Shown piece by piece: positions 1-55,213 of a stretch of 55,213 nt of DNA. The number at the start of each line of letters is the position of its first letter. Positions within the stretch are counted from its first letter, which is position 1. A model generated the notes under the pieces. The model was not told where the DNA came from. It saw only the letters and a list, made by a program, of their open reading frames with translations, and did not search any database. The position numbers and the translations under genes were made by a program. The DNA is from Acidimicrobiaceae bacterium (GTDB lineage Bacteria > Actinomycetota > Acidimicrobiia > Acidimicrobiales > Ilumatobacteraceae), in NCBI GenBank assembly GCA_024641005.1, contig JAHEDX010000019.1, positions 1 through 55,213 on the forward strand, in the 5' to 3' direction.

Positions 1-2
1 TG

Positions 3-686
3 ATCAAGGATCGGCTCAAGACCGGCGAGATCGATCCCACCGGCGAGCACTTGCGTCCCAATGGAGACGAAGAGGTGACCGGGGGCAGTGGATCCAGCGA
101 GTCGCCGTCCGACGCGACGCGACCGGGAGACGGGCACCCGACCGACGCCGAGCCCGACGAGGTCGACCTGACCACCGAGGTTCCGACCCAGAGCATCAGG
201 TCACACCCGGCTTCTCGCGGCAAGCTGGCATCCGAGCGGGCAGGCGATCCATCTGCGGCCGACGCGGACGCGGAGGCCGTGCTCGCCGAGACACAGTTGC
301 TACCGAGCGTTCTGCTCGACCGGAGCGAGTTGTGTGCGATGACGGGCATGACCGATACCGAGCTCACCCAGCTCGAGAGTTTCGGCATCCTCGCCCCGAG
401 CCAGACGGGCGGCACGGCGTTGTACGGCGAGGATGCCGTCGAGATCGCCAAGACCGCGTGTGAGTTCCTTCGCGCTGGCGTCGACGCGAGGCATCTGCGC
501 AACTGGCGCACGTCGGCCGAGCGCGAGGCCTCGCTGTTCGAGCAACTCGTCACGCCGCGATTTCGACAACGAAACCCCGAGGCCAGAGCGGCCGCACTCA
601 GTGAGCTCAAGCGTCTCGACGCACTCGGCGCCAAGCTCCGAGCGGCGATGACACGTCAGGCACTGCGACACAATTTCGAGTCCTGA
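3..686 (+). CDS. ftsR: FtsR-like MerR-family regulator, 5' truncated by window edge
   Basis: The frame is open to the left edge, so this is the C-terminal part of a longer protein. The first visible residues (IKDRLKTGEI) look like the end of a MerR winged-helix dimerisation segment. A long acidic Pro/Gly/Ser linker follows, then a second helix-turn-helix-like region (LCAMTGMTDTELTQLESFGIL) and a basic helical tail. This two-part architecture, followed directly by a DUF151 gene and a second MerR gene, matches the mycobacterial Rv1828-Rv1829-Rv1830 order, where the first gene is the cell-division regulator FtsR. The family assignment rests on that synteny plus the visible C-terminal part; the N-terminal DNA-binding wing lies outside the window. 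An in-frame TTG at 51 is not needed as a start. Confidence 0.8.
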   Translation: MKDRLKTGEIDPTGEHLRPNGDEEVTGGSGSSESPSDATRPGDGHPTDAEPDEVDLTTEVPTQSIRSHPASRGKLASERAGDPSAADADAEAVLAETQLLPSVLLDRSELCAMTGMTDTELTQLESFGILAPSQTGGTALYGEDAVEIAKTACEFLRAGVDARHLRNWRTSAEREASLFEQLVTPRFRQRNPEARAAALSELKRLDALGAKLRAAMTRQALRHNFES

Positions 687-740
687 CCACATCGTGGATG
701 CCAGTTGAATGCCGACCAGATCGCGAAGTCGGCGGGGGAG

Positions 741-746
741 TAGGCT
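741..746 (+). promoter_or_regulatory. Leaderless -10 element for the DUF151 gene
   Basis: TAGGCT is followed by 7 nt and then the GTG at 754. This spacing places transcription initiation at or next to the start codon. No convincing -35 was seen. Confidence 0.5.
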
Positions 747-753
747 GATCCCT

Positions 754-1242
754 GTGACTCCGATGGAACTGGTGGGCGTTCGGGTCGAGATCCCGGCCAA
801 CACTCCGATGGTGCTGCTCCAAGAGCAATCCGGCGAGCACCGATTGTTGCCGATCTACATCGGTAGCCCCGAGGCGTCGGCGATCCATTACCAGCTCGAA
901 GGCATCGTGCCACCAAGGCCATTGACCCACGACCTGTTCGTGTCGGTGGTCGAGCTGTTGGGCGCCAAGCTCGACAGCGTCGTGATCACCGAAGTCCGCG
1001 ATCACACGTATTACGCCGAGCTGCATCTCACCACGCCGGCGGGCGAGCGCGTGGTGTCGAGCCGGCCGTCAGACGCGATCGCGCTGGCGGTGCGTTGCGA
1101 GGCCCCGATCTTCGCCGCCGACCAGCTACTCGACGAAGTCGGCCAGATCCCCGAGCCCGAACCGGAAGAAGAGGCCGAGGAGATCATCCACGAATTCATG
1201 GACTTCATCGAGAACGTGACTCCTGAAGATTTCGCAGGCTGA
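754..1242 (+). CDS. Bifunctional nuclease family protein (DUF151)
   Basis: A protein of 162 residues covering the whole DUF151 fold. Visible family features are the N-terminal MELVGVRVEIPANTPMVLLQ strand segment, the RLLPIYIGSPEASAI core, the phrase RPLTHDLFVSVVELLGA and the later SSRPSDAIALAVR segment, all typical of the bifunctional DNase/RNase family. The acidic C-terminus (EPEPEEEAEEI) is also common in actinobacterial members. Biochemistry is known only for distant plant and bacterial relatives; the cellular role here is unknown. The GTG at 754 is preferred over an upstream ATG at 709 because a TANNNT element ends 7 nt before it and similarity begins there. The gene sits between two MerR genes in the conserved actinobacterial order. 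Confidence 0.88.
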   Translation: MTPMELVGVRVEIPANTPMVLLQEQSGEHRLLPIYIGSPEASAIHYQLEGIVPPRPLTHDLFVSVVELLGAKLDSVVITEVRDHTYYAELHLTTPAGERVVSSRPSDAIALAVRCEAPIFAADQLLDEVGQIPEPEPEEEAEEIIHEFMDFIENVTPEDFAG

Positions 1243-1274
1243 CCAGGGGATTCACCCTGAAGTTCACGATGACA

Positions 1275-1303
1275 TTGACGGCGCGCGCGGCCGCGCGTAG
1301 GCT
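1275..1303 (+). promoter_or_regulatory. Sigma70-type promoter of the second MerR gene and gcvT
   Basis: TTGACG at 1275-1280, a 17-nt alternating GC spacer, then TAGGCT at 1298-1303. It predicts an untranslated leader of roughly 110 nt before the MerR start at 1423. This is one of the few conventional promoters with a recognisable -35 in the window. Confidence 0.6.
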
Positions 1304-1422
1304 GACATGTCCGTAGTTACACCGGTGTACGTGCGATCAGATCGGCCGTGACTCGGACCTGGTTGGGGCAGGCAGCTGCGCCCCGGACCATACGGGTGCA
1401 GCACGACGAACGGAGAGACGCG

Positions 1423-1860
1423 ATGAGCGAAGGCTTCAGCGGAACACATGCGGCGAAAGTGGTCGGTATCACCTACCGCCAACTCGACTATTGGGCACGG
1501 ACCGATCTCATTCGGCCGTCGCTGTCCGACGCGTCGGGCAGCGGAAGTCGCCGCTCGTACAGCTACAAAGATCTTCTCGAGCTGCGCGTCATCAAGACGC
1601 TGCTCGACGCCGGTATCAAGCTCGAGTCGGTTCGCGAGGTGTTCAACTACCTCCGCGAACACGTCAGCACCGATATCTCGTCGGCCCACCTGGTGATCAA
1701 CGGCAGTTCTGTCGTGCTCGCCCAGGGAGACGAACTGATCGATGTGCTCGCCAACGGCCAAGGTGTGCTCAACGTCTTGTCGCTGGCAGGCGTCAAGCAC
1801 GAGGTCGACGCCCAGCTCATCCCGCTCGGCTACGACGTGCCCGTAGCGATCGCTCAATAG
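1423..1860 (+). CDS. MerR-family transcriptional regulator (Rv1830-like)
   Basis: A protein of 145 residues with an N-terminal MerR helix-turn-helix. The segment AAKVVGITYRQLDYWART, then GSRRSYSYKDLLELRVIKTLLDAGI, is the wing and dimerisation start of the family. The C-terminal half (DVLANGQGVLNVLSLAGV) matches the small effector-less domain of Rv1830-type regulators. The start at ATG 1423 is fixed by a GGAGAG Shine-Dalgarno at 1412-1417 and by homology; an upstream in-frame ATG at 1348 would add unrelated residues. gcvT begins 8 nt after the stop, so the two are probably cotranscribed. The DNA target is unknown; control of its own promoter or of the flanking genes is possible but not shown by sequence. 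Confidence 0.85.
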   Translation: MSEGFSGTHAAKVVGITYRQLDYWARTDLIRPSLSDASGSGSRRSYSYKDLLELRVIKTLLDAGIKLESVREVFNYLREHVSTDISSAHLVINGSSVVLAQGDELIDVLANGQGVLNVLSLAGVKHEVDAQLIPLGYDVPVAIAQ

Positions 1861-1868
1861 CGGCCGAC

Positions 1869-2912
1869 GTGACCAATCGATCGCCTCTCGACACGGTGCA
1901 CCGAGCGCTGGGCGCCAAGATGGTGCCCTTCGGCGGCTGGGACATGCCGCTCGAGTACACAGGCACGATCGAAGAACACCTCGCCTGTCGATCCGACGCT
2001 GTGATGTTCGACGTGTCGCACCTCGGCACGGTTCGCCTCACCGGGCCCTCCGCATTCGACGTCCTCCAGGCCGCCTTCACGAACGACCTCGGCAAGATCG
2101 GTCCCGGGCGCGCCCAGTACACCCATCTGCTCGATGACGCAGACGGCTCGGTGCTCGACGACATCATCGTCTGGTGGCATCCAGGCGATGACCCGGTCTT
2201 CGACGTGATGCCCAACGCATCGAACACGAGCCGGGTCACCGACGCGATCGGCGGTATCGATATCACGTCCACGCGAGCGGTGATCGCGGTGCAGGGCCCC
2301 AACGCTCGTGAGCGGGTCGGCACGGTTTTTCCTGAAGCCGCTGCGGCCGGTCGATTCAAGGTCACTCGCTGCACGTGGAACGGCCAGCCCGTCGTGGCGG
2401 CCGGGACCGGATACACCGGTGAGCCGGGCATCGAGCTCGCGGTGCCGTCCGAGGTCGCTGCCTCGCTATGGGCCGACCTCGCCGCGGCAGGCATCCGCCC
2501 GGCCGGGCTGGGCGCCAGGGACACGCTCCGGCTCGAAGCCGGGTTACCGCTGCACGGCCACGAGTTGGGGCCGGGCATCACCCCGCTCCAGGCCGGACTG
2601 TCTTGGGTGGTCGCATTCGACAAACCAGAATTCCGGGGACGCTCGGCACTGATCGACGAGCGCGAACGCGGCGTACATCGGCGGCTCCGCGGCATCGCAA
2701 CCGAGGGTCGGCGCCCACCGCGAAGCGGCTGTGCCGTGTACTGCGACGACAGTGAGGTCGGCGGCGTCAGCTCGGGCAACTACTCGCCAGTCCTCGAGCA
2801 CGGCATCGCACTGGCCTTCGTCCGGCCCGATGTGGCTATCGGTGCTGCTGTCGAGGTCGACGTGCGAGGGACGCGCCTGGCCGGCACCGTGGTGCCACTG
2901 CCTTTCGTCTGA
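1869..2912 (+). CDS. gcvT: Aminomethyltransferase, glycine cleavage T protein
   Basis: A protein of 347 residues, normal for GcvT. It transfers the methylene carbon of the lipoyl-bound aminomethyl group to tetrahydrofolate and releases ammonia. Family marks seen are [14 protein letters not shown] near the N-terminus, MFDVSHLG, the folate-domain phrase [12 protein letters not shown], and [20 protein letters not shown] in the C-terminal half. The GTG at 1869 lies 8 nt after the preceding MerR stop; no strong SD is visible, so translation may be coupled. The stop at 2910-2912 overlaps a perfect 10-bp palindrome (2909-2918) that also spans the stop of the convergent gene. gcvP is on the opposite strand about 2.6 kb away, and gcvH and lpd are not in the window. 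Confidence 0.95.
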
Positions 2913-2914
2913 CG

Positions 2915-3604
2915 TCAGGCCGGCTTCTTGGTGGCGGCCTTCTTGGCAGCCGATTTCTTCGGTGCTGCCTTCTTGGCGACCGGCTTCTTGGTGGCGGCCT
3001 TCTTGGCAGCCGATTTCTTCGGTGCTGCCTTCTTGGCCGCCGTCGTGGCACGAGCACCCGGCGTGGTGGTGATCGTCTTGGCCACGGGAGCAGTGGGAGT
3101 CGGCGACGGGGTCGTCGAGCGCTGACCTCCCGATCCGGGCATCCGGAACCCACCGAACAGGCCGCCCGCGTTCTCGGCGAAGCTGGTGAGCGGTGCGAGA
3201 CGCTTCGACATCTCGCTCACGGCCCCCATGAAATCACCCAGCTGATTGGGCAGCGTTGCGAAACCCGGGGAGCTGAGCACATCGACCATCCGTTCGATGT
3301 TCGGAGCCGCTGCCCGCACCGGTGCCTCGAGCAGCTTGGCCATTTCGTCGGCGGCCTGCACCGATCGGGTGATCTGCGGGATCATCGCCCGAATCGGCTC
3401 CTCGATGTCACCCACCAACCGGTTGACCCGCGTCGCCGTCTCGTTGAGATTCTCCATGGTGCGATTCAGGTTCTCGATCGTCCGCAAGAGCTCGTCGGCA
3501 CCTCGACGTATCTGTTCGACGGCACGAATGCCCCCGGCGATCGGCGCCGCCAACAGGTTGATCACATCGGCCAAGCCATCGGATCGTCCGAATTCGTCGT
3601 TCAT
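2915..3604 (-). CDS. Helical protein with Lys/Ala/Pro-rich histone-like tail
   Basis: A protein of 229 residues. The first 130 or so are predicted helix-rich with regular heptad-like spacing ([20 protein letters not shown], and a segment with [20 protein letters not shown]), resembling phasin or apolipoprotein-like amphipathic helices. A Gly/Phe stretch ([11 protein letters not shown]) and a Ser/Thr/Pro linker follow. The last 50 or so residues repeat [18 protein letters not shown], like the tails of histone H1-like and some mycobacterial nucleoid or envelope proteins. The tail is encoded by a nearly exact 60-bp tandem duplication. The start at ATG 3604 is chosen because TAGCCT ends 7 nt upstream. 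It could bind DNA, lipid or polymer surfaces; no specific function is assigned. Confidence 0.7.
2921..3040. repeat. 60-bp tandem duplication in the Lys/Ala-rich tail
   Basis: Two copies of a 60-bp unit begin at 2921 and 2981 and are nearly identical at the DNA level; the second copy diverges only near its end. Such low divergence suggests recent duplication or ongoing copy-number change by slippage. It encodes the repeating [18 protein letters not shown] tail of the minus-strand gene. Confidence 0.9.
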
Positions 3605-3611
3605 GGCCAGC

Positions 3612-3617
3612 AGGCTA
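3612..3617 (-). promoter_or_regulatory. Leaderless -10 for the Lys/Ala-rich protein
   Basis: TAGCCT on the minus strand, 7 nt before the ATG at 3604. No SD is present. Confidence 0.5.
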
Positions 3618-3671
3618 GGTGACCTGGCACGTTCGAGCATGCTTCTGCAGAGCCGGCCCACCCGCCGGCAC

Positions 3672-5417
3672 CTAGGGCGGCGTCGTCGAGGTACTGGTCG
3701 TCGACGTACTCGACGTGGACGTACTGGTACTGGACGTACTGGTCGTGGATGTACTCGTCGTGCTGCTCACCGGGAGCGACGTCGTGCTCGTGCTGGTGCT
3801 CGTGGTCGACGTGCTGGTGCTGCTGGTGGTCGTCGACGTGCTCGTGCTGGTGCTGCTCGTCGTCGAAGTGCTCGTCGGTAGGGTCGTGGTGGGGGCAGGT
3901 GTCGGCGGCGCCGGCGTCGCCTGGTAAGGGGCGTAGATGACCATCGGTCGATACCGATAGGGCGCATTCCAAGCATCGCGCCGCATGTCGCGAGCGTTGT
4001 TGGAAACGGTGATCAGTACCGAGCCGTAGCCGTCACGCCACGGCAACGGCTGCGCGTGGTAGGTGTTCATCGTGGGATCGCCATTGCGAGGAGGCAGCGG
4101 GCTGTACTGCACTGTCGTCCACGGCCCCCACGCATGGGGAGCCACATCGACCGCCAGATGATCACCCCAGTAACCGTCGACGGCTGTCGCAGCGACCCAC
4201 TGGCCGTCGAGATAGCGCGGTTGCATCGGGTTCTCGGCCCAGAATCGGCTGACGATCGGCACTGCGTCAGCTGGATTCGGCGACCAGCCATCGGCCGTGC
4301 GGTAGTCGGGGGTGGCAGTCAAGCGTCCACGCGGTACGCGTGCCAGCCACATGTCGGTCGCCGAGTGTGGACCGTTCCAGAAGCCGCCTTCGCTGAGGAG
4401 GTTCTGCTCGAAGGTGTTACCGAACAGGTACGTGTAACTGCTGTCGGAGCTGACCGCATAGCCATAGATCGGGGCGACCCCGCTGTTCGGCGCCAGGAAG
4501 AACGAGGTTCGTCGAAGTGTCGCAGCGTCGTAGCTCGCCAGGAAGGTTCGCTGCGGATGCCAACCCAGACCGTCGGGCGGGTCGGGGTCATAGGGGTCCT
4601 TGATCATCTCGGCCCAGAACACCCACAGCTGACCGTCGACCAGTTCGCCTCCCATTGGCCAGTACCACTTGGTACGGAGGTCGGCACTTCCGTCACCCAC
4701 CTCGAACGCGTCGGGCCGATCCGCCGAGCCACCGTGCAGCAGCTGGAAACACGCACCCTGCTGTACCAAGGCAGCGTTGTGCACGAATCGCGCCGACCCG
4801 AGGGTGTCGACGGTGCCGGAGTGATCGACAAACGCGTCCTGGAAGATCCAGAGGTATCGGTCGCCGCCCAGTCGATAGACGTGCTGGTAGTCCCACCCGA
4901 GTACCGGGCCCACCCGATCCGCCAGAAAGCGGTCGAGCGATGCCACCGACACGTCCCGGGCGCATCCCACGTCGGTGCCGAGATGTCCGCCGGCGGTCAC
5001 CCTCGTGCTGGCCGCCCACGGCGGGGGAGCGATCGTGCTGGGCGGCGGCTCGTCGACGTCGATCTCTGCGGGGGCCGGACGGGCAACCACGCCGGGCGCG
5101 TCCTCGTCGATGTCGAGTTCGTAATCGTCGAGACCCGGCACCGTGACGGACGGCCGTGTGATCGTGGTCGTGGTCGTACTGGATCTGGAGACCGGACCGA
5201 TCGTCGTCGACGTGATGTCATCTCGGGCCACCGCGCTCGTGCTGCTCGAGGGAGCGCTCGAAGACGTCGGCGCCGTGGCATCGGCACCGGTCAGTCGATC
5301 TGGTGTCTCCTCCCCGGTGACGAGCACGACTCCGAGCAGGAGCCCCAGCACCACCAGCCCGCCGACGAGCACGAACCACCGCCGGTCTGCTGAACGCATG
5401 CGGTCGCTCAGGGTCAC
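3672..5417 (-). CDS. Membrane-anchored propeller-like extracytoplasmic protein with Ser/Thr tail
   Basis: A protein of 581 residues. A short basic N-terminus is followed by one membrane segment (about residues 14-35, WFVLVGGLVVLGLLLGVVLV), so the rest lies outside the cell. A Ser/Thr/Pro linker (35-130) precedes a globular domain of about 370 residues with repeated aromatic motifs (YLWIFQDAFV, KWYWPMGGELVDGQLWVFWA, YTYLFGNTFEQNL, SRFWAENPMQPRYLDGQW). That resembles five-bladed propeller families such as DUF4185 or DUF5005, although no catalytic set is recognisable. The last 70 or so residues are almost pure Ser/Thr. The GTG start at 5417 lies 6 nt after TACCTT. It may bind or cleave a surface glycan; that is inference from fold resemblance only. 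Confidence 0.7.
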   Translation of the reverse strand: MTLSDRMRSADRRWFVLVGGLVVLGLLLGVVLVTGEETPDRLTGADATAPTSSSAPSSSTSAVARDDITSTTIGPVSRSSTTTTTITRPSVTVPGLDDYELDIDEDAPGVVARPAPAEIDVDEPPPSTIAPPPWAASTRVTAGGHLGTDVGCARDVSVASLDRFLADRVGPVLGWDYQHVYRLGGDRYLWIFQDAFVDHSGTVDTLGSARFVHNAALVQQGACFQLLHGGSADRPDAFEVGDGSADLRTKWYWPMGGELVDGQLWVFWAEMIKDPYDPDPPDGLGWHPQRTFLASYDAATLRRTSFFLAPNSGVAPIYGYAVSSDSSYTYLFGNTFEQNLLSEGGFWNGPHSATDMWLARVPRGRLTATPDYRTADGWSPNPADAVPIVSRFWAENPMQPRYLDGQWVAATAVDGYWGDHLAVDVAPHAWGPWTTVQYSPLPPRNGDPTMNTYHAQPLPWRDGYGSVLITVSNNARDMRRDAWNAPYRYRPMVIYAPYQATPAPPTPAPTTTLPTSTSTTSSTSTSTSTTTSSTSTSTTSTSTSTTSLPVSSTTSTSTTSTSSTSTSTSSTSTTSTSTTPP

Positions 5418-5423
5418 GACGAC

Positions 5424-5429
5424 AAGGTA
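5424..5429 (-). promoter_or_regulatory. Leaderless -10 for the propeller-like gene
   Basis: TACCTT on the minus strand, 6 nt upstream of the GTG at 5417. Confidence 0.45.
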
Positions 5430-5488
5430 ATCGCTCGGTCGACGGCGTCGACCGCGCGTTCACACGTGGCAGATGCCGCGACGCGACC

Positions 5489-8338
<2,850 letters not shown>

Positions 8339-8366
8339 TGGACCTCCGATTGACATCGTTGTTCGT

Positions 8367-8560
8367 GCCCCCGCTGTCATCGGTACCTGAGAGTTTCACC
8401 CTGGAAAGGGCTTTCCCCGTGGGTGAGGTGGTGCGGACACCGCCTGCTTTTCAGCGTTGCCTCGCCCGACCGGTCCGTGTGCCTGAGAGATTCCGGGGTG
8501 GTTGCTCCTTCGGCGTCGTCACCACTGGCTGTGGCGCCGACTCTCCCGAGCGGGTTCTGC
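8367..8560 (-). ncRNA. Tandem glycine riboswitch upstream of gcvP
   Basis: On the minus strand the first aptamer shows GGGAGAG (8543-8549), then GCCGAAGGAGCAA near 8502-8516, and CTCTCAGGCA (8480-8489) followed by GGAC. These are the conserved blocks of the glycine class. The second aptamer shows GGGGAAAGCCC around 8410-8420, AACTCTCAGG (8386-8395) and the terminal GACAG at about 8373-8378. Together they form the two-aptamer arrangement known to bind glycine and switch on glycine-cleavage genes. The element ends about 30 nt before the chosen gcvP start, with the SD at 8342-8347 downstream of it. The expression platform (terminator versus SD masking) could not be resolved by eye. Confidence 0.93.
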
Positions 8561-8570
8561 GACACCTCGA

Positions 8571-8576
8571 ACGCTA
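8571..8576 (-). promoter_or_regulatory. Candidate -10 of the gcvP riboswitch transcript
   Basis: TAGCGT on the minus strand overlaps the TAG stop codon of the upstream CapA-like gene (8574-8576). Initiation about 7 nt downstream would start the transcript at the 5' edge of the riboswitch. No good -35 was seen; readthrough from the upstream gene is an alternative. Confidence 0.4.
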
Positions 8577-10979
8577 CACGTTCGTACAGCCGGACACCGT
8601 TACCTCGAAACGTTCGGTCTCGGCCGCACGTAGGGCGTCGACCTCGGTCCACATCGGCAGTGGGGTCTGGGGGGCTGGGCGCCATTCGAGCAGGCGGAAG
8701 TTGTCGATCGCGACAGTCCCACGAAAGGAGGGCGCGGCGAGCACCGTGACCATCACCGCATCAGCGGTGGCGGTTCCCGAACTCGCGAACACGGCCGGGT
8801 CGATCGGGACCACCATGCCTCGCCACTCCTCCGTCTGCCCCGTGTCGACGGGGAGCTCGACACTTCGGAGCAGCCCGGAGGTCGGGTCGCTCGTGGGGTC
8901 CGACGCATCCACGTAGAACACATCGAGGCGAATCGTGACCGCCTCTGCCCGGTCGGTGCGAGCATCGAACTCGAGCGTGTACGACGGGGTGCCATCAGCG
9001 GGGTTGCCGCTGTCGGAGTCGTAGATCCGATGGGCGGCGAGCGTCGATCGGGCAACGAAACGTGTCATCACCGTCCGGTTGGCGTTGGTGTCCAGTTGCA
9101 GCGCGTCGTCGGTGGGGTCGGGGCTGGATCCTTGTGTCAGGCCCCAGCTGTCGACGTCGTCGGGCGTGACCCAGTGCATCGGTGATCCGCGCTCGCCGTC
9201 GGCCGTCATGTCGTCGAACCGCCCCCAGCCGAAGAGGTCGACACCATATTCGACACCTTCGGGCAGCTCGTCGGCGCGCAGGGCGAGGCACGGCGGGACG
9301 GATGCCGATTCGATCGGGCCGGCCTGCATCGCGATCTTGTTCTCGATGCGCCCGTGTCGGATGACGCCGGTGTTGCGATCGAAAGCGACAGTGGCAGGCT
9401 CGACACCCGGGATCACCTCGTCGAGCAACACGCCGCCGACCGAGAACCCTTCGATCCGCTCGCTCTCCGCGGGCAGCGCCGACCGCGTGTCGATCAGGCG
9501 CACGATGCGTTCTGCGGCGTCGCCCGCGACGGGTACCGGTCGGTACCCGACCAGCATGACCGGCAGCAACGATGCCTGCACCACGCCGGCATCGTCGATC
9601 ACGACCCGCAGCAGGGCGGAGGGAAAGGTCGCGAGGAAGTCCTGATCGAACACGAGGTTGCCCAGGCTGTACGCGATCAGCCGCCCTTGGTACCACTCGA
9701 CACCCTGCAACACGTGCGGGTGATGCGAGATCACCATGTCGGCACCGTCGTCGATCGCATCGTGCGAGATCTGTCGGACGAACGTGCCTTTGACGGTGGC
9801 GAACTGGTATCCCGCGTGGAACTGGACGACCACGGCGCCGGCGCCTTCGGATCGGAGCCGCTCGATCTCTGCCTTGACCACATCGCGGTCGTAGGCCGCC
9901 GCGCCGCCGTGCCCGCGGCGCGCGACCCAGTCCTGCAGTTCGGGATAGGCGTCTTGTGCCGTGAGGGCGGCCCACAACGCAGCGTCTGCCTCAGGAGCCA
10001 GGTCCGGCTCGATCGAGCGATATATGTCCCAGGCGTCTCCCGGCCGACGCCTCGCGGTCGGAACGAATGACGCATCACCGACCGCACCGAACCCGAACAT
10101 TCGAGCGTCATATTGCCAAGCATCAGCTGGGGCCAGGTCGACGGGGACCGCTGCCTCGCCAGAGGGCAGGCTGTCGTTGACGAAATCGCCGTCGACGGTG
10201 GTGACCGAGATGACTCCCACCTGTCGACTGCCGGCCGTGACCAGTGCCCCCCGGATCGCATCTGTCGGCGTCAGCCCGGCGCCGGCGTGTGGCATGCCGG
10301 CATCGTCGAGGATGCCGAGGGTCGATCGAACGCCGGCGTCACGCCAGTCGTAGGCGTGGTTGTTGCCGAGCGTGACGAGATCGACGCCGAGTTCGTCGAA
10401 CGCGGCCAGGATCGACGGGGGCGACTGCAGCAAGAATCGCTTGCCGGCGTACGCGTCGTCATCGGGTAGCTCACCGATGACCGTCTCGGAGTTCACGATG
10501 GTGGCATCCGCTGCGGCGCTGATCACCCCGAGGTCCGCCACCACCGAACGCGCCCCGGTGTCGCTGTCGGCGATCGCGGTACCGAGCTGCGTCGGCTCTT
10601 GGTACCGGCGGCCGAGCATCACGTCACCCCCGAAGTGCACCACGCTCCGCGGACCATGAGGGCCCTGTCGGGCGAGCAGCGTGACCGTCACGTCGTCGTC
10701 ACGAGGCGCGACGACGACAGGTTCGGGCAGCATGCCCTCGGCGGTGACGACACCGGCGACCGGCCCGCTGATCTCGATCTCGATCCGGCCGGATGCATCG
10801 GCGGCGTGCGAGACGCCACCGAACTCGTACGAGGCCGAGACGACCGGATCACCCGCCTCGTCCACCAGTAGCACCACGACGGGATCCACGACGTCGAGGC
10901 GGGTCGACCGTTGTGGCCCGAACGAACATGCCGGCAGGACGATCACCGCGCACAGCAGGAGAGCTGGGACCCGCTTCAT
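8574..10979 (-). CDS. CapA-family lipoprotein with C-terminal beta-sandwich-like domain
   Basis: A protein of 801 residues. A lipoprotein signal peptide is clear: basic start, hydrophobic stretch and lipobox LPAC with Cys18. After a small carboxypeptidase-regulatory-like domain (about 30-105) comes the CapA/PgsA metallophosphatase-like domain: FGGDVMLGR (the metal-binding GD motif), NSETVIG, TLGNNHAYDW, VVQFHAGYQF and ISHHPHVLQGVEWY. CapA proteins are tied to poly-gamma-glutamate capsules, but many are of unknown substrate, and no capB or capC is nearby. The last 200 or so residues (YTLEFDARTD ... GTVAIDNFRLLEW) look like a carbohydrate-binding jelly roll. Anchoring outside the membrane and a glycan-binding tail suggest a cell-surface polymer hydrolase; this is inference. 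The ATG start at 10979 follows TACTGT by 9 nt. Confidence 0.85.
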   Translation of the reverse strand: MKRVPALLLCAVIVLPACSFGPQRSTRLDVVDPVVVLLVDEAGDPVVSASYEFGGVSHAADASGRIEIEISGPVAGVVTAEGMLPEPVVVAPRDDDVTVTLLARQGPHGPRSVVHFGGDVMLGRRYQEPTQLGTAIADSDTGARSVVADLGVISAAADATIVNSETVIGELPDDDAYAGKRFLLQSPPSILAAFDELGVDLVTLGNNHAYDWRDAGVRSTLGILDDAGMPHAGAGLTPTDAIRGALVTAGSRQVGVISVTTVDGDFVNDSLPSGEAAVPVDLAPADAWQYDARMFGFGAVGDASFVPTARRRPGDAWDIYRSIEPDLAPEADAALWAALTAQDAYPELQDWVARRGHGGAAAYDRDVVKAEIERLRSEGAGAVVVQFHAGYQFATVKGTFVRQISHDAIDDGADMVISHHPHVLQGVEWYQGRLIAYSLGNLVFDQDFLATFPSALLRVVIDDAGVVQASLLPVMLVGYRPVPVAGDAAERIVRLIDTRSALPAESERIEGFSVGGVLLDEVIPGVEPATVAFDRNTGVIRHGRIENKIAMQAGPIESASVPPCLALRADELPEGVEYGVDLFGWGRFDDMTADGERGSPMHWVTPDDVDSWGLTQGSSPDPTDDALQLDTNANRTVMTRFVARSTLAAHRIYDSDSGNPADGTPSYTLEFDARTDRAEAVTIRLDVFYVDASDPTSDPTSGLLRSVELPVDTGQTEEWRGMVVPIDPAVFASSGTATADAVMVTVLAAPSFRGTVAIDNFRLLEWRPAPQTPLPMWTEVDALRAAETERFEVTVSGCTNV

Positions 10980-10988
10980 CGCCGTTCA

Positions 10989-10994
10989 ACAGTA
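10989..10994 (-). promoter_or_regulatory. Near-leaderless -10 for the CapA-like gene
   Basis: TACTGT on the minus strand, 9 nt upstream of the ATG at 10979. Confidence 0.4.
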
Positions 10995-11111
10995 GGTGGC
11001 CCGGTTGCGGTGCCGGGCGATGCCGCTGCGTCGGGCACGAGCGAGCACAGGACCGGAGCGGACGCTGAGGGTCCACATCGTTCGGGCGTCGGCAACGTGT
11101 CGGTCACTGGT

Positions 11112-11891
11112 TCAGTGCCACTCGGGTGACCGGACCCAGTTGTCGAGCCGATCGAATACTGCGAGCACCAATCGGTCGATCCTGCGATCGGTCATCGCGA
11201 CGCGATCCGGGTGGGCGGGGTCGAGGAGATCGGGGTGGTACGTGGTGTATGCCGTCCGGAGGAAGGGGCGATTGCCCACCTCTTCGTTGCATGCTGCGAT
11301 GAACCGATCGCGATGAGGGTGTCGCCACGGCACATTGATGCCGTCGGCGCTGCGCCCCGCGATCCGGCTCAATCGCTCGCTGTTCACACCGACGATGCGG
11401 GTGGGCAGGGGAGTGGGATGCGGGAACGAGGCGAATCTCTCGTCGCGATCGGTCGACCACTGGCTGGCGGCCAGATCGAGCACCTCCTCGACGCGGGCGT
11501 GCCGCGCCTCGATCGATGGTTCGACATATGCGCCGACGGTGTGCTGCTCGACGGCCCATGAACCGCTGGGAGAGGTGCCGGCGCCGATACCCAGGTGGAA
11601 TTGGCGCTCGGACATCAGCGACACCGAAGCTGCGGCGGATATCAACGTGCCGACTTGCCGGTTCCAGACATTGGCGACCATCGTGCCGAGTTCGACCCTG
11701 GTCGTCACTTGTGCCAGCGCCCCGAGCAGTGTGAAGCACTCGAGCATCGTCGAGCCACCGAGTGGCACGCCTGCGAGATGATCGAACACGAACACCGCAC
11801 CGAAGCCCCGCTCCTCCGCGAGCGACGTGGCCACCTTCAACGTCGCCCAGTCGGTGTTGGCCGGGCTGAACTGGACGTCGACGACGGTCAT
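11112..11891 (-). CDS. LLM-class flavin-dependent oxidoreductase
   Basis: A protein of 259 residues with the bacterial-luciferase-like TIM barrel: VDVQFSPANTDWATLKVATS, GFGAVFVFDHLAG, RVELGTMVANVWNRQVGTLI and QFHLGIGAGTS are the conserved strands that bind FMN or F420. It is shorter than the usual 300-350 residues and lacks part of the C-terminal barrel insertion. The substrate cannot be told, and F420 versus FMN is not decidable by eye. ATG 11891 follows TACCCT by 7 nt with no SD, so it probably heads its own leaderless transcript. Neighbours give no pathway context. Confidence 0.8.
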   Translation of the reverse strand: MTVVDVQFSPANTDWATLKVATSLAEERGFGAVFVFDHLAGVPLGGSTMLECFTLLGALAQVTTRVELGTMVANVWNRQVGTLISAAASVSLMSERQFHLGIGAGTSPSGSWAVEQHTVGAYVEPSIEARHARVEEVLDLAASQWSTDRDERFASFPHPTPLPTRIVGVNSERLSRIAGRSADGINVPWRHPHRDRFIAACNEEVGNRPFLRTAYTTYHPDLLDPAHPDRVAMTDRRIDRLVLAVFDRLDNWVRSPEWH

Positions 11892-11898
11892 CGGAAGC

Positions 11899-11904
11899 AG
11901 GGTA
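11899..11904 (-). promoter_or_regulatory. Leaderless -10 for the LLM oxidoreductase
   Basis: TACCCT on the minus strand, 7 nt before the ATG at 11891. Confidence 0.5.
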
Positions 11905-11942
11905 GGGCCGCGAATCCTCGGTGGTGCGTCAGAGCGCGCTGT

Positions 11943-14009
11943 TCAGGGTTGCGGGAGTGGTTCGGTGTTCGAGCAGCCGTCGATCGCCTTGACCAGCGGG
12001 TACGGGTTCACCGCAGCACCACCCTGGGGATGGACCTCGAAGTGGAGGTGGGCGGTACCAGAATTCCCGGTGCTGCCGACCGTGCCGACGACCTGGCCTG
12101 CCGTGACCTTGGTGCCGACGGTGATCCCGTCGGCGACCGCCGTCATGTGAGCGTAGAAGTAGTAGGTGCCGTCAGCCATCGTGAGTCGGACACCGTTGCC
12201 CGACAGCGAGCCCGGGTAATCGGCGTACAACTTCGTGATCGTTCCGTCTGCAGCCGCATACAGCAGCTTGCCGGCCGGCGCAATGATGTCGACTCCGAGA
12301 TGGGTGCGCCCACCACCACGTGGATACCCCCAGCTGTCGCCGTAGTAGCACTTGCCCTGCACCGGAAAGGCCGAAATCGTCACGGTCGCCGGATCGGGAG
12401 TGGTCGGTTCGGCCGCCTTACCCAGTTTGAGGGCCGTCGCGGTTGCGTCGTTGACCTTGCCGGTGACGGACAACCCTTCCCGGCGCTGGAACTCGATGAC
12501 GGCTGCGCTGGTGGCTGCACCGAAATCGCCGTCCACGCCACCGCGGAGCGTGATACCGGCCGCGACGAGCGCGGTCTGCAATGTGGTCACCCGCACGCCC
12601 TTTTCGCCGTAGGCGGCATAGCCACCTGCGTCAGGTGTTGTCGGTCCCGGGGTCGCAGCCGCCTTCGGGTTCGCCAGCGCCGCGGCGGTCGCGGCGTCGA
12701 CCTGGCCGTTGGCGTCGAGGCCTTGCGATTTCTGGAAGTCCTTGAGGGCATTCGTGGTGGCCGGACCGAAGATGCCATCGGCGCCGCCGCGGACGGTGAC
12801 TCCGGCGTCGATCAAGGCCTGTTGGAGCTGTTTGACGGTGTTGCCGAGCGCGCCGTACTTCAACCCGAGCAGCGGATTGGCAGCAGTGGTCGTGCCCCCG
12901 GCCGACGCGAGCGCACCCGCCGTGGCGTCGTCGACCCGTCCGGTCTGGTCGAGCTCATGGGCCGACTGATATGACTTGAGCGCCGATTGTGTCGCCGTAC
13001 CGAACACGCCATCGGCACCACCGCGCACGGCCACACCGGCATTGATCAATGCCTGCTGGAGTGCCTTGACATCAGCGCCGATCGAACCGTACTTCAAGCC
13101 CAGCAGGGGAGACGCCGTCACCGTCGGGTCGTGTGAGGCCCCTGGATCCGCAGCCGCAGGTGCCGTCACGCCCGCGAGTGCGGTCGCCGTGGGGCCGTCG
13201 ACCACGCCGGTCACCCCGAGACCGTTGGCGTTCTGGAATGAGCGCAATGCATTGGCCGTCAACACCCCGAAGATGCCGTCTGCGCCACCGACCACGGTGA
13301 AGCCGGCGTTGATGATCGTCTGCTGCAGTTGTTTCACGACGTCGCCTCGAGCACCGATCTTCAAACCCGCCATTGCCGACGTGTCCGAGGAGGAGGAAGC
13401 AGCGCCGGGTGCGGTCGATGTGCCGGGGTTCGACGCGGGCGACGAAGCCGTCACCGACGCAAGTGAGGCAGCGGTGGAGGAATCGACGGTGCCAGTGGGG
13501 GAGAGGCCGAGGCCCTGCTGATACTGCTTCAGCGCAGTGGTGGTCGCCGGTCCGAACACCCCGTCGGCGCCACCGGCGACTGCGGTCCCTGCCGCGATCA
13601 GCTTGGTCTGCAGGTCGCGCACGGCATCGCTTGTGACGCCCTGGGTCAACCCGAGGAGTGGACTCGAGGCAAGGCCGAGTTCGAGAGCGGTGGCATCGTC
13701 GACGACGCCGGAGGCCGGAAGACCGTGACCGGATTGGAACTGCTTCAAGGCTGTCTCGGTCGCGGAGCCGAAGACGCCGTCGATCCCGCCGGTCACGGAG
13801 ATCCCCTGATTGATCAGTGCCTGCTGCACGGAACGGACCGCATCGCCACGCGCACCGCGTGCGAGGCCGCTCAAGGCGCTGGCGGGCGCTTGGGCGCTCA
13901 GGGTGCCGGAACCCGGCAGCACGGGCGAGAGTGACAGGACCACGCCAATGGCGAGCGCGCCGAGCACATGGCGGCGTGCTGGGCGAATTGTCGTGATCGA
14001 ACGGTGCAT
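11943..14009 (-). CDS. Secreted M23 peptidase with six peptidoglycan-binding repeats
   Basis: A protein of 688 residues from ATG 14009, which has a strong GGAGGAGG SD. The N-terminus is a signal peptide with a twin Arg followed by a hydrophobic stretch (PARRHVLGALAIGVVLSL). Six copies of a domain of about 70 residues follow, each with the LQQALINAG ... GGADGVFGPAT ... ALKQFQ pattern of PG_binding_1. The C-terminal domain is a lysostaphin-type M23 peptidase: THLGVDI supplies the metal His and Asp, and HLHFEVH the HxH pair, so the active site looks intact. Expected function is cutting stem-peptide crosslinks during cell-wall turnover. The repeats are similar enough to suggest internal duplication. 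The leader carries a hairpin that partly covers the SD. Confidence 0.93.
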   Translation of the reverse strand: MHRSITTIRPARRHVLGALAIGVVLSLSPVLPGSGTLSAQAPASALSGLARGARGDAVRSVQQALINQGISVTGGIDGVFGSATETALKQFQSGHGLPASGVVDDATALELGLASSPLLGLTQGVTSDAVRDLQTKLIAAGTAVAGGADGVFGPATTTALKQYQQGLGLSPTGTVDSSTAASLASVTASSPASNPGTSTAPGAASSSSDTSAMAGLKIGARGDVVKQLQQTIINAGFTVVGGADGIFGVLTANALRSFQNANGLGVTGVVDGPTATALAGVTAPAAADPGASHDPTVTASPLLGLKYGSIGADVKALQQALINAGVAVRGGADGVFGTATQSALKSYQSAHELDQTGRVDDATAGALASAGGTTTAANPLLGLKYGALGNTVKQLQQALIDAGVTVRGGADGIFGPATTNALKDFQKSQGLDANGQVDAATAAALANPKAAATPGPTTPDAGGYAAYGEKGVRVTTLQTALVAAGITLRGGVDGDFGAATSAAVIEFQRREGLSVTGKVNDATATALKLGKAAEPTTPDPATVTISAFPVQGKCYYGDSWGYPRGGGRTHLGVDIIAPAGKLLYAAADGTITKLYADYPGSLSGNGVRLTMADGTYYFYAHMTAVADGITVGTKVTAGQVVGTVGSTGNSGTAHLHFEVHPQGGAAVNPYPLVKAIDGCSNTEPLPQP
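12415..13871. repeat. Six approximately 200-bp coding repeats (PG-binding domains)
   Basis: Six degenerate direct repeats encode successive PG_binding_1 domains separated by Ala/Ser/Thr/Pro linkers. Copies four and five share the longest identical phrases (LGLKYG at the start, then QQALI and RGGADG), indicating the most recent duplication. Confidence 0.85.
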
Positions 14010-14449
14010 GGCTGCGGTTCCTCCTCCAACAGGGACAGTTGGATATCGGTCCGCCCGCAGTGCCGCTGGAACGGGTTCTGGTGCTGCGCACCCCTGCCCA
14101 CCCCCAGAGCAGGGCATATGGCCCCATCAGTCTTGACGATTTCCAGAAGAAATGTCGGTCGCGTGAAGTCGTATTGACATAACGAGGATTATGGGCGTTG
14201 TGCCGAGAGGGGCCGCCTGCACGGGATGGTTGTATCTGCTCACAGTCGGCCGACTCGGCGCCCACCCGACGACCCACGGCCCCGGTGCGGCACGATCCCT
14301 CGGGGGTTCCTCGCCTGGAGCCGACCCACGCGACCATCGACGATGCATCGACGGGTCCGCAGGAACGCCGCCATCGGCACGACCATGCCGGCATGCAGCA
14401 TCGTGGCCCCTTCCGCTCCGCTGATGAGTCCCCCGAAGCGGCTATATCG
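14010..14449. other. 440-bp intergenic region upstream of the M23 gene
   Basis: No convincing gene is seen. Next to the M23 start is a 6-bp hairpin (TCCAAC 14025-14030 and GTTGGA 14038-14043) that abuts and partly overlaps the GGAGGAGG SD. At the far end is a perfect 14-bp palindrome, ATCGTCATGACGAT (14446-14459), which runs into the end of the next gene. I could not match the leader to any known riboswitch. The middle is featureless by eye. Confidence 0.6.
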
Positions 14450-14818
14450 TCATGACGATTTGCCGGGTGGTATCGACGGCGCGGAGAGTTCACGGTCGCG
14501 GAGCGGTCTTGCTCCGTCGAGCAGCCAGCCGACGATCTCTCTCAACTCCGTCACGGACGGCTTCGCACCCGCGGCTCGCAGATCTCGCTCCGCATCATCC
14601 ACCGCGCAGGCCAGGACGTAGAGGTCGTCGTGCAACGCGTCGAGTTCGGATCTGGCGACCACGAGTTCACCCTCACTCAGTTCGAGTTCGCGCGCTCGCT
14701 GACGCGAAACCCAGTCCCATTGCCGGCAGCGCTGTGAACAGAACTCGCGCGGCCGACCGGGACCGTGCCGCTCGGGCAACACTCTCCTGCACCATCGACA
14801 GCGTGGCGTTTCCGTCAT
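14450..14818 (-). CDS. Small zinc-ribbon-like protein of unknown function
   Basis: A protein of 122 residues. The N-terminus has two close Cys pairs (CRWCRR and FCSQRCRQW) in the order C-x2-C-x17-C-x3-C, typical of a small zinc finger like those in recombination, DNA-binding or HNH-related adaptor proteins. Next comes a charged helix (RARELELSEGELVVARSELD) likely to form a coiled coil. The ATG at 14818 is supported by TACTAT ending 6 nt upstream; a longer frame extends upstream but reads through non-conserved sequence. It is divergent from a dehydrogenase gene at 15004. No function is assigned. Confidence 0.7.
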   Translation of the reverse strand: MTETPRCRWCRRVLPERHGPGRPREFCSQRCRQWDWVSRQRARELELSEGELVVARSELDALHDDLYVLACAVDDAERDLRAAGAKPSVTELREIVGWLLDGARPLRDRELSAPSIPPGKSS

Positions 14819-14824
14819 GACGAA

Positions 14825-14830
14825 ATAGTA
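14825..14830 (-). promoter_or_regulatory. Leaderless -10 for the zinc-ribbon gene
   Basis: TACTAT on the minus strand, 6 nt before the ATG at 14818. It is the closest match to TATAAT among the leaderless elements here. Confidence 0.55.
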
Positions 14831-15003
14831 CTCCACCGCCCGTCGAGGCCGCCCGATTCCCGGCGTCGTGCAACACTGACAACGGTGAGCGCCGATTTGC
14901 ACTCCACGACGATGCCCCACGTAGAGCAGCCCGCACCGACGACGACCGTCGTGTCCCTCACTCCCCCAGCGATCCGGGGGCTCGGCGCCCCGAGTGGGCG
15001 ACC

Positions 15004-16059
15004 GTGACCTATCGGGTGATCCAATGGGCAACGGGAGCAATGGGACGCGCCTGCCTACGCGGCGTGATCGACCACGCCGGTCTCGAACTCGCCGGCGTCT
15101 ACGTCCACAGCGATGAGAAGGTCGGAAAGGACGCCGGCGATCTGATCCGTCGCGCGTCGACCGGTGTCGTCGCTTCCGGATCGATCGAGGAGATCGAGGC
15201 GATCGACGCGGACGTGGTCATCCACGCTGCGAGGCTGCGGGGTTCGTACGGGTCGCACGACGACGACATCGTTCGGCTGCTGCGATCGGGTAAGAACGTG
15301 ATCAGTATCAACGGCAACACCTTCGCTCCGCGCTGGTCACCCGAGCGACAACTGCGGATCGACACGGCGTGTCGGCACGGCGGGTCGAGCTTCATGGGTG
15401 CGGGCCTGAACCCTGGGTTCGCGGCCGAGCAGCTCGCGGTCGTCGCCTCGGGTGTCTGCCTGGATGTCTCGCACCTCACCGTCAGCGAAGTCGTGATGTG
15501 CGACGAGATGCGCAGCCCCGAGTACGTGTTCGACCTCCTCGGCTTCGGGTCGGTGCCGGGTGACCTCGACCTGAACGGCGATTCATGGGCCCCAGCGAGC
15601 ACTCTCAACGGCATGTTCGAGGAGGTCGTCGCATCGCTGTGTCATCGGCTCGGCTTCGAGATCGGCGACATCGCCCGGAGCCACCGCATGTTGACGACCG
15701 ACCACGACCTCCAGGTCGCAGCGGGGCTGATCCGGAATGGAACCGTCAGCCACCTCGACTGGTGCTGGCGTGGCATGGTCGACGAGACCCCCGTCGTCGA
15801 GCTGCGCATCGCCTGGGCGATGGATCGCAGCCATACGGGCGACCGAGGCCGCGACACCTGGCGGATCCGGATCGACGGGACACCGAGTGTGAACCTGAGC
15901 TTCGGCCTCGAAGCACCGACCCACCTGCTCGGGCGAACGTCGGTCGAGCAGCTCGGGCTCGCCGGCGCAGTACTCAACGCGATCCCTCATGTGGTCGCGG
16001 CACCCCCCGGAGCTGTCGAGCCTCCCTCGTCGATGCCCTGGCACCGGGCCCCCCGATGA
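15004..16059 (+). CDS. Dihydrodipicolinate reductase-like NAD(P)-dependent dehydrogenase
   Basis: A protein of 351 residues. The N-terminal Rossmann motif is RVIQWATGAMGRACLRGV, followed by ELAGVYVHSDEKVGKDAGDL, as in the 2,4-diaminopentanoate dehydrogenase / DapB-like superfamily. The middle has FMGAGLNPGFAAEQLAV, a conserved segment of that group. Actinobacterial genomes carry many such proteins in steroid and lipid catabolic settings, so the natural substrate is open. The GTG at 15004 has neither an SD nor a clear TANNNT element, so the start is less certain than most here. The stop lies one base from the stop of convergent prfC. Confidence 0.8.
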   Translation: MTYRVIQWATGAMGRACLRGVIDHAGLELAGVYVHSDEKVGKDAGDLIRRASTGVVASGSIEEIEAIDADVVIHAARLRGSYGSHDDDIVRLLRSGKNVISINGNTFAPRWSPERQLRIDTACRHGGSSFMGAGLNPGFAAEQLAVVASGVCLDVSHLTVSEVVMCDEMRSPEYVFDLLGFGSVPGDLDLNGDSWAPASTLNGMFEEVVASLCHRLGFEIGDIARSHRMLTTDHDLQVAAGLIRNGTVSHLDWCWRGMVDETPVVELRIAWAMDRSHTGDRGRDTWRIRIDGTPSVNLSFGLEAPTHLLGRTSVEQLGLAGAVLNAIPHVVAAPPGAVEPPSSMPWHRAPR

Positions 16060-16060
16060 A

Positions 16061-17635
16061 TCAGCCGGCGATGATGTGGTCGAGCACGAGATCAGGTTCG
16101 TCGTTCTCGATGCGTTGCAGGCGATAACGACTCTCGAACAAGGCGACCAGCCGTCCGTCGCCACGCTGCATGATGCGGATGCCTCCGATTTCGCGCAGCC
16201 GTTTGGCCGAGCGGTCGTCGGTCAGCCGGATCGAGTCGTACGGAGCGGAGAGCACTTCGATCGGCGCGTTGAACTCGACATCGAGTCGGTTCGCGAACAC
16301 GTCGAACTGCAGCTGGCCGACCGCAGCGAGCACGGGCGCGCTGTCTCCCATGTCGGGATCCCTGAGCACCTGCACCACGCCCTCCTCGTCGAGCTGCGCC
16401 AACCCCTTGCGGAACTGCTTCGACTTGCCGGTGTCGAGCGGGCGGGCGCTCGCGAACACCTCCGGCGAGAATCGCGGGATCGGAGGGAACGTGACCGGCT
16501 CGGTCTCGTAGAGCGAGTCCCCGATATTGAGTCCGGTCGCGTTGACGAGCCCGACAACGTCTCCTGGATACGCCTCCTCGACCGTGGTGCGCTCGGCGCC
16601 GAACACGGTCGACGCGTACTTGGTGGCGAACGGCTTACCCGTGCGATCGCAGGTCAGCACCATGCCGCGCTCGAACCTGCCCGAGCAGATTCGTACGAAT
16701 GCGATGCGGTCCCTGTGCGAGCGGTCCATGTTGGCCTGCACCTTGAACACGAACGCCGAACATTCGCCCTCGAGTGGACGACGGCCGCCGTCGATCGTTT
16801 CGCGCTGTTCGGGAGCCGGCGCCAGATCCACGATCGCGTCGAGCACGCTGCGCACACCGAAGTTCGTGAGCGCCGACCCGACGAACACCGGGGTCGACTC
16901 GCCCGCCAGGAACGACTCGAGGTCGACATCGGCGCCGATCGCATCGAGCAGACCGGCCTCTTCCTGCGCATGTGTCCAGGCCTTGCCCTCTTCCACCGAC
17001 GCCCGCTCTGCGTCGACGATTTCCTCGGGAGCGATCGAGCTGCCGCGAGTCGTGCGGGTGAACCTCGTGAACTGACCCGTGCGACGGTCGAGCACGCCTC
17101 GGAAGTCACCCGAGATACCCACAGGCCAGGTGGCAGGCGTGGGACGCAATCCGATCTGCTCCTCGATCTCGTCGAGCAACTCGAGGGGCTCGCGGCCCGG
17201 TCGGTCGTACTTGTTGAGAAAGGTGATCACCGGCAGGTTGCGCGACCGACAGACCTCGAACAGCTTCAGGGTCTGGGGCTCGATGCCCTTGGCACTGTCG
17301 AGCACCATGACGACCGCATCGACGGCCGACAGCACGCGATACGTGTCCTCCGAGAAGTCCCGGTGGCCTGGTGTGTCGAGCAAGTTGAGCTGGTGCCCGC
17401 GGTAGTCGAACGACAGAGCGGTCGAACTGATGGAGATCCCGCGTTTCTGCTCGAGTTCCATCCAGTCGCTCGTGGCGGAGCGGCGACCGGATCGGGCCTT
17501 CACAGCACCGGCCTCGCCGAGTGCGCCTGCATACAGCAGGAACTTCTCGGTGAGCGTGGTCTTGCCGGCGTCGGGATGGCTGATGATCGCGAACGTGCGC
17601 CGACGACTCGCTTCCTCGACGACGCTGGCAGACAT
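16061..17635 (-). CDS. prfC: Peptide chain release factor 3
   Basis: A protein of 524 residues, normal for RF3, the GTPase that recycles RF1 and RF2 from the ribosome after termination. G1 is HPDAGKTT, G3 is DTPGH and G4 is NKYD. Domain 2 and the RF3-specific C-terminal domain (GQLQFDVFANRLDVEFNAPI, SRYRLQRI) follow in order. The LQFDVF and VEFNAPIE phrases separate it from EF-G and from tetracycline-resistance relatives. ATG 17635 is preceded by TAGCCT with 7 nt spacing and no SD. It is monocistronic between two convergent or unrelated genes. Confidence 0.95.
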   Translation of the reverse strand: MSASVVEEASRRRTFAIISHPDAGKTTLTEKFLLYAGALGEAGAVKARSGRRSATSDWMELEQKRGISISSTALSFDYRGHQLNLLDTPGHRDFSEDTYRVLSAVDAVVMVLDSAKGIEPQTLKLFEVCRSRNLPVITFLNKYDRPGREPLELLDEIEEQIGLRPTPATWPVGISGDFRGVLDRRTGQFTRFTRTTRGSSIAPEEIVDAERASVEEGKAWTHAQEEAGLLDAIGADVDLESFLAGESTPVFVGSALTNFGVRSVLDAIVDLAPAPEQRETIDGGRRPLEGECSAFVFKVQANMDRSHRDRIAFVRICSGRFERGMVLTCDRTGKPFATKYASTVFGAERTTVEEAYPGDVVGLVNATGLNIGDSLYETEPVTFPPIPRFSPEVFASARPLDTGKSKQFRKGLAQLDEEGVVQVLRDPDMGDSAPVLAAVGQLQFDVFANRLDVEFNAPIEVLSAPYDSIRLTDDRSAKRLREIGGIRIMQRGDGRLVALFESRYRLQRIENDEPDLVLDHIIAG

Positions 17636-17642
17636 TCGAGCC

Positions 17643-17648
17643 AGGCTA
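17643..17648 (-). promoter_or_regulatory. Leaderless -10 for prfC
   Basis: TAGCCT on the minus strand, 7 nt before the ATG at 17635. Confidence 0.5.
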
Positions 17649-17751
17649 TCGACGCCCGACCCTGGCGGTGACAGGGTCGCTGACGCGACACACAGATCGG
17701 CCGGCCGGACCTTCGGAACCGCAACGCCCGACGAGGAGCGAAACGGGGACT

Positions 17752-18600
17752 TCAGGTGAGGTGGGCGTCGGTGAGCGATGAGTTGTCGCTCCAGGCGACC
17801 TCGACGACTCGCAGCCGTTCCGTGGCCGATTGACGCAACGTGGTCGCTACGTCGAGTGCGACCAGATTCAACAGGGCCAGCGTGCCGACATGGCTGTCGA
17901 ACGGGCCTACCGAGTGGGCGGCGACCAGGAATGTCACCTCAGCCGCAGCCGCGATCGGCGACAGCACGCTGTCGGTCAAACCGGCAGACCAGATACCGCG
18001 ATCGTGCACGATGCGGTGTGCCTCGAGCACCCATCGCTCGTAGCGACGCAGATCGATCACGACCACGGTCGCGTCGACGTCGAGCACAGCCAGGTCACGA
18101 CGCACGACAACGTCACTCCCGTCGATCACGTGCACATCGCTACGGATCTGATGCAACTGCGAGGCGAACTGCCTGGCGACCCCGGCCGAAGCGTCGCCGG
18201 AGATGATGGCGACCGGTCTGGCCAAGTCGGACAACCTGGTGACCAGCTCCCCGATCGCTCGGTCGTCTGCTCCGTCGAGCGTTGCCCGTACGTTGGCGAG
18301 CTCGGCCGCGATGTGGTCGGAACGCGCACCTGACACCGTTTCGTGAATGCGCTCGGCAGCAGGGCGCAGCTGCCGTGTGAGATCTCTCTGTACACAGTGT
18401 TGAAGGTCGGAGTAACCGTCGAAACCGAGCTTCGTGGCCAGGCGGACCACCGACGCGGCACCGACGTCGGCAGCGCGAGCCAGATCGGCGACGGTGCCGA
18501 ATCCCACCGCTTGTGGTGCAGCGAGGATCGCTTCGGCAACTCGCCGCTCTGCGGACGTCAACGACGCTCCGTGTGACCGAATCCGCTCGGCGACCTCCAT
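17752..18600 (-). CDS. MurR/RpiR-family transcriptional regulator
   Basis: A protein of 282 residues. The N-terminal RpiR helix-turn-helix (ERIRSHGASLTSAERRVAEA, then VADLARAADVGAASVVRLATKLGF) is followed by a SIS sugar-isomerase-like domain (RPVAIISGDASAGVARQFAS). Family members sense phosphosugars. The start at ATG 18600 is chosen because TACCGT ends 7 nt upstream and the conserved HTH begins there; the frame stays open upstream to 18726. It is divergent from whiB and, beyond it, a ribokinase gene, so a sugar-related regulon that includes rbsK is plausible but unproven. An inverted repeat between the two start sites is a candidate operator. Confidence 0.88.
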   Translation of the reverse strand: MEVAERIRSHGASLTSAERRVAEAILAAPQAVGFGTVADLARAADVGAASVVRLATKLGFDGYSDLQHCVQRDLTRQLRPAAERIHETVSGARSDHIAAELANVRATLDGADDRAIGELVTRLSDLARPVAIISGDASAGVARQFASQLHQIRSDVHVIDGSDVVVRRDLAVLDVDATVVVIDLRRYERWVLEAHRIVHDRGIWSAGLTDSVLSPIAAAAEVTFLVAAHSVGPFDSHVGTLALLNLVALDVATTLRQSATERLRVVEVAWSDNSSLTDAHLT

Positions 18601-18607
18601 GGGCGCC

Positions 18608-18613
18608 ACGGTA
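18608..18613 (-). promoter_or_regulatory. Leaderless -10 for the RpiR regulator
   Basis: TACCGT on the minus strand, 7 nt before the ATG at 18600. Confidence 0.5.
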
Positions 18614-18713
18614 CACGGGCGGACGATCAGCAATCGATCCGCCGCGCTCCGCATCCGCCCGCCGGCCCGCTGACGGCCACCGTTGTCGTTCACGCGACCA
18701 CCGATCGCGTTAC

Positions 18714-18726
18714 TTGCAGCATGCAA
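18714..18726. promoter_or_regulatory. Inverted repeat, candidate operator between rpiR-like gene and whiB
   Basis: TTGCA-GCA-TGCAA is a perfect 5-bp inverted repeat with a 3-bp spacer. It directly abuts the -35 of the whiB promoter, where a bound repressor or activator could act. Binding by the divergent RpiR protein is a guess. Confidence 0.4.
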
Positions 18727-18755
18727 TTGACTGCGCGATCAACGACGCCTATCGT
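18727..18755 (+). promoter_or_regulatory. Sigma70-type promoter of whiB
   Basis: TTGACT (18727-18732), a 17-nt spacer, then TATCGT (18750-18755). It predicts a leader of roughly 70 nt before the ATG at 18831. It contrasts with the leaderless elements of most genes here. Confidence 0.6.
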
Positions 18756-18804
18756 GATCACTCGTCCGGCGACGTTTGGGGCGTCGATCGGCCAGCTGGA
18801 GTCA

Positions 18805-18827
18805 GGTCGAAACGGGTCGAAACCCGT
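18805..18827 (+). promoter_or_regulatory. Direct repeat and hairpin just upstream of the whiB start codon
   Basis: GGTCGAAAC occurs at 18805-18813 and again at 18815-18823, a 10-bp period. The second copy is part of a 6-bp hairpin with a CGAA loop, ACGGGT (18812-18817) and ACCCGT (18822-18827), ending 3 nt before the ATG. No SD is visible, so this structure occupies the ribosome-binding region and could control translation or bind protein at DNA level. Confidence 0.5.
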
Positions 18828-18830
18828 CAG

Positions 18831-19154
18831 ATGAGCAAGGGGTTCTCAGTGGCAGCAGTCGAGATCATCAGCACTCGGGAACTCACCGAGGACGACTGGA
18901 TGCGCCGAGCTGCGTGCAAGGGCCTGACCCACCTCTTCTTTCCCAGCCCGGCCGAGCGCCCCCAGGCCCGCGAACGTCGCGAGGCCACAGCCAGAGAGGT
19001 CTGTGCCACCTGTACGGTGCGGTCGAGCTGCCGTGAGTTCGCTCGCGACCAGCACGAATACGGCTTCTGGGGTGGCGAGAGCGAAGACGAGCGGCACGCG
19101 GCCGGATTCCGTCTGATCGCACCGATCGGTGTGCGAGCTCGCTCGGTCAGCTGA
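18831..19154 (+). CDS. WhiB-family iron-sulfur transcriptional regulator
   Basis: A protein of 107 residues with the four cluster cysteines in the usual arrangement: RAACKG, then VCATC and SSCREFA, giving C...C-x2-C-x5-C. The WhiB turn motif is GFWGGESEDER. These proteins bind a 4Fe-4S cluster and work with the primary sigma factor. The C-terminal tail is short and not strongly basic, unlike the AT-hook tail of WhiB7, so that subclass is unlikely; which WhiB paralogue it is cannot be decided. The start at ATG 18831 comes from homology and from the promoter; it has no SD and is preceded by a hairpin. The next gene (rbsK) starts 21 nt after its stop. Confidence 0.93.
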   Translation: MSKGFSVAAVEIISTRELTEDDWMRRAACKGLTHLFFPSPAERPQARERREATAREVCATCTVRSSCREFARDQHEYGFWGGESEDERHAAGFRLIAPIGVRARSVS

Positions 19155-19162
19155 CGTCGCCC

Positions 19163-19168
19163 TACCGT
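19163..19168 (+). promoter_or_regulatory. Leaderless -10 for the ribokinase gene
   Basis: TACCGT, followed by 7 nt and the GTG at 19176. It overlaps the alternative GTG at 19167, making that upstream start unlikely. Confidence 0.5.
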
Positions 19169-19175
19169 GGCCGAC

Positions 19176-20033
19176 GTGTTCGATGTGTGCGTCGTCGGGA
19201 GTGCGAACCTCGACCTCGTCGCCATCACCGAGCGCCTTCCCCGGCCCGGCGAGACGGTGATGGGCACTGACTACGCCGAGCATCCGGGCGGTAAGGGACT
19301 CAATCAGGCCGTCTCCGCTTCGCGCTCCGGAGCGCGAACCGCCTTCGTCGGTGCGCTCGGCACCGATGCGGCGGCCGATCGACTGCGCCGGGTGCTGGCC
19401 GCCGAACGGATCGACGCCACCGGAGTCCGCACGGTCGACGTGCCCACCGGCCGGGCGCTGATCACCGTCGACGGCGGCGGCGAGAATTCGATCGTGGTGA
19501 TCCCCGGGGCAAACTCGACCGTCTCCGCCGAGCTGTGCTTGCCATCGGCGACCGTCGTACTCGCACAGCTGGAGATCCCGATGGAGGCCGTGATCTCGGC
19601 CTGTGCCACCGCTCGCGCACGTGGCAGCACCGTCATCTTGAACCCTGCCCCAGCAGCTCCACTCCCCTCCGAGCTGATCGCACTCTGCGACGTGATCGTG
19701 CCGAACGAACACGAACTCGCTCAGCTGGGAGGTGCCGAGGGATTGCTCGAGGCTGGTTGCACGACCGTCGTGGCGACGCTCGGCGGCGCCGGCGCCGATG
19801 TGCACAGTCGCACCGGAACGATTCGGGTCGACGCATTCGATGTGACCGTCGTCGACACCACCGGGGCGGGAGACGCCTTCTGCGGTGCTCTGGCCGCTCG
19901 GCTCGCGATCGGCGACGAGATGATCGAGGCGGTGCGGTGGGCGACCGCGGCCGGAGCGCTCGCCACCACGGTCCACGGTGCCGTTCCCGCCCAGCCGACC
20001 GCAGAGGCGATCACACGACTGCTCGACACCTGA
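19176..20033 (+). CDS. rbsK: Ribokinase, PfkB family
   Basis: A protein of 285 residues. Family features: the N-terminal VVGSANLDLV, the sugar-binding HPGGKGLNQAVSASR, and the C-terminal anion-hole and catalytic signature DTTGAGDAFCGALAA with the base Asp. It phosphorylates ribose, or a related pentose such as deoxyribose, at O5. The GTG at 19176 is preferred to one at 19167 because a TANNNT element ends 7 nt before it. No ribose transporter is nearby; the RpiR-type regulator 600 bp upstream is the only sugar-linked neighbour. The stop lies within a symmetric terminator shared with prmA. Confidence 0.9.
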   Translation: MFDVCVVGSANLDLVAITERLPRPGETVMGTDYAEHPGGKGLNQAVSASRSGARTAFVGALGTDAAADRLRRVLAAERIDATGVRTVDVPTGRALITVDGGGENSIVVIPGANSTVSAELCLPSATVVLAQLEIPMEAVISACATARARGSTVILNPAPAAPLPSELIALCDVIVPNEHELAQLGGAEGLLEAGCTTVVATLGGAGADVHSRTGTIRVDAFDVTVVDTTGAGDAFCGALAARLAIGDEMIEAVRWATAAGALATTVHGAVPAQPTAEAITRLLDT

Positions 20034-20057
20034 ACTCCTGAGCCCGGCCTCAGGTGT
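20026..20057. terminator. Bidirectional terminator between rbsK and prmA
   Basis: ACACCTGA (20026-20033) and TCAGGTGT (20050-20057) form a perfect 8-bp stem that contains the stop codons of both convergent genes. A nested stem, CCTGAG with CTCAGG, is an alternative. There is no U tract, so it would act as a pause or Rho-assisted site. Confidence 0.5.
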
Positions 20058-20865
20058 GACACAGCTCGACCGAGGCCCATCCCTCGAGTTCGGTGGTGGT
20101 GACGACCCGCATCGGAGCGAGCGCCGCGATCACGTGAGCGTGCTGGCCGGCCAACACTCCGGACAGCACGAGTCGACCGTCAGGGGCGGTCAGGCGACGC
20201 AGATGGGCGGACATCGCGACGAGAGCCGGGGCGAGAATGTTGGCGACCACCAGATCGAACGAGCCCGAGAGGTGTTCGATCGCTGATGTACTCACCTCGA
20301 TTCTGTCGGTGACACCGTTTCGGGCCGCATTGTCCAGTGTCGCCTCTCTCGCCGCCTCGGCGATATCGATCGCCACCACTCGAGATGCACCACGGAGCGC
20401 AGCGATGATCGACAGCACCCCGCTGCCACAACCGACGTCGAGTACCCGTGAGCCTGCAGTCGTCAATCTCCACGTGGCATCGGCCGACACGCGCGTCGTC
20501 GGATGATCGCCGAGGCCGAAACTTCCCCCAGGCTCGATTTCGACCTCGAGCACATCGGGTGAATCGACCCGAGCGAGCCACGCCGGTCGAACGACGAGGC
20601 GATCGTTGACCAGGATCGGTTCGGAGAACTCGCGCCAGGTCTGGGCCGGGGCGTCGTCGACGTCAAGGAACGAGACTGTCCATCCGGGCGCCAGACGACC
20701 CAGTCTGGCGAGCGAGACGTCATCGGAGTCCGCCAAGATCGTGCGCAGCTCAGCCGTCGAGCCGTCGGCAGCTCGTTCCTCGACGGCGCACGCTCCGGCC
20801 GCCCAGAGACGGTCCGACGCCAACTCGGCGTCATCGAGGGGAACGCAGAGAACGAGGACCCGCAT
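20050..20865 (-). CDS. prmA: Ribosomal protein L11 methyltransferase
   Basis: A protein of 271 residues. The C-terminal SAM-binding domain shows GGSFGLGDHPTTR, motif I LDVGCGSGVLSI, VVAIDIAEAARE and the NILA motif (VVANILAPAL) typical of PrmA, which trimethylates ribosomal protein L11. The N-terminal substrate-recognition domain is present but divergent. ATG 20865 overlaps the stop of the upstream carbonic-anhydrase gene in an ATGA overlap; an open frame continues upstream but only as a shadow of that gene. Translational coupling to the upstream gene is likely. Confidence 0.88.
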   Translation of the reverse strand: MRVLVLCVPLDDAELASDRLWAAGACAVEERAADGSTAELRTILADSDDVSLARLGRLAPGWTVSFLDVDDAPAQTWREFSEPILVNDRLVVRPAWLARVDSPDVLEVEIEPGGSFGLGDHPTTRVSADATWRLTTAGSRVLDVGCGSGVLSIIAALRGASRVVAIDIAEAAREATLDNAARNGVTDRIEVSTSAIEHLSGSFDLVVANILAPALVAMSAHLRRLTAPDGRLVLSGVLAGQHAHVIAALAPMRVVTTTELEGWASVELCHT

Positions 20866-21383
20866 CAGTCGATCCGGCGAAGGTCGTCCCGAAAGCGGCG
20901 CGAGCGTACGACGTATGCCTCGACACCCTCGGCGATCAACTCGCGGCGTGCCCGGCCTTGCTTCACCACCGCTGGCGAGCCCACGGCGATCGAACCTTCC
21001 GGCACGATCGTGTCGTTCAGCACCACCGAGTTGGCCGCGACGATCGACCAAGGATTCACGACAACTCTGTGCAGCACGATCGCGCCGTTGCCCACCAACA
21101 CATCATCGTGGATGGTGCAGGCCTCGAGATGCACGATGTGGCCGATCACGCAGCGGTCGCCGACGACCGTCGGCACCTCGGGCGTCGTGTGCAGGACCGA
21201 GTTGTCCTGCACACTGGAGCGATCGCCGACACGGATCTCACCTTCGTCGCCGCGCAACACGGCTCCGGGCCAAACGGAACTCTCCGAACCGATGGTCACC
21301 GAGCCGATGATGACGGCGTCCGGGTGGATGTACGCGTCGTCCGCTATCTGCGGAACCTGTGACCCGAGGGCGTAGATCGGCAT
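20865..21383 (-). CDS. Gamma-carbonic anhydrase family protein
   Basis: A protein of 172 residues forming a left-handed beta helix, visible as repeated hexapeptides (IIGSVTIGSESSVWPGAVLRGD, shortened here in description). Metal-ligand histidines appear in VLHTTPE and in GHIVHLEAC, as in YrdA/PaaY-type gamma-CA proteins. The helix ends with the amphipathic C-terminal helix (REYIAEG-like RRELIAEGVEAYV). Carbonic anhydrase activity in this subfamily is uncertain; a thioesterase or scaffold role has also been suggested for relatives. ATG 21383 follows TACCGT by 7 nt. It overlaps prmA by 4 nt. Confidence 0.88.
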   Translation of the reverse strand: MPIYALGSQVPQIADDAYIHPDAVIIGSVTIGSESSVWPGAVLRGDEGEIRVGDRSSVQDNSVLHTTPEVPTVVGDRCVIGHIVHLEACTIHDDVLVGNGAIVLHRVVVNPWSIVAANSVVLNDTIVPEGSIAVGSPAVVKQGRARRELIAEGVEAYVVRSRRFRDDLRRID

Positions 21384-21390
21384 CGCAGCG

Positions 21391-21396
21391 ACGGTA
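21391..21396 (-). promoter_or_regulatory. Leaderless -10 for the gamma-CA-prmA operon
   Basis: TACCGT on the minus strand, 7 nt before the ATG at 21383. Confidence 0.5.
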
Positions 21397-21445
21397 GCCG
21401 CCTGCAATGCGACAACCTCAATGGTGGCGACACCCCTCCAGGCGA

Positions 21446-21451
21446 TACCGT
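21446..21451 (+). promoter_or_regulatory. Leaderless -10 for the RG-rich protein
   Basis: TACCGT, 8 nt before the ATG at 21460. It uses the same hexamer as the divergent gamma-CA gene about 50 bp away. Confidence 0.5.
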
Positions 21452-21459
21452 GCTACCCC

Positions 21460-23103
21460 ATGTCCCGACGGATCGACATCGAACTCACCAGCGCGCTCGG
21501 CGACGGCACCTGGACCTGGCGTGCCGCCGGTGCGCGCCAACCGAAAGGCGTCGTCGACGGAGCCATACTCCCCGACGGTTCGAAAGTCGGCGACGAGCTC
21601 AAAGTCGACGTCGAACAGGAGATCGACGGCATCACCGTGCTCGGGGTCGTACAAGGCCGCGAGAAGGCCGCACCGGCAGTCGTCGAGTTGCTGCCGGTCG
21701 AGCGAGACTTCCAGCCCGTCGTCGAAACGAGGGCCAAGCGCGATCGCAACGACCGGGGCGGGCGCGATGGTGACCGCCGACCCCGACGTGACCGCGGCCC
21801 GGGTGGCGATCGTGAAAACCGTGGAAACCGTGGGCCCGATGGCGGACGGGGCGATGATCGTGGACGCGGCGACGGTGGTCGCGGCGACGGTCGAGGACGT
21901 GGCGGGGACCGTGGCCGCCGGGGTCCATCGTTCACTCCCCCACCAGAGGTGCCACAGCGCCCGAAGCCGAAGCGGCTCCGCCCGGGCAAGGCCCACCGAA
22001 ACACGGTGTTGGCCGAACTTCCCGAAGAGCAACGCGCGATCGCGGAACTCGCCCTACAAGGGATGGGCGCCGTGCGCCAACGGGTGCGCGAAGAGAACGC
22101 GAAGGCCGTCGCCGAAGGCCGGGCGGAAATGCCCGAAGCGACCGTCATGAAGATGGCCGAGGACCTGCTGCCCAAGTTGCGTCTGGCGGAATGGCTCGAC
22201 CGCGCCGAAGCCGCTCAGCGGCAGATGGAACATCTCGACCTGCGTGACCTTCGCAGCGTGGTTGCGGCCTCGGGCGATCCGACGGTCGCTCGCGACGAGA
22301 GCACCGGCGCGCTCGTCGAGGAGCTCAAGGCCGCGCTCGTGCACAAGCAGGAGCAAGAGCTCCTGTTGTGGTTCGGCGACGTCGATGCGGCGCTGGCCGT
22401 TGGTCGTGTCATCCGGGCATTGCGACTGTCGTCGCAGCCGCCCAAGGCCGGCGTGCCGTTCCCGGTCGACATCGCACAACGACTGGTCGACAGCGTCAAC
22501 GCCTCGCTCGCACCGATGGACAGCCCAGAGCGTTGGTCGGCGATGCTCGAGGCGGCCGCCTTCTCACCCGTTCGCTCGCTGGTCAAGCCGGTTCGCAAGC
22601 CGGACGTGGTCAATGACGAGCTGTTGGCAACCGTCAAACGGCTCGCCCCGGCGCTACCGCAGATCGCCGAACTGTTCGAGATCGAGGTCGATCCGAAGGC
22701 TCCGATGCCCAAGCCTCTTCGACCGAATCAGCGTCCCCACAAGGACGGCGAATCGCGTGGCCAGGACTCGCGCCGCAAGGGCCAGGCGGGACGCGGTGCC
22801 GACGATCGGCGCCCCAAGAAGCGCTCCGATGCTCCCAAGGCTGATCGCTCCGCCGATGCGTCGAAGCCCACCGAGGCGCCCTCGTCCACCGCCGGCTCCG
22901 ACACCCCTGCGTCCTCGACACAGCAGATGTCGACAGCTCCGCCGGCCGAACCCGCACCCGTCGCCCAAACGGAACCTGCTACCGAAACCGCTCCGCCGGC
23001 CGAGACAGCGTCCGTCGCCCAAACGGAACCTGCTACCGAAACCGCTCCGCCGGCCGAAGCCACGCCCGAGGCGACCGGCGACGAGGCGACGCCGACGGGC
23101 TGA
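21460..23103 (+). CDS. Unrecognised protein with Arg/Gly-rich linker and repeat tail
   Basis: A protein of 547 residues that I do not recognise. Residues 1-85 look like a small beta domain (RRIDIELTSALGDGTWTWR, then GSKVGDELKVDVEQEIDG). A stretch of about 75 residues follows made almost only of Arg, Gly and Asp (GGDRENRGNRGPDGG, GDGRGRGGDRG), like RNA-binding RGG boxes. A conserved-looking helical domain (about 160-410) contains RPGKAHRNTVLAELPEEQRA and a charged helix series. The C-terminus is Lys/Arg-rich, then Ala/Pro/Thr/Glu-rich with a 54-bp tandem repeat. No catalytic motif is seen. RG boxes suggest nucleic-acid binding and phase-separating behaviour; this is inference. ATG 21460 follows TACCGT by 8 nt, so the upstream in-frame ATG at 21421 is unlikely. 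Confidence 0.75.
   Translation: MSRRIDIELTSALGDGTWTWRAAGARQPKGVVDGAILPDGSKVGDELKVDVEQEIDGITVLGVVQGREKAAPAVVELLPVERDFQPVVETRAKRDRNDRGGRDGDRRPRRDRGPGGDRENRGNRGPDGGRGDDRGRGDGGRGDGRGRGGDRGRRGPSFTPPPEVPQRPKPKRLRPGKAHRNTVLAELPEEQRAIAELALQGMGAVRQRVREENAKAVAEGRAEMPEATVMKMAEDLLPKLRLAEWLDRAEAAQRQMEHLDLRDLRSVVAASGDPTVARDESTGALVEELKAALVHKQEQELLLWFGDVDAALAVGRVIRALRLSSQPPKAGVPFPVDIAQRLVDSVNASLAPMDSPERWSAMLEAAAFSPVRSLVKPVRKPDVVNDELLATVKRLAPALPQIAELFEIEVDPKAPMPKPLRPNQRPHKDGESRGQDSRRKGQAGRGADDRRPKKRSDAPKADRSADASKPTEAPSSTAGSDTPASSTQQMSTAPPAEPAPVAQTEPATETAPPAETASVAQTEPATETAPPAEATPEATGDEATPTG
22936..23057. repeat. 54-bp tandem repeat in the RG-rich protein tail
   Basis: The block starting GCTCCGCCGGCCGA recurs at 22936, 22990 and 23044, giving two full units and a partial third. 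It encodes the repeating AQTEPATETAPPAE tail. The near-identity of the copies suggests recent expansion. Confidence 0.85.
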
Positions 23104-23139
23104 GGCCGTACCACCTTCGTGCGGACGACGGGCAGCCAA

Positions 23140-23145
23140 TACGCT
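23140..23145 (+). promoter_or_regulatory. Leaderless -10 for the enoyl-CoA hydratase
   Basis: TACGCT, 6 nt before the ATG at 23152; the same hexamer and spacing as the acyl-CoA dehydrogenase at 41630. Confidence 0.5.
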
Positions 23146-23151
23146 CGGTCC

Positions 23152-23937
23152 ATGTCCGACATCGTTCTGTACGAAACCCGCGATCGCGTCGCGATCATCA
23201 CGCTCAACCGCCCCGAGGCACGCAACGCCGTCAACGGGTCCGTCGCCGCCGGTATCGAGTCGGCGATCGACCGGCTCGAGGCAGACGACGAGGTGTGGGT
23301 CGGGATCCTCGCTGCCAACATCGAAGGACAGACCCGCCCGGTGTTCTGCGCCGGCGCCGATCTGAAGGCCATCAACAGCGGCGAGGGAGGCTCGCTGGGT
23401 ACCGAGCGTGGGGGCTTCGGCGGTTTCGTCTACCGGGAGCGCAAGAAGCCGATCATCGCGGCGGTCGACGGTCTGGCCACCGCTGGTGGGTGCGAACTCA
23501 TCCTGGCGGCAGACCTGGTGGTTGCCACGACCCGATCAGCGTTCGGACTCGCCGAGGTCAAGAGAAATCTCGTCGCCGGCGCCGGCGGCCTCTTCCGACT
23601 GCCCCGGGCGATCGGGCAGGCCGCTGCGATGGAGGCGATTCTGACCGGGGAGCCGATTCCGGCTGCACGCGCATACGAACTCGGGCTGGTGTCGCGCCTC
23701 GCCGAACCGGGAGCCGTGATGGACGAGGCGCTCGCCCTGGCAGCGCAGATCACGGCGTGCGCGCCGATGGCGGTGTGGGAGTCGAGAGCGGTCGTGCTCG
23801 CGGCAGCGAGCGCGGACGATCCCACGCTGGTTCGCATGACGAACGACGCGATTCGTCGGGTGATGACTTCCGACGACATCAAGGAAGGGCTCACCGCGTT
23901 CATCGAGAAGCGGACCCCGAACTGGACCGGTCACTGA
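23152..23937 (+). CDS. Enoyl-CoA hydratase/isomerase family protein
   Basis: A protein of 261 residues, standard crotonase length. Crotonase marks: ITLNRPEARNAVNG, the first oxyanion-hole segment FCAGADLKA, and the second PIIAAVDGLATAGGCELILAADLVVA. The region ECH uses for its two catalytic Glu residues reads GLATAGGCELIL and FGLAEVKRNL; the first Glu is not in its canonical place, while Glu in LAEV fits the second. The exact reaction (hydratase, isomerase or other) is therefore open. TACGCT ends 6 nt before ATG 23152 and no SD is seen. It is convergent with the GNAT gene and has no beta-oxidation operon around it. Confidence 0.85.
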   Translation: MSDIVLYETRDRVAIITLNRPEARNAVNGSVAAGIESAIDRLEADDEVWVGILAANIEGQTRPVFCAGADLKAINSGEGGSLGTERGGFGGFVYRERKKPIIAAVDGLATAGGCELILAADLVVATTRSAFGLAEVKRNLVAGAGGLFRLPRAIGQAAAMEAILTGEPIPAARAYELGLVSRLAEPGAVMDEALALAAQITACAPMAVWESRAVVLAAASADDPTLVRMTNDAIRRVMTSDDIKEGLTAFIEKRTPNWTGH

Positions 23938-24003
23938 ACCTGTTCTGAGCCGCCTGCCTCATTGCGTACGCCGCACGTCGGCAGCTGGCCGGTTGCCGCT
24001 GGA

Positions 24004-24444
24004 TCAGAGTTCCGTTGACACGGTGATCAGCCGAGCCTTGATACCCGCGCGCTCGTAGAGGTTCTTGCTGTCACGGTCACCCGGAAGCGACTCGCCTTCG
24101 AGCAGACGGAATCCGTCACGTCGGCCAGAGGCGATCGCACTTGCGAGCATCGCGTCGCCGAATCCGAGTTCTCGAGCTTCGGCGAGGACGAACACCTCGT
24201 CGATGTGCAGCACCTCACCTCGCGGCGCGGCGACCAGGTATCCCACCAAGACCTCGCCGATGTGGGCGACGTACACGCGACAGGCATCGATCGACGCTTC
24301 CCAGCCATCCCCACGCTCGGGATGTGTGTCGAGCCATCGGCGCCCACCTCGCTGCTCGACGAGTGAGCGCCGTGCGGCGGCCTCGAGATGTCGCAACTGA
24401 GCAGCATCGTCCCGGCCGGCTTGCCGCACGTCCGGGTCGATCAT
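24004..24444 (-). CDS. GNAT-family N-acetyltransferase
   Basis: A protein of 146 residues. The acetyl-CoA-binding core reads VGYLVAAPRGEVLHIDEVFVLAEARELGFGDAML, a GNAT motif D-A stretch with beta 4 (LHIDEVFVL) and the pyrophosphate loop, and the C-terminus has SKNLYERAGIKAR, the motif B strand and helix. The substrate is unknown. ATG 24444 overlaps the stop of the upstream gene in an ATGA overlap, so it is the third gene of a small operon; upstream in-frame starts would lie inside that gene. Confidence 0.82.
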   Translation of the reverse strand: MIDPDVRQAGRDDAAQLRHLEAAARRSLVEQRGGRRWLDTHPERGDGWEASIDACRVYVAHIGEVLVGYLVAAPRGEVLHIDEVFVLAEARELGFGDAMLASAIASGRRDGFRLLEGESLPGDRDSKNLYERAGIKARLITVSTEL

Positions 24445-24878
24445 GCCCCGAGCTGCTGGAGTCGACTGAGCACCGTTCGACGATGCCGGTAGTGCCGCTC
24501 GTAGACCGCTATCGACTCGAGTTCGGCCGGGTCGAGCGAATCCAGCCGATCGAGGATCTGGCGGGCGGCGAGATGGTCGTAGTCGGCAATCGGCAGGTCT
24601 GCCGATGGGCCTGCCGCCGAAGGTGTCGGGCTCGACCGGCTCGGTTCGGGCGGGTCGTCGACCACGTCGAGCGGTTGCTGATCGCACGACGCTGCTCGGG
24701 CGACGTCGAGCCCGCCGCGGCGGCCCGCCCCCTCGATCATCGAGAGCCCAGTGGGCACGGCCCGTCGAAGGGCGCCGACCACGATCGGCGTTGCCCTGCG
24801 AGCCGCCACGAGACTGCAGATCGGCACGGCCACGAACACATCGATCACCCGGTCGATGCGGTCACGCCCCACCGTCAT
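24441..24878 (-). CDS. Conserved actinobacterial hypothetical protein with C-terminal helical motif
   Basis: A protein of 145 residues. The N-terminal part has a moderately hydrophobic stretch (DRVIDVFVAVPICSLVAA) that could be membrane-associated. A variable Pro/Ser linker leads to a C-terminal helical hairpin (IADYDHLAARQILDRLDSLD, then ELESIAVYERHYRHRRTVL). This C-terminal pattern (YD.L...Q....L..L...EL..V..YE...R.R.T) is one I associate with many small actinobacterial proteins of unknown role. It starts 2 nt after the DUF4193-like gene and overlaps the GNAT gene by 4 nt, so all three are cotranscribed. No function is assigned. Confidence 0.72.
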   Translation of the reverse strand: MTVGRDRIDRVIDVFVAVPICSLVAARRATPIVVGALRRAVPTGLSMIEGAGRRGGLDVARAASCDQQPLDVVDDPPEPSRSSPTPSAAGPSADLPIADYDHLAARQILDRLDSLDPAELESIAVYERHYRHRRTVLSRLQQLGA

Positions 24879-24880
24879 GA

Positions 24881-25351
24881 TCAGCCGAAGATCGGGCAGG
24901 CGTCGTCTTCGACGGGGCAACCAGGGGCATTCGGCCGCACGAGCAGGAAACAGCTGGGGCAGAGCGTCTCGTCGGCCCGCTTGGGTTGCAGCCCATCGGG
25001 AGCTTCGCTGCGATCGACGGTGACGTCGTCGTCGTCATCATCGTCATCGTCGTCGGTGGCGGTCACCATCCGATCCTTGAGAATCGTGTCGAGATCGGCC
25101 TCCACGTCGTCAGGGGCGATCATCTCGTCGTCGTCGTCGTCGTCCTCGTCGCTCTTGCGCTTGCGAACCCGAGCGGCACGATCGTCGTCGTCTTCGTCTT
25201 CGTCGTCTTCGTCCTCGTCGGCGACGTCGTCATCGTCATCGTCGTCGACGTCGAGTTCGTCGTCGTCTTCGAAGTCCTCGTCGGGTTCGACATCAGCGGT
25301 GTCGTCGTCCTCGACTTCTTCTTCGATTTCTGTCTCGTCGTCGTCAGCCAT
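24881..25351 (-). CDS. Extremely acidic DUF4193-like protein
   Basis: A protein of 156 residues. The first 110 or so are mostly Asp and Glu with long runs, encoded by a GTC/TCG-rich near-microsatellite on the plus strand. The C-terminus, QPKRADETLCPSCFLL, then CPVEDDACP, matches the Cys pair (CSSCFLV) that ends actinobacterial DUF4193 proteins, with two further Cys that may complete a metal site. The normal family is shorter and lacks the long acidic runs. ATG 25351 is preferred over ATG 25357 because AAGGA sits 6 nt before it. A TAGTAT element (25381-25386) is the probable promoter. Function unknown. Confidence 0.78.
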   Translation of the reverse strand: MADDDETEIEEEVEDDDTADVEPDEDFEDDDELDVDDDDDDDVADEDEDDEDEDDDDRAARVRKRKSDEDDDDDDEMIAPDDVEADLDTILKDRMVTATDDDDDDDDDDVTVDRSEAPDGLQPKRADETLCPSCFLLVRPNAPGCPVEDDACPIFG

Positions 25352-25380
25352 CGTCATTCCTTATTCGGTGGTCGCGCCGG

Positions 25381-25386
25381 ATACTA
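25381..25386 (-). promoter_or_regulatory. -10 element of the DUF4193-like operon
   Basis: TAGTAT on the minus strand, 29 nt upstream of ATG 25351. It predicts a short leader that carries the AAGGA SD. No clear -35. Confidence 0.45.
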
Positions 25387-25430
25387 GGCCGCTCCTGGCG
25401 CGACACTCCCGCCTACCCCTGTGACACCCG

Positions 25431-27029
25431 TCACAAACCACGGCGTGCTTCTGCTCGCCGCTCGGATGCGAGGCGCTCGAGTTCGGGCGCTTCGGTCGTC
25501 ATGTGGCTCATCGCAGTCGCGATCGCGTGGTGCCCGGCCTGGTCCGCGATCAGACGATGCATCTCGAGAGCAACCCTTCGATACGACGGATGCCCCTGGG
25601 GTGCCGACCTCAGCTCGAGCATGTGCATCGCCTCGCGAGCATTCAGCTGCATCACGTAGCGGAGCCGGTACGCCATCGAAACTGCATACGCCGCTTGCTC
25701 GGGAAACTGTGGTCGAAGCGCATCGAAGAGCCGAGCCGATCGATCCATACTCTCGTCGAACAACGGCCCGGAGCCGGACGCCTCGATCAGATCCGGTCTC
25801 GTGCAACCGTGGTTCGGCGTCAACGACTGCCATTCGATCGTCAGCATGCGATGTCGTTGCAGGTCTCGAAATGCTCCGTAATCCGAGAGGATGTCGAACC
25901 GATAGTCGATTCGCTCGAATGCTCGTCCGGGTTTGTGACGTCGGTTCTCCCGTTCGCCGACGTACGCGCGAATCAGCGCGACCTTCTCGTCGACACCGAG
26001 ATGGGCCACGCGATCGAGCAATGTGGCCTCGGCAAGGTGCGAATGGCTGTAGCAGATCGCGGCAAGCAGCTTGTTCTCGGCATCGGGATCGAAATCGACG
26101 AGGCTCACCTCGGGCACCGACTCTGCGGGCACACCGCCGAAGAGGCGGTCGACGAGCTCGGCCGTGTCAGAGCGTGTGCTCGCGAGATAGTCGGTCCAGC
26201 GTCCGCCCCGATCAGCGAGATCGACCCGCCGGAGGAAGCTGGGAATCACCTTGCGCAGTTCGTGCAGCATCAGGTCGGAGTAGTGGCGGGCCTCGGGCAA
26301 CGGATGCGCCCGCATGCGCAAGAGCAGCGCCTCGAACGCCTGGCCGGTGCCATAGATACCGAGATTCGACAACGACGCTGCGGGCAACATGCCGCGGGTT
26401 GCATCGAGTGCCTTGGCACGAGTCGCCTGCCGGTAGACGAACTCGCTGTCGTCGGGGTCGCGAGGCACGGTGTCGCGCACATGGTTGGTGACCGAGTTGA
26501 CCGCCGCCGAATAGGCGTCGAACATACGGTCCATGTCGCCGACATAGCGGGTACCCAACGAACTCGCGAGCACCTCCGGGTCGCGAAAGAATCGATAGCG
26601 ACCACCGAGTCGGGCGTCATAGCTGATGTAACGGGTGCTCTGCTCGAGATAGCTCATCAGCCGGCCCCACTCGAGGATCTTCGTGAGGATGTTGGACGCC
26701 TGCTCACACGCCAGGTGCACTCCGCCCAGCTGAGCGACCGAGTCGTCGCCATATTCGAGGAAGACCCGCTCGTACAGCTCCTCGGCCCGCTCGAGGCCGA
26801 TCGTGGCGTCGATGCTCTCGTCGCCCTCGATGTCGAGGTCATTGACGAACTCGTCGAGGAACAAACGGCGGAGGCTCTTCGGGCTGCGGCTGTAGCGAGC
26901 GAACAGCGCACCCTTGACGACTTCGGGCAGGTTCACCAACGCGAACACAGGCCCGTCGAGATTGGTGAAGTACCGCCGCAACACATCGGCTTCGTCGGAG
27001 CTGAACTCCTCGGGGACATAGACCGTCAC
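25431..27029 (-). CDS. Tandem-domain flavin-dependent thymidylate synthase (ThyX-like)
   Basis: A protein of 532 residues, about twice a standard ThyX. The N-terminal half has ARYSRSP, GDDSVAQLGGVHLACEQ and YLEQSTRYISYD, the equivalents of the S.RY end of the ThyX motif, but the RHR of the motif is replaced by EWGR (about 121-123). The C-terminal half has DLQRHRMLTIEWQSLTP (RHR at 392-394) but lacks the S.RY end, and closes with a ThyX-like MAYRLRYVMQLNAREAMHML helix. Each half thus keeps a different part of the FAD/dUMP signature. Long ThyX proteins of this kind are known from annotation, but activity is rarely tested. GTG 27029 follows TACGAT by 8 nt. No thyA is in the window. Confidence 0.85.
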   Translation of the reverse strand: MTVYVPEEFSSDEADVLRRYFTNLDGPVFALVNLPEVVKGALFARYSRSPKSLRRLFLDEFVNDLDIEGDESIDATIGLERAEELYERVFLEYGDDSVAQLGGVHLACEQASNILTKILEWGRLMSYLEQSTRYISYDARLGGRYRFFRDPEVLASSLGTRYVGDMDRMFDAYSAAVNSVTNHVRDTVPRDPDDSEFVYRQATRAKALDATRGMLPAASLSNLGIYGTGQAFEALLLRMRAHPLPEARHYSDLMLHELRKVIPSFLRRVDLADRGGRWTDYLASTRSDTAELVDRLFGGVPAESVPEVSLVDFDPDAENKLLAAICYSHSHLAEATLLDRVAHLGVDEKVALIRAYVGERENRRHKPGRAFERIDYRFDILSDYGAFRDLQRHRMLTIEWQSLTPNHGCTRPDLIEASGSGPLFDESMDRSARLFDALRPQFPEQAAYAVSMAYRLRYVMQLNAREAMHMLELRSAPQGHPSYRRVALEMHRLIADQAGHHAIATAMSHMTTEAPELERLASERRAEARRGL

Positions 27030-27037
27030 GGGTGGTC

Positions 27038-27043
27038 ATCGTA
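27038..27043 (-). promoter_or_regulatory. Leaderless -10 for the ThyX-like gene
   Basis: TACGAT on the minus strand, 8 nt before the GTG at 27029. Confidence 0.45.
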
Positions 27044-27088
27044 CGAGGCGCACACCGGTGACTCGGGGACCATCCCCGTGAACTGGTG

Positions 27089-27676
27089 TCAGACGTGAAT
27101 GGCGAAGGTGTCCGGAGCGACCGTGACGGTGAGCATCCGAACCGGCCCGATGAATGCGCCATCGATCCAGAGTCGCTGCGACCGCTCGAAGTGCCACGTC
27201 CCTTCCGTCGCCGAACGGATGCGGATGGCCGGATGCGGAACATGTGTCCCCTGGGGGAGCCTCCGCCTCGCCTTGAGCCGATCACGTATCGACATCGTCG
27301 GCGCGACCTCGACGATGTCGAGGCGACCGTCGTTGGGGTGCGCCCTCGGCGCGATGTTCCACTCCCCCAGATGATCCACGTTCGCCACCACCACGATGCC
27401 GCCCGTCCACCACGACCTTCGTACGAGGATGTGTGCCACCGACAGGTACCGGACGCCGTCGGCCTCGACCTGCACCGAATCCATCGGCAGGCGCTGCACC
27501 GGGTCTCGGTCAGCGGGCGACCCGACCGAACGGAAGACATCGCCGCCAGAGACCCCCAAGGGATCGGGCCGGCCAGAGGCGACCAGTGCGGCAAGCGCAC
27601 GATCCGACTCGGCGACCACCAACCGATCGGGACGCGGAACGCTGCATCCCCATTCCTCGCCCTTGCGGATCGTCAC
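27089..27676 (-). CDS. Orphan diacylglycerol/sphingosine kinase-like C-terminal domain protein
   Basis: A protein of 195 residues. The segment NIAPRAHPNDGRLDIVEV, then RRRLPQGTHVPHPAI and LWIDGAFIG, matches the C-terminal beta-sandwich domain of YegS-type lipid kinases (in those proteins: APDAHPDDG, RGTHVRHP and a DG pair). The N-terminal catalytic domain with its GGDGT motif is absent; instead there are about 80 unrelated residues. The protein is therefore unlikely to be a kinase by itself. The GTG start at 27676 overlaps the helY stop in a GTGA overlap, so the two are translated together. What a lipid-kinase beta domain does beside an RNA helicase is unknown. Confidence 0.68.
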   Translation of the reverse strand: MTIRKGEEWGCSVPRPDRLVVAESDRALAALVASGRPDPLGVSGGDVFRSVGSPADRDPVQRLPMDSVQVEADGVRYLSVAHILVRRSWWTGGIVVVANVDHLGEWNIAPRAHPNDGRLDIVEVAPTMSIRDRLKARRRLPQGTHVPHPAIRIRSATEGTWHFERSQRLWIDGAFIGPVRMLTVTVAPDTFAIHV

Positions 27677-30297
27677 GACGGCTCGATCGCGGACGAATCG
27701 GCCACGACCCCCCGGAAGGCCGCATCGGCGGCACGGCGGGCGGTGGATCGGGTGGACGGATCCGGTGCGACGTTCCCGATCTGTCCGAGCACGTCGATCA
27801 GCTGCTTCACGGTACGCACGAAGTCGCCACCGGTCAGCTCCTCATCGGCGACGACCTCGGCAAATCCTTCGCCCGCCACCCACGCATATGCGACCGAATA
27901 GAACGTCGGCTCGGGCGGCCGGTGTTCACTCAGACCGTTCTGAGCCTCGAGCACTCGCAACTCGACACTGAGCCGCTCGATCCTCTTCCATCTGTCGAAC
28001 GCGTCGGGTGACGAGAACCACGGCGCCGGTGGATCCTCGGGTGAACGATGTTCGTAGACGAACGACGACACGAGCCCAGCCATCGTCGGGGCGTCGATGC
28101 CATCGAGCAGCCCCAGCCGGATCGACTCCGCGATCAACAGGTCGCTCTCGTGGAACACCCTGGCGAGCATCTCGCCGCGCTCGGTGAGACACCACCGGTT
28201 CAGGTCGACGTGGCCACGCTGTGACAGCACGGCGAGCACCCCGTCGAACTCGCGCGCCAACGATGCGTTTCGATGCAGCACTTTCGCCTCGAGCTCGACG
28301 ATCTCCCTGCGCAGCCGATCGGCCTGAGCGGCGGCGCGCAGCCTTGCCTTGAGGTCGGGATCGAACTCGACCGGATGCACGCCTGCTCCCGGGCGCGGCC
28401 CACCGGTTCGGCGCCCGGGATCCGGGGGTCGGGGCGCCAGCTTGGCCGATCGGACCCTGCGTCCCACCTCAGCTCGATAATCCTTGCGGTTCGGTGAATA
28501 GGTGCCAGGCAGCACCACGCTGCCGATCTGTTGTGGTGGAACCGGAAAGTCGTCTGCGACCAACTGCACGGCGTGCCCACTCGGCGTGATCGTCGTCAGC
28601 TTGAGCCCCCCCTTACGGTGAGCCGTCGCCACGACCGCCACCGGGCCGTGATACTTGCCCTTCGAGACGTGGATCACCGACCCGGGGCGCAGGCCCGACA
28701 TGGCCATCTCCGTCGGGTCGTCCCTGCCTCTCTGCCCGCTCACACCGTCCATCGCACTGCGATAATCAGCGATGTCTCCGAACGGGCTCGTCGCTTCCTC
28801 GTCCAATCCGACGAGCCGCTCGCGTTGACGCTGCAGGCGCCGCTCGATGCGCACGACGTCACGGTCCGACTGGAACTGGGCGAACGACAACGAGAGCAGC
28901 TGACGCGCGGTCTGGGCGTCGTAGGTGAGCACCAGGTTGGCGGCCATGTTGTAGGTCGGTCGGAACGCCGACCGAAGATGGAAGCTGCGGCTCAACGCCA
29001 GATCGGCAACCTGTTCGAACCGAACGAACGGACTCCACAACACGACTGCGCTGCCGAGTTCGTCGATGCCGCGACGACCTGCCCGTCCGGTGAGCTGCGT
29101 GTACTGGCCGGGCGACAACGCCTCGTGATGTTCACCCGTGAACTTGGTGAGCTTCTCGATCACGACGCTGCGAGCCGGCATGTTCACACCCACCGCCAAG
29201 GTCTCGGTCGCAAACACCACCTTGATCAGGCCTTCGATGAAGCAGGCTTCGACGACTTCCTTGAACGGGGGGACCATACCTGCGTGGTGGGCAGCAACGC
29301 CGGCCTCGAGCTGGACCGCGAACTGTTGGTAACCCAGCACGTCCAGATCTGCATTCAACAGGCCGTCGAGACGTCGGCCGAGGATCTCCCGAATCCGCTC
29401 GCGCTCACCCTCGTCGGTGAATCGAACCCCTGACGCGGCACAGTTGCGCGCCGCTTCGTCACACTGCGCCCTGCTGAAGATGAAGAAGATCGTCGGCAGC
29501 AATCCTCGATCTCGCAAGACCTCGACCACTTCGAGCCGGCCGGGCGTCGCCAGCTTGCGCTGCCCGCCACCGTGCAGTCCGCGCTCGTGATTGCGACCGC
29601 GACCAGGCCGGACCCCGCTCGCGTCCAGCCTCGCGGCCTCGGGGTTGGGACGGCCGTCGACCACGGTGGGCAACATCCGGAGCCGATCGTTCGTACGATC
29701 AGCGACGAAGTACAGGTTGTCGAGCCGAACCGGACGACGCGATTCGACGATCGCGCTGGTCGGGCCACGAACCGTCTCGATCCAGTCGGCGAGCTCCTGG
29801 GCATTGCTCACGGTCGCCGACAGGCACACCAATCGCACATGCCGCGGCAGATGGATGATCACCTCCTCCCAGACCGGTCCGCGGTAGGCATCCTGGAGGA
29901 AGTGCACCTCATCGAGCACCACCACGGCGAGGTCGAGCAGGTCGCGTCCGCCATAGATCATGTTGCGCAGGACCTCGGTGGTCATCACCACGATCGGAGC
30001 CTCGCCGTTGATCGAGTTGTCGCCGGTGAGCAGGCCTACCTGTGCATCGCCATGCACAGCGACGAGGTCGCGATACTTCTGATTCGACAATGCCTTGATC
30101 GGAGCGGTGTAGAAGGCTCGACGACCGTCGCGCAACGCGGTCTCGACGCCGTATTCGGCAACGACCGTCTTGCCGCTACCGGTCGGGGCGGCCACGATCA
30201 CGTGCCGCCCGGCGTCGAGCGCGTCGAGCGACGCGATCTGGAAGGCGTCGAGTTCGAACGTGTAGCGAGCGAGAATTGCGTCGCGGTCGGGCCGCAC
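27673..30297 (-). CDS. helY: Ski2-like DEAD/DEAH-box RNA helicase (HelY-like)
   Basis: A protein of about 874 residues. Superfamily 2 helicase motifs are in order: I (APTGSGKT), Ia and Ib, II (DEVH), III (SATV), the central AHHAGMVPP, and VI (QLTGRAGRRG). The C-terminal region resembles the Ski2/Mtr4 winged-helix and ratchet domains, with HRKGGLKLTTITPSGHAVQ in the beta-barrel-like insert. It matches mycobacterial HelY, which lies beside tatA and tatC, as here. GTG 30297 is chosen because GAGACT, a degenerate leaderless -10, ends 6 nt before it; GTG 30336 is the alternative. It overlaps the next gene by 4 nt. Likely role is RNA processing or decay. Confidence 0.9.
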   Translation of the reverse strand: MRPDRDAILARYTFELDAFQIASLDALDAGRHVIVAAPTGSGKTVVAEYGVETALRDGRRAFYTAPIKALSNQKYRDLVAVHGDAQVGLLTGDNSINGEAPIVVMTTEVLRNMIYGGRDLLDLAVVVLDEVHFLQDAYRGPVWEEVIIHLPRHVRLVCLSATVSNAQELADWIETVRGPTSAIVESRRPVRLDNLYFVADRTNDRLRMLPTVVDGRPNPEAARLDASGVRPGRGRNHERGLHGGGQRKLATPGRLEVVEVLRDRGLLPTIFFIFSRAQCDEAARNCAASGVRFTDEGERERIREILGRRLDGLLNADLDVLGYQQFAVQLEAGVAAHHAGMVPPFKEVVEACFIEGLIKVVFATETLAVGVNMPARSVVIEKLTKFTGEHHEALSPGQYTQLTGRAGRRGIDELGSAVVLWSPFVRFEQVADLALSRSFHLRSAFRPTYNMAANLVLTYDAQTARQLLSLSFAQFQSDRDVVRIERRLQRQRERLVGLDEEATSPFGDIADYRSAMDGVSGQRGRDDPTEMAMSGLRPGSVIHVSKGKYHGPVAVVATAHRKGGLKLTTITPSGHAVQLVADDFPVPPQQIGSVVLPGTYSPNRKDYRAEVGRRVRSAKLAPRPPDPGRRTGGPRPGAGVHPVEFDPDLKARLRAAAQADRLRREIVELEAKVLHRNASLAREFDGVLAVLSQRGHVDLNRWCLTERGEMLARVFHESDLLIAESIRLGLLDGIDAPTMAGLVSSFVYEHRSPEDPPAPWFSSPDAFDRWKRIERLSVELRVLEAQNGLSEHRPPEPTFYSVAYAWVAGEGFAEVVADEELTGGDFVRTVKQLIDVLGQIGNVAPDPSTRSTARRAADAAFRGVVADSSAIEPS

Positions 30298-30398
30298 GTG
30301 ATCAGTCTCGCATCCCGCAGGTCGGGTTCGAAGCACCCGGTGACGTCACAGCGTTGTCGGCACGACCGGATGCGCTCGAGGTCGTGTCACCGGGTCGC

Positions 30399-31220
30399 TC
30401 AGGCCGCGGCGCGCTGTCGGTGACGTTGCACCAGCCGACCGACCAGGATCGCCAGGAAGTAGAGGATCACCATCGGCACCGAGAGCGCAAGCAGCGAGAT
30501 CGGGTCACCCGAGGGCGTGATCGCAGCGGCGACGAAGAAGATGCCCACGATCGCGTAACGCCACGATCTCAGCAGCACCTGCGGGGTGAGGACGCCGATG
30601 AGCTGGAGAAACACCAACAACACCGGGATCAAGAAACCCACCCCGAATGCCACCACCATCAGCGTGACCAAGCGAACGTACGCCTGCACCTGGAAGAGCG
30701 GATCCACGTCCTCGCCCGCCCAGCTGATCAGGAACTCGAGCGCCCGCTCGAGGGTCGTGAAGGCAATGAAGCCACCCAATGCGAACAGCGCGACCGACGA
30801 TCCCACGAAGCCGACGGCGTATCGGCGCTCGTTCTTGTGGAGCGCAGGGACGACGAACTTCCAGAGCTGCCACAACAGCACGGGGAGGGCCAGCACGATC
30901 CCGCCGTAGAACCCGATCTTCAGTCGGACGGCGAACCCTTCGATCGGATCGGGGTTGAAGAGCAACACCTTGCCGCTCTTCACGTCGAAGGACCCGCCGC
31001 AGTAGTCGGCCGGCTTGCGGCTGCACAGCTTGCGGTACGGCTCGAGCAGCCATCCCATGACCAGGTCGTAGAACGCGATCACGAGAATCGCCCCCAGCGT
31101 TACGGCGAGCCCACTGCGGATGATCCGCATCCGGAGTTCGGCGAGGTGCTCCATCAGGCTCATCTGCCCGTCGGTGGCGGCCGGTTCGGATTTGGAACGT
31201 CTGAACGAGAACCGGCTCAC
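30399..31220 (-). CDS. tatC: Twin-arginine translocase subunit TatC
   Basis: A protein of 273 residues with six predicted membrane segments. Family marks are MSLMEHLAELRMRI at the N-terminus, the FYDLVMGWLLEPY turn, PVLLWQLWKFVVPALHKNERR before TM3, and ITPSGDPISLLALSVPM near TM5. It recognises RR signal peptides with TatB and moves folded proteins across the membrane. A 15-residue extracytoplasmic insertion with two Cys (CSRKPADYCGG) is typical of actinobacteria. GTG 31220 overlaps the tatB stop by 4 nt. Confidence 0.95.
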   Translation of the reverse strand: MSRFSFRRSKSEPAATDGQMSLMEHLAELRMRIIRSGLAVTLGAILVIAFYDLVMGWLLEPYRKLCSRKPADYCGGSFDVKSGKVLLFNPDPIEGFAVRLKIGFYGGIVLALPVLLWQLWKFVVPALHKNERRYAVGFVGSSVALFALGGFIAFTTLERALEFLISWAGEDVDPLFQVQAYVRLVTLMVVAFGVGFLIPVLLVFLQLIGVLTPQVLLRSWRYAIVGIFFVAAAITPSGDPISLLALSVPMVILYFLAILVGRLVQRHRQRAAA

Positions 31221-31945
31221 GCTGTGGGCTCCGCGGCGTCGGCCCCCGACTCGGTGGCCGATCCGGGGCCGGCATCCGCCGACGGCCCGTCATCGACGTT
31301 CGAGACCGACTCGGTGTCGCTGCCGGCAGATTCGGAGGGGGCGTCGTCGAACGGCGGTCTGTGGGGAGGCGCAGCGCTCGACACCGAGCCGCTCCCGAAC
31401 GGTTGTGGGCGCGGCTTCGGCTCGTGCGTAGCGCCATCTGATTCAGCGGATTGCGACGCGAGCGAGGGGTGTGCGCGTCGCGGTGCCGGATTCGAGATGA
31501 TGACGCTCGAGAACGGCTCTTGGACTGCCGGCGACACGTCCTCGACCGGCTCGCCGTCGACCGTTTCGGCATTCTGCTCGACTTGCGGATCGTTCACCGG
31601 ATCCGCATCTGCGACCTCTTCCCCGAACGGCAGATCCTCGGTCGGGATTGCCGCGGGGTCGGCGGCTGCGAGCATCTCGGCTGATTTCGGCTTTTCGTCC
31701 CGCTCACCATTCTGCAGCTGGGTGAAATCGGCAGAGTCTCGAATGATGTTGGCCGTGTCCCGCAACTCCCTGAGCGGCTCCTCGACCGCCGCACGGAACT
31801 CGGACTGGAAGCCGGTCGACATCTTCTTCAGCTCGGCGTAGAACTGGCCTGCCTTGCGCATCGCATCAGGAAGCTTCTCGGGACCGAGCACCACGAGCGC
31901 GAGCAGCAGGATGATGATCAGCTCGCCGCCCTGAAGGTTGAACAC
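31217..31945 (-). CDS. tatB: Twin-arginine translocase subunit TatB/TatA family
   Basis: A protein of 242 residues. A short N-terminal membrane helix (IIILLLALVVLGPEKLP) carries the GPEKLP hinge of TatB, then the amphipathic helix (MRKAGQFYAELKKMSTGFQ). The remaining 180 or so residues are acidic and Pro/Ser-rich, probably disordered. Length and GPEKLP favour TatB over TatA. The GTG at 31945 follows TAGACT by 6 nt; no other Tat gene is in the window, so a separate TatA may be encoded elsewhere. Coupled to tatC by GTGA overlap. Confidence 0.9.
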   Translation of the reverse strand: MFNLQGGELIIILLLALVVLGPEKLPDAMRKAGQFYAELKKMSTGFQSEFRAAVEEPLRELRDTANIIRDSADFTQLQNGERDEKPKSAEMLAAADPAAIPTEDLPFGEEVADADPVNDPQVEQNAETVDGEPVEDVSPAVQEPFSSVIISNPAPRRAHPSLASQSAESDGATHEPKPRPQPFGSGSVSSAAPPHRPPFDDAPSESAGSDTESVSNVDDGPSADAGPGSATESGADAAEPTA

Positions 31946-31951
31946 GGAGGC

Positions 31952-31957
31952 AGTCTA
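31952..31957 (-). promoter_or_regulatory. Leaderless -10 for tatB-tatC
   Basis: TAGACT on the minus strand, 6 nt before the GTG at 31945. Confidence 0.5.
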
Positions 31958-32048
31958 GGAGTCGCAGGCGCCCTGGCACCGTGCCCGCCGGCGACATCTC
32001 GGGGACGTGCGTGCGGATCGACCGGTCGACCTGCCAAGATTGCCCGGC

Positions 32049-32783
32049 GTGCAACAGAGACTTCCCTCCCTGCTCGACACCCCGATCATGTTCGCTCATC
32101 GCGGCGCTCGTGCACACGCGCCCGAGAACACGATCCCTGCCTTCGAGCTGGCCCTGCGGTTGGGTTCGACCGGGCTCGAGAGCGATGTCTGGCTGACTGC
32201 CGACGGCGTGCCTGTTCTCGACCATGACGGGCTGGTGCGTTCGAATCGGTTCAAGAAGATCCCGATCGACCGGTTCCGACGCGATCAGCTTCCCGAGCAC
32301 ATACCCACCCTGGCCGAACTCTTCGAGGCGTGCGGTACGAGCTATCACCTCTCACTCGACCTGAAGGGCCACGACACGGGCGCTGCGGTCATCGACACCG
32401 TACGGGCGCACGCTCCCGACCTGATGAACCGCCTGTGGCTGTGCCACTACGACCTCGAACAGCTGTGCACACTGCGCCCCCTCGATGCCGACGTCAAGCT
32501 CGTCGACTCGACCAGGCTGCAACGCCTCGACGGTGGCCCCGAACGGCGAGCGGCACGGCTGGCCGACGAAGGGGTCGACGGCGTCAACCTGCACCAGCAG
32601 GACTGGAACGGCGGTCTCGTAGCGTTGTTCCACCGCTTCGGCCGCACCGCGTTCTCGTGGGATCTACAGCTCGACCACCGTCTCCAGCAGGCGTACCGGA
32701 TGGGGATCGACGGCGTGTACAGCGATCATGTCGACCGGATGGTCGACAGGTTCACGTCAGAGATCGGCGCAATTCATCGGTGA
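32049..32783 (+). CDS. Glycerophosphodiester phosphodiesterase family protein
   Basis: A protein of 244 residues. GDPD signature residues are present in FAHRGARAHAPENT (HR and the metal Glu), then LESDVWLTADGVPVLDHDG, and SLDLKG. The end of the barrel has GIDGVYSDHVD. It hydrolyses glycerophosphodiesters to glycerol 3-phosphate and an alcohol. There is no signal peptide, so it is cytoplasmic. GTG 32049 is preferred over ATG and GTG codons further upstream because a degenerate -10 (CAAGAT) ends 8 nt before it and homology starts at RLPSLLDTPIMF. It is convergent with lepB. Confidence 0.85.
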   Translation: MQQRLPSLLDTPIMFAHRGARAHAPENTIPAFELALRLGSTGLESDVWLTADGVPVLDHDGLVRSNRFKKIPIDRFRRDQLPEHIPTLAELFEACGTSYHLSLDLKGHDTGAAVIDTVRAHAPDLMNRLWLCHYDLEQLCTLRPLDADVKLVDSTRLQRLDGGPERRAARLADEGVDGVNLHQQDWNGGLVALFHRFGRTAFSWDLQLDHRLQQAYRMGIDGVYSDHVDRMVDRFTSEIGAIHR

Positions 32784-32803
32784 GCGGGCCGCCCGGCCGA
32801 AGC

Positions 32804-33463
32804 TCAGAGCCACTGCCAGTCACTCTTGGGCCAGAACACCACGAAGGCCCGGCCGACGAGATCATCGAACGGAATCGTGCCGAGGGCGCGGCTGTCGTGA
32901 GACCCAGGCCGGTTGTCACCCATCACGAACACGTGGTCATCTGGGATGACCATCGGCGCGATCGCTTGGCCGCAGCGCCCCGGAGTGACCACGGTGGGGT
33001 CGAGATAGGGCTCTTGCAGCACCAGGCCGTTGATGCGAACGACACAGTTCTCCATCTCGATCTCATCGCCCGGTAGGGCGATGACTCGTTTGATGAGATC
33101 CCGTTCGCTCACGCCGGTCAACTCGTGCAACACGACGACGTCACCACGGTTCGGATCGTGCAACCGATACGACATCTTGTTGACGAACACTCGGTCGCCT
33201 GGCTCGAGTGTCGACTCCATCGACTGACCTTCGACGATGAAATGCGCCAGCAGGAACGAACGCACCAGGATCGCGACCAGCAGCGCCACGCCGACGACCA
33301 CGACCCAGTCGAAGAACGCCCTGGCGCCTGGCGACAGCCCGGCGCGAGCGGACTGCTCTGCGTCGGATTCGGGCACTCGGGGCTGCATGACCTGGGTGCC
33401 GGTCATGGCATCGGGCCCATCGTCAGAGTCACCGTCGGTTCGGGGATGGGAGATGTCGGCCAC
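32804..33463 (-). CDS. lepB: Signal peptidase I
   Basis: A protein of about 219 residues. Numbering from the alternative GTG at 33472: the membrane anchor is about 55-72 (FFDWVVVVGVALLVAIL), the catalytic Ser84 lies in GQSMESTL, Lys128 in LIKRVIALPGD, and the box E motif is MGDNRPGSHDSR. It removes Sec and Tat signal peptides at the outer face of the membrane. The GTG at 33463 is chosen because TACCGT ends 9 nt before it, while the GTG at 33472 lies too close to that element. The N-terminal cytoplasmic tail is acidic and Ser-rich. It lies just downstream of pafA on the same strand but, with its own -10 element, can be transcribed separately. Confidence 0.93.
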   Translation of the reverse strand: MADISHPRTDGDSDDGPDAMTGTQVMQPRVPESDAEQSARAGLSPGARAFFDWVVVVGVALLVAILVRSFLLAHFIVEGQSMESTLEPGDRVFVNKMSYRLHDPNRGDVVVLHELTGVSERDLIKRVIALPGDEIEMENCVVRINGLVLQEPYLDPTVVTPGRCGQAIAPMVIPDDHVFVMGDNRPGSHDSRALGTIPFDDLVGRAFVVFWPKSDWQWL

Positions 33464-33472
33464 GCTCGCCAC

Positions 33473-33478
33473 ACGGTA
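33473..33478 (-). promoter_or_regulatory. Near-leaderless -10 for lepB
   Basis: TACCGT on the minus strand, 9 nt before the GTG at 33463. Confidence 0.45.
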
Positions 33479-33520
33479 TCCGACAAACGGGAGGTCCCGG
33501 CGTCACGTCCGGGACATCGT

Positions 33521-34879
33521 TCACAGCGATTCGATCAGCTTCTCGACTCGTTCGTCCCGACTCTTGAACGGGTCCTTGCAGAGCACGGTGCGCTGCGCCT
33601 GATCGTTCAACTTCAGGTGCACCCAATCGACGGTGTAGTCACGGCGGCGCTCTTTGGCACGCTTGATGAACTCGCCCCGAAGCCGCGCACGCGTCGTCTG
33701 AGGTGGAGTGTCGATCGCATCATCGATGTCCTCGTCGACGCACACGCGCTCGACCAGACCGCGGTCCTGCAGCTTGAAGAACGGGCCGCGCGCCCGCGAC
33801 ACGTCGTGGTACTGCAGATCGAGCAACTGGACGCGTGCATGACCCAGCGGCAGGTCGTGACGCTCGCGAAACGCTTCGAGCAACTTGTACTTGATCACCC
33901 AGTCGACTTCGCGGTCGAGCTTGAGCGGGTCGTTCTCGAGCTGGGTCATGCAGTGCTCCCACATTTCGAGGGCGCGCTGTTCGAGCGGCGGGAACCCCTG
34001 GCTGTCCGCGTAGCGCAAGGCCCGGTCGAGGTACTCGCGCTGGATGTCGAGCGCACTCACCTCACGCCCGTTCGCGAGTCGGACGATTCGCCGACAGGTG
34101 ATGTCGTGGCTGATCTCGCGAATCGCACGGATCGGATTCTCGAGCGTCATGTCCCGCAGCACGACATTGTTGTCCTCGAGCATCCGGAGCATGCACGCCG
34201 CTGCACCGACCTTCAGGAACGTCGCGTACTCGCTCATGTTGGAGTCGCCGACGATGACATGTAGCCGGCGGTACTTCTCGGCGTCGGCGTGGGGCTCGTC
34301 GCGGGTGTTGATGATCGGGCGACTTCGTGTCGTCGCCGAACTCACCCCCTCCCAGATGTGCTCGGCCCGCTGAGCGATCGAGAACGTTGCGCCGCGAGCG
34401 GTCTGAAGCACCTTGCCCGCCCCGGCGTAGATCTGACGGCTCACGAAGAACGGGATGAGCACCTCGGCATAGTGGGTGATGTCGTCACTGCGTCGCGTCA
34501 GATAGTTCTCGTGGCATCCGTAGCTGTTGCCTGCCGAGTCGGTGTTGTTCTTGAACAGGTAGATCGTGCCGCGAATCGATTCTTCGGCAAGTCGCTCCTC
34601 GGCAGACTCGACGAGAGACTCCAGTATCCGCTCCCCCGCCTTGTCGTGCACGACGAGGTCGTAGAGCGAATCACATTCAGGCGTGGCGTACTCGGGATGC
34701 GAGCCGACGTCGAGATACAGCCGAGCGCCGTTCTGCAAGAAGACATTCGACGACCGGCCCCACGACACGACCCGCCTGAAGAGATATCGAGCCACTTCGT
34801 CCGGGCTGAGTCGCCGCTGGCCACGCAGCGTGCAGGTGACTCCGTACTCGCTCTCCAGTCCGAAGATCCGGCGCTCCAT
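33521..34879 (-). CDS. pafA: Proteasome accessory factor PafA, Pup--protein ligase
   Basis: A protein of 452 residues, normal length. It ligates the C-terminal Glu of Pup to substrate lysines using ATP. Conserved segments: [44 protein letters not shown] with catalytic Asp57, [40 protein letters not shown] and [14 protein letters not shown]. These match mycobacterial PafA closely and it lacks the Dop-specific loop. ATG 34879 follows TACCGT by 6 nt, so it is probably transcribed on its own as well as downstream of the pxp genes, whose last stop is 39 nt away. Confidence 0.97.
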
Positions 34880-34885
34880 GGCCGA

Positions 34886-34891
34886 ACGGTA
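34886..34891 (-). promoter_or_regulatory. Leaderless -10 for pafA
   Basis: TACCGT on the minus strand, 6 nt before the ATG at 34879. Confidence 0.5.
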
Positions 34892-34918
34892 ACAGTGCGG
34901 GGCATCTCGCGCAGGATG

Positions 34919-35761
34919 TCAACGGTGTGCGATACCAGCAAGCCCAGGCTCGGCATACAACCGGAATCGAACCGACGTGCCGGGAAGGTGCTGCGCGACC
35001 GCAGCCACATCGGCCGGGTGAACGACCGCCAGCACCGGGTATCCCCCGGTCGTGGGATGGTCGCTGAGCATCATCACCGGGTCGCCATCCGGGGGCACCT
35101 GCACGGCGCCCCGAACCAGACCCTCGCTCGGCAACTCCGCCAAGACCTTTCGACCGAGCTGCGCTCCGTTCAGCCGCACACCGACGCGGTTGGAGGTGGT
35201 GACGGTCCACGACACGGAAGCGAACACACGAGGCCACTCGTCCACGAACCAATCAGCGCGGGGCCCTGGCGTCACACGGATGATGTCGGCGACCTGAGGC
35301 AGTGGCGCAATGTCGGCGACGATCGGCTGCGTGGGCTCGCTGCCGACCTCGAGCCGGTCTCCGGGCCGACAGGCGGGCGGACCCAGCTGGGAGAGCGTGT
35401 CGCTCGATGACGAACCGAGCACGTGATCGACCTGGATGCCGCCGCGGATCGCCATGTAGTGCCATAACCTGCCGCTGCTCCCGGCGGCCACCGAACATGA
35501 CTCACCCGGCCGCAGGGACCGAGGCACCGGCTCTGCGCTCGTCGCCACCAGCACGTGGGTGAGCGCGGAGACCATGAGACCTCCACACGTCTCGATGACC
35601 GTGGCACCGGCACGATTGCCGACGAGTCGATTCAACATGCCCGCCAGATCGGGATCGACAGCCCCGCTGACGGGCACCCCGAGGTGGGCGAATCCGGGTC
35701 GTCCACCATCTTGCAGTGTCGTTGCCACACCGGGATGAACGATCTCGATCGCCCCGCTCAC
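34919..35761 (-). CDS. pxpC: 5-oxoprolinase subunit C (biotin-dependent carboxylase-like PxpC)
   Basis: A protein of 280 residues. PxpC/KipA marks: TTLQDGGRPGFAHLGVPVSG at the N-terminus, GNRAGATVIE, YMAIRGGIQVDHVLGSSSSD, and RVGVRLNG, then VPPDGDPVMMLSDHPTTGGYPV at the end. With PxpA and PxpB it forms the ATP-dependent prokaryotic 5-oxoprolinase. The GTG at 35761 overlaps the pxpB stop in a GTGA overlap. The gene order pxpA-pxpB-pxpC is complete. Confidence 0.93.
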   Translation of the reverse strand: MSGAIEIVHPGVATTLQDGGRPGFAHLGVPVSGAVDPDLAGMLNRLVGNRAGATVIETCGGLMVSALTHVLVATSAEPVPRSLRPGESCSVAAGSSGRLWHYMAIRGGIQVDHVLGSSSSDTLSQLGPPACRPGDRLEVGSEPTQPIVADIAPLPQVADIIRVTPGPRADWFVDEWPRVFASVSWTVTTSNRVGVRLNGAQLGRKVLAELPSEGLVRGAVQVPPDGDPVMMLSDHPTTGGYPVLAVVHPADVAAVAQHLPGTSVRFRLYAEPGLAGIAHR

Positions 35762-36369
35762 GTCGGCTCGAATCTCACGACGGAACCCGGACTCAACAGG
35801 GCCGGGGGCTCACGCTGCACGTCGAACAAGACCATGTCGGTACTTCCCAGCAGATGCCACCCACCTGGCGACGCCGTTGGATACACCGCGCTGTACTCGG
35901 CAGCAATGGCCACCGAGCCCGCAGGCACCCTGGTACGAGGCGTGTGGCGCCGCGGGAGCACCAGCTCGGAAGGCAGCCCCCTCAGATAGCCGAAACCGGG
36001 CGCGAAGCCACAGAACGCGACCTCGTATCGCGCTGCGGCGTGCAGCGAGACCACCTCATCGACCGTTCGACCCGTCAACGCCGCGACCTCGTCGAGGTCC
36101 GGCCCGTCGTAGCGCACAGGAACCGAGACCGTCGGCGCCGGCCCTCGATCGGCCGGGCCCATCTCGGCCACCTCGTGCAGTCGTTCGACGACGGCCGCGA
36201 GCGCCGATCGGGAGTCACAACGAATCAGCACCGTTCGAGCAGCGGGGACGACATCGATGACTCCGGCGAAGCCCAGAGAACGAACCCCTGCGCTCCATCC
36301 CGCTGGATCATCCGTCAGTCCCTCGACCAGGACCGCCGCGGCCCCCATCGGCAGCAGGCGCATCGTCAC
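35758..36369 (-). CDS. pxpB: 5-oxoprolinase subunit B
   Basis: A protein of 203 residues. PxpB/KipI family marks are RYDGPDLDEVAALTG, FCGFAPGFGYLRGLP, LPRRHTPRTRVPAGSVAIA, and SPGGWHLLGST. It is coupled at both ends: the GTG at 36369 overlaps the pxpA stop, and its own stop overlaps the pxpC start. An ATG at 36363 is an alternative start two codons in. KipI in Bacillus also inhibits sporulation kinase KinA, but the three-gene cluster argues for oxoprolinase here. Confidence 0.92.
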   Translation of the reverse strand: MTMRLLPMGAAAVLVEGLTDDPAGWSAGVRSLGFAGVIDVVPAARTVLIRCDSRSALAAVVERLHEVAEMGPADRGPAPTVSVPVRYDGPDLDEVAALTGRTVDEVVSLHAAARYEVAFCGFAPGFGYLRGLPSELVLPRRHTPRTRVPAGSVAIAAEYSAVYPTASPGGWHLLGSTDMVLFDVQREPPALLSPGSVVRFEPT

Positions 36370-37127
36370 AGAGAGAAGGAATGCAGGCCGACGGAGGCAA
36401 CCTCGAGACCGGCGCGCACAGCGCGCGCCATGGCGACGGCCCCAGGCGAATCCCCGTGAATGCAGATCGATCGCGCACGAACAGCCACCCGGCTGCCGTC
36501 GATCGCGGTGACCATGTGCTCGGTGGCGATCGTGACAGCTCGATCGGCAACCGCGGCCGGATCGGTGATAACGGCGCCCGGTTCGGAACGTGGCACCAGC
36601 CGTCCATCAGGCAGGTACGCGCGATCGGCGAACGCCTCGGCGACGGGTTCCATCCCCATCTCGTCGGTAAAGGTGAGCAACGACGAGCCGGGAGCGCCCA
36701 ATACGGCCATCGAAGGGTCGTACTCGTGTGCTGCTTCGACGACGGCCCGGGCCTGCGCAGGATGGCTGCTGCACGCATGGTAGAGCGCCCCGTGCGGCTT
36801 GACGTAGGCCACCCCGACTCCCGCGACCTGTGCGAACCCGTCGAGTGCCCCGAGTTGGTACAACACGGCGTCGCGCAGCTCGGCAGGATCGATATCGATG
36901 AAGCGACGGCCGAATCCCGCCAGGTCGGGATATGAGACATGGGCCCCGATCATGACGTTGCGGTCGGCGGCTTCCTGGCAGATCCGTCGCAGCGTGGACG
37001 GGTCGCCCGCGTGAAAGCCGCAGGCGATGTTGGCGCTGGTGACGAGATCGAGCATGGCCACGTCGTCTCCGAGCGTCCAGGTGCCGAACGACTCGCCCAG
37101 ATCACTGTTGAGATCGATCGCTGCCAC
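36366..37127 (-). CDS. pxpA: 5-oxoprolinase subunit A (LamB/YcsF family)
   Basis: A protein of 253 residues. LamB/YcsF marks are DLNSDLGESFGTW, SANIACGFHAGDPSTLR, IGAHVSYPDLAGFGRR, and YVKPHGALYHA; it ends with ICIHGDSPGAVAMARAVRAGLE. It is the catalytic barrel of 5-oxoprolinase, which opens 5-oxoproline to glutamate. The GTG at 37127 follows TACGAT by 6 nt with no SD; an upstream frame stays open but is not conserved. It sits 66 nt after prcA on the same strand, directly inside the Pup-proteasome locus. Confidence 0.93.
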   Translation of the reverse strand: MAAIDLNSDLGESFGTWTLGDDVAMLDLVTSANIACGFHAGDPSTLRRICQEAADRNVMIGAHVSYPDLAGFGRRFIDIDPAELRDAVLYQLGALDGFAQVAGVGVAYVKPHGALYHACSSHPAQARAVVEAAHEYDPSMAVLGAPGSSLLTFTDEMGMEPVAEAFADRAYLPDGRLVPRSEPGAVITDPAAVADRAVTIATEHMVTAIDGSRVAVRARSICIHGDSPGAVAMARAVRAGLEVASVGLHSFSL

Positions 37128-37133
37128 GCGACG

Positions 37134-37139
37134 ATCGTA
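37134..37139 (-). promoter_or_regulatory. Leaderless -10 for pxpABC
   Basis: TACGAT on the minus strand, 6 nt before the GTG at 37127. It means pxpABC can be expressed apart from the proteasome genes. Confidence 0.45.
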
Positions 37140-37193
37140 GACGGCACGCCGGTCCTGTGGACGGCACACGTCGCGGGCACCTCTTGGCAGAGG

Positions 37194-37871
37194 TCAGCTC
37201 AGAATCTCCGCAACTCCCAGGTCGTTGACCCGGTGGAAGCACCGGCGCCCCAGGCCTCTGGCCAGCGCGGCGACCTCGAGCTCGGTCGTGGGCAATTCGC
37301 GGTCGGGCCCGGCGAGCGCCGAGACGCCCAGCTTCACTGCCGCGGCGAGTCCGAGACCGGGTTCATACCCGTCGCGGAGTCGTTCGCCGATGGCGTCGGC
37401 GTCTCCCCCGAGCACAGCGACATCGCGCTGGTCGACCACTGTTCCGTCGTACAGGATGTGGAACATCTGATCGCGATCGGATTCCATACCCACTTCGGCG
37501 ACCAGAATCTCGACCTCCATGGGCTTCATCTCGTGGGTGAAGATGTTGCCGAGGATCTGGGCGTACTGATTGGCAAGGGACCGAGCGTCGACATCGTCAC
37601 GGGAGTACTGAAACCCTTTGAGGTCGGCGGCCCTGATCCCGGCGACACGCAGCTGGTCGAACTCGTTGTACTTGCCGACACCGGCGAACGCGATGCGGTC
37701 GTAGATCTCGCTGACCTTGCGCAAGGTCTCGGACGGGTTCTCGGCCACGATCGCGATGCCCTCTGCGTATCGGATCGCCACCAGCGCGCGCCCACGAGCG
37801 ATCCCCTTTCGCGCATAGTCGGCCCGATCCTTCATCACCTGCTCAGGCGCGACATAGAACGGCATGCTCAT
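37194..37871 (-). CDS. prcA: Proteasome alpha subunit
   Basis: A protein of 225 residues. It begins MSMPFYVAPEQVMKDRADYA, matching the gating N-terminus of actinobacterial PrcA, and continues with KGIARGRALVAIRYAEGI, VAENPSETLRKVSEIYDRI and GKYNEFDQLR. It lacks a catalytic N-terminal Thr, as expected for the outer ring. It is shorter at the C-terminus than the mycobacterial protein, missing the Ser/Gly-rich tail. The ATG at 37871 has a GGAGGTGAG SD and overlaps the prcB stop by 4 nt; the coupling would help equal subunit supply. Confidence 0.96.
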   Translation of the reverse strand: MSMPFYVAPEQVMKDRADYARKGIARGRALVAIRYAEGIAIVAENPSETLRKVSEIYDRIAFAGVGKYNEFDQLRVAGIRAADLKGFQYSRDDVDARSLANQYAQILGNIFTHEMKPMEVEILVAEVGMESDRDQMFHILYDGTVVDQRDVAVLGGDADAIGERLRDGYEPGLGLAAAVKLGVSALAGPDRELPTTELEVAALARGLGRRCFHRVNDLGVAEILS

Positions 37872-38647
37872 CGTGTTCTCACCTCCGCAGCGATCGTCGC
37901 GAAACGGGGTGCGAGATCGCCGTCGTCGACCGGCGTCCAGCCGTCGGCCGTGACGGTGGCAACGATCGGGTAGATCCCTCTCAGCGCGTCGGGTCCGCCG
38001 GTGGCCGAGTCGGCGTCGGCCGCCTCCCACAGGCTGCGTACGGCCAGGTCGATGGCATCGTCCCGACTCATGCCGGTGCGGAAGCCGACCTTGATCACGG
38101 TTCCGGCATGCAGGCTGCCCGACCCGGTGGCGATGTACTCGCGCTCTTCATAGCGGCCGCCGGTGACGTCGTAGGCGAACAGTCTGCCGACCTCGCGCCG
38201 CTCGTCCCAGCCGGCGAACAACGGCACCACGACCATGCCCTGCATGGCGGCCGGAAGATTGCTGCGCACCATCATCGACAGTTGGTTGGCCTTTCCCTCG
38301 AGGCTGAGCGTGGCACCTTCCACCTTCTCGTAGTGCTCGAGCTGCAGCTGGAACAGCCTGATCATCTCCATCGCCGGGCCCGCTGCGCCTGCGATCGCGA
38401 CACCGCTGTACCGGTCGGCCTGCACCACCTTCTCCATCGAACGGTGGGAGATCAGGTTGCCCGATGTCGCCCGTCGGTCGCCGGCCATCACGACACCGTC
38501 GGCATAGCGGAGTGCGACGCAGGTGGTGGCGTGAGGCACATCGACCATGCCGGCCACCGACGGATCGGCGCTGAGGCCCATCCGCCGCAACAGTTCCGGG
38601 AAGTTCGAGCCAGGGTCATGGCTCGGTTCGAAGAACGGCATCGACAC
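37868..38647 (-). CDS. prcB: Proteasome beta subunit
   Basis: A protein of 259 residues. A propeptide of 40 residues ends at HA, and the catalytic nucleophile is Thr41 (HATTCVALRYADGVVMAGDRR). After cleavage this Thr becomes the N-terminus of the active chamber. Further marks: EKVVQADRYSGVAIAGAAGP, ELEHYEK-like QLEHYEKVEGATL, and DADSATGGPDALRGIYP. The GTG at 38647 begins 3 nt after the pup stop; an ATG at 38641 is an alternative. It is coupled to prcA by an ATGA overlap. Confidence 0.97.
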   Translation of the reverse strand: MSMPFFEPSHDPGSNFPELLRRMGLSADPSVAGMVDVPHATTCVALRYADGVVMAGDRRATSGNLISHRSMEKVVQADRYSGVAIAGAAGPAMEMIRLFQLQLEHYEKVEGATLSLEGKANQLSMMVRSNLPAAMQGMVVVPLFAGWDERREVGRLFAYDVTGGRYEEREYIATGSGSLHAGTVIKVGFRTGMSRDDAIDLAVRSLWEAADADSATGGPDALRGIYPIVATVTADGWTPVDDGDLAPRFATIAAEVRTR

Positions 38648-38650
38648 GGT

Positions 38651-38848
38651 CTACTGACCGCCCTTCTGCACGTACGACTTCACGAAATCCTCGGCGTTCG
38701 TCTCGAGCACCTCGTCGATCTCGTCGAGCAGATCGTCGAGCTCGGCCTTGAGCTTCTCGCCTGACTCGCTGGTGACCGGCGCGGCGCCCTCGACCGTCTC
38801 ATCGGTCCGCTCGGGCGACTGCTTCTGTTTGTGTGTGCGTTCCGCCAT
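38651..38848 (-). CDS. pup: Prokaryotic ubiquitin-like protein Pup
   Basis: A small, highly charged, disordered protein of 65 residues. It has the conserved helix [17 protein letters not shown] that binds the Arc coiled coil, then [17 protein letters not shown] at the end. The terminal Gln must be deamidated by Dop before ligation by PafA. The ATG has a GGAGAA SD. It is flanked by dop (21 nt) and prcB (3 nt) in the standard order. Confidence 0.98.
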
Positions 38849-38869
38849 GTTGGTTCTCCAGTGTGAGTG

Positions 38870-40354
38870 CTATGCGCCGAGTCGATCCAGAAGTTCGGAT
38901 GCGGTGTCGCTCTCGTCGATCAAGTTAGCCACGTGTTCGGCAGTACCGCGCAGCGGCTCCATCATCGGCACGCGTCGGAGCGGATCGCGCCCGACGTCGA
39001 ACACGAGCGAATCCCAGTTCGCCGCCACCACTTCGCCGGGGTACTTCTCGAGGCAACGACCTCGGAAATAGGCCCGTGTCGTCGTTGGCGGCTGTGTCAT
39101 CGCCGCTTCGGCATCGGCCGGGTCGACCAGGCTGTCGAGCCCCGCCCTGAGTGCGAGGCACCTGTCGACGCGCATGTCGTGATACTGAAGGTCGATCGCT
39201 TTCAGCTTGGGCGAATCTGCGTCGAGGCCGTGGCGTTCGGCATAGCCGGTGACCAACCGGCGCTTGGCGACCCAGTCGACCCAATGAGCAACGGACTCCG
39301 GTTCGGTCTCGAGACCTGCCAGCACCTGCTCCCAGCGGGCCAGCACGTCGGCGCCAACCTCGTCGCCGACGACTGCGAGGCCATGCGTCTGCTGGTACTT
39401 GCAGGCCTGTTCGAGCAGGCCCCACTGGATCTCGAGCGCGGTCGCTCGACGTCCGTCGCGCATCAGGATCGAGCGCTGCAGCGACGGATCATGGCTGACC
39501 TGGCGTATCGCCGGGACCGGATTTCCCAGCAGGAACTCGTCGCCGAACTGGTCGTCCTCGATCATCGCGAGGACGATCGAGGTGGTGCCGACCTTCAGGT
39601 AGGTGGCGACCTCACTCATGTTCGCGTCGCCGACGATCACATGCAGTCGGCGGTATTTCTGAGGATCGCAGTGCGGCTCGTCGCGAGTGTTGACGATCGG
39701 CCGCTTGAGCGTCGTCTCGAGCCCCACCTCCTCTTCGAAGAAATCGGCACGCTGGCTGAGCTGATACGCGACATCGTTCGGTTGCCGATTGGGTTGCTCG
39801 CAGCCGACCTTTCCGGCACCGCAGAAGATCTGCCGCGTGACGAAATGCGGCGTGATATGGCTGACGATGCGCCCGAACGGGGTGGCACGATCCAACAGGT
39901 AGTTCTCGTGGCAGCCGTAGCTGTTGCCCTTGCCGTCAGAGTTGTTCTTGTACACGACCAACTCGGCGCCGTTGTCGAGGATCTCTGCCGCATACCTCAT
40001 CGAGGCACGCACGATCTCGTCTGCGGCCCGGTCCCAGCGCACCGCCTCGGCAGCAGTGGTGACCTCGGGGGTGGAGATCTCGGGGTGGGCGTGATCGACG
40101 TAGTAGCGGGCTCCGTTGGGCAACACGGCATTGACCAGCGACGTCTCGATCTCGGGTGGAAAGACGTCGTCGAGGTTGAAACCCCTCGCGTCATTGGCCG
40201 GCGTCTCGTCCTCGAAGTCCCAGCCGATCTTGCGCGACGTGGCGTTGACGTAGGCGTTGATCAGCAATGACGAAGCCGACACCGGGTTGTTGTCACCGCC
40301 ACGCACGACGATGCCGTACTCGGTCTCGATGCCACAGACCTTCGGGATCGCCAT
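38870..40354 (-). CDS. dop: Deamidase/depupylase of Pup
   Basis: A protein of 494 residues. Dop deamidates the C-terminal Gln of Pup and removes Pup from substrates. It resembles PafA along its length (GIETEYGIVVRG, YYVDHAHPEISTPE with Asp87, [40 protein letters not shown]), but has the Dop-specific insertion between residues 40 and 75 (RKIGWDFEDETPANDARGF) that PafA lacks. TAGGGT ends 6 nt before ATG 40354, so the dop-pup-prcB-prcA transcript is probably leaderless. Confidence 0.97.
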   Translation of the reverse strand: MAIPKVCGIETEYGIVVRGGDNNPVSASSLLINAYVNATSRKIGWDFEDETPANDARGFNLDDVFPPEIETSLVNAVLPNGARYYVDHAHPEISTPEVTTAAEAVRWDRAADEIVRASMRYAAEILDNGAELVVYKNNSDGKGNSYGCHENYLLDRATPFGRIVSHITPHFVTRQIFCGAGKVGCEQPNRQPNDVAYQLSQRADFFEEEVGLETTLKRPIVNTRDEPHCDPQKYRRLHVIVGDANMSEVATYLKVGTTSIVLAMIEDDQFGDEFLLGNPVPAIRQVSHDPSLQRSILMRDGRRATALEIQWGLLEQACKYQQTHGLAVVGDEVGADVLARWEQVLAGLETEPESVAHWVDWVAKRRLVTGYAERHGLDADSPKLKAIDLQYHDMRVDRCLALRAGLDSLVDPADAEAAMTQPPTTTRAYFRGRCLEKYPGEVVAANWDSLVFDVGRDPLRRVPMMEPLRGTAEHVANLIDESDTASELLDRLGA

Positions 40355-40360
40355 GCGCGA

Positions 40361-40366
40361 ACCCTA
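40361..40366 (-). promoter_or_regulatory. Leaderless -10 of the dop-pup-prcBA operon
   Basis: TAGGGT on the minus strand, 6 nt before ATG 40354. It lies between the dop start and the stop of the upstream acyl-CoA dehydrogenase. Confidence 0.5.
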
Positions 40367-40400
40367 ACGCTGAAACGTCAGCGCCGTCCGCTCAATCGCG

Positions 40401-41630
40401 TCACCCGGCGAGCAGCGCCTTGGCGATCGCCCGGGTCTGGATCTCATCGGTGCCCGCATAGATCTGCAGGACCTTCGCGTCGCGGGCGAGTTGTTCGACG
40501 TGGTACTCGGCCATGTAGCCGTTGCCACCGTGCAGCTGCACGGCCTCGAGCGCACAGGCCGTCGCCTGCTGGGCCGAGTAGAGCTTCATCGCCGAGGCCT
40601 CCGCGAACGTCATGGTCCGACCGGCATTCGACAGCTCGATCGTGCGGTACACCAGATTCTGGATGTTCATGCGGGCCACTTCCATCGTGGCCAACTTCTG
40701 CTGGATCAGCTGGAACTCGCCGATCGGTTGGCCGAACTGCACGCGCGACTTGGCGTACGCGACCGACAGCTCGAGACACTGCTCGATGATGCCCAGCGCC
40801 ATCGCTGCCACGCCGGCGCGCTCTTGCTGGAACGTGGATTTCGCTCCGTCGCGGCCACCCTTCGGTGGGTCCTCGTCCTCACCGATCAGGCGGTCCCGCC
40901 CGACCCGAACGTCATCCAGAAACAGCTCTCCGGTCGGCGAGGAATGCATTCCCATCTTGCGTAACGGCTTCGTCTGGGTCAGGCCGGGCATCCCGGTATC
41001 CAGCACGAAACTGAGGATCTTGCGTTCTTTCGGATCATTGCCCTCATCCAGCTTGCAGATGAAGACGATCGTGTCGGCGTACGGCCCGTTGGTGATGAAC
41101 GTCTTGTTGCCGTTCAGCAGGTATTCGTCACCATCCCTCCGCGCCGTCGCGAGCATCGACCCGAACGCGTCCGAGCCTGAATTCGGTTCGGTGATGGCCC
41201 ATGCTCCGACTTTGCGAAGGGTCAACAGGTCAGGGACCCACCGCTCCTTCTGAGCGATGGTCCCCTTGCCGTTGATCGCCGATGCGGTCAGCCCCGCAGA
41301 TACCCCCAGCGCCGTGACGAGCCCGGGACATTGACGACACAACTCGATGGTCGGGATCAGCGTGAATCCGGCGTCGCCACCGCTGTGGCGGCTCGGCTTG
41401 TCGTCGACCGACGCCGTGCCGGCGGCCACTGCCTTCTCGTGCTCGAGCCGCTTCCAAAATGTCGTTTCGGCCTGATCGCCGATCCCGAACGTGGCGTACA
41501 TCTTGCGAAGGACCTCGTACGGCGGTGTGTCTCCGTGCTCGAGGTCGTCGCGGATCGGGATGATCTCCTTGGCGATGAAGTCCTTCATCGCATCGCGGAT
41601 CATCTGGTGTTCCTCGGACCACTCGTACAT
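40401..41630 (-). CDS. Acyl-CoA dehydrogenase
   Basis: A protein of 409 residues with the three-domain acyl-CoA dehydrogenase fold. Marks: GAWAITEPNSGSDAFGSMLA (FAD and substrate contact), NGNKTFITNGPYADTIVF, KMGMHSSPTGELFLDDVRV, RVQFGQPIGEFQLIQQKLA and QLHGGNGYMAEYHVEQLARD. The usual Glu in the C-terminal YEGT motif is replaced by Ala (IYAGTDEIQ), while Glu270 lies in FQQERAG. That is the arrangement of isovaleryl-CoA and long-chain types, where the base comes from helix G. ATG 41630 follows TACGCT by 6 nt. It precedes dop on the same strand but has its own promoter. Confidence 0.9.
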   Translation of the reverse strand: MYEWSEEHQMIRDAMKDFIAKEIIPIRDDLEHGDTPPYEVLRKMYATFGIGDQAETTFWKRLEHEKAVAAGTASVDDKPSRHSGGDAGFTLIPTIELCRQCPGLVTALGVSAGLTASAINGKGTIAQKERWVPDLLTLRKVGAWAITEPNSGSDAFGSMLATARRDGDEYLLNGNKTFITNGPYADTIVFICKLDEGNDPKERKILSFVLDTGMPGLTQTKPLRKMGMHSSPTGELFLDDVRVGRDRLIGEDEDPPKGGRDGAKSTFQQERAGVAAMALGIIEQCLELSVAYAKSRVQFGQPIGEFQLIQQKLATMEVARMNIQNLVYRTIELSNAGRTMTFAEASAMKLYSAQQATACALEAVQLHGGNGYMAEYHVEQLARDAKVLQIYAGTDEIQTRAIAKALLAG

Positions 41631-41636
41631 ACGCCG

Positions 41637-41642
41637 AGCGTA
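41637..41642 (-). promoter_or_regulatory. Leaderless -10 for the acyl-CoA dehydrogenase
   Basis: TACGCT on the minus strand, 6 nt before ATG 41630. It shares base pairs 41641-41642 with the opposite -10 on the plus strand. Confidence 0.5.
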
Positions 41643-41646
41643 GAGT
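41641..41646 (+). promoter_or_regulatory. Leaderless -10 for the second LLM oxidoreductase
   Basis: TAGAGT, 8 nt before the GTG at 41655. It is divergent and overlapping with the element of the acyl-CoA dehydrogenase. Confidence 0.45.
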
Positions 41647-41654
41647 TGGGAGTC

Positions 41655-42659
41655 GTGCCGGGCCCAACTCCCAACTCGATTCCGCTGTCGGTCCTCGATC
41701 TGTCCGTCGTGCGCGACGCAGGTACGTCCGGAGATGCCTTGGCAGACACGACGCGGCTCGCACAGCGGGCCGACACGCTCGGCTTCCATCGGTTCTGGGT
41801 CGCCGAGCACCACAACATGGGCACCGTCGCCAGCACCACACCGAGCGTGTTGATCGCCCATCTCGCTGCGGCGACCTCTCGGATCAGGGTCGGTTCCGGT
41901 GGCGTGATGTTGCCAAATCACGCACCACTGGCGATCGCCGAGCAGTTCGCCCTGCTCGAAGCGCTGCATCCGGGACGTATCGATCTCGGGATCGGCCGGG
42001 CCCCCGGCACCGATCCGACGACCGCCGCAGCGTTCGGCCGCCACCCCCACGAGAGCGTCGAGAAGTTCCCGCGTGATCTGATCGACGTGATGGGCATGTT
42101 GGGAGACCGGCGAGGCGCAGACGGCCTGTGGTCGCGGCTCCGCGCCACCCCGGTGGCATCCTCGACGCCCGTCATCGCCCTGCTCGGCTCGTCCGGCTAC
42201 AGCGCCCAACTGGCAGGCATGCTCGGCCTGCCGTTCGCATACGCCCACCACTTCGACACCGGCGCCACCGACATCGCTTCACAGCTCTACCTCGACCATT
42301 TCGAGCCGTCCCCAGTGCTCGAGCGGCCCTACCTGATCGTGGGCGCCGGTGCACTCGCTGCCGGCACCGACGAGGAGGCCGAGCGGATCGGTCTGCCCAG
42401 TCGGATTCTGCGGCTCGGCATCCGCACCAACCGCCGACACCCACTGCTCAGCCCCGACGCAGCACAGCAGCACCCCGACGCCGAGTCGGCACGCAACATG
42501 CCCACCGAGCAACTGATCGGCAGCGCCGAACGCGTGATCGAAGGATTGCGTGACCTGGTGCAACGCACCCAGGCCAACGAACTCATGCTCACGGCCGCTA
42601 CCTATGACGTCACCGACCGGATCCACAGCCTGGAGTTGATCGACGCAGCCTGGAGTTGA
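41655..42659 (+). CDS. LLM-class flavin-dependent oxidoreductase (MsnO8-like)
   Basis: A protein of 334 residues. It starts with PLSVLDLSVVRDAGTSGDAL, then LGFHRFWVAEHHNMGTVAS, VGSGGVMLPNHAPLAIAEQF and GRIDLGIGRAPGTDP. The LSVLDL and AEHH phrases are typical of the MsnO8 subgroup, FMN-linked luciferase-like monooxygenases. The substrate is unknown. The GTG at 41655 is 24 bp from the divergent dehydrogenase start, so both genes must use promoters inside each other's leader-free region. Confidence 0.85.
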   Translation: MPGPTPNSIPLSVLDLSVVRDAGTSGDALADTTRLAQRADTLGFHRFWVAEHHNMGTVASTTPSVLIAHLAAATSRIRVGSGGVMLPNHAPLAIAEQFALLEALHPGRIDLGIGRAPGTDPTTAAAFGRHPHESVEKFPRDLIDVMGMLGDRRGADGLWSRLRATPVASSTPVIALLGSSGYSAQLAGMLGLPFAYAHHFDTGATDIASQLYLDHFEPSPVLERPYLIVGAGALAAGTDEEAERIGLPSRILRLGIRTNRRHPLLSPDAAQQHPDAESARNMPTEQLIGSAERVIEGLRDLVQRTQANELMLTAATYDVTDRIHSLELIDAAWS

Positions 42660-42671
42660 CACCCGTTGCGA

Positions 42672-43103
42672 TTACGGGCGCACCGGGCTGCGTGCTTCGC
42701 CGATCAGATGGAGCCACTGCACGACATCCGATCTGGCGACCATGAGGTTCGGCGTGATGCGTTCGGTACCCAGCGCGGTCGTCGCCACGAACATCGAGTC
42801 GCGAACCCCGACATCGTCCATCGTCGGGCGCCATTCCATCGCGACCACGACGGTTCTCGTCTTCGACCAGAGCCGTGGGACCAGTAGTTCGTCACCGGTG
42901 AGCCTCCATCGCCTCATGAACAGTACGAAGTCGGTCCCGGACACCACTCCGAGGGCGACGAACACCAGCCCCAGGATGCGCAACGGACCTCCGGAGCTCG
43001 CCATCGCTGCCAAGCCGAACACGAGCAACATGCCCGTGAAGAACACCGCCCTCGCCCACGAACGCCACGTCAGCGGGATGACGACCTCACCGTCGAAGAT
43101 CAC
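42672..43103 (-). CDS. Small membrane protein with PH-like C-terminal domain
   Basis: A protein of 143 residues. Two membrane helices ([20 protein letters not shown] and [20 protein letters not shown]) are followed by a soluble part whose strands ([20 protein letters not shown], then [16 protein letters not shown]) resemble bacterial PH domains. It starts at GTG 43103, overlapping the arc stop in a GTGA overlap, so it is made with the proteasomal ATPase. A link to the proteasome is suggested only by that coupling. Confidence 0.65.
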
Positions 43104-44854
43104 AGATACTGACCGGTTTGGGTGCGTTCGATACTGCGCCCGCCCATGGGGCCCTGCTCTTGTGCTTCCGACACCAGGGTTCGGATGAACACGATCCGTT
43201 CGCCCTTCTTGCCGGAGATCTTGGCCCAGTCGTCGGGATTCGTGGTGTTCGGAAGGTCCTCGTGTTCCTTGTACTCCTGCTTGATCGAGGCGATCAGATC
43301 GTCGGTGCAGACCCCACGTTCACCGCCACCGATAACCCGTTTGATCGCGAGCTTCTTCGCTCTGCGGACGATGTTCTCGATCATCGCCCCCGACGCAAAG
43401 TCCTTGTAGTACAGGATCTCCTTGTCGCCGTTCTGATAGGTGACCTCGAGAAACCGGTTCGCGTCATCGTCGCGATACATCTCTGCCACCGTGGCCTCGA
43501 TCATGTCGGGCACCCGCTCGTGCGCTGCGATCGGGATCTCGTCGTTGAGATATCTGGCGAAGATCTGGGCGGCGGCCTGAGCCTGTGGACGCTCGATCTT
43601 GATCTTGACGTCCAAACGGCCCGGACGCAGGATCGCCGGATCGATCAGGTCTTCGCGGTTCGTGGCACCGATCACGATCACGTTGCGCAGACCCTCGACC
43701 CCATCGATCTCGGCGAGCAACTGCGGGACGATCGTCGACTCCATGTCGGAGCTGATACCCGAGCCGCGGGTACGAAACATCGAGTCCATCTCGTCGAAGA
43801 ACACGATGACCGGCCAACCCTCCTCACTCTTTTCCCTGGCGCGTTGGAAGACCAATCGGATCTGCCGCTCGGTCTCGCCGACGTACTTGTTGAGCAGCTC
43901 CGGACCCTTGATGTTGATGAAGTACGAGCGCCCCTTGCCCTCCCCCATCGTCTCGGCGACCTTCTTGGCCAAGCTGTTTGCCACCGCCTTGGCGATCAGT
44001 GTCTTGCCACAACCGGGCGGGCCGTACAACAGAATTCCCTTCGGCGCCGGGAGACGGTGCTCGGCGAACAGTTCCTGGTGCAGGAACGGCAACTCGACCG
44101 CGTCAGCGATCGCCTCGATCTGCGAATCGAGGCCACCGATGTCGGCATAGGAGATGTCGGGGACCTCCTCGAGCAGCAGATCCTCGACCTCCGGACGAGG
44201 CAGCTTCTCGAGCAACATGTTGGATCGAGGGTCGAGTCGCAACATGTCGCCGCTGCGCAAGCGGGTTCCTCGCAACGCACTGGAGAGCTCGCACACGCGC
44301 TCCTCGTCAGCCCGGCCGATCACGATCACCCGGATGCCGTCCTCCATGATGTCCTTGAGGGTGACCACCTCGCCCACGAGTTCGGAACGGCGCGCCTCGA
44401 TCACGTTGAAGCTCTCGTTGAGGGCCACCTCGGCACCGAGGTCGAGCATCTCGAAGTCGATGTCGGGATGCAATTGCACCTTCATCTTGCGACCACTCGT
44501 GAGCACGTCGACCGTCGCATCGTCGTTCTTGCCGACCACGACGCCGTACGCGTTTGGTGGCTGGGTGAGCTTGTCGACCTCGTCGCGCAGCGAACCGATG
44601 TGTTCTCGTGCTTCCCTGAGCGTGTAGCTGAGCTTCTCGTTCTGAGCTGTCGCCTGTGCCAGTTGGCCCTTCGTCTCGAGCAGGCGCTCTTCGAGCGCCC
44701 GGATCCGATTGGGCGTGTCGGCGAGCCGCGATCGCAAGTGAGCGTTCTCCTCGCCGAGCACGGCGACCTGCGCCTCGATCGCTGCCAGATCGACCGAACG
44801 CGCGTCGAGGTTGTCGTCACGGTCGGCTCGGTCGTGTCCACCTGATTCCGCCAC
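43100..44854 (-). CDS. arc: Proteasome-associated AAA ATPase Arc/Mpa
   Basis: A protein of 584 residues. The N-terminal coiled coil (about 20-96) binds Pup, two OB domains follow, and then one AAA module: Walker A GPPGCGKT (about 278-285), Walker [10 protein letters not shown] (349-357), and an arginine-finger region [20 protein letters not shown]. It ends with GQYL, the C-terminal Tyr-containing motif that docks into the proteasome alpha ring and opens its gate. It unfolds pupylated proteins. The GTG at 44854 is chosen because GGGAGG lies 5 nt before it. It is separated from prcBA by about 5 kb. Confidence 0.96.
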
Positions 44855-44993
44855 GGGCACCTCCCACGGTCGTGCTGCGGTCGTTCGGAACTTACACCGT
44901 GCCCCCTGTCGAAACCCATCATGTTCGTTTCCGCGAACCGGCCCGGGTAAAGTGCTGCGGTACACGCACCCCTCCCAAGGAGACACGAATCAC

Positions 44994-45239
44994 ATGAAGG
45001 TCTGGATCGACCAAGATCTCTGCACGGGCGACGGCCTGTGCGAGGAAATCGCCCCCGATGTGTTCACGCTGCTCGACGACGGCCTTGCCTACGTGAAGGA
45101 GGGCGACAAGATCTACGCAGCCGCCAAGGGCAATCCGCAGGGTGCCGAGGGCCTCGCGGAGTTTCCCGACAGCCAGCTCGACTCGGTCATCGAGTCTGCC
45201 GAGGAATGCCCCGGCGAATGCATCTTCATCGAGCCCTGA
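44994..45239 (+). CDS. Small ferredoxin
   Basis: A protein of 81 residues. Cysteines are Cys10, Cys16, Cys72 and Cys76, in DLCTGDGLCEEIAPDVF and EECPGECIF. The three expected 3Fe-4S ligands of P450-type ferredoxins fit the first, second and third; Cys76 is an extra one two residues beyond the usual Pro, which could allow a 4Fe-4S cluster. The middle is long and unusually Ala/Gly/Glu-rich. The ATG has an AAGGAG SD 12 nt upstream. A strong terminator follows. No P450 or reductase gene is in the window, so the partner is unknown. Confidence 0.88.
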   Translation: MKVWIDQDLCTGDGLCEEIAPDVFTLLDDGLAYVKEGDKIYAAAKGNPQGAEGLAEFPDSQLDSVIESAEECPGECIFIEP

Positions 45240-45263
45240 TCTGCTCGACAACCAACGTCCGTG

Positions 45264-45295
45264 AACGGCCCGGCCTCGTGCGATGCCGGGCCGTT
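45264..45295 (+). terminator. Strong hairpin terminator after the ferredoxin gene
   Basis: AACGGCCCGGC (45264-45274), a 10-nt loop, then GCCGGGCCGTT (45285-45295). The 11-bp stem is perfect. No U tract follows, as is common in actinobacteria. It separates the ferredoxin from selO. Confidence 0.75.
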
Positions 45296-45351
45296 GCGCG
45301 TCCGGCACACGACACCGCACATCGATCGGTCGTCGGGCCCGGACTCGACCC

Positions 45352-46854
45352 ATGTCGATGAACGAACTCCCGGGCGAGCCGATCGGCATGTTCACCTTCG
45401 ACAACACCTACGCCAGAGATCTCGAAGGATTCTCCGCTCCGTGGCAACCCACCCCGGTAGCGAGCCCTTGCCTGGTTCGGGTCAATGACGCCCTCGCCGA
45501 GTCGCTCGGGCTCGATCCGCAGCTGTTCACCGGTCATGCGGTCGCGTCGGTGTTCGCCGGGGCTTGTGTCCCCAACGGAGCATCACCGGTCGCCCAGGCT
45601 TACGCCGGCCATCAGTTCGGAGGCTTCTCCGCCCAGCTCGGTGACGGCCGTGCCGTTCTGTTGGGCGAGATCGTCGATCCGTCCGGCGCCCGTCACGACA
45701 TCGCCCTGAAGGGCTCGGGGCGCACCGCCTTCTCGCGCGGTGGGGATGGAAAGGCAGCGCTCGGCCCGGTATTGCGTGAATACCTGATGGGTGAGGCCAT
45801 GCATGCACTGGGCGTACCCAGTACACGGGCGCTCGTGGCCGCTACGACCGGTGAACGGGTCATTCGGGATCGGCCTCTTCCGGGAGCCGTGCTGACGCGT
45901 GTCGCGGCGAGCCACCTGAGGGTCGGCACGTTCCAGTTCTTCGCAGCGCGAGGCGACAGCGAGAGGGTCCGTCGGCTGGTCGGGTATGCCGTCGCCCGCC
46001 ACGACCCGGACTCGGTCGACGCACCCAACCCGGCAATGGCATTGCTCGACGCGGTGATCGATCGCCAGGCCGAACTCGTCGCAGCCTGGATGAACATCGG
46101 CTTCATCCACGGCGTCATGAACACCGACAACGTCACCATCTCCGGCGAGACCATCGATTTCGGGCCATGTGCCCTGCTCGAGGCCTTCGACCCGAAGGCA
46201 GTCTTCAGTTCCATCGACGAAGGCGGACGTTACGCCTACGGCAACCAGCCGGCGATGGGCAAATGGAACATGGCGCGCTTTGCCGAGTCGTTGCTCACCG
46301 TCATCCACAGCGACCTCGATCAGGCGGTGCAGATGGCGACCGAAGCGCTCGACCGCTTCGACGACCGGTATCGGGATCACTGGTTGTCCGGCGTGCGGCG
46401 CAAACTCGGCCTGGACACTTCGCGTGAGGGCGATCACGTTCTGGCCGAAGATTGGCTCGACCTGCTCGCACGACATCGCATCGATTTCACCCTCGCCTGG
46501 CGTCGGCTCGCTGATGCGGCCGACGGTGACGATGCGCCGTTACGTGCGATGTTCGATGACCACCGCCAGTTCGACGCCTGGTTGATCGGCTGGCGCGAGC
46601 GGAGTTCCGCCGAATCACGTGAGGCTTCCGTCCAGTCGGCGGCGATGCGAGACGCCAACCCGATCTACGTGCCGCGGAACCACCTCGTCGAAGCAGCGCT
46701 GAACGCGGCCGTCGACGACGACGATCTCGAACCATTCGACCGATTGCTGGAGGCGGTGTCCCGTCCCTATGACGAGCGCGCCGGCGACGAACGGTACGCA
46801 CAACCCGCCCCCGCAGAGTTCACTGCGACCTATCGCACCTTCTGCGGCACCTGA
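45352..46854 (+). CDS. selO: Protein adenylyltransferase SelO (YdiU)
   Basis: A protein of 500 residues, normal for SelO, a pseudokinase-fold enzyme that transfers AMP to Ser, Thr or Tyr of target proteins. Marks: FDNTYARDLEGFSAPWQP at the N-terminus, YAGHQFGGFSAQLGDGRAV, IALKGSGRTAFSRGGDGKA with the ATP-binding Lys, and FIHGVMNTDNVTISGETIDFGP with the catalytic-loop and metal Asp. It ends in FCGT, so Cys occupies the antepenultimate place that holds Sec in eukaryotic SelO. The ATG at 45352 comes after the terminator; no clear SD or -10 was recognised. Confidence 0.95.
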   Translation: MSMNELPGEPIGMFTFDNTYARDLEGFSAPWQPTPVASPCLVRVNDALAESLGLDPQLFTGHAVASVFAGACVPNGASPVAQAYAGHQFGGFSAQLGDGRAVLLGEIVDPSGARHDIALKGSGRTAFSRGGDGKAALGPVLREYLMGEAMHALGVPSTRALVAATTGERVIRDRPLPGAVLTRVAASHLRVGTFQFFAARGDSERVRRLVGYAVARHDPDSVDAPNPAMALLDAVIDRQAELVAAWMNIGFIHGVMNTDNVTISGETIDFGPCALLEAFDPKAVFSSIDEGGRYAYGNQPAMGKWNMARFAESLLTVIHSDLDQAVQMATEALDRFDDRYRDHWLSGVRRKLGLDTSREGDHVLAEDWLDLLARHRIDFTLAWRRLADAADGDDAPLRAMFDDHRQFDAWLIGWRERSSAESREASVQSAAMRDANPIYVPRNHLVEAALNAAVDDDDLEPFDRLLEAVSRPYDERAGDERYAQPAPAEFTATYRTFCGT

Positions 46855-46921
46855 TCCGCGACCTGACATCGCTTCGCGAGGCGTCGACCAACAGGGCGTG
46901 GCGAACGATGGGACGCCCGGA

Positions 46922-47740
46922 TCAGCGGACGCGCTCGACCTTGCGGTCGGTTCGCATCGCGCGGTTGCCCTGGCCGAGAAAGCGCGACACCGTGAGGAAC
47001 GCAGTGTGGGCGACCATCCGGTGATCGGGACGGACCGCCTGGCCGTCGATGTGCCAGCCTCGGTGCAACACCTCGATCGTGCGGGAGTCGATCCACCTGC
47101 CCTTGAACTCCTCGCGCACTTGCATCGCCTGGGTGATCGACGGGGTGTAGGCCACGCACACACCACCGGGCAGCAGGACGGACTCGAGATGAGGAATGAC
47201 CCGCCACGGTTCCGGCAGGTCGAGCACCGCACGATCGAACGGACCGTGCTCTGCTGCAATGCCTTCGTAGCTGTCCGCGATGTGCACGGCGTAGCGATCG
47301 AGCACGCCCTCACCGAGGAACTCGCGGACATTGGCCCGTGCCCGGTTGGCGAAGTCTTCACGGATCTCGTACCCGACGATCTCCGCGCCCCATCGCAACA
47401 TCGTCATCGACAATGCCGCAGAGCCGATCCCGGTTTCGAACACCTTCATGCCAGGCCCGATGTCGGCGAGCATGCAGATCGGAGCGAGGTCCTTCGGATA
47501 GATCACTTGGGCACCGCGCGGCATCTCGAGCACATAGTCCTCGAGGGTGGGCCGCAACACCGTGTACTCGGCGCCCTTCGTGCTGTTGACGATCACACCA
47601 TCGGACTGGCCGATGATCTCGTTGTGGGGCACGAAGCCGGCATGGGTGTGGAACTCGCCGCCCTCCTCGAGAGTGAGCAGGTACCGACGCTTCTTGGCGT
47701 CGAGCAGCATCACCCGGTCACCCGGAGCCAGATGGTTCAC
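46922..47740 (-). CDS. trmI: tRNA (adenine58-N1)-methyltransferase
   Basis: A protein of 272 residues. The N-terminal beta barrel (APGDRVMLLDAKKRRYLLTL) is followed by the SAM domain with motif I VFETGIGSAALS, VGYEIREDFANRARANV and the catalytic-loop FDRAVLDLPEPWRV. It methylates A58 in the T loop of tRNA and matches mycobacterial TrmI. The GTG at 47740 is chosen because AGGAG lies 5 nt before it; a GTG at 47746 overlaps the ttuA stop. It is coupled to the tRNA-thiolation gene upstream; in Thermus m1A58 is needed for efficient s2T54 formation, so the pairing makes sense. Confidence 0.94.
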   Translation of the reverse strand: MNHLAPGDRVMLLDAKKRRYLLTLEEGGEFHTHAGFVPHNEIIGQSDGVIVNSTKGAEYTVLRPTLEDYVLEMPRGAQVIYPKDLAPICMLADIGPGMKVFETGIGSAALSMTMLRWGAEIVGYEIREDFANRARANVREFLGEGVLDRYAVHIADSYEGIAAEHGPFDRAVLDLPEPWRVIPHLESVLLPGGVCVAYTPSITQAMQVREEFKGRWIDSRTIEVLHRGWHIDGQAVRPDHRMVAHTAFLTVSRFLGQGNRAMRTDRKVERVR

Positions 47741-47742
47741 GA

Positions 47743-48735
47743 TCACTCCTCTGCCGCTGACTGAGCGGCCAGATATGCCTTGCGGGCTTTCTTGTTCAAG
47801 ACGAGTTCGACGGGCACCGGCTCGCGTCCCGACACACGATCCTGCAAACGACAGAACGCACACGTTTCACCCGTGGTCGGCGATCCGCACACGGCGCAGT
47901 CGTTCAACTCGCCGCTCGCTGCCTGACTGTGTCCGGCGAGGATCGGCGCCATCTTGTCGACGAAGTTGAGGTAGAAGGCCGATTTCGAACCGGGTGACTC
48001 GCGCTCGATCGCGTTCAACGCCTCCTTGTACGCGAGATGCTTGTTGCCCAGCGCCATCGGGCACTCCTCGACCTGATAGTCGATGCCCCGAACGATGCAC
48101 CACGCCGCCATCTCGCGCTCGGTGAGCCGCACGAGGGGCTTCACCTTCTTCGGGAACCCGGGACGTGCCGGCAACACAGGAAACTGCCGAGCGAGATACT
48201 CGACGTCCCACCGCAATGCGTTGCCGAACAGCACCGCCGCCTCGTCGTCGAGGTTGTGGCCGGTCACCACGACGTCATAGCCCCCGTCGAGAGCGGCCTT
48301 GTCGAAGAGGTGACGCTTCGACAATCCGCACGCCGAACACGGCACTCGTTTGGTCACCTTGGCCGCTGTGGGCACGTCGTATCCGTACTCGCCGCGCAGA
48401 TCTATCGTCTGCAGGTCGAGTCCGCGCTCACCGGCGAACGCCGCGGTGAAGTCGTAGCTGATGTCGCTGTAGTCGCCGATGCCGAGACCGACGTACAGCC
48501 CGTCGGCGCGGTAGCCGAGCTCGGTGAGGATGTCCCACACCGCGAGAGAGTCCTTGCCGCCGCTGACGGCAACGAGGATCTTGTCGTCGAAGGAGAGCAT
48601 GTCGTGATCCGAGATCGCCTTCTGGACCTGCCGTCGGCACAGTTGCAGCAGATGCTCGGCGCAGAAGTTGGCGTTGTGACGCGGCAGATCGATGATCGCC
48701 GGCTCGCGGCAGACACGGCATTTCGAATACGTCAT
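47743..48735 (-). CDS. ttuA: TtuA-like tRNA 2-thiolation enzyme
   Basis: A protein of 330 residues, the TtuA/Ncs6 type of PP-loop thiolase. Two zinc sites frame the protein: Cys6, Cys9, Cys25 and His28 at the N-terminus; Cys280, Cys283, Cys292 and Cys295 at the C-terminus. The PP-loop is VSGGKDSLAVWDIL (58-62 core). Cys133, Cys136 and Cys225 lie exactly where Thermus TtuA binds its 4Fe-4S cluster. These point to 2-thiolation of U54 in the T loop rather than the wobble U34 of TilS or TtcA enzymes. An AGGAGG SD precedes ATG 48735. A sulfur-carrier gene lies 48 nt upstream and trmI follows directly. Confidence 0.88.
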   Translation of the reverse strand: MTYSKCRVCREPAIIDLPRHNANFCAEHLLQLCRRQVQKAISDHDMLSFDDKILVAVSGGKDSLAVWDILTELGYRADGLYVGLGIGDYSDISYDFTAAFAGERGLDLQTIDLRGEYGYDVPTAAKVTKRVPCSACGLSKRHLFDKAALDGGYDVVVTGHNLDDEAAVLFGNALRWDVEYLARQFPVLPARPGFPKKVKPLVRLTEREMAAWCIVRGIDYQVEECPMALGNKHLAYKEALNAIERESPGSKSAFYLNFVDKMAPILAGHSQAASGELNDCAVCGSPTTGETCAFCRLQDRVSGREPVPVELVLNKKARKAYLAAQSAAEE

Positions 48736-48783
48736 CGGTCCTCCTCTCGATCCACTGGCACCGTTCCCGGTAGTGGAGGCTGG

Positions 48784-48978
48784 TCAGCCCCCGGACACGA
48801 CGGGCCGGATCTCGATCGTGTCGTCGTCGTCGAGGCGGCCGTCGCCGGGCACCAGTGTGCCGTTGCGGATGACCAAGAACGACTCACGGTTCATGTCGAG
48901 GCTGTCGAGCAGCTGGTTGACCGTGCGGACGCCTTCGATGCTGATCTGACGTTTGGGTTGCCGCAGCCGGACGATCAC
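48784..48978 (-). CDS. ttuB: TtuB/ThiS-like sulfur carrier protein
   Basis: A protein of 64 residues with the ubiquitin-like MoaD/ThiS fold: MIVRLRQPKRQISIEGVRTV, then NRESFLVIRNGTLVPGDGRL, ending DTIEIRPVVSGG. The C-terminal Gly-Gly is the site of thiocarboxylation. Its position immediately before a TtuA homologue makes it the likely sulfur donor for tRNA thiolation, as TtuB is in Thermus; ThiS or MoaD roles are alternatives, but no thiamine or molybdopterin genes are near. The GTG at 48978 overlaps the stop of the upstream gene. Confidence 0.82.
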   Translation of the reverse strand: MIVRLRQPKRQISIEGVRTVNQLLDSLDMNRESFLVIRNGTLVPGDGRLDDDDTIEIRPVVSGG

Positions 48979-49325
48979 GACGCGGCTCGTCGAAGCCGCC
49001 GCTGTTCACCCTTCGAGACCGGTGTGATCGATGAGATCTGCACCGCCTGCCCCGCGATCAGCCGCTCGGTGCCGAGCTTCTCAGGCTTCTTGATCAGGAC
49101 GTACCGCAGGAGCTGATCACCGAACACCACCACGGCAAACGCCCGCCAGAGGAGGCTCTTGCCGAACACCCCCTCGCGGATCGCGGCGTGGCGGGCGACA
49201 TCGGAGCGGATGTAGACGACGAACGCGACCCACTTCCAGAAGCGACTGTTCCCCCTGAGACCGCGCCGGGTCGCCTGGCGCCGGAGGACCACCAACGGGC
49301 GGAGCGAACGCGGGATCAGCGCCAT
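48975..49325 (-). CDS. Small basic hypothetical protein
   Basis: A protein of 116 residues that I do not recognise. It is strongly basic at both ends (RSLRPLVVLRRQATRRGLRG and KGEQRRLRRAAS) with one weakly hydrophobic stretch (LLWRAFAVVVFGDQLLRYVL) that may associate with the membrane. It overlaps the ttuB start by 4 nt and lies 3 nt after the next small gene, so it belongs to the operon of small membrane-linked proteins. Confidence 0.62.
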   Translation of the reverse strand: MALIPRSLRPLVVLRRQATRRGLRGNSRFWKWVAFVVYIRSDVARHAAIREGVFGKSLLWRAFAVVVFGDQLLRYVLIKKPEKLGTERLIAGQAVQISSITPVSKGEQRRLRRAAS

Positions 49326-49328
49326 CGG

Positions 49329-49547
49329 TCAGACTCGTCGGATTTCGACGAACGTCGTCTTCTTGCGTCCGCTGCGCTTGCCGAGCACGAAGACCAGGAT
49401 CAGCAGGGTCACGCCCAGGACGGTGCCGACCGTGAGCAAGGTACTCTTCTTGTCGTCGACACGACCCTGGATGTCGCCTTGGAACGCCTTCAGCTTGTTC
49501 TCGAGGTCCTCGGCGGAGATCTTGGCAGGGATCACGGTCTTGCTCAT
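49329..49547 (-). CDS. Small single-pass membrane protein
   Basis: A protein of 72 residues. It has a hydrophilic helical N-terminus (ISAEDLENKLKAFQGDIQG), one membrane helix (LLTVGTVLGVTLLILVFVLG) and a short basic tail (KRSGRKKTTFVEIRRV). It starts at ATG 49547, overlapping the stop of the holin-like gene by 4 nt. The topology is tail-in with a cytoplasmic coiled segment. Function unknown. Confidence 0.65.
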   Translation of the reverse strand: MSKTVIPAKISAEDLENKLKAFQGDIQGRVDDKKSTLLTVGTVLGVTLLILVFVLGKRSGRKKTTFVEIRRV

Positions 49548-49888
49548 GGCTTGTCTTCCTTGTTGAGGAACGTCTTGTTGATCTGCAGGACGGCGAGCGC
49601 CAACAACAGGACGCAGACCACCAGCACGATCACATAGGGGATCCACGACAGCCGACCGGTCGCCACCCTGCCCCATTCGGACTGGATCAGCCGCAGCAGA
49701 CCCAGAAGCAGCAGCGACAGACCGATGCCGATCAGGATCGCTCCGGCAGCGCCGGCACCGATCCACCTGCCGGCGCCCTTGAGGGGCCCGACGGTCTCCT
49801 GCTTGGCATAGGCCTTGACGTAGTCGATGACCTCGCCGACCGACGCTTGGTCGCGGCGCGAGGAGGGGTTCGGCGTGTCGTCAACCAT
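49544..49888 (-). CDS. Holin-like superfamily III membrane protein
   Basis: A protein of 114 residues. A helical cytoplasmic segment (SVGEVIDYVKAYAKQETVGPL) is followed by two membrane helices (AGAAGAILIGIGLSLLLLG and WIPYVIVLVVCVLLLALAVL), the layout of the actinobacterial phage_holin_3_6 group. Chromosomal members are not phage genes and often sit beside small membrane proteins like the next one. ATG 49888 follows TAGAAA by 6 nt, a weaker leaderless -10. Confidence 0.72.
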   Translation of the reverse strand: MVDDTPNPSSRRDQASVGEVIDYVKAYAKQETVGPLKGAGRWIGAGAAGAILIGIGLSLLLLGLLRLIQSEWGRVATGRLSWIPYVIVLVVCVLLLALAVLQINKTFLNKEDKP

Positions 49889-49894
49889 GAGTTG

Positions 49895-49900
49895 TTTCTA
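49895..49900 (-). promoter_or_regulatory. Possible leaderless -10 for the holin-like gene
   Basis: TAGAAA on the minus strand, 6 nt before ATG 49888; it departs from TANNNT at the last base. Confidence 0.3.
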
Positions 49901-50524
49901 TCACGTCCGACGGAATTCCAGCACAGCCGCCGCGTCATCCAGCACGGCAATGAGCGTCTCGACACGCTCGGCCAAACCGGGAGCAGCGAGCAGTCGCTGG
50001 CGGTCGGCGACGCCGAGTGGTGACAACGAGCCGAGGTGGTACACGGCAAGTCGCGGATCGGGGCTGATCTCGGAGTCGGGTGGCGGCGCGAGGTCGCCCA
50101 ACGACCGGACGAGTTCGTTCAGTTCCTTGACTCGGTCGTGGAGCTCGACGATCTGCGCTGTTGATACGTCGGAGAGGTCACCCTCGTCGGGCCACAGCTC
50201 GATGTCGGCCAACGGGTACGGATCATCGGGCAACCAGGCGTTGACCCGGAACCGCTCGGTTCCGACCGCGGCCATGGCGTAGCGACCGTCGGGCGTGACC
50301 TGCAGGTCGATGATGCGCGCCACCGTCCCGATCGTGGAACGGGCGTCTCCTCCGCCGACTTCGTGCCCACGTTCGATCATCACGACGCCGAACTCCGGAG
50401 GGTTCACATCATCGCTGAGGATGTCGACCACCATCTGCCGGTACCGCTCCTCGAACACGTGGAGCGGCAGCACGGCACCCGGCAACAGGGTCATCCCCAA
50501 CGGGAACATCGGCATCACCGCCAT
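49901..50524 (-). CDS. LON peptidase substrate-binding domain protein
   Basis: A protein of 207 residues consisting of the LON N-terminal domain alone: MPMFPLGMTLLPGAVLPLHVF, then ERYRQMVVDIL and FGVVMIERGHEVGGGD. There is no ATPase or protease domain, so it is not a protease; such single-domain proteins occur widely in actinobacteria and their role is unsettled. ATG 50524 follows TAGGTT by 7 nt, favouring it over GTG 50551. It lies at the end of the block containing the wall-enzyme genes but is transcribed on its own. Confidence 0.88.
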   Translation of the reverse strand: MAVMPMFPLGMTLLPGAVLPLHVFEERYRQMVVDILSDDVNPPEFGVVMIERGHEVGGGDARSTIGTVARIIDLQVTPDGRYAMAAVGTERFRVNAWLPDDPYPLADIELWPDEGDLSDVSTAQIVELHDRVKELNELVRSLGDLAPPPDSEISPDPRLAVYHLGSLSPLGVADRQRLLAAPGLAERVETLIAVLDDAAAVLEFRRT

Positions 50525-50531
50525 CGGCCCG

Positions 50532-50537
50532 AACCTA
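50532..50537 (-). promoter_or_regulatory. Leaderless -10 for the LON-domain gene
   Basis: TAGGTT on the minus strand, 7 nt before ATG 50524. Confidence 0.45.
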
Positions 50538-50582
50538 CGCCATGCGGACACACCAGGCCGCGCGCGACCGTGATGATCAGGT

Positions 50583-52037
50583 CTAACGGGGACCGAACGC
50601 TTCGACGTCGGGTTCGACGACGATCGGATAGTCGTGGATCAACGCGACCATCCCCTCCCACACCGGCTCGTAGACCGACGGGTCATCGACGCCCTCACCG
50701 TTGAGAATCACGGAGAAGTCGACCCGCACACGGCTCGCGGACATCTGCGACCCGGTCAGCGCCTTCACGCCTGTCAGCGTGCCGGTTTTGGCCTGGAGCC
50801 GACCCTCGGCCTCGGTGCCCAGCAGTTGCTGGGCCATCGTGCCATCACGGCCGGCAACGGGAAGCAGGTTGCGCAGTTCGTCGGCGACGGGCGTCGCCGA
50901 CATGATCACCGTGAGCGCGTCACACGTGACCCGGTTGTTACGGCTGAGACCGGATCCGTCGCGGAGCTCGACGCCGCCGAGCGGCACACCCCAGTCGCCG
51001 AGCGTCGAACGGATCGTGTCGAGACCGGCCTGCCGTGTCCCTGCTCCGGTCGACACATGACCGATCTCCTTCACCAGCATCTCGGCAGTGTTGTTGTCGC
51101 TCGTATGCAACAACTCGACCAGGACATCCGTGAGCGGGCGGGATTCGATCAACGCCAGGGTGGTGAACCCGGCGTCATCAGGTCGCGTCTCGTTGGCGGC
51201 CGATCCCGAGATCTTGATCCCACGAGCGACGAGCAGATCGTAGAAGATGCGGGCGGCAGAGCGACTCGGGTTCAACCCGTAGTTCCCGTTCGAGATCAGG
51301 CCGTCGTTGACCAACAGTGCGTCGTACGGCCCGGCGTCGACGTTGGTCGTGTCGGCACCCCAGTCCGGCACACGGAACTCGTCGTCGTACCGGCTGCCGT
51401 CGCCGACGATGTCGCCGTCGATCGTGGTGACGCCCAAGGTCACCAGCTGATCGGCGAGCGGCTCGAGCGCGGTGGTATTGAACGACGGAAATCGAAGCGG
51501 GTCGGGCACGTCAGCGGTTCTGAGCACGGGGTCGCCGCCACCGATGAGGTACACGTTCCCCGCAATCACGCCGTCAAACGGCGGCACCGATTGCAGCTCG
51601 GTCCGAAACCGATGGTCAGGACCCAGTACCTGCAACGCGACCGCCGCCACGAGCAGCTTCTGATTACTGGCAGGAATCACCGGCAGCTCCCGATTCGATG
51701 CGGCGACGGCGACTGCCCCGTCCATCATGCTCAGGCAGCCCGTGTCCCCGACTTCGTCGGCGAGGCGTTGCACACGATCGTCGAACTCTTGGGCCGACTG
51801 GGCGGCAGCGGCCTGCTCGGCAAGTGGCGTCGGATGCCGCCGGTAGGAAAGCAGCACCGTGGTCAGCTCGGCCGCCGCTGGTGGCGGGATCGTCGTCGTG
51901 GTGGGTGTGATCGTCGGAGGAACTCTCGAATCCGCGTACCGCCACACACCTGCCAGAACGATCGCCGGCACCACAGCGATCGCGGTCAAGGCGACGATCG
52001 GGAACCCCCGCCGAGCCGGTCGGGTTGCGTTGGTCAT
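50583..52037 (-). CDS. dacB: D-alanyl-D-alanine carboxypeptidase/endopeptidase, PBP4 family (copy 1)
   Basis: A protein of 484 residues. A membrane anchor (about 12-31, FPIVALTAIAVVPAIVLAG) places the enzyme outside. The three serine-enzyme motifs are SxxK as SNQK (Ser124 and Lys127), SxN as SDN in HTSDNNTAEM, and KTG as AKTGTL. The long insertion between the first two motifs is typical of S13 PBP4 proteins. It removes the terminal D-Ala or cuts crosslinks in peptidoglycan. ATG 52037 overlaps the stop of its paralogue upstream in an ATGA overlap, giving a tandem duplicate. Confidence 0.92.
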   Translation of the reverse strand: MTNATRPARRGFPIVALTAIAVVPAIVLAGVWRYADSRVPPTITPTTTTIPPPAAAELTTVLLSYRRHPTPLAEQAAAAQSAQEFDDRVQRLADEVGDTGCLSMMDGAVAVAASNRELPVIPASNQKLLVAAVALQVLGPDHRFRTELQSVPPFDGVIAGNVYLIGGGDPVLRTADVPDPLRFPSFNTTALEPLADQLVTLGVTTIDGDIVGDGSRYDDEFRVPDWGADTTNVDAGPYDALLVNDGLISNGNYGLNPSRSAARIFYDLLVARGIKISGSAANETRPDDAGFTTLALIESRPLTDVLVELLHTSDNNTAEMLVKEIGHVSTGAGTRQAGLDTIRSTLGDWGVPLGGVELRDGSGLSRNNRVTCDALTVIMSATPVADELRNLLPVAGRDGTMAQQLLGTEAEGRLQAKTGTLTGVKALTGSQMSASRVRVDFSVILNGEGVDDPSVYEPVWEGMVALIHDYPIVVEPDVEAFGPR

Positions 52038-53509
52038 CGCGGACCGAGAACAGCCGGGCTCGCGACCGCGGGGAACGAGTTCAGACCCGTGACGAGGTCG
52101 GCCCACACGGATCGATATTCACTCTGGTCGGAGATCGTCGGGCCGTTCAGGATCAGCGTGAACTCGATCGCGCCTCCTCCGTCGACGGGGAGATATCCGG
52201 AGAGGGCCTTGACCGCCGGCGGATCCTCGTTGAACGGCGGGTTGTTCAGGGTCCCCGTCTTGCCCCGCAACCGGCCGGCGACCGGCGTATCGACGAACAC
52301 GTCGGAGAGCGTCCCGGTCTCACCGGCGATCGCGAGGCCCTGTCCCACCGGGCTGTCGTAACCGGCATGTTGCAGGACGCTCAGCAGGGTGTCACAGGTG
52401 ATCCGGTTGTCGAGACTGAGACCGCTGCCGTCGCCGAGCTGCATGCCGGTGGTGTCGATGCCCCAGGATGCGATCGTGGAGGCGATCGAATCCAGCCCCG
52501 CCTGACGCGTCCCGAGACCCGCCGCCACGAGACCGATCTCCTTCACCATCAGTTCGGCGGTGTTGTTGTCGCTGTTGGTGAGCATCTCCTCGATCGTCGC
52601 AGGAAGCGGCAACGAGTCGATGGACGCCAGCTCGGGTAGATCCGCCGGCGCCACCCCGGTGCCTGATCCTCCGGTGACGGAGATGCCCTGCTCGGTGAGG
52701 ATCCGCACGAATTCGCGGGCACCAGCCTCGTTCGGATCCGAACCCCGCTGGTCGTCGCCTCGGACCCGGGAATCGTTGACCAACAGGGCGTCGTAGGGTC
52801 CCGCTTCGAGCCCGGCGACCCCACCTCCCCAACCCGGCGCGTAGTACTCGTCGTCGTATCGACTTCCGTCTCCTCGCACGACACCTTGGATCTGTGTCAC
52901 CCCTGCGGTGGCGAGATCACGCGCAATCTGATCGAGCGACGTGATGTTGAATGCCGCGAACCGGTCGAGCCCGGAATCCGGGTACCACTCGCCCGACAGC
53001 AACGGGTCGCCCCCGCCGACCAGATAGACATCGCCGGTGACGACGCCAGCAACCGGGGCCGGGCCGACGACACGGGTCGTGTATCTGAACTCCTCCCCGA
53101 GGGTCTCGAGCGCCGCGGCAGCAACGACGATCTTCAAGTTGCTGGCCGGGATGACCGCGAGATCGGGATTCGTTGCGCCGACGAGACGCCCGTCGAGCGA
53201 CACCGCGGTGCACGACGTGTCGTTGATGCCGGCCAGCAATGGTCGAAGTGACGACTCGAATGCCGTGAGGTTGAGGCGGCGAGATAGTTCACCTGCCGAC
53301 CGACGGAACGACAGCAATCCAGTGCTGAGCGCAGGCTCGGGAGCGACGACGGCAATCGGTGTGTCCGGCTGCGCCGGCACCGCGTCGTCACCGGCCGCGG
53401 CCAGACCGTTCGCCCACCGCGACACCGACCACAGCAACACCGCCGGGATGAGTGCGAGCACGACCAGCACGACCATCGGGCGGACGTCGGAGTCGCGACG
53501 AGATGTCAC
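52034..53509 (-). CDS. D-alanyl-D-alanine carboxypeptidase/endopeptidase, PBP4 family (copy 2)
   Basis: A protein of 491 residues, paralogous to the next gene. The anchor is MVVLVVLALIPAVLLWSVSR. The motifs are SNLK in IPASNLKIVVAAAAL, SDN in TNSDNNTAELM, and KTG in RGKTGTLNN. The two copies align along their length (GDVYLVGGGDPLL, SRYDDEYY, GPYDALLVND), but have diverged in the central domain. GTG 53509 overlaps the synthetase stop by 4 nt; longer upstream frames are shadows of that gene. Confidence 0.91.
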   Translation of the reverse strand: MTSRRDSDVRPMVVLVVLALIPAVLLWSVSRWANGLAAAGDDAVPAQPDTPIAVVAPEPALSTGLLSFRRSAGELSRRLNLTAFESSLRPLLAGINDTSCTAVSLDGRLVGATNPDLAVIPASNLKIVVAAAALETLGEEFRYTTRVVGPAPVAGVVTGDVYLVGGGDPLLSGEWYPDSGLDRFAAFNITSLDQIARDLATAGVTQIQGVVRGDGSRYDDEYYAPGWGGGVAGLEAGPYDALLVNDSRVRGDDQRGSDPNEAGAREFVRILTEQGISVTGGSGTGVAPADLPELASIDSLPLPATIEEMLTNSDNNTAELMVKEIGLVAAGLGTRQAGLDSIASTIASWGIDTTGMQLGDGSGLSLDNRITCDTLLSVLQHAGYDSPVGQGLAIAGETGTLSDVFVDTPVAGRLRGKTGTLNNPPFNEDPPAVKALSGYLPVDGGGAIEFTLILNGPTISDQSEYRSVWADLVTGLNSFPAVASPAVLGPR

Positions 53510-55213
53510 GCGGATCGCCGCTCGCGGTGCCGCGCGTACCGGTACAGGTGGCCGAGCGCGATGACGGCCCGGTCGCCACTGGGGTAGCACAGGCGACCGG
53601 TCGCCCGGAGTGCCGCCGGCCCGGGATTGCCGGGGTCGGCGACGGCGAGTTCGGTTGCCGCGAGGATCGGCTTGCCGGTGCGCTCGCTCAGCTCGGCCGC
53701 GGCCTCTGCAAACCGGCGGTCCTGACGCTCGTGGTACTCGACGATCCGCTCGAGACCGTGGTCGGGGAAGAATCCGCCCTCGCGCATCATGCGCGCCTGG
53801 TTGGACTGGATTCCGAGTCCGATGTACACGATTGCGTCGACGGCCGGATGATCCGCGATCAGGCTCATCACGGTCGGAATCGTGTCGCGCGTCTCGCCTC
53901 CCGCGCAGTCGACCGGGTTGTTGCGACTCCAACGGGCCGGCAGGTGCTCATCGATCGCCGACAACAGATCCTCGGGCAGGTCGAGCAACTGCAGATCGGG
54001 ATCGCGTGTGATCGCATCGGCGGTGACCACACCCCATCCACCTGCGGTTGTCAGCACCACGACGTTGGGGCCCTTGGGCAGTGGCTGCGTCGCGAACGTG
54101 GCCGCTGCCTCGAACGCTTCCTCGACGCTGGCCGCCCTCGTGATGCCGTTCGCTCGACAGGTACCGTCGAACACCTTGTCGTCGGCAGCCAGTGCACCGG
54201 TGTGGCTGGCGGCGGCCCGTGCGCCACCCGACGTGGATCCGCCCTTCAGCAACACCAGCGGCTTGCGCTCCGCCGCCCGGCCGAGTCGTCGCATCAGGCC
54301 CTCGCCGTCGGTGATGCCCTCCACGTACGCGAGGCCGACCGAAGTGGCGTCGTCGTCGGCGTAGAAGTCGAGATAGTCGGCAACGCTCACGGCAGCTGCA
54401 TTGCCGGCCGATACGGCCCGACTGATACCGACCCCCGACGAACGCGAGAGATTGAGAAAGCTCGACACGAAGTTCCCGGACTGGCTGGCGACGCCGATCC
54501 GGCCCGCCGGAGGGAACGGCGCCACGATCTGTGCACACAACTTTGCCGGGGTCGATACGACGCCCTGACCGTTGGGGCCGGCCAACAAGATGCCGAGATC
54601 GTCGGCGAGCGCGACCAGCTCACGCTCGGCCGCCCGCCCTGCCTCACCCGCCTCGCCGTACCCGGCGGACGTCAGGAATGCGGCACGGATGCCCTTCGCG
54701 GCGCAGGCCCGCAGGATGTCGGGATTGGTCTTGGCAGGTGTGCACACGAACACCAGGTCGATCGAGTCGTCGGGCAACGCCGCGATGTCGGCGACCGTCT
54801 GGATTCCCAACACCATCTCGCCCTGGAGGTTGGTCGCGTAGACGCCGCCCTCGTAGCCCGAGGCGAGCAGATTGTGCAGCGATACGAACCCGAACTTGCC
54901 CGGGTGGGTGGACGCTCCGGTGATCAGGACACCTTTGGGATCGAACAGCGCCCGAAACGCTGCGTCCGAGGGCCGCGGACGCACGGGTGCGTGTTCGGAG
55001 GGCGCCGGCTCGCCGACCTCGACCAGGGCGTCGACAGCGACCACGGCACCGGCCGGGGTGATGATCAACGGGTTGATGTCGACGCTTGCGACGTCGGGGC
55101 GATCGAGCGCCAGCCTGCCGACCCCCACGAGCAGAGCCGCAACGGCAGCTCTGTCGACCGCGGCCTCGCCGCGGAACTCACCCAGGAACTTCTGCGTCGC
55201 GAGCCCATCGATC
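53506..55213 (-). CDS. Acyl-CoA synthetase (NDP-forming), 5' truncated by window edge
   Basis: At least 569 residues, open to the right edge. The visible N-terminus is the end of an ATP-grasp beta domain (LVGVGRLALDRPDVASVDINP). Then comes the CoA-binding alpha domain: FDPKGVLITGASTHPGKFG, GVYATNLQGEMVLGI, FLTSAGYGEAGEAG and IGVASQSGNFVSS, and the His-containing SHTGALAADDKVF. The beta-before-alpha order is one of the known permutations of ADP-forming acetyl-CoA synthetase and related Pat-type acyltransferases; a GNAT domain could lie beyond the edge. The substrate is unknown. It is followed by, and overlaps, the carboxypeptidase genes. Confidence 0.9.
   Translation of the reverse strand, partial: IDGLATQKFLGEFRGEAAVDRAAVAALLVGVGRLALDRPDVASVDINPLIITPAGAVVAVDALVEVGEPAPSEHAPVRPRPSDAAFRALFDPKGVLITGASTHPGKFGFVSLHNLLASGYEGGVYATNLQGEMVLGIQTVADIAALPDDSIDLVFVCTPAKTNPDILRACAAKGIRAAFLTSAGYGEAGEAGRAAERELVALADDLGILLAGPNGQGVVSTPAKLCAQIVAPFPPAGRIGVASQSGNFVSSFLNLSRSSGVGISRAVSAGNAAAVSVADYLDFYADDDATSVGLAYVEGITDGEGLMRRLGRAAERKPLVLLKGGSTSGGARAAASHTGALAADDKVFDGTCRANGITRAASVEEAFEAAATFATQPLPKGPNVVVLTTAGGWGVVTADAITRDPDLQLLDLPEDLLSAIDEHLPARWSRNNPVDCAGGETRDTIPTVMSLIADHPAVDAIVYIGLGIQSNQARMMREGGFFPDHGLERIVEYHERQDRRFAEAAAELSERTGKPILAATELAVADPGNPGPAALRATGRLCYPSGDRAVIALGHLYRYARHRERRSA

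What the first reader, a model, noticed from the sequence alone, without database searches (positions are those of the whole stretch)
741..50537. Nearly all operon-heading genes show a leaderless promoter signature
At least 21 genes that open a transcription unit have a TANNNT hexamer ending 6-9 nt before the start codon, with no Shine-Dalgarno. Examples are TAGGCT-N7-GTG (754), TACCGT-N7-ATG (18600, 21383), TACCGT-N6-ATG (pafA), TAGGGT-N6-ATG (dop) and TAGACT-N6-GTG (tatB). The same rule corrects starts at 18600, 19176, 33463 and 37127. Leaderless genes are common in actinobacteria, but this density is high. Conventional leaders remain at MerR 1423, whiB, the M23 gene and gcvP, which suggests they are kept where leader control is needed.
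Basis: partly seen in the sequence, partly recalled or inferred. Interest (0 to 1): 0.72.

Follow-up and report, generated by a model that had tools for sequence, protein, structure and literature searches.

The report
Widespread leaderless genes in an actinobacterium
In this actinobacterial genome many genes seem to start being copied into RNA right at their first codon, with no ribosome-binding leader; the signature is real and frequent here, but the mechanism is already well known in bacteria.

Summary
The window holds 21 TANNNT-N(6-9)-[A/G]TG strings on both strands; 20 sit at gene starts and one at a probable small gene. On a hand list 21 of 33 heads carry it; in a 261-kb sample of the genome 61 of 154 called heads do, with 1 out of frame. 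Shuffled upstreams give 0.4 of 32, observed 20. The motif avoids operon-internal genes and Shine-Dalgarno sites, is cut off below N6, tends to have a C just before the start codon, and is conserved in homologues (pafA 66 of 84, dop 46 of 65, tatB 22 of 22). It is the TA-led leaderless class of Zheng 2011, known across Actinobacteria and Deinococcus. Density is high: 35% of heads in eight Acidimicrobiia-type genomes, 16% in 17 other phylum members, with overlap. 'Leaders are kept where leader control is needed' is shown only for gcvP (glycine riboswitch). In passing: six of 41 doubly leaderless divergent pairs have overlapping -10 boxes 17-25 bp apart. No 5' ends are mapped.

The parts
741..756 (+). 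TAGGCT-N7-GTG start 754, bifunctional nuclease (BFN) domain gene
3602..3617 (-). TAGCCT-N7-ATG start 3604 (start rests on the motif)
5415..5429 (-). TACCTT-N6-GTG start 5417 (start rests on the motif)
10977..10994 (-). TACTGT-N9-ATG start 10979
11889..11904 (-). TACCCT-N7-ATG start 11891, F420-type LLM oxidoreductase
14816..14830 (-). TACTAT-N6-ATG start 14818, probable small Cys-rich protein 14450-14818 missed by the gene caller
17633..17648 (-). TAGCCT-N7-ATG start 17635, peptide chain release factor 3
18598..18613 (-). TACCGT-N7-ATG start 18600, MurR/RpiR-type regulator; start agrees with HexR profile position 1
19163..19178 (+). TACCGT-N7-GTG start 19176, ribokinase, 21 bp after whiB
21381..21396 (-). 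TACCGT-N7-ATG start 21383, hexapeptide transferase
21446..21462 (+). TACCGT-N8-ATG start 21460
23140..23154 (+). TACGCT-N6-ATG start 23152, enoyl-CoA hydratase
27027..27043 (-). TACGAT-N8-GTG start 27029, ThyX-domain protein; motif in 25 of 32 homologues
31943..31957 (-). TAGACT-N6-GTG start 31945, tatB; motif in 22 of 22 homologues
33461..33478 (-). TACCGT-N9-GTG start 33463, signal peptidase I
34877..34891 (-). TACCGT-N6-ATG start 34879, pafA; motif in 66 of 84 homologues
37125..37139 (-). TACGAT-N6-GTG start 37127, pxpA; motif in only 2 of 8 homologues
40352..40366 (-). TAGGGT-N6-ATG start 40354, dop; motif in 46 of 65 homologues
41628..41642 (-). TACGCT-N6-ATG start 41630, acyl-CoA dehydrogenase; -10 box overlaps the divergent one by TA
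41641..41657 (+). TAGAGT-N8-GTG start 41655, MsnO8-type LLM oxidoreductase, divergent partner of 41630
50522..50537 (-). TAGGTT-N7-ATG start 50524, LON substrate-binding domain protein; motif in 2 of 7 homologues
8364..8558 (-). tandem glycine riboswitch before gcvP (GTG 8338, Shine-Dalgarno GGAGG): conventional leader
1412..1425 (+). Shine-Dalgarno-led start of the MerR/HspR-like gene (ATG 1423)
14007..14027 (-). Shine-Dalgarno GGAGGAGG before the M23 peptidase start ATG 14009
44977..44996 (+). Shine-Dalgarno AAGGAG before a ferredoxin start ATG 44994

Best explanation
These are leaderless genes. A housekeeping sigma-factor -10 box (TANNNT, no detectable -35) lies 6-9 nt, mostly 6-7, before the start codon, so that RNA polymerase starts at the A or G of ATG/GTG (or within about three bases of it) and the mRNA begins with its start codon; the ribosome then initiates on the 5'-terminal codon without Shine-Dalgarno pairing. 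Operon-internal genes, and heads without the box, are led by Shine-Dalgarno or by nothing recognised. Shown here: motif, spacing, frame, gene position, exclusion of Shine-Dalgarno, conservation. Inferred: the sigma factor, the transcription start at the start codon, and the mode of ribosome entry.
For: Frame test 61 of 154 heads in frame, 1 and 0 out of frame; 3 of 40 internal genes. Sharp lower limit: 9, 6, 32, 36, 20, 11, 7 at k=4-10 without any gene calls, as a transcript beginning at the start codon demands. The base before the start codon is C in 62% of 294 TA-led heads, against 44% of 473 other heads, 46% of 253 internal genes and 35% of all RTG; it stays beside the start codon at k=6, 7 and 8, like the C at -1 and T at +2 of mapped mycobacterial start sites (PMC3898074, passages). 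Shine-Dalgarno-like 4-mers at 14 of 294 TA-led heads, 168 of 490 other heads and 117 of 256 internal genes; background 12.6% (101 of 804). No column above 0.10 bit in the 40 nt before the -10. Conservation at homology-set starts, k=5-10: pafA 66 of 84, dop 46 of 65, tatB 22 of 22, thyX-like 25 of 32; pup, inside the operon, 2 of 53 with Shine-Dalgarno in 44 of 53 (15 window genes had four or more usable homologues). In Deinococcus the same motif at the same spacing was shown by experiment to be the -10 of leaderless genes (PMC12340547, passages and section 11).
Against: No mapped 5' ends are at hand for this organism, and my searches found none for its class (listings capped). At k=7-9 a leader of one to three bases is not excluded. 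Not every site is conserved: pxpA 2 of 8, the gene at 50524 2 of 7. The motif model also called 30297 and 32049, but the exact motif is found at 0 of 19 and 3 of 38 homologues, so those two are doubtful. Some listed starts rest on the motif itself. Counting strings without gene calls, 8.7 of the window's 21 could be background, though none is out of frame with a called head.
Confidence: 0.94

Rival explanations
1. The TANNNT is a promoter, but the main transcript starts elsewhere (an additional upstream promoter with an ordinary leader) or a few bases upstream, so the genes are only partly or nearly leaderless.
For: Spacers of 8-9 nt occur (20 and 11 strings, 14 and 6 of them at called starts, background about 10 per spacer). 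Of 490 heads without the motif 273 also lack a recognisable Shine-Dalgarno site, so other initiation modes or wrong starts exist in these genomes.
Against: The C just before the start codon at k=6, 7 and 8, the cut at N6 and the depletion of Shine-Dalgarno below background at TA-led heads (14 of 294) point to the start codon itself as the mRNA 5' end.
Confidence: 0.05
2. The TA motif is a translation signal (an unstructured or S1-type ribosome site), not a promoter.
For: None beyond its position.
Against: The three middle bases are mostly G or C (TACCGT, TAGCGT, TACGCT, TAGCCT commonest), and operon-internal genes, which need a ribosome site but no promoter, mostly lack it (3 of 40 in this genome; 13 of 269 in the eight class genomes).
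Confidence: 0.01
3. Chance, created by choosing start codons to fit the motif.
Against: Frame control 61 to 1 and 0, shuffles 0.4 against 20, and a peak at k=6-9 without gene calls.
Confidence: 0.001

Closest known systems
TA-led (leaderless) genes of bacteria, Zheng et al. 2011 (PMC3160421, passages)
   Same: TANNNT about 12 bp before the start, no Shine-Dalgarno, first genes of transcripts, Actinobacteria nearly all positive (86 of 89 genomes)
   Different: They report 19.2% of genes on average in Actinobacteria (2.3-29.8). By the bare exact motif 64 of 194 head and internal genes (33%) qualify in this genome's sample; methods differ, so the comparison is rough.
Leaderless transcripts of M. 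tuberculosis (PMC3898074, passages) and C. glutamicum (PMC3890552, passages)
   Same: Transcripts starting at ATG/GTG; TANNNT -10 and no -35 in M. tuberculosis; 26% of genes with a primary start site and 33% of mRNAs by mapping
   Different: There measured, here inferred from sequence.
-10 motif next to ORFs in Deinococcus-Thermus (PMC12340547, passages and section 11)
   Same: Same motif, about 6-7 bp before the ORF; tested by mutation and reporters; about 30% of ORFs on average, stated to be the most prominent of all phyla studied
   Different: Here an actinobacterial class reaches 27% of head and internal genes by exact motif, net of out-of-frame hits; two Deinococcus plasmid stretches gave 18% of 40 heads by my measure.
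Bidirectional (pseudo-symmetric -10) promoters of E. coli (PMC12825309, passages)
   Same: Overlapping -10 boxes; divergent start sites most commonly 18, also 10 and 23 bp apart
   Different: Here both genes would be leaderless, so 17-25 bp between two start codons is the whole control region.

Membership tests
TA-led leaderless genes | TANNNT about 12 bp upstream of the start codon with narrow spacing | tested here: met
   k=6-9 peak, frame control 61 to 1 and 0
TA-led leaderless genes | No Shine-Dalgarno site | tested here: met
   14 of 294 TA-led heads, below the 12.6% background
TA-led leaderless genes | First gene of a transcription unit | tested here: met
   61 of 154 heads against 3 of 40 internal genes; 289 of 784 against 13 of 269 in eight class genomes
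TA-led leaderless genes | ATG or GTG start | tested here: met
   In the motif model for this genome TTG is 1% of leaderless starts; the exact search itself allowed only ATG and GTG
TA-led leaderless genes | Transcription start on the start codon | not testable with these tools
   Needs 5'-end mapping
TA-led leaderless genes | Translation of the leaderless mRNA | not testable with these tools
   Needs ribosome profiling or N-terminal proteomics
Bidirectional promoters | Overlapping divergent -10 boxes | tested here: met
   6 of 41 doubly TA-led divergent pairs in eight class genomes, gaps 17-25 bp
Bidirectional promoters | Divergent RNAs from one site | not testable with these tools
   Needs 5'-end mapping
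Glycine riboswitch leader (RF00504) | Aptamer above the gathering score before a glycine gene | tested here: met
   58.6 and 34.2 bits against 32, before gcvP

The most novel reading that the evidence does not exclude
In Acidimicrobiia-type actinobacteria leaderless initiation is the main mode for transcription-unit heads (about half by the motif model), at or above the level of Deinococcota that is now called the highest among bacterial phyla, and it allows very small divergent units in which two leaderless genes are driven by overlapping -10 boxes, mostly sharing the TA of one symmetric 10-bp element (ANNNTANNNT), so that 17-25 bp between two start codons is the whole control region.
Probability: 0.4. 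Interest if true: 0.45.

Novelty: new member of a known kind. Interest (0 to 1): 0.3.

Why it matters
It extends a known mode of gene expression, at high frequency, to a large group with few cultured members, with practical results: gene starts can be set from the motif (it moved several starts here and exposed one probable gene my caller missed), and many operon heads can be read from raw DNA. If confirmed by 5'-end mapping, the class would be a good place to study how far a cell can do without leaders and how divergent genes share one promoter.

Tried and rejected
A motif mixture model gave leaderless fractions of 0.52 for heads of this genome (null 0.01-0.03) and 0.52-0.61 in five relatives of genus, family, order and class, but in several distant genomes its motif drifted away from TANNNT and it assigned 0.20 in E. 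coli, so it is not used for comparison between groups; the exact motif with a frame control is. By that measure E. coli K-12 (50 kb) gives 2 of 28 heads in frame and 4 and 5 out of frame, a Rhodococcus plasmid stretch 1 of 19 and a Streptomyces plasmid stretch 0 of 15.

Rfam for hidden leaders: nothing beyond the glycine riboswitch. The excess counted without gene calls separates the class from the other genomes too (8 against 17, p=0.0024), but has no power in low-GC or short samples (E. coli 237 +- 267 per Mb, Deinococcus plasmids 27 +- 99); G055 in the class is low (94 +- 59).

Against the density claim: two of 17 other genomes reach 0.37 and 0.32 of heads, and a third, with only 7 heads, 0.71. 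Doubling the sample lowered G063 from 0.31 to 0.23 and G031 from 0.47 to 0.45. The window is richer than the rest of its genome.

Against the shared-TA pairs: symmetric strings flanked by two start codons number 8 against 1.5-2.4 expected in the eight class genomes, but 9 against 5.0-5.5 in the 80 pafA loci and 9 against 6.7-8.5 in other phylum members. Being TA-led on both sides is about as frequent as independence predicts (41 of 206 pairs, expected 36.7). Three of the 80-locus cases are one orthologous pair upstream of pafA.

My caller missed whiB, pxpB, a YegS-like gene and the ORF at 14450-14818, and set the M23 start wrongly, so the head lists are not perfect. Own-genome 16S: not found in the whole-genome search, a 5' fragment of about 90 bases in the sample; none found in G031, but the complete CCTCC anti-Shine-Dalgarno tail was seen in G063 and G074.
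Full report
What the window is. The 55,213-bp window is contig 117 of a 4.14-Mb, 175-contig genome, 94% complete. Its PafA is 90-91% identical to those of Ilumatobacter and Ilumatobacteraceae MAGs, so I place it with Ilumatobacteraceae, class Acidimicrobiia (by record titles and kinship labels, no tree made). Genes include gcvT, gcvP, prfC, a ribokinase, a thyX-like gene, tatB, tatC, signal peptidase I, pafA, pxpA, prcA, prcB, dop and the proteasome ATPase (pup by position only, tatB and the ribokinase just under the curated cut-offs).

Is the signature there? Yes. I called genes by coding potential alone, without any upstream signal. In the window plus 206 kb sampled from the same genome, TANNNT followed by 6-9 bases and an in-frame ATG/GTG is found at 61 of 154 head genes (divergent, or more than 40 bp after a same-strand gene), against 1 and 0 in the two wrong frames, and at 3 of 40 operon-internal genes. 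Without gene calls the count by spacer length rises from 9 and 6 at k=4-5 to 32, 36, 20 and 11 at k=6-9 and falls to 7 at k=10. In the window there are 21 such strings on both strands; other spacers would predict 8.7. Twenty are at starts I had listed and the last, at 14818(-), opens a Cys-rich 122-aa ORF with no Pfam match above cut-off, whose one homologue among the held loci, from another family of the class, also carries TATAAT-N8-GTG. Shuffling the 32 listed upstreams gave a mean of 0.41 hits and at most 3 in 2000 trials; observed 20.

How much of the genome? By exact motif 18 of 29 called heads in the window and 43 of 125 in the rest of the sample (p=0.0105). By hand, with missed genes added, 21 of 33 in the window; that list includes two genes only 21 and 39 bp after their neighbours and leaves out a GNAT gene and edge genes. 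The motif model gives about half of heads (0.52, n=160; null 0.01-0.03). So 'nearly all' is too strong.

Why leaderless. (1) The -10 to start distance is that of a -10 box to its own start site, and it is cut off below 6. (2) The base before the start codon is C in 62% of 294 TA-led heads against 44% and 46% at other heads and internal genes and follows the start codon, not the box, at k=6, 7 and 8. (3) TA and Shine-Dalgarno avoid each other: 14 of 294 TA-led heads, 168 of 490 other heads, 117 of 256 internal genes, background 12.6%. (4) No -35 column exceeds 0.10 bit; no conserved -35 was found in M. tuberculosis either (PMC3898074, passages). (5) At starts fixed by homology alone the box recurs: pafA 66 of 84, dop 46 of 65, tatB 22 of 22, thyX-like 25 of 32, whereas operon-internal pup has Shine-Dalgarno in 44 of 53 and the box in 2; but pxpA only 2 of 8 and the gene at 50524 2 of 7 (hits of 45% identity or more that reach the N-terminus; 15 window genes had at least four; most held loci surround pafA, so genes near it are over-represented). 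The anti-Shine-Dalgarno tail is intact in two relatives, one of the same genus and one of the same family, so leadered genes can use it. The transcription start and ribosome entry are inferred.

Moved starts. 18600 agrees with position 1 of the HexR profile and 37127 with the N-terminus of a PxpA profile. 19176 and 33463 are plausible but not independently fixed; 19176 lies 21 bp after whiB.

Leaders. gcvP has a tandem glycine riboswitch ending shortly before its Shine-Dalgarno. MerR, M23 and a ferredoxin at 44994 have Shine-Dalgarno sites. No other riboswitch reached the gathering score in the window or in 686 kb of this genome and two genus mates, so known leader elements do not explain most of the heads without the motif.

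Is the density unusual? Eight Acidimicrobiia-type genomes (own, two of the genus, one of the family, one of the order, three of the class) have 35.4% of 784 heads net of out-of-frame hits, range 0.23-0.45; 17 other members of the phylum 16.3% of 550, range -0.04 to 0.71; dropping the two with fewer than 20 heads leaves 15 with 15.8% and a maximum of 0.37; Mann-Whitney p=0.0011, or 0.0002 with that drop. The ranges overlap. The 80 pafA loci with named records give 32.7% of 614 heads. Counting head and internal genes together, 27.4% against 11.5%. Published: 19.2% of genes on average in Actinobacteria, up to 29.8 (PMC3160421, passages); about 30% of ORFs in Deinococcota, called the most prominent of all phyla studied (PMC12340547, section 11). 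Methods differ.

In print. The phenomenon itself is well known.

An extra. In the class genomes 41 of 206 divergent pairs are TA-led on both sides (36.7 expected if independent); six of these lie 17-25 bp apart with overlapping -10 boxes, four of them sharing exactly the central TA (ANNNTANNNT), among them 41630/41655 in the window. Bidirectional promoters with start sites 18, 10 and 23 bp apart are known in E. coli (PMC12825309, passages). The combination with two leaderless genes fits but rests on few cases.

Noticed in passing
window 41628-41657; L020, L109, L107, L142, L144; L031, L061, L083 (upstream of pafA): Divergent leaderless pairs 17-25 bp apart whose -10 boxes overlap, mostly sharing one TA (ANNNTANNNT); looks like a symmetric bidirectional promoter with no leader on either side.
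   Followed up: partly
window 14450-14818 (-): A probable 122-aa Cys-rich gene missed by coding potential but marked by TACTAT-N6-ATG; homologue in L199 with TATAAT-N8-GTG.
   Followed up: partly
window 8364-8558 (-): Tandem glycine riboswitch before gcvP, the only Rfam riboswitch at gathering score in about 740 kb scanned.
   Followed up: yes
window 30297 and 32049: The motif model calls these leaderless from degenerate boxes, but the exact motif is found at only 0 of 19 and 3 of 38 homologues.
   Followed up: partly
eight class genomes, heads without the TA motif: 273 of 490 head genes without the TA motif also lack a recognisable Shine-Dalgarno site, so a third initiation mode or wrong starts remain.
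   Followed up: no
window 38647 (prcB): prcB inside the pup-proteasome operon has the TA motif in 25 of 70 homologues, suggesting an internal leaderless promoter for the proteasome core in some lineages.
   Followed up: no
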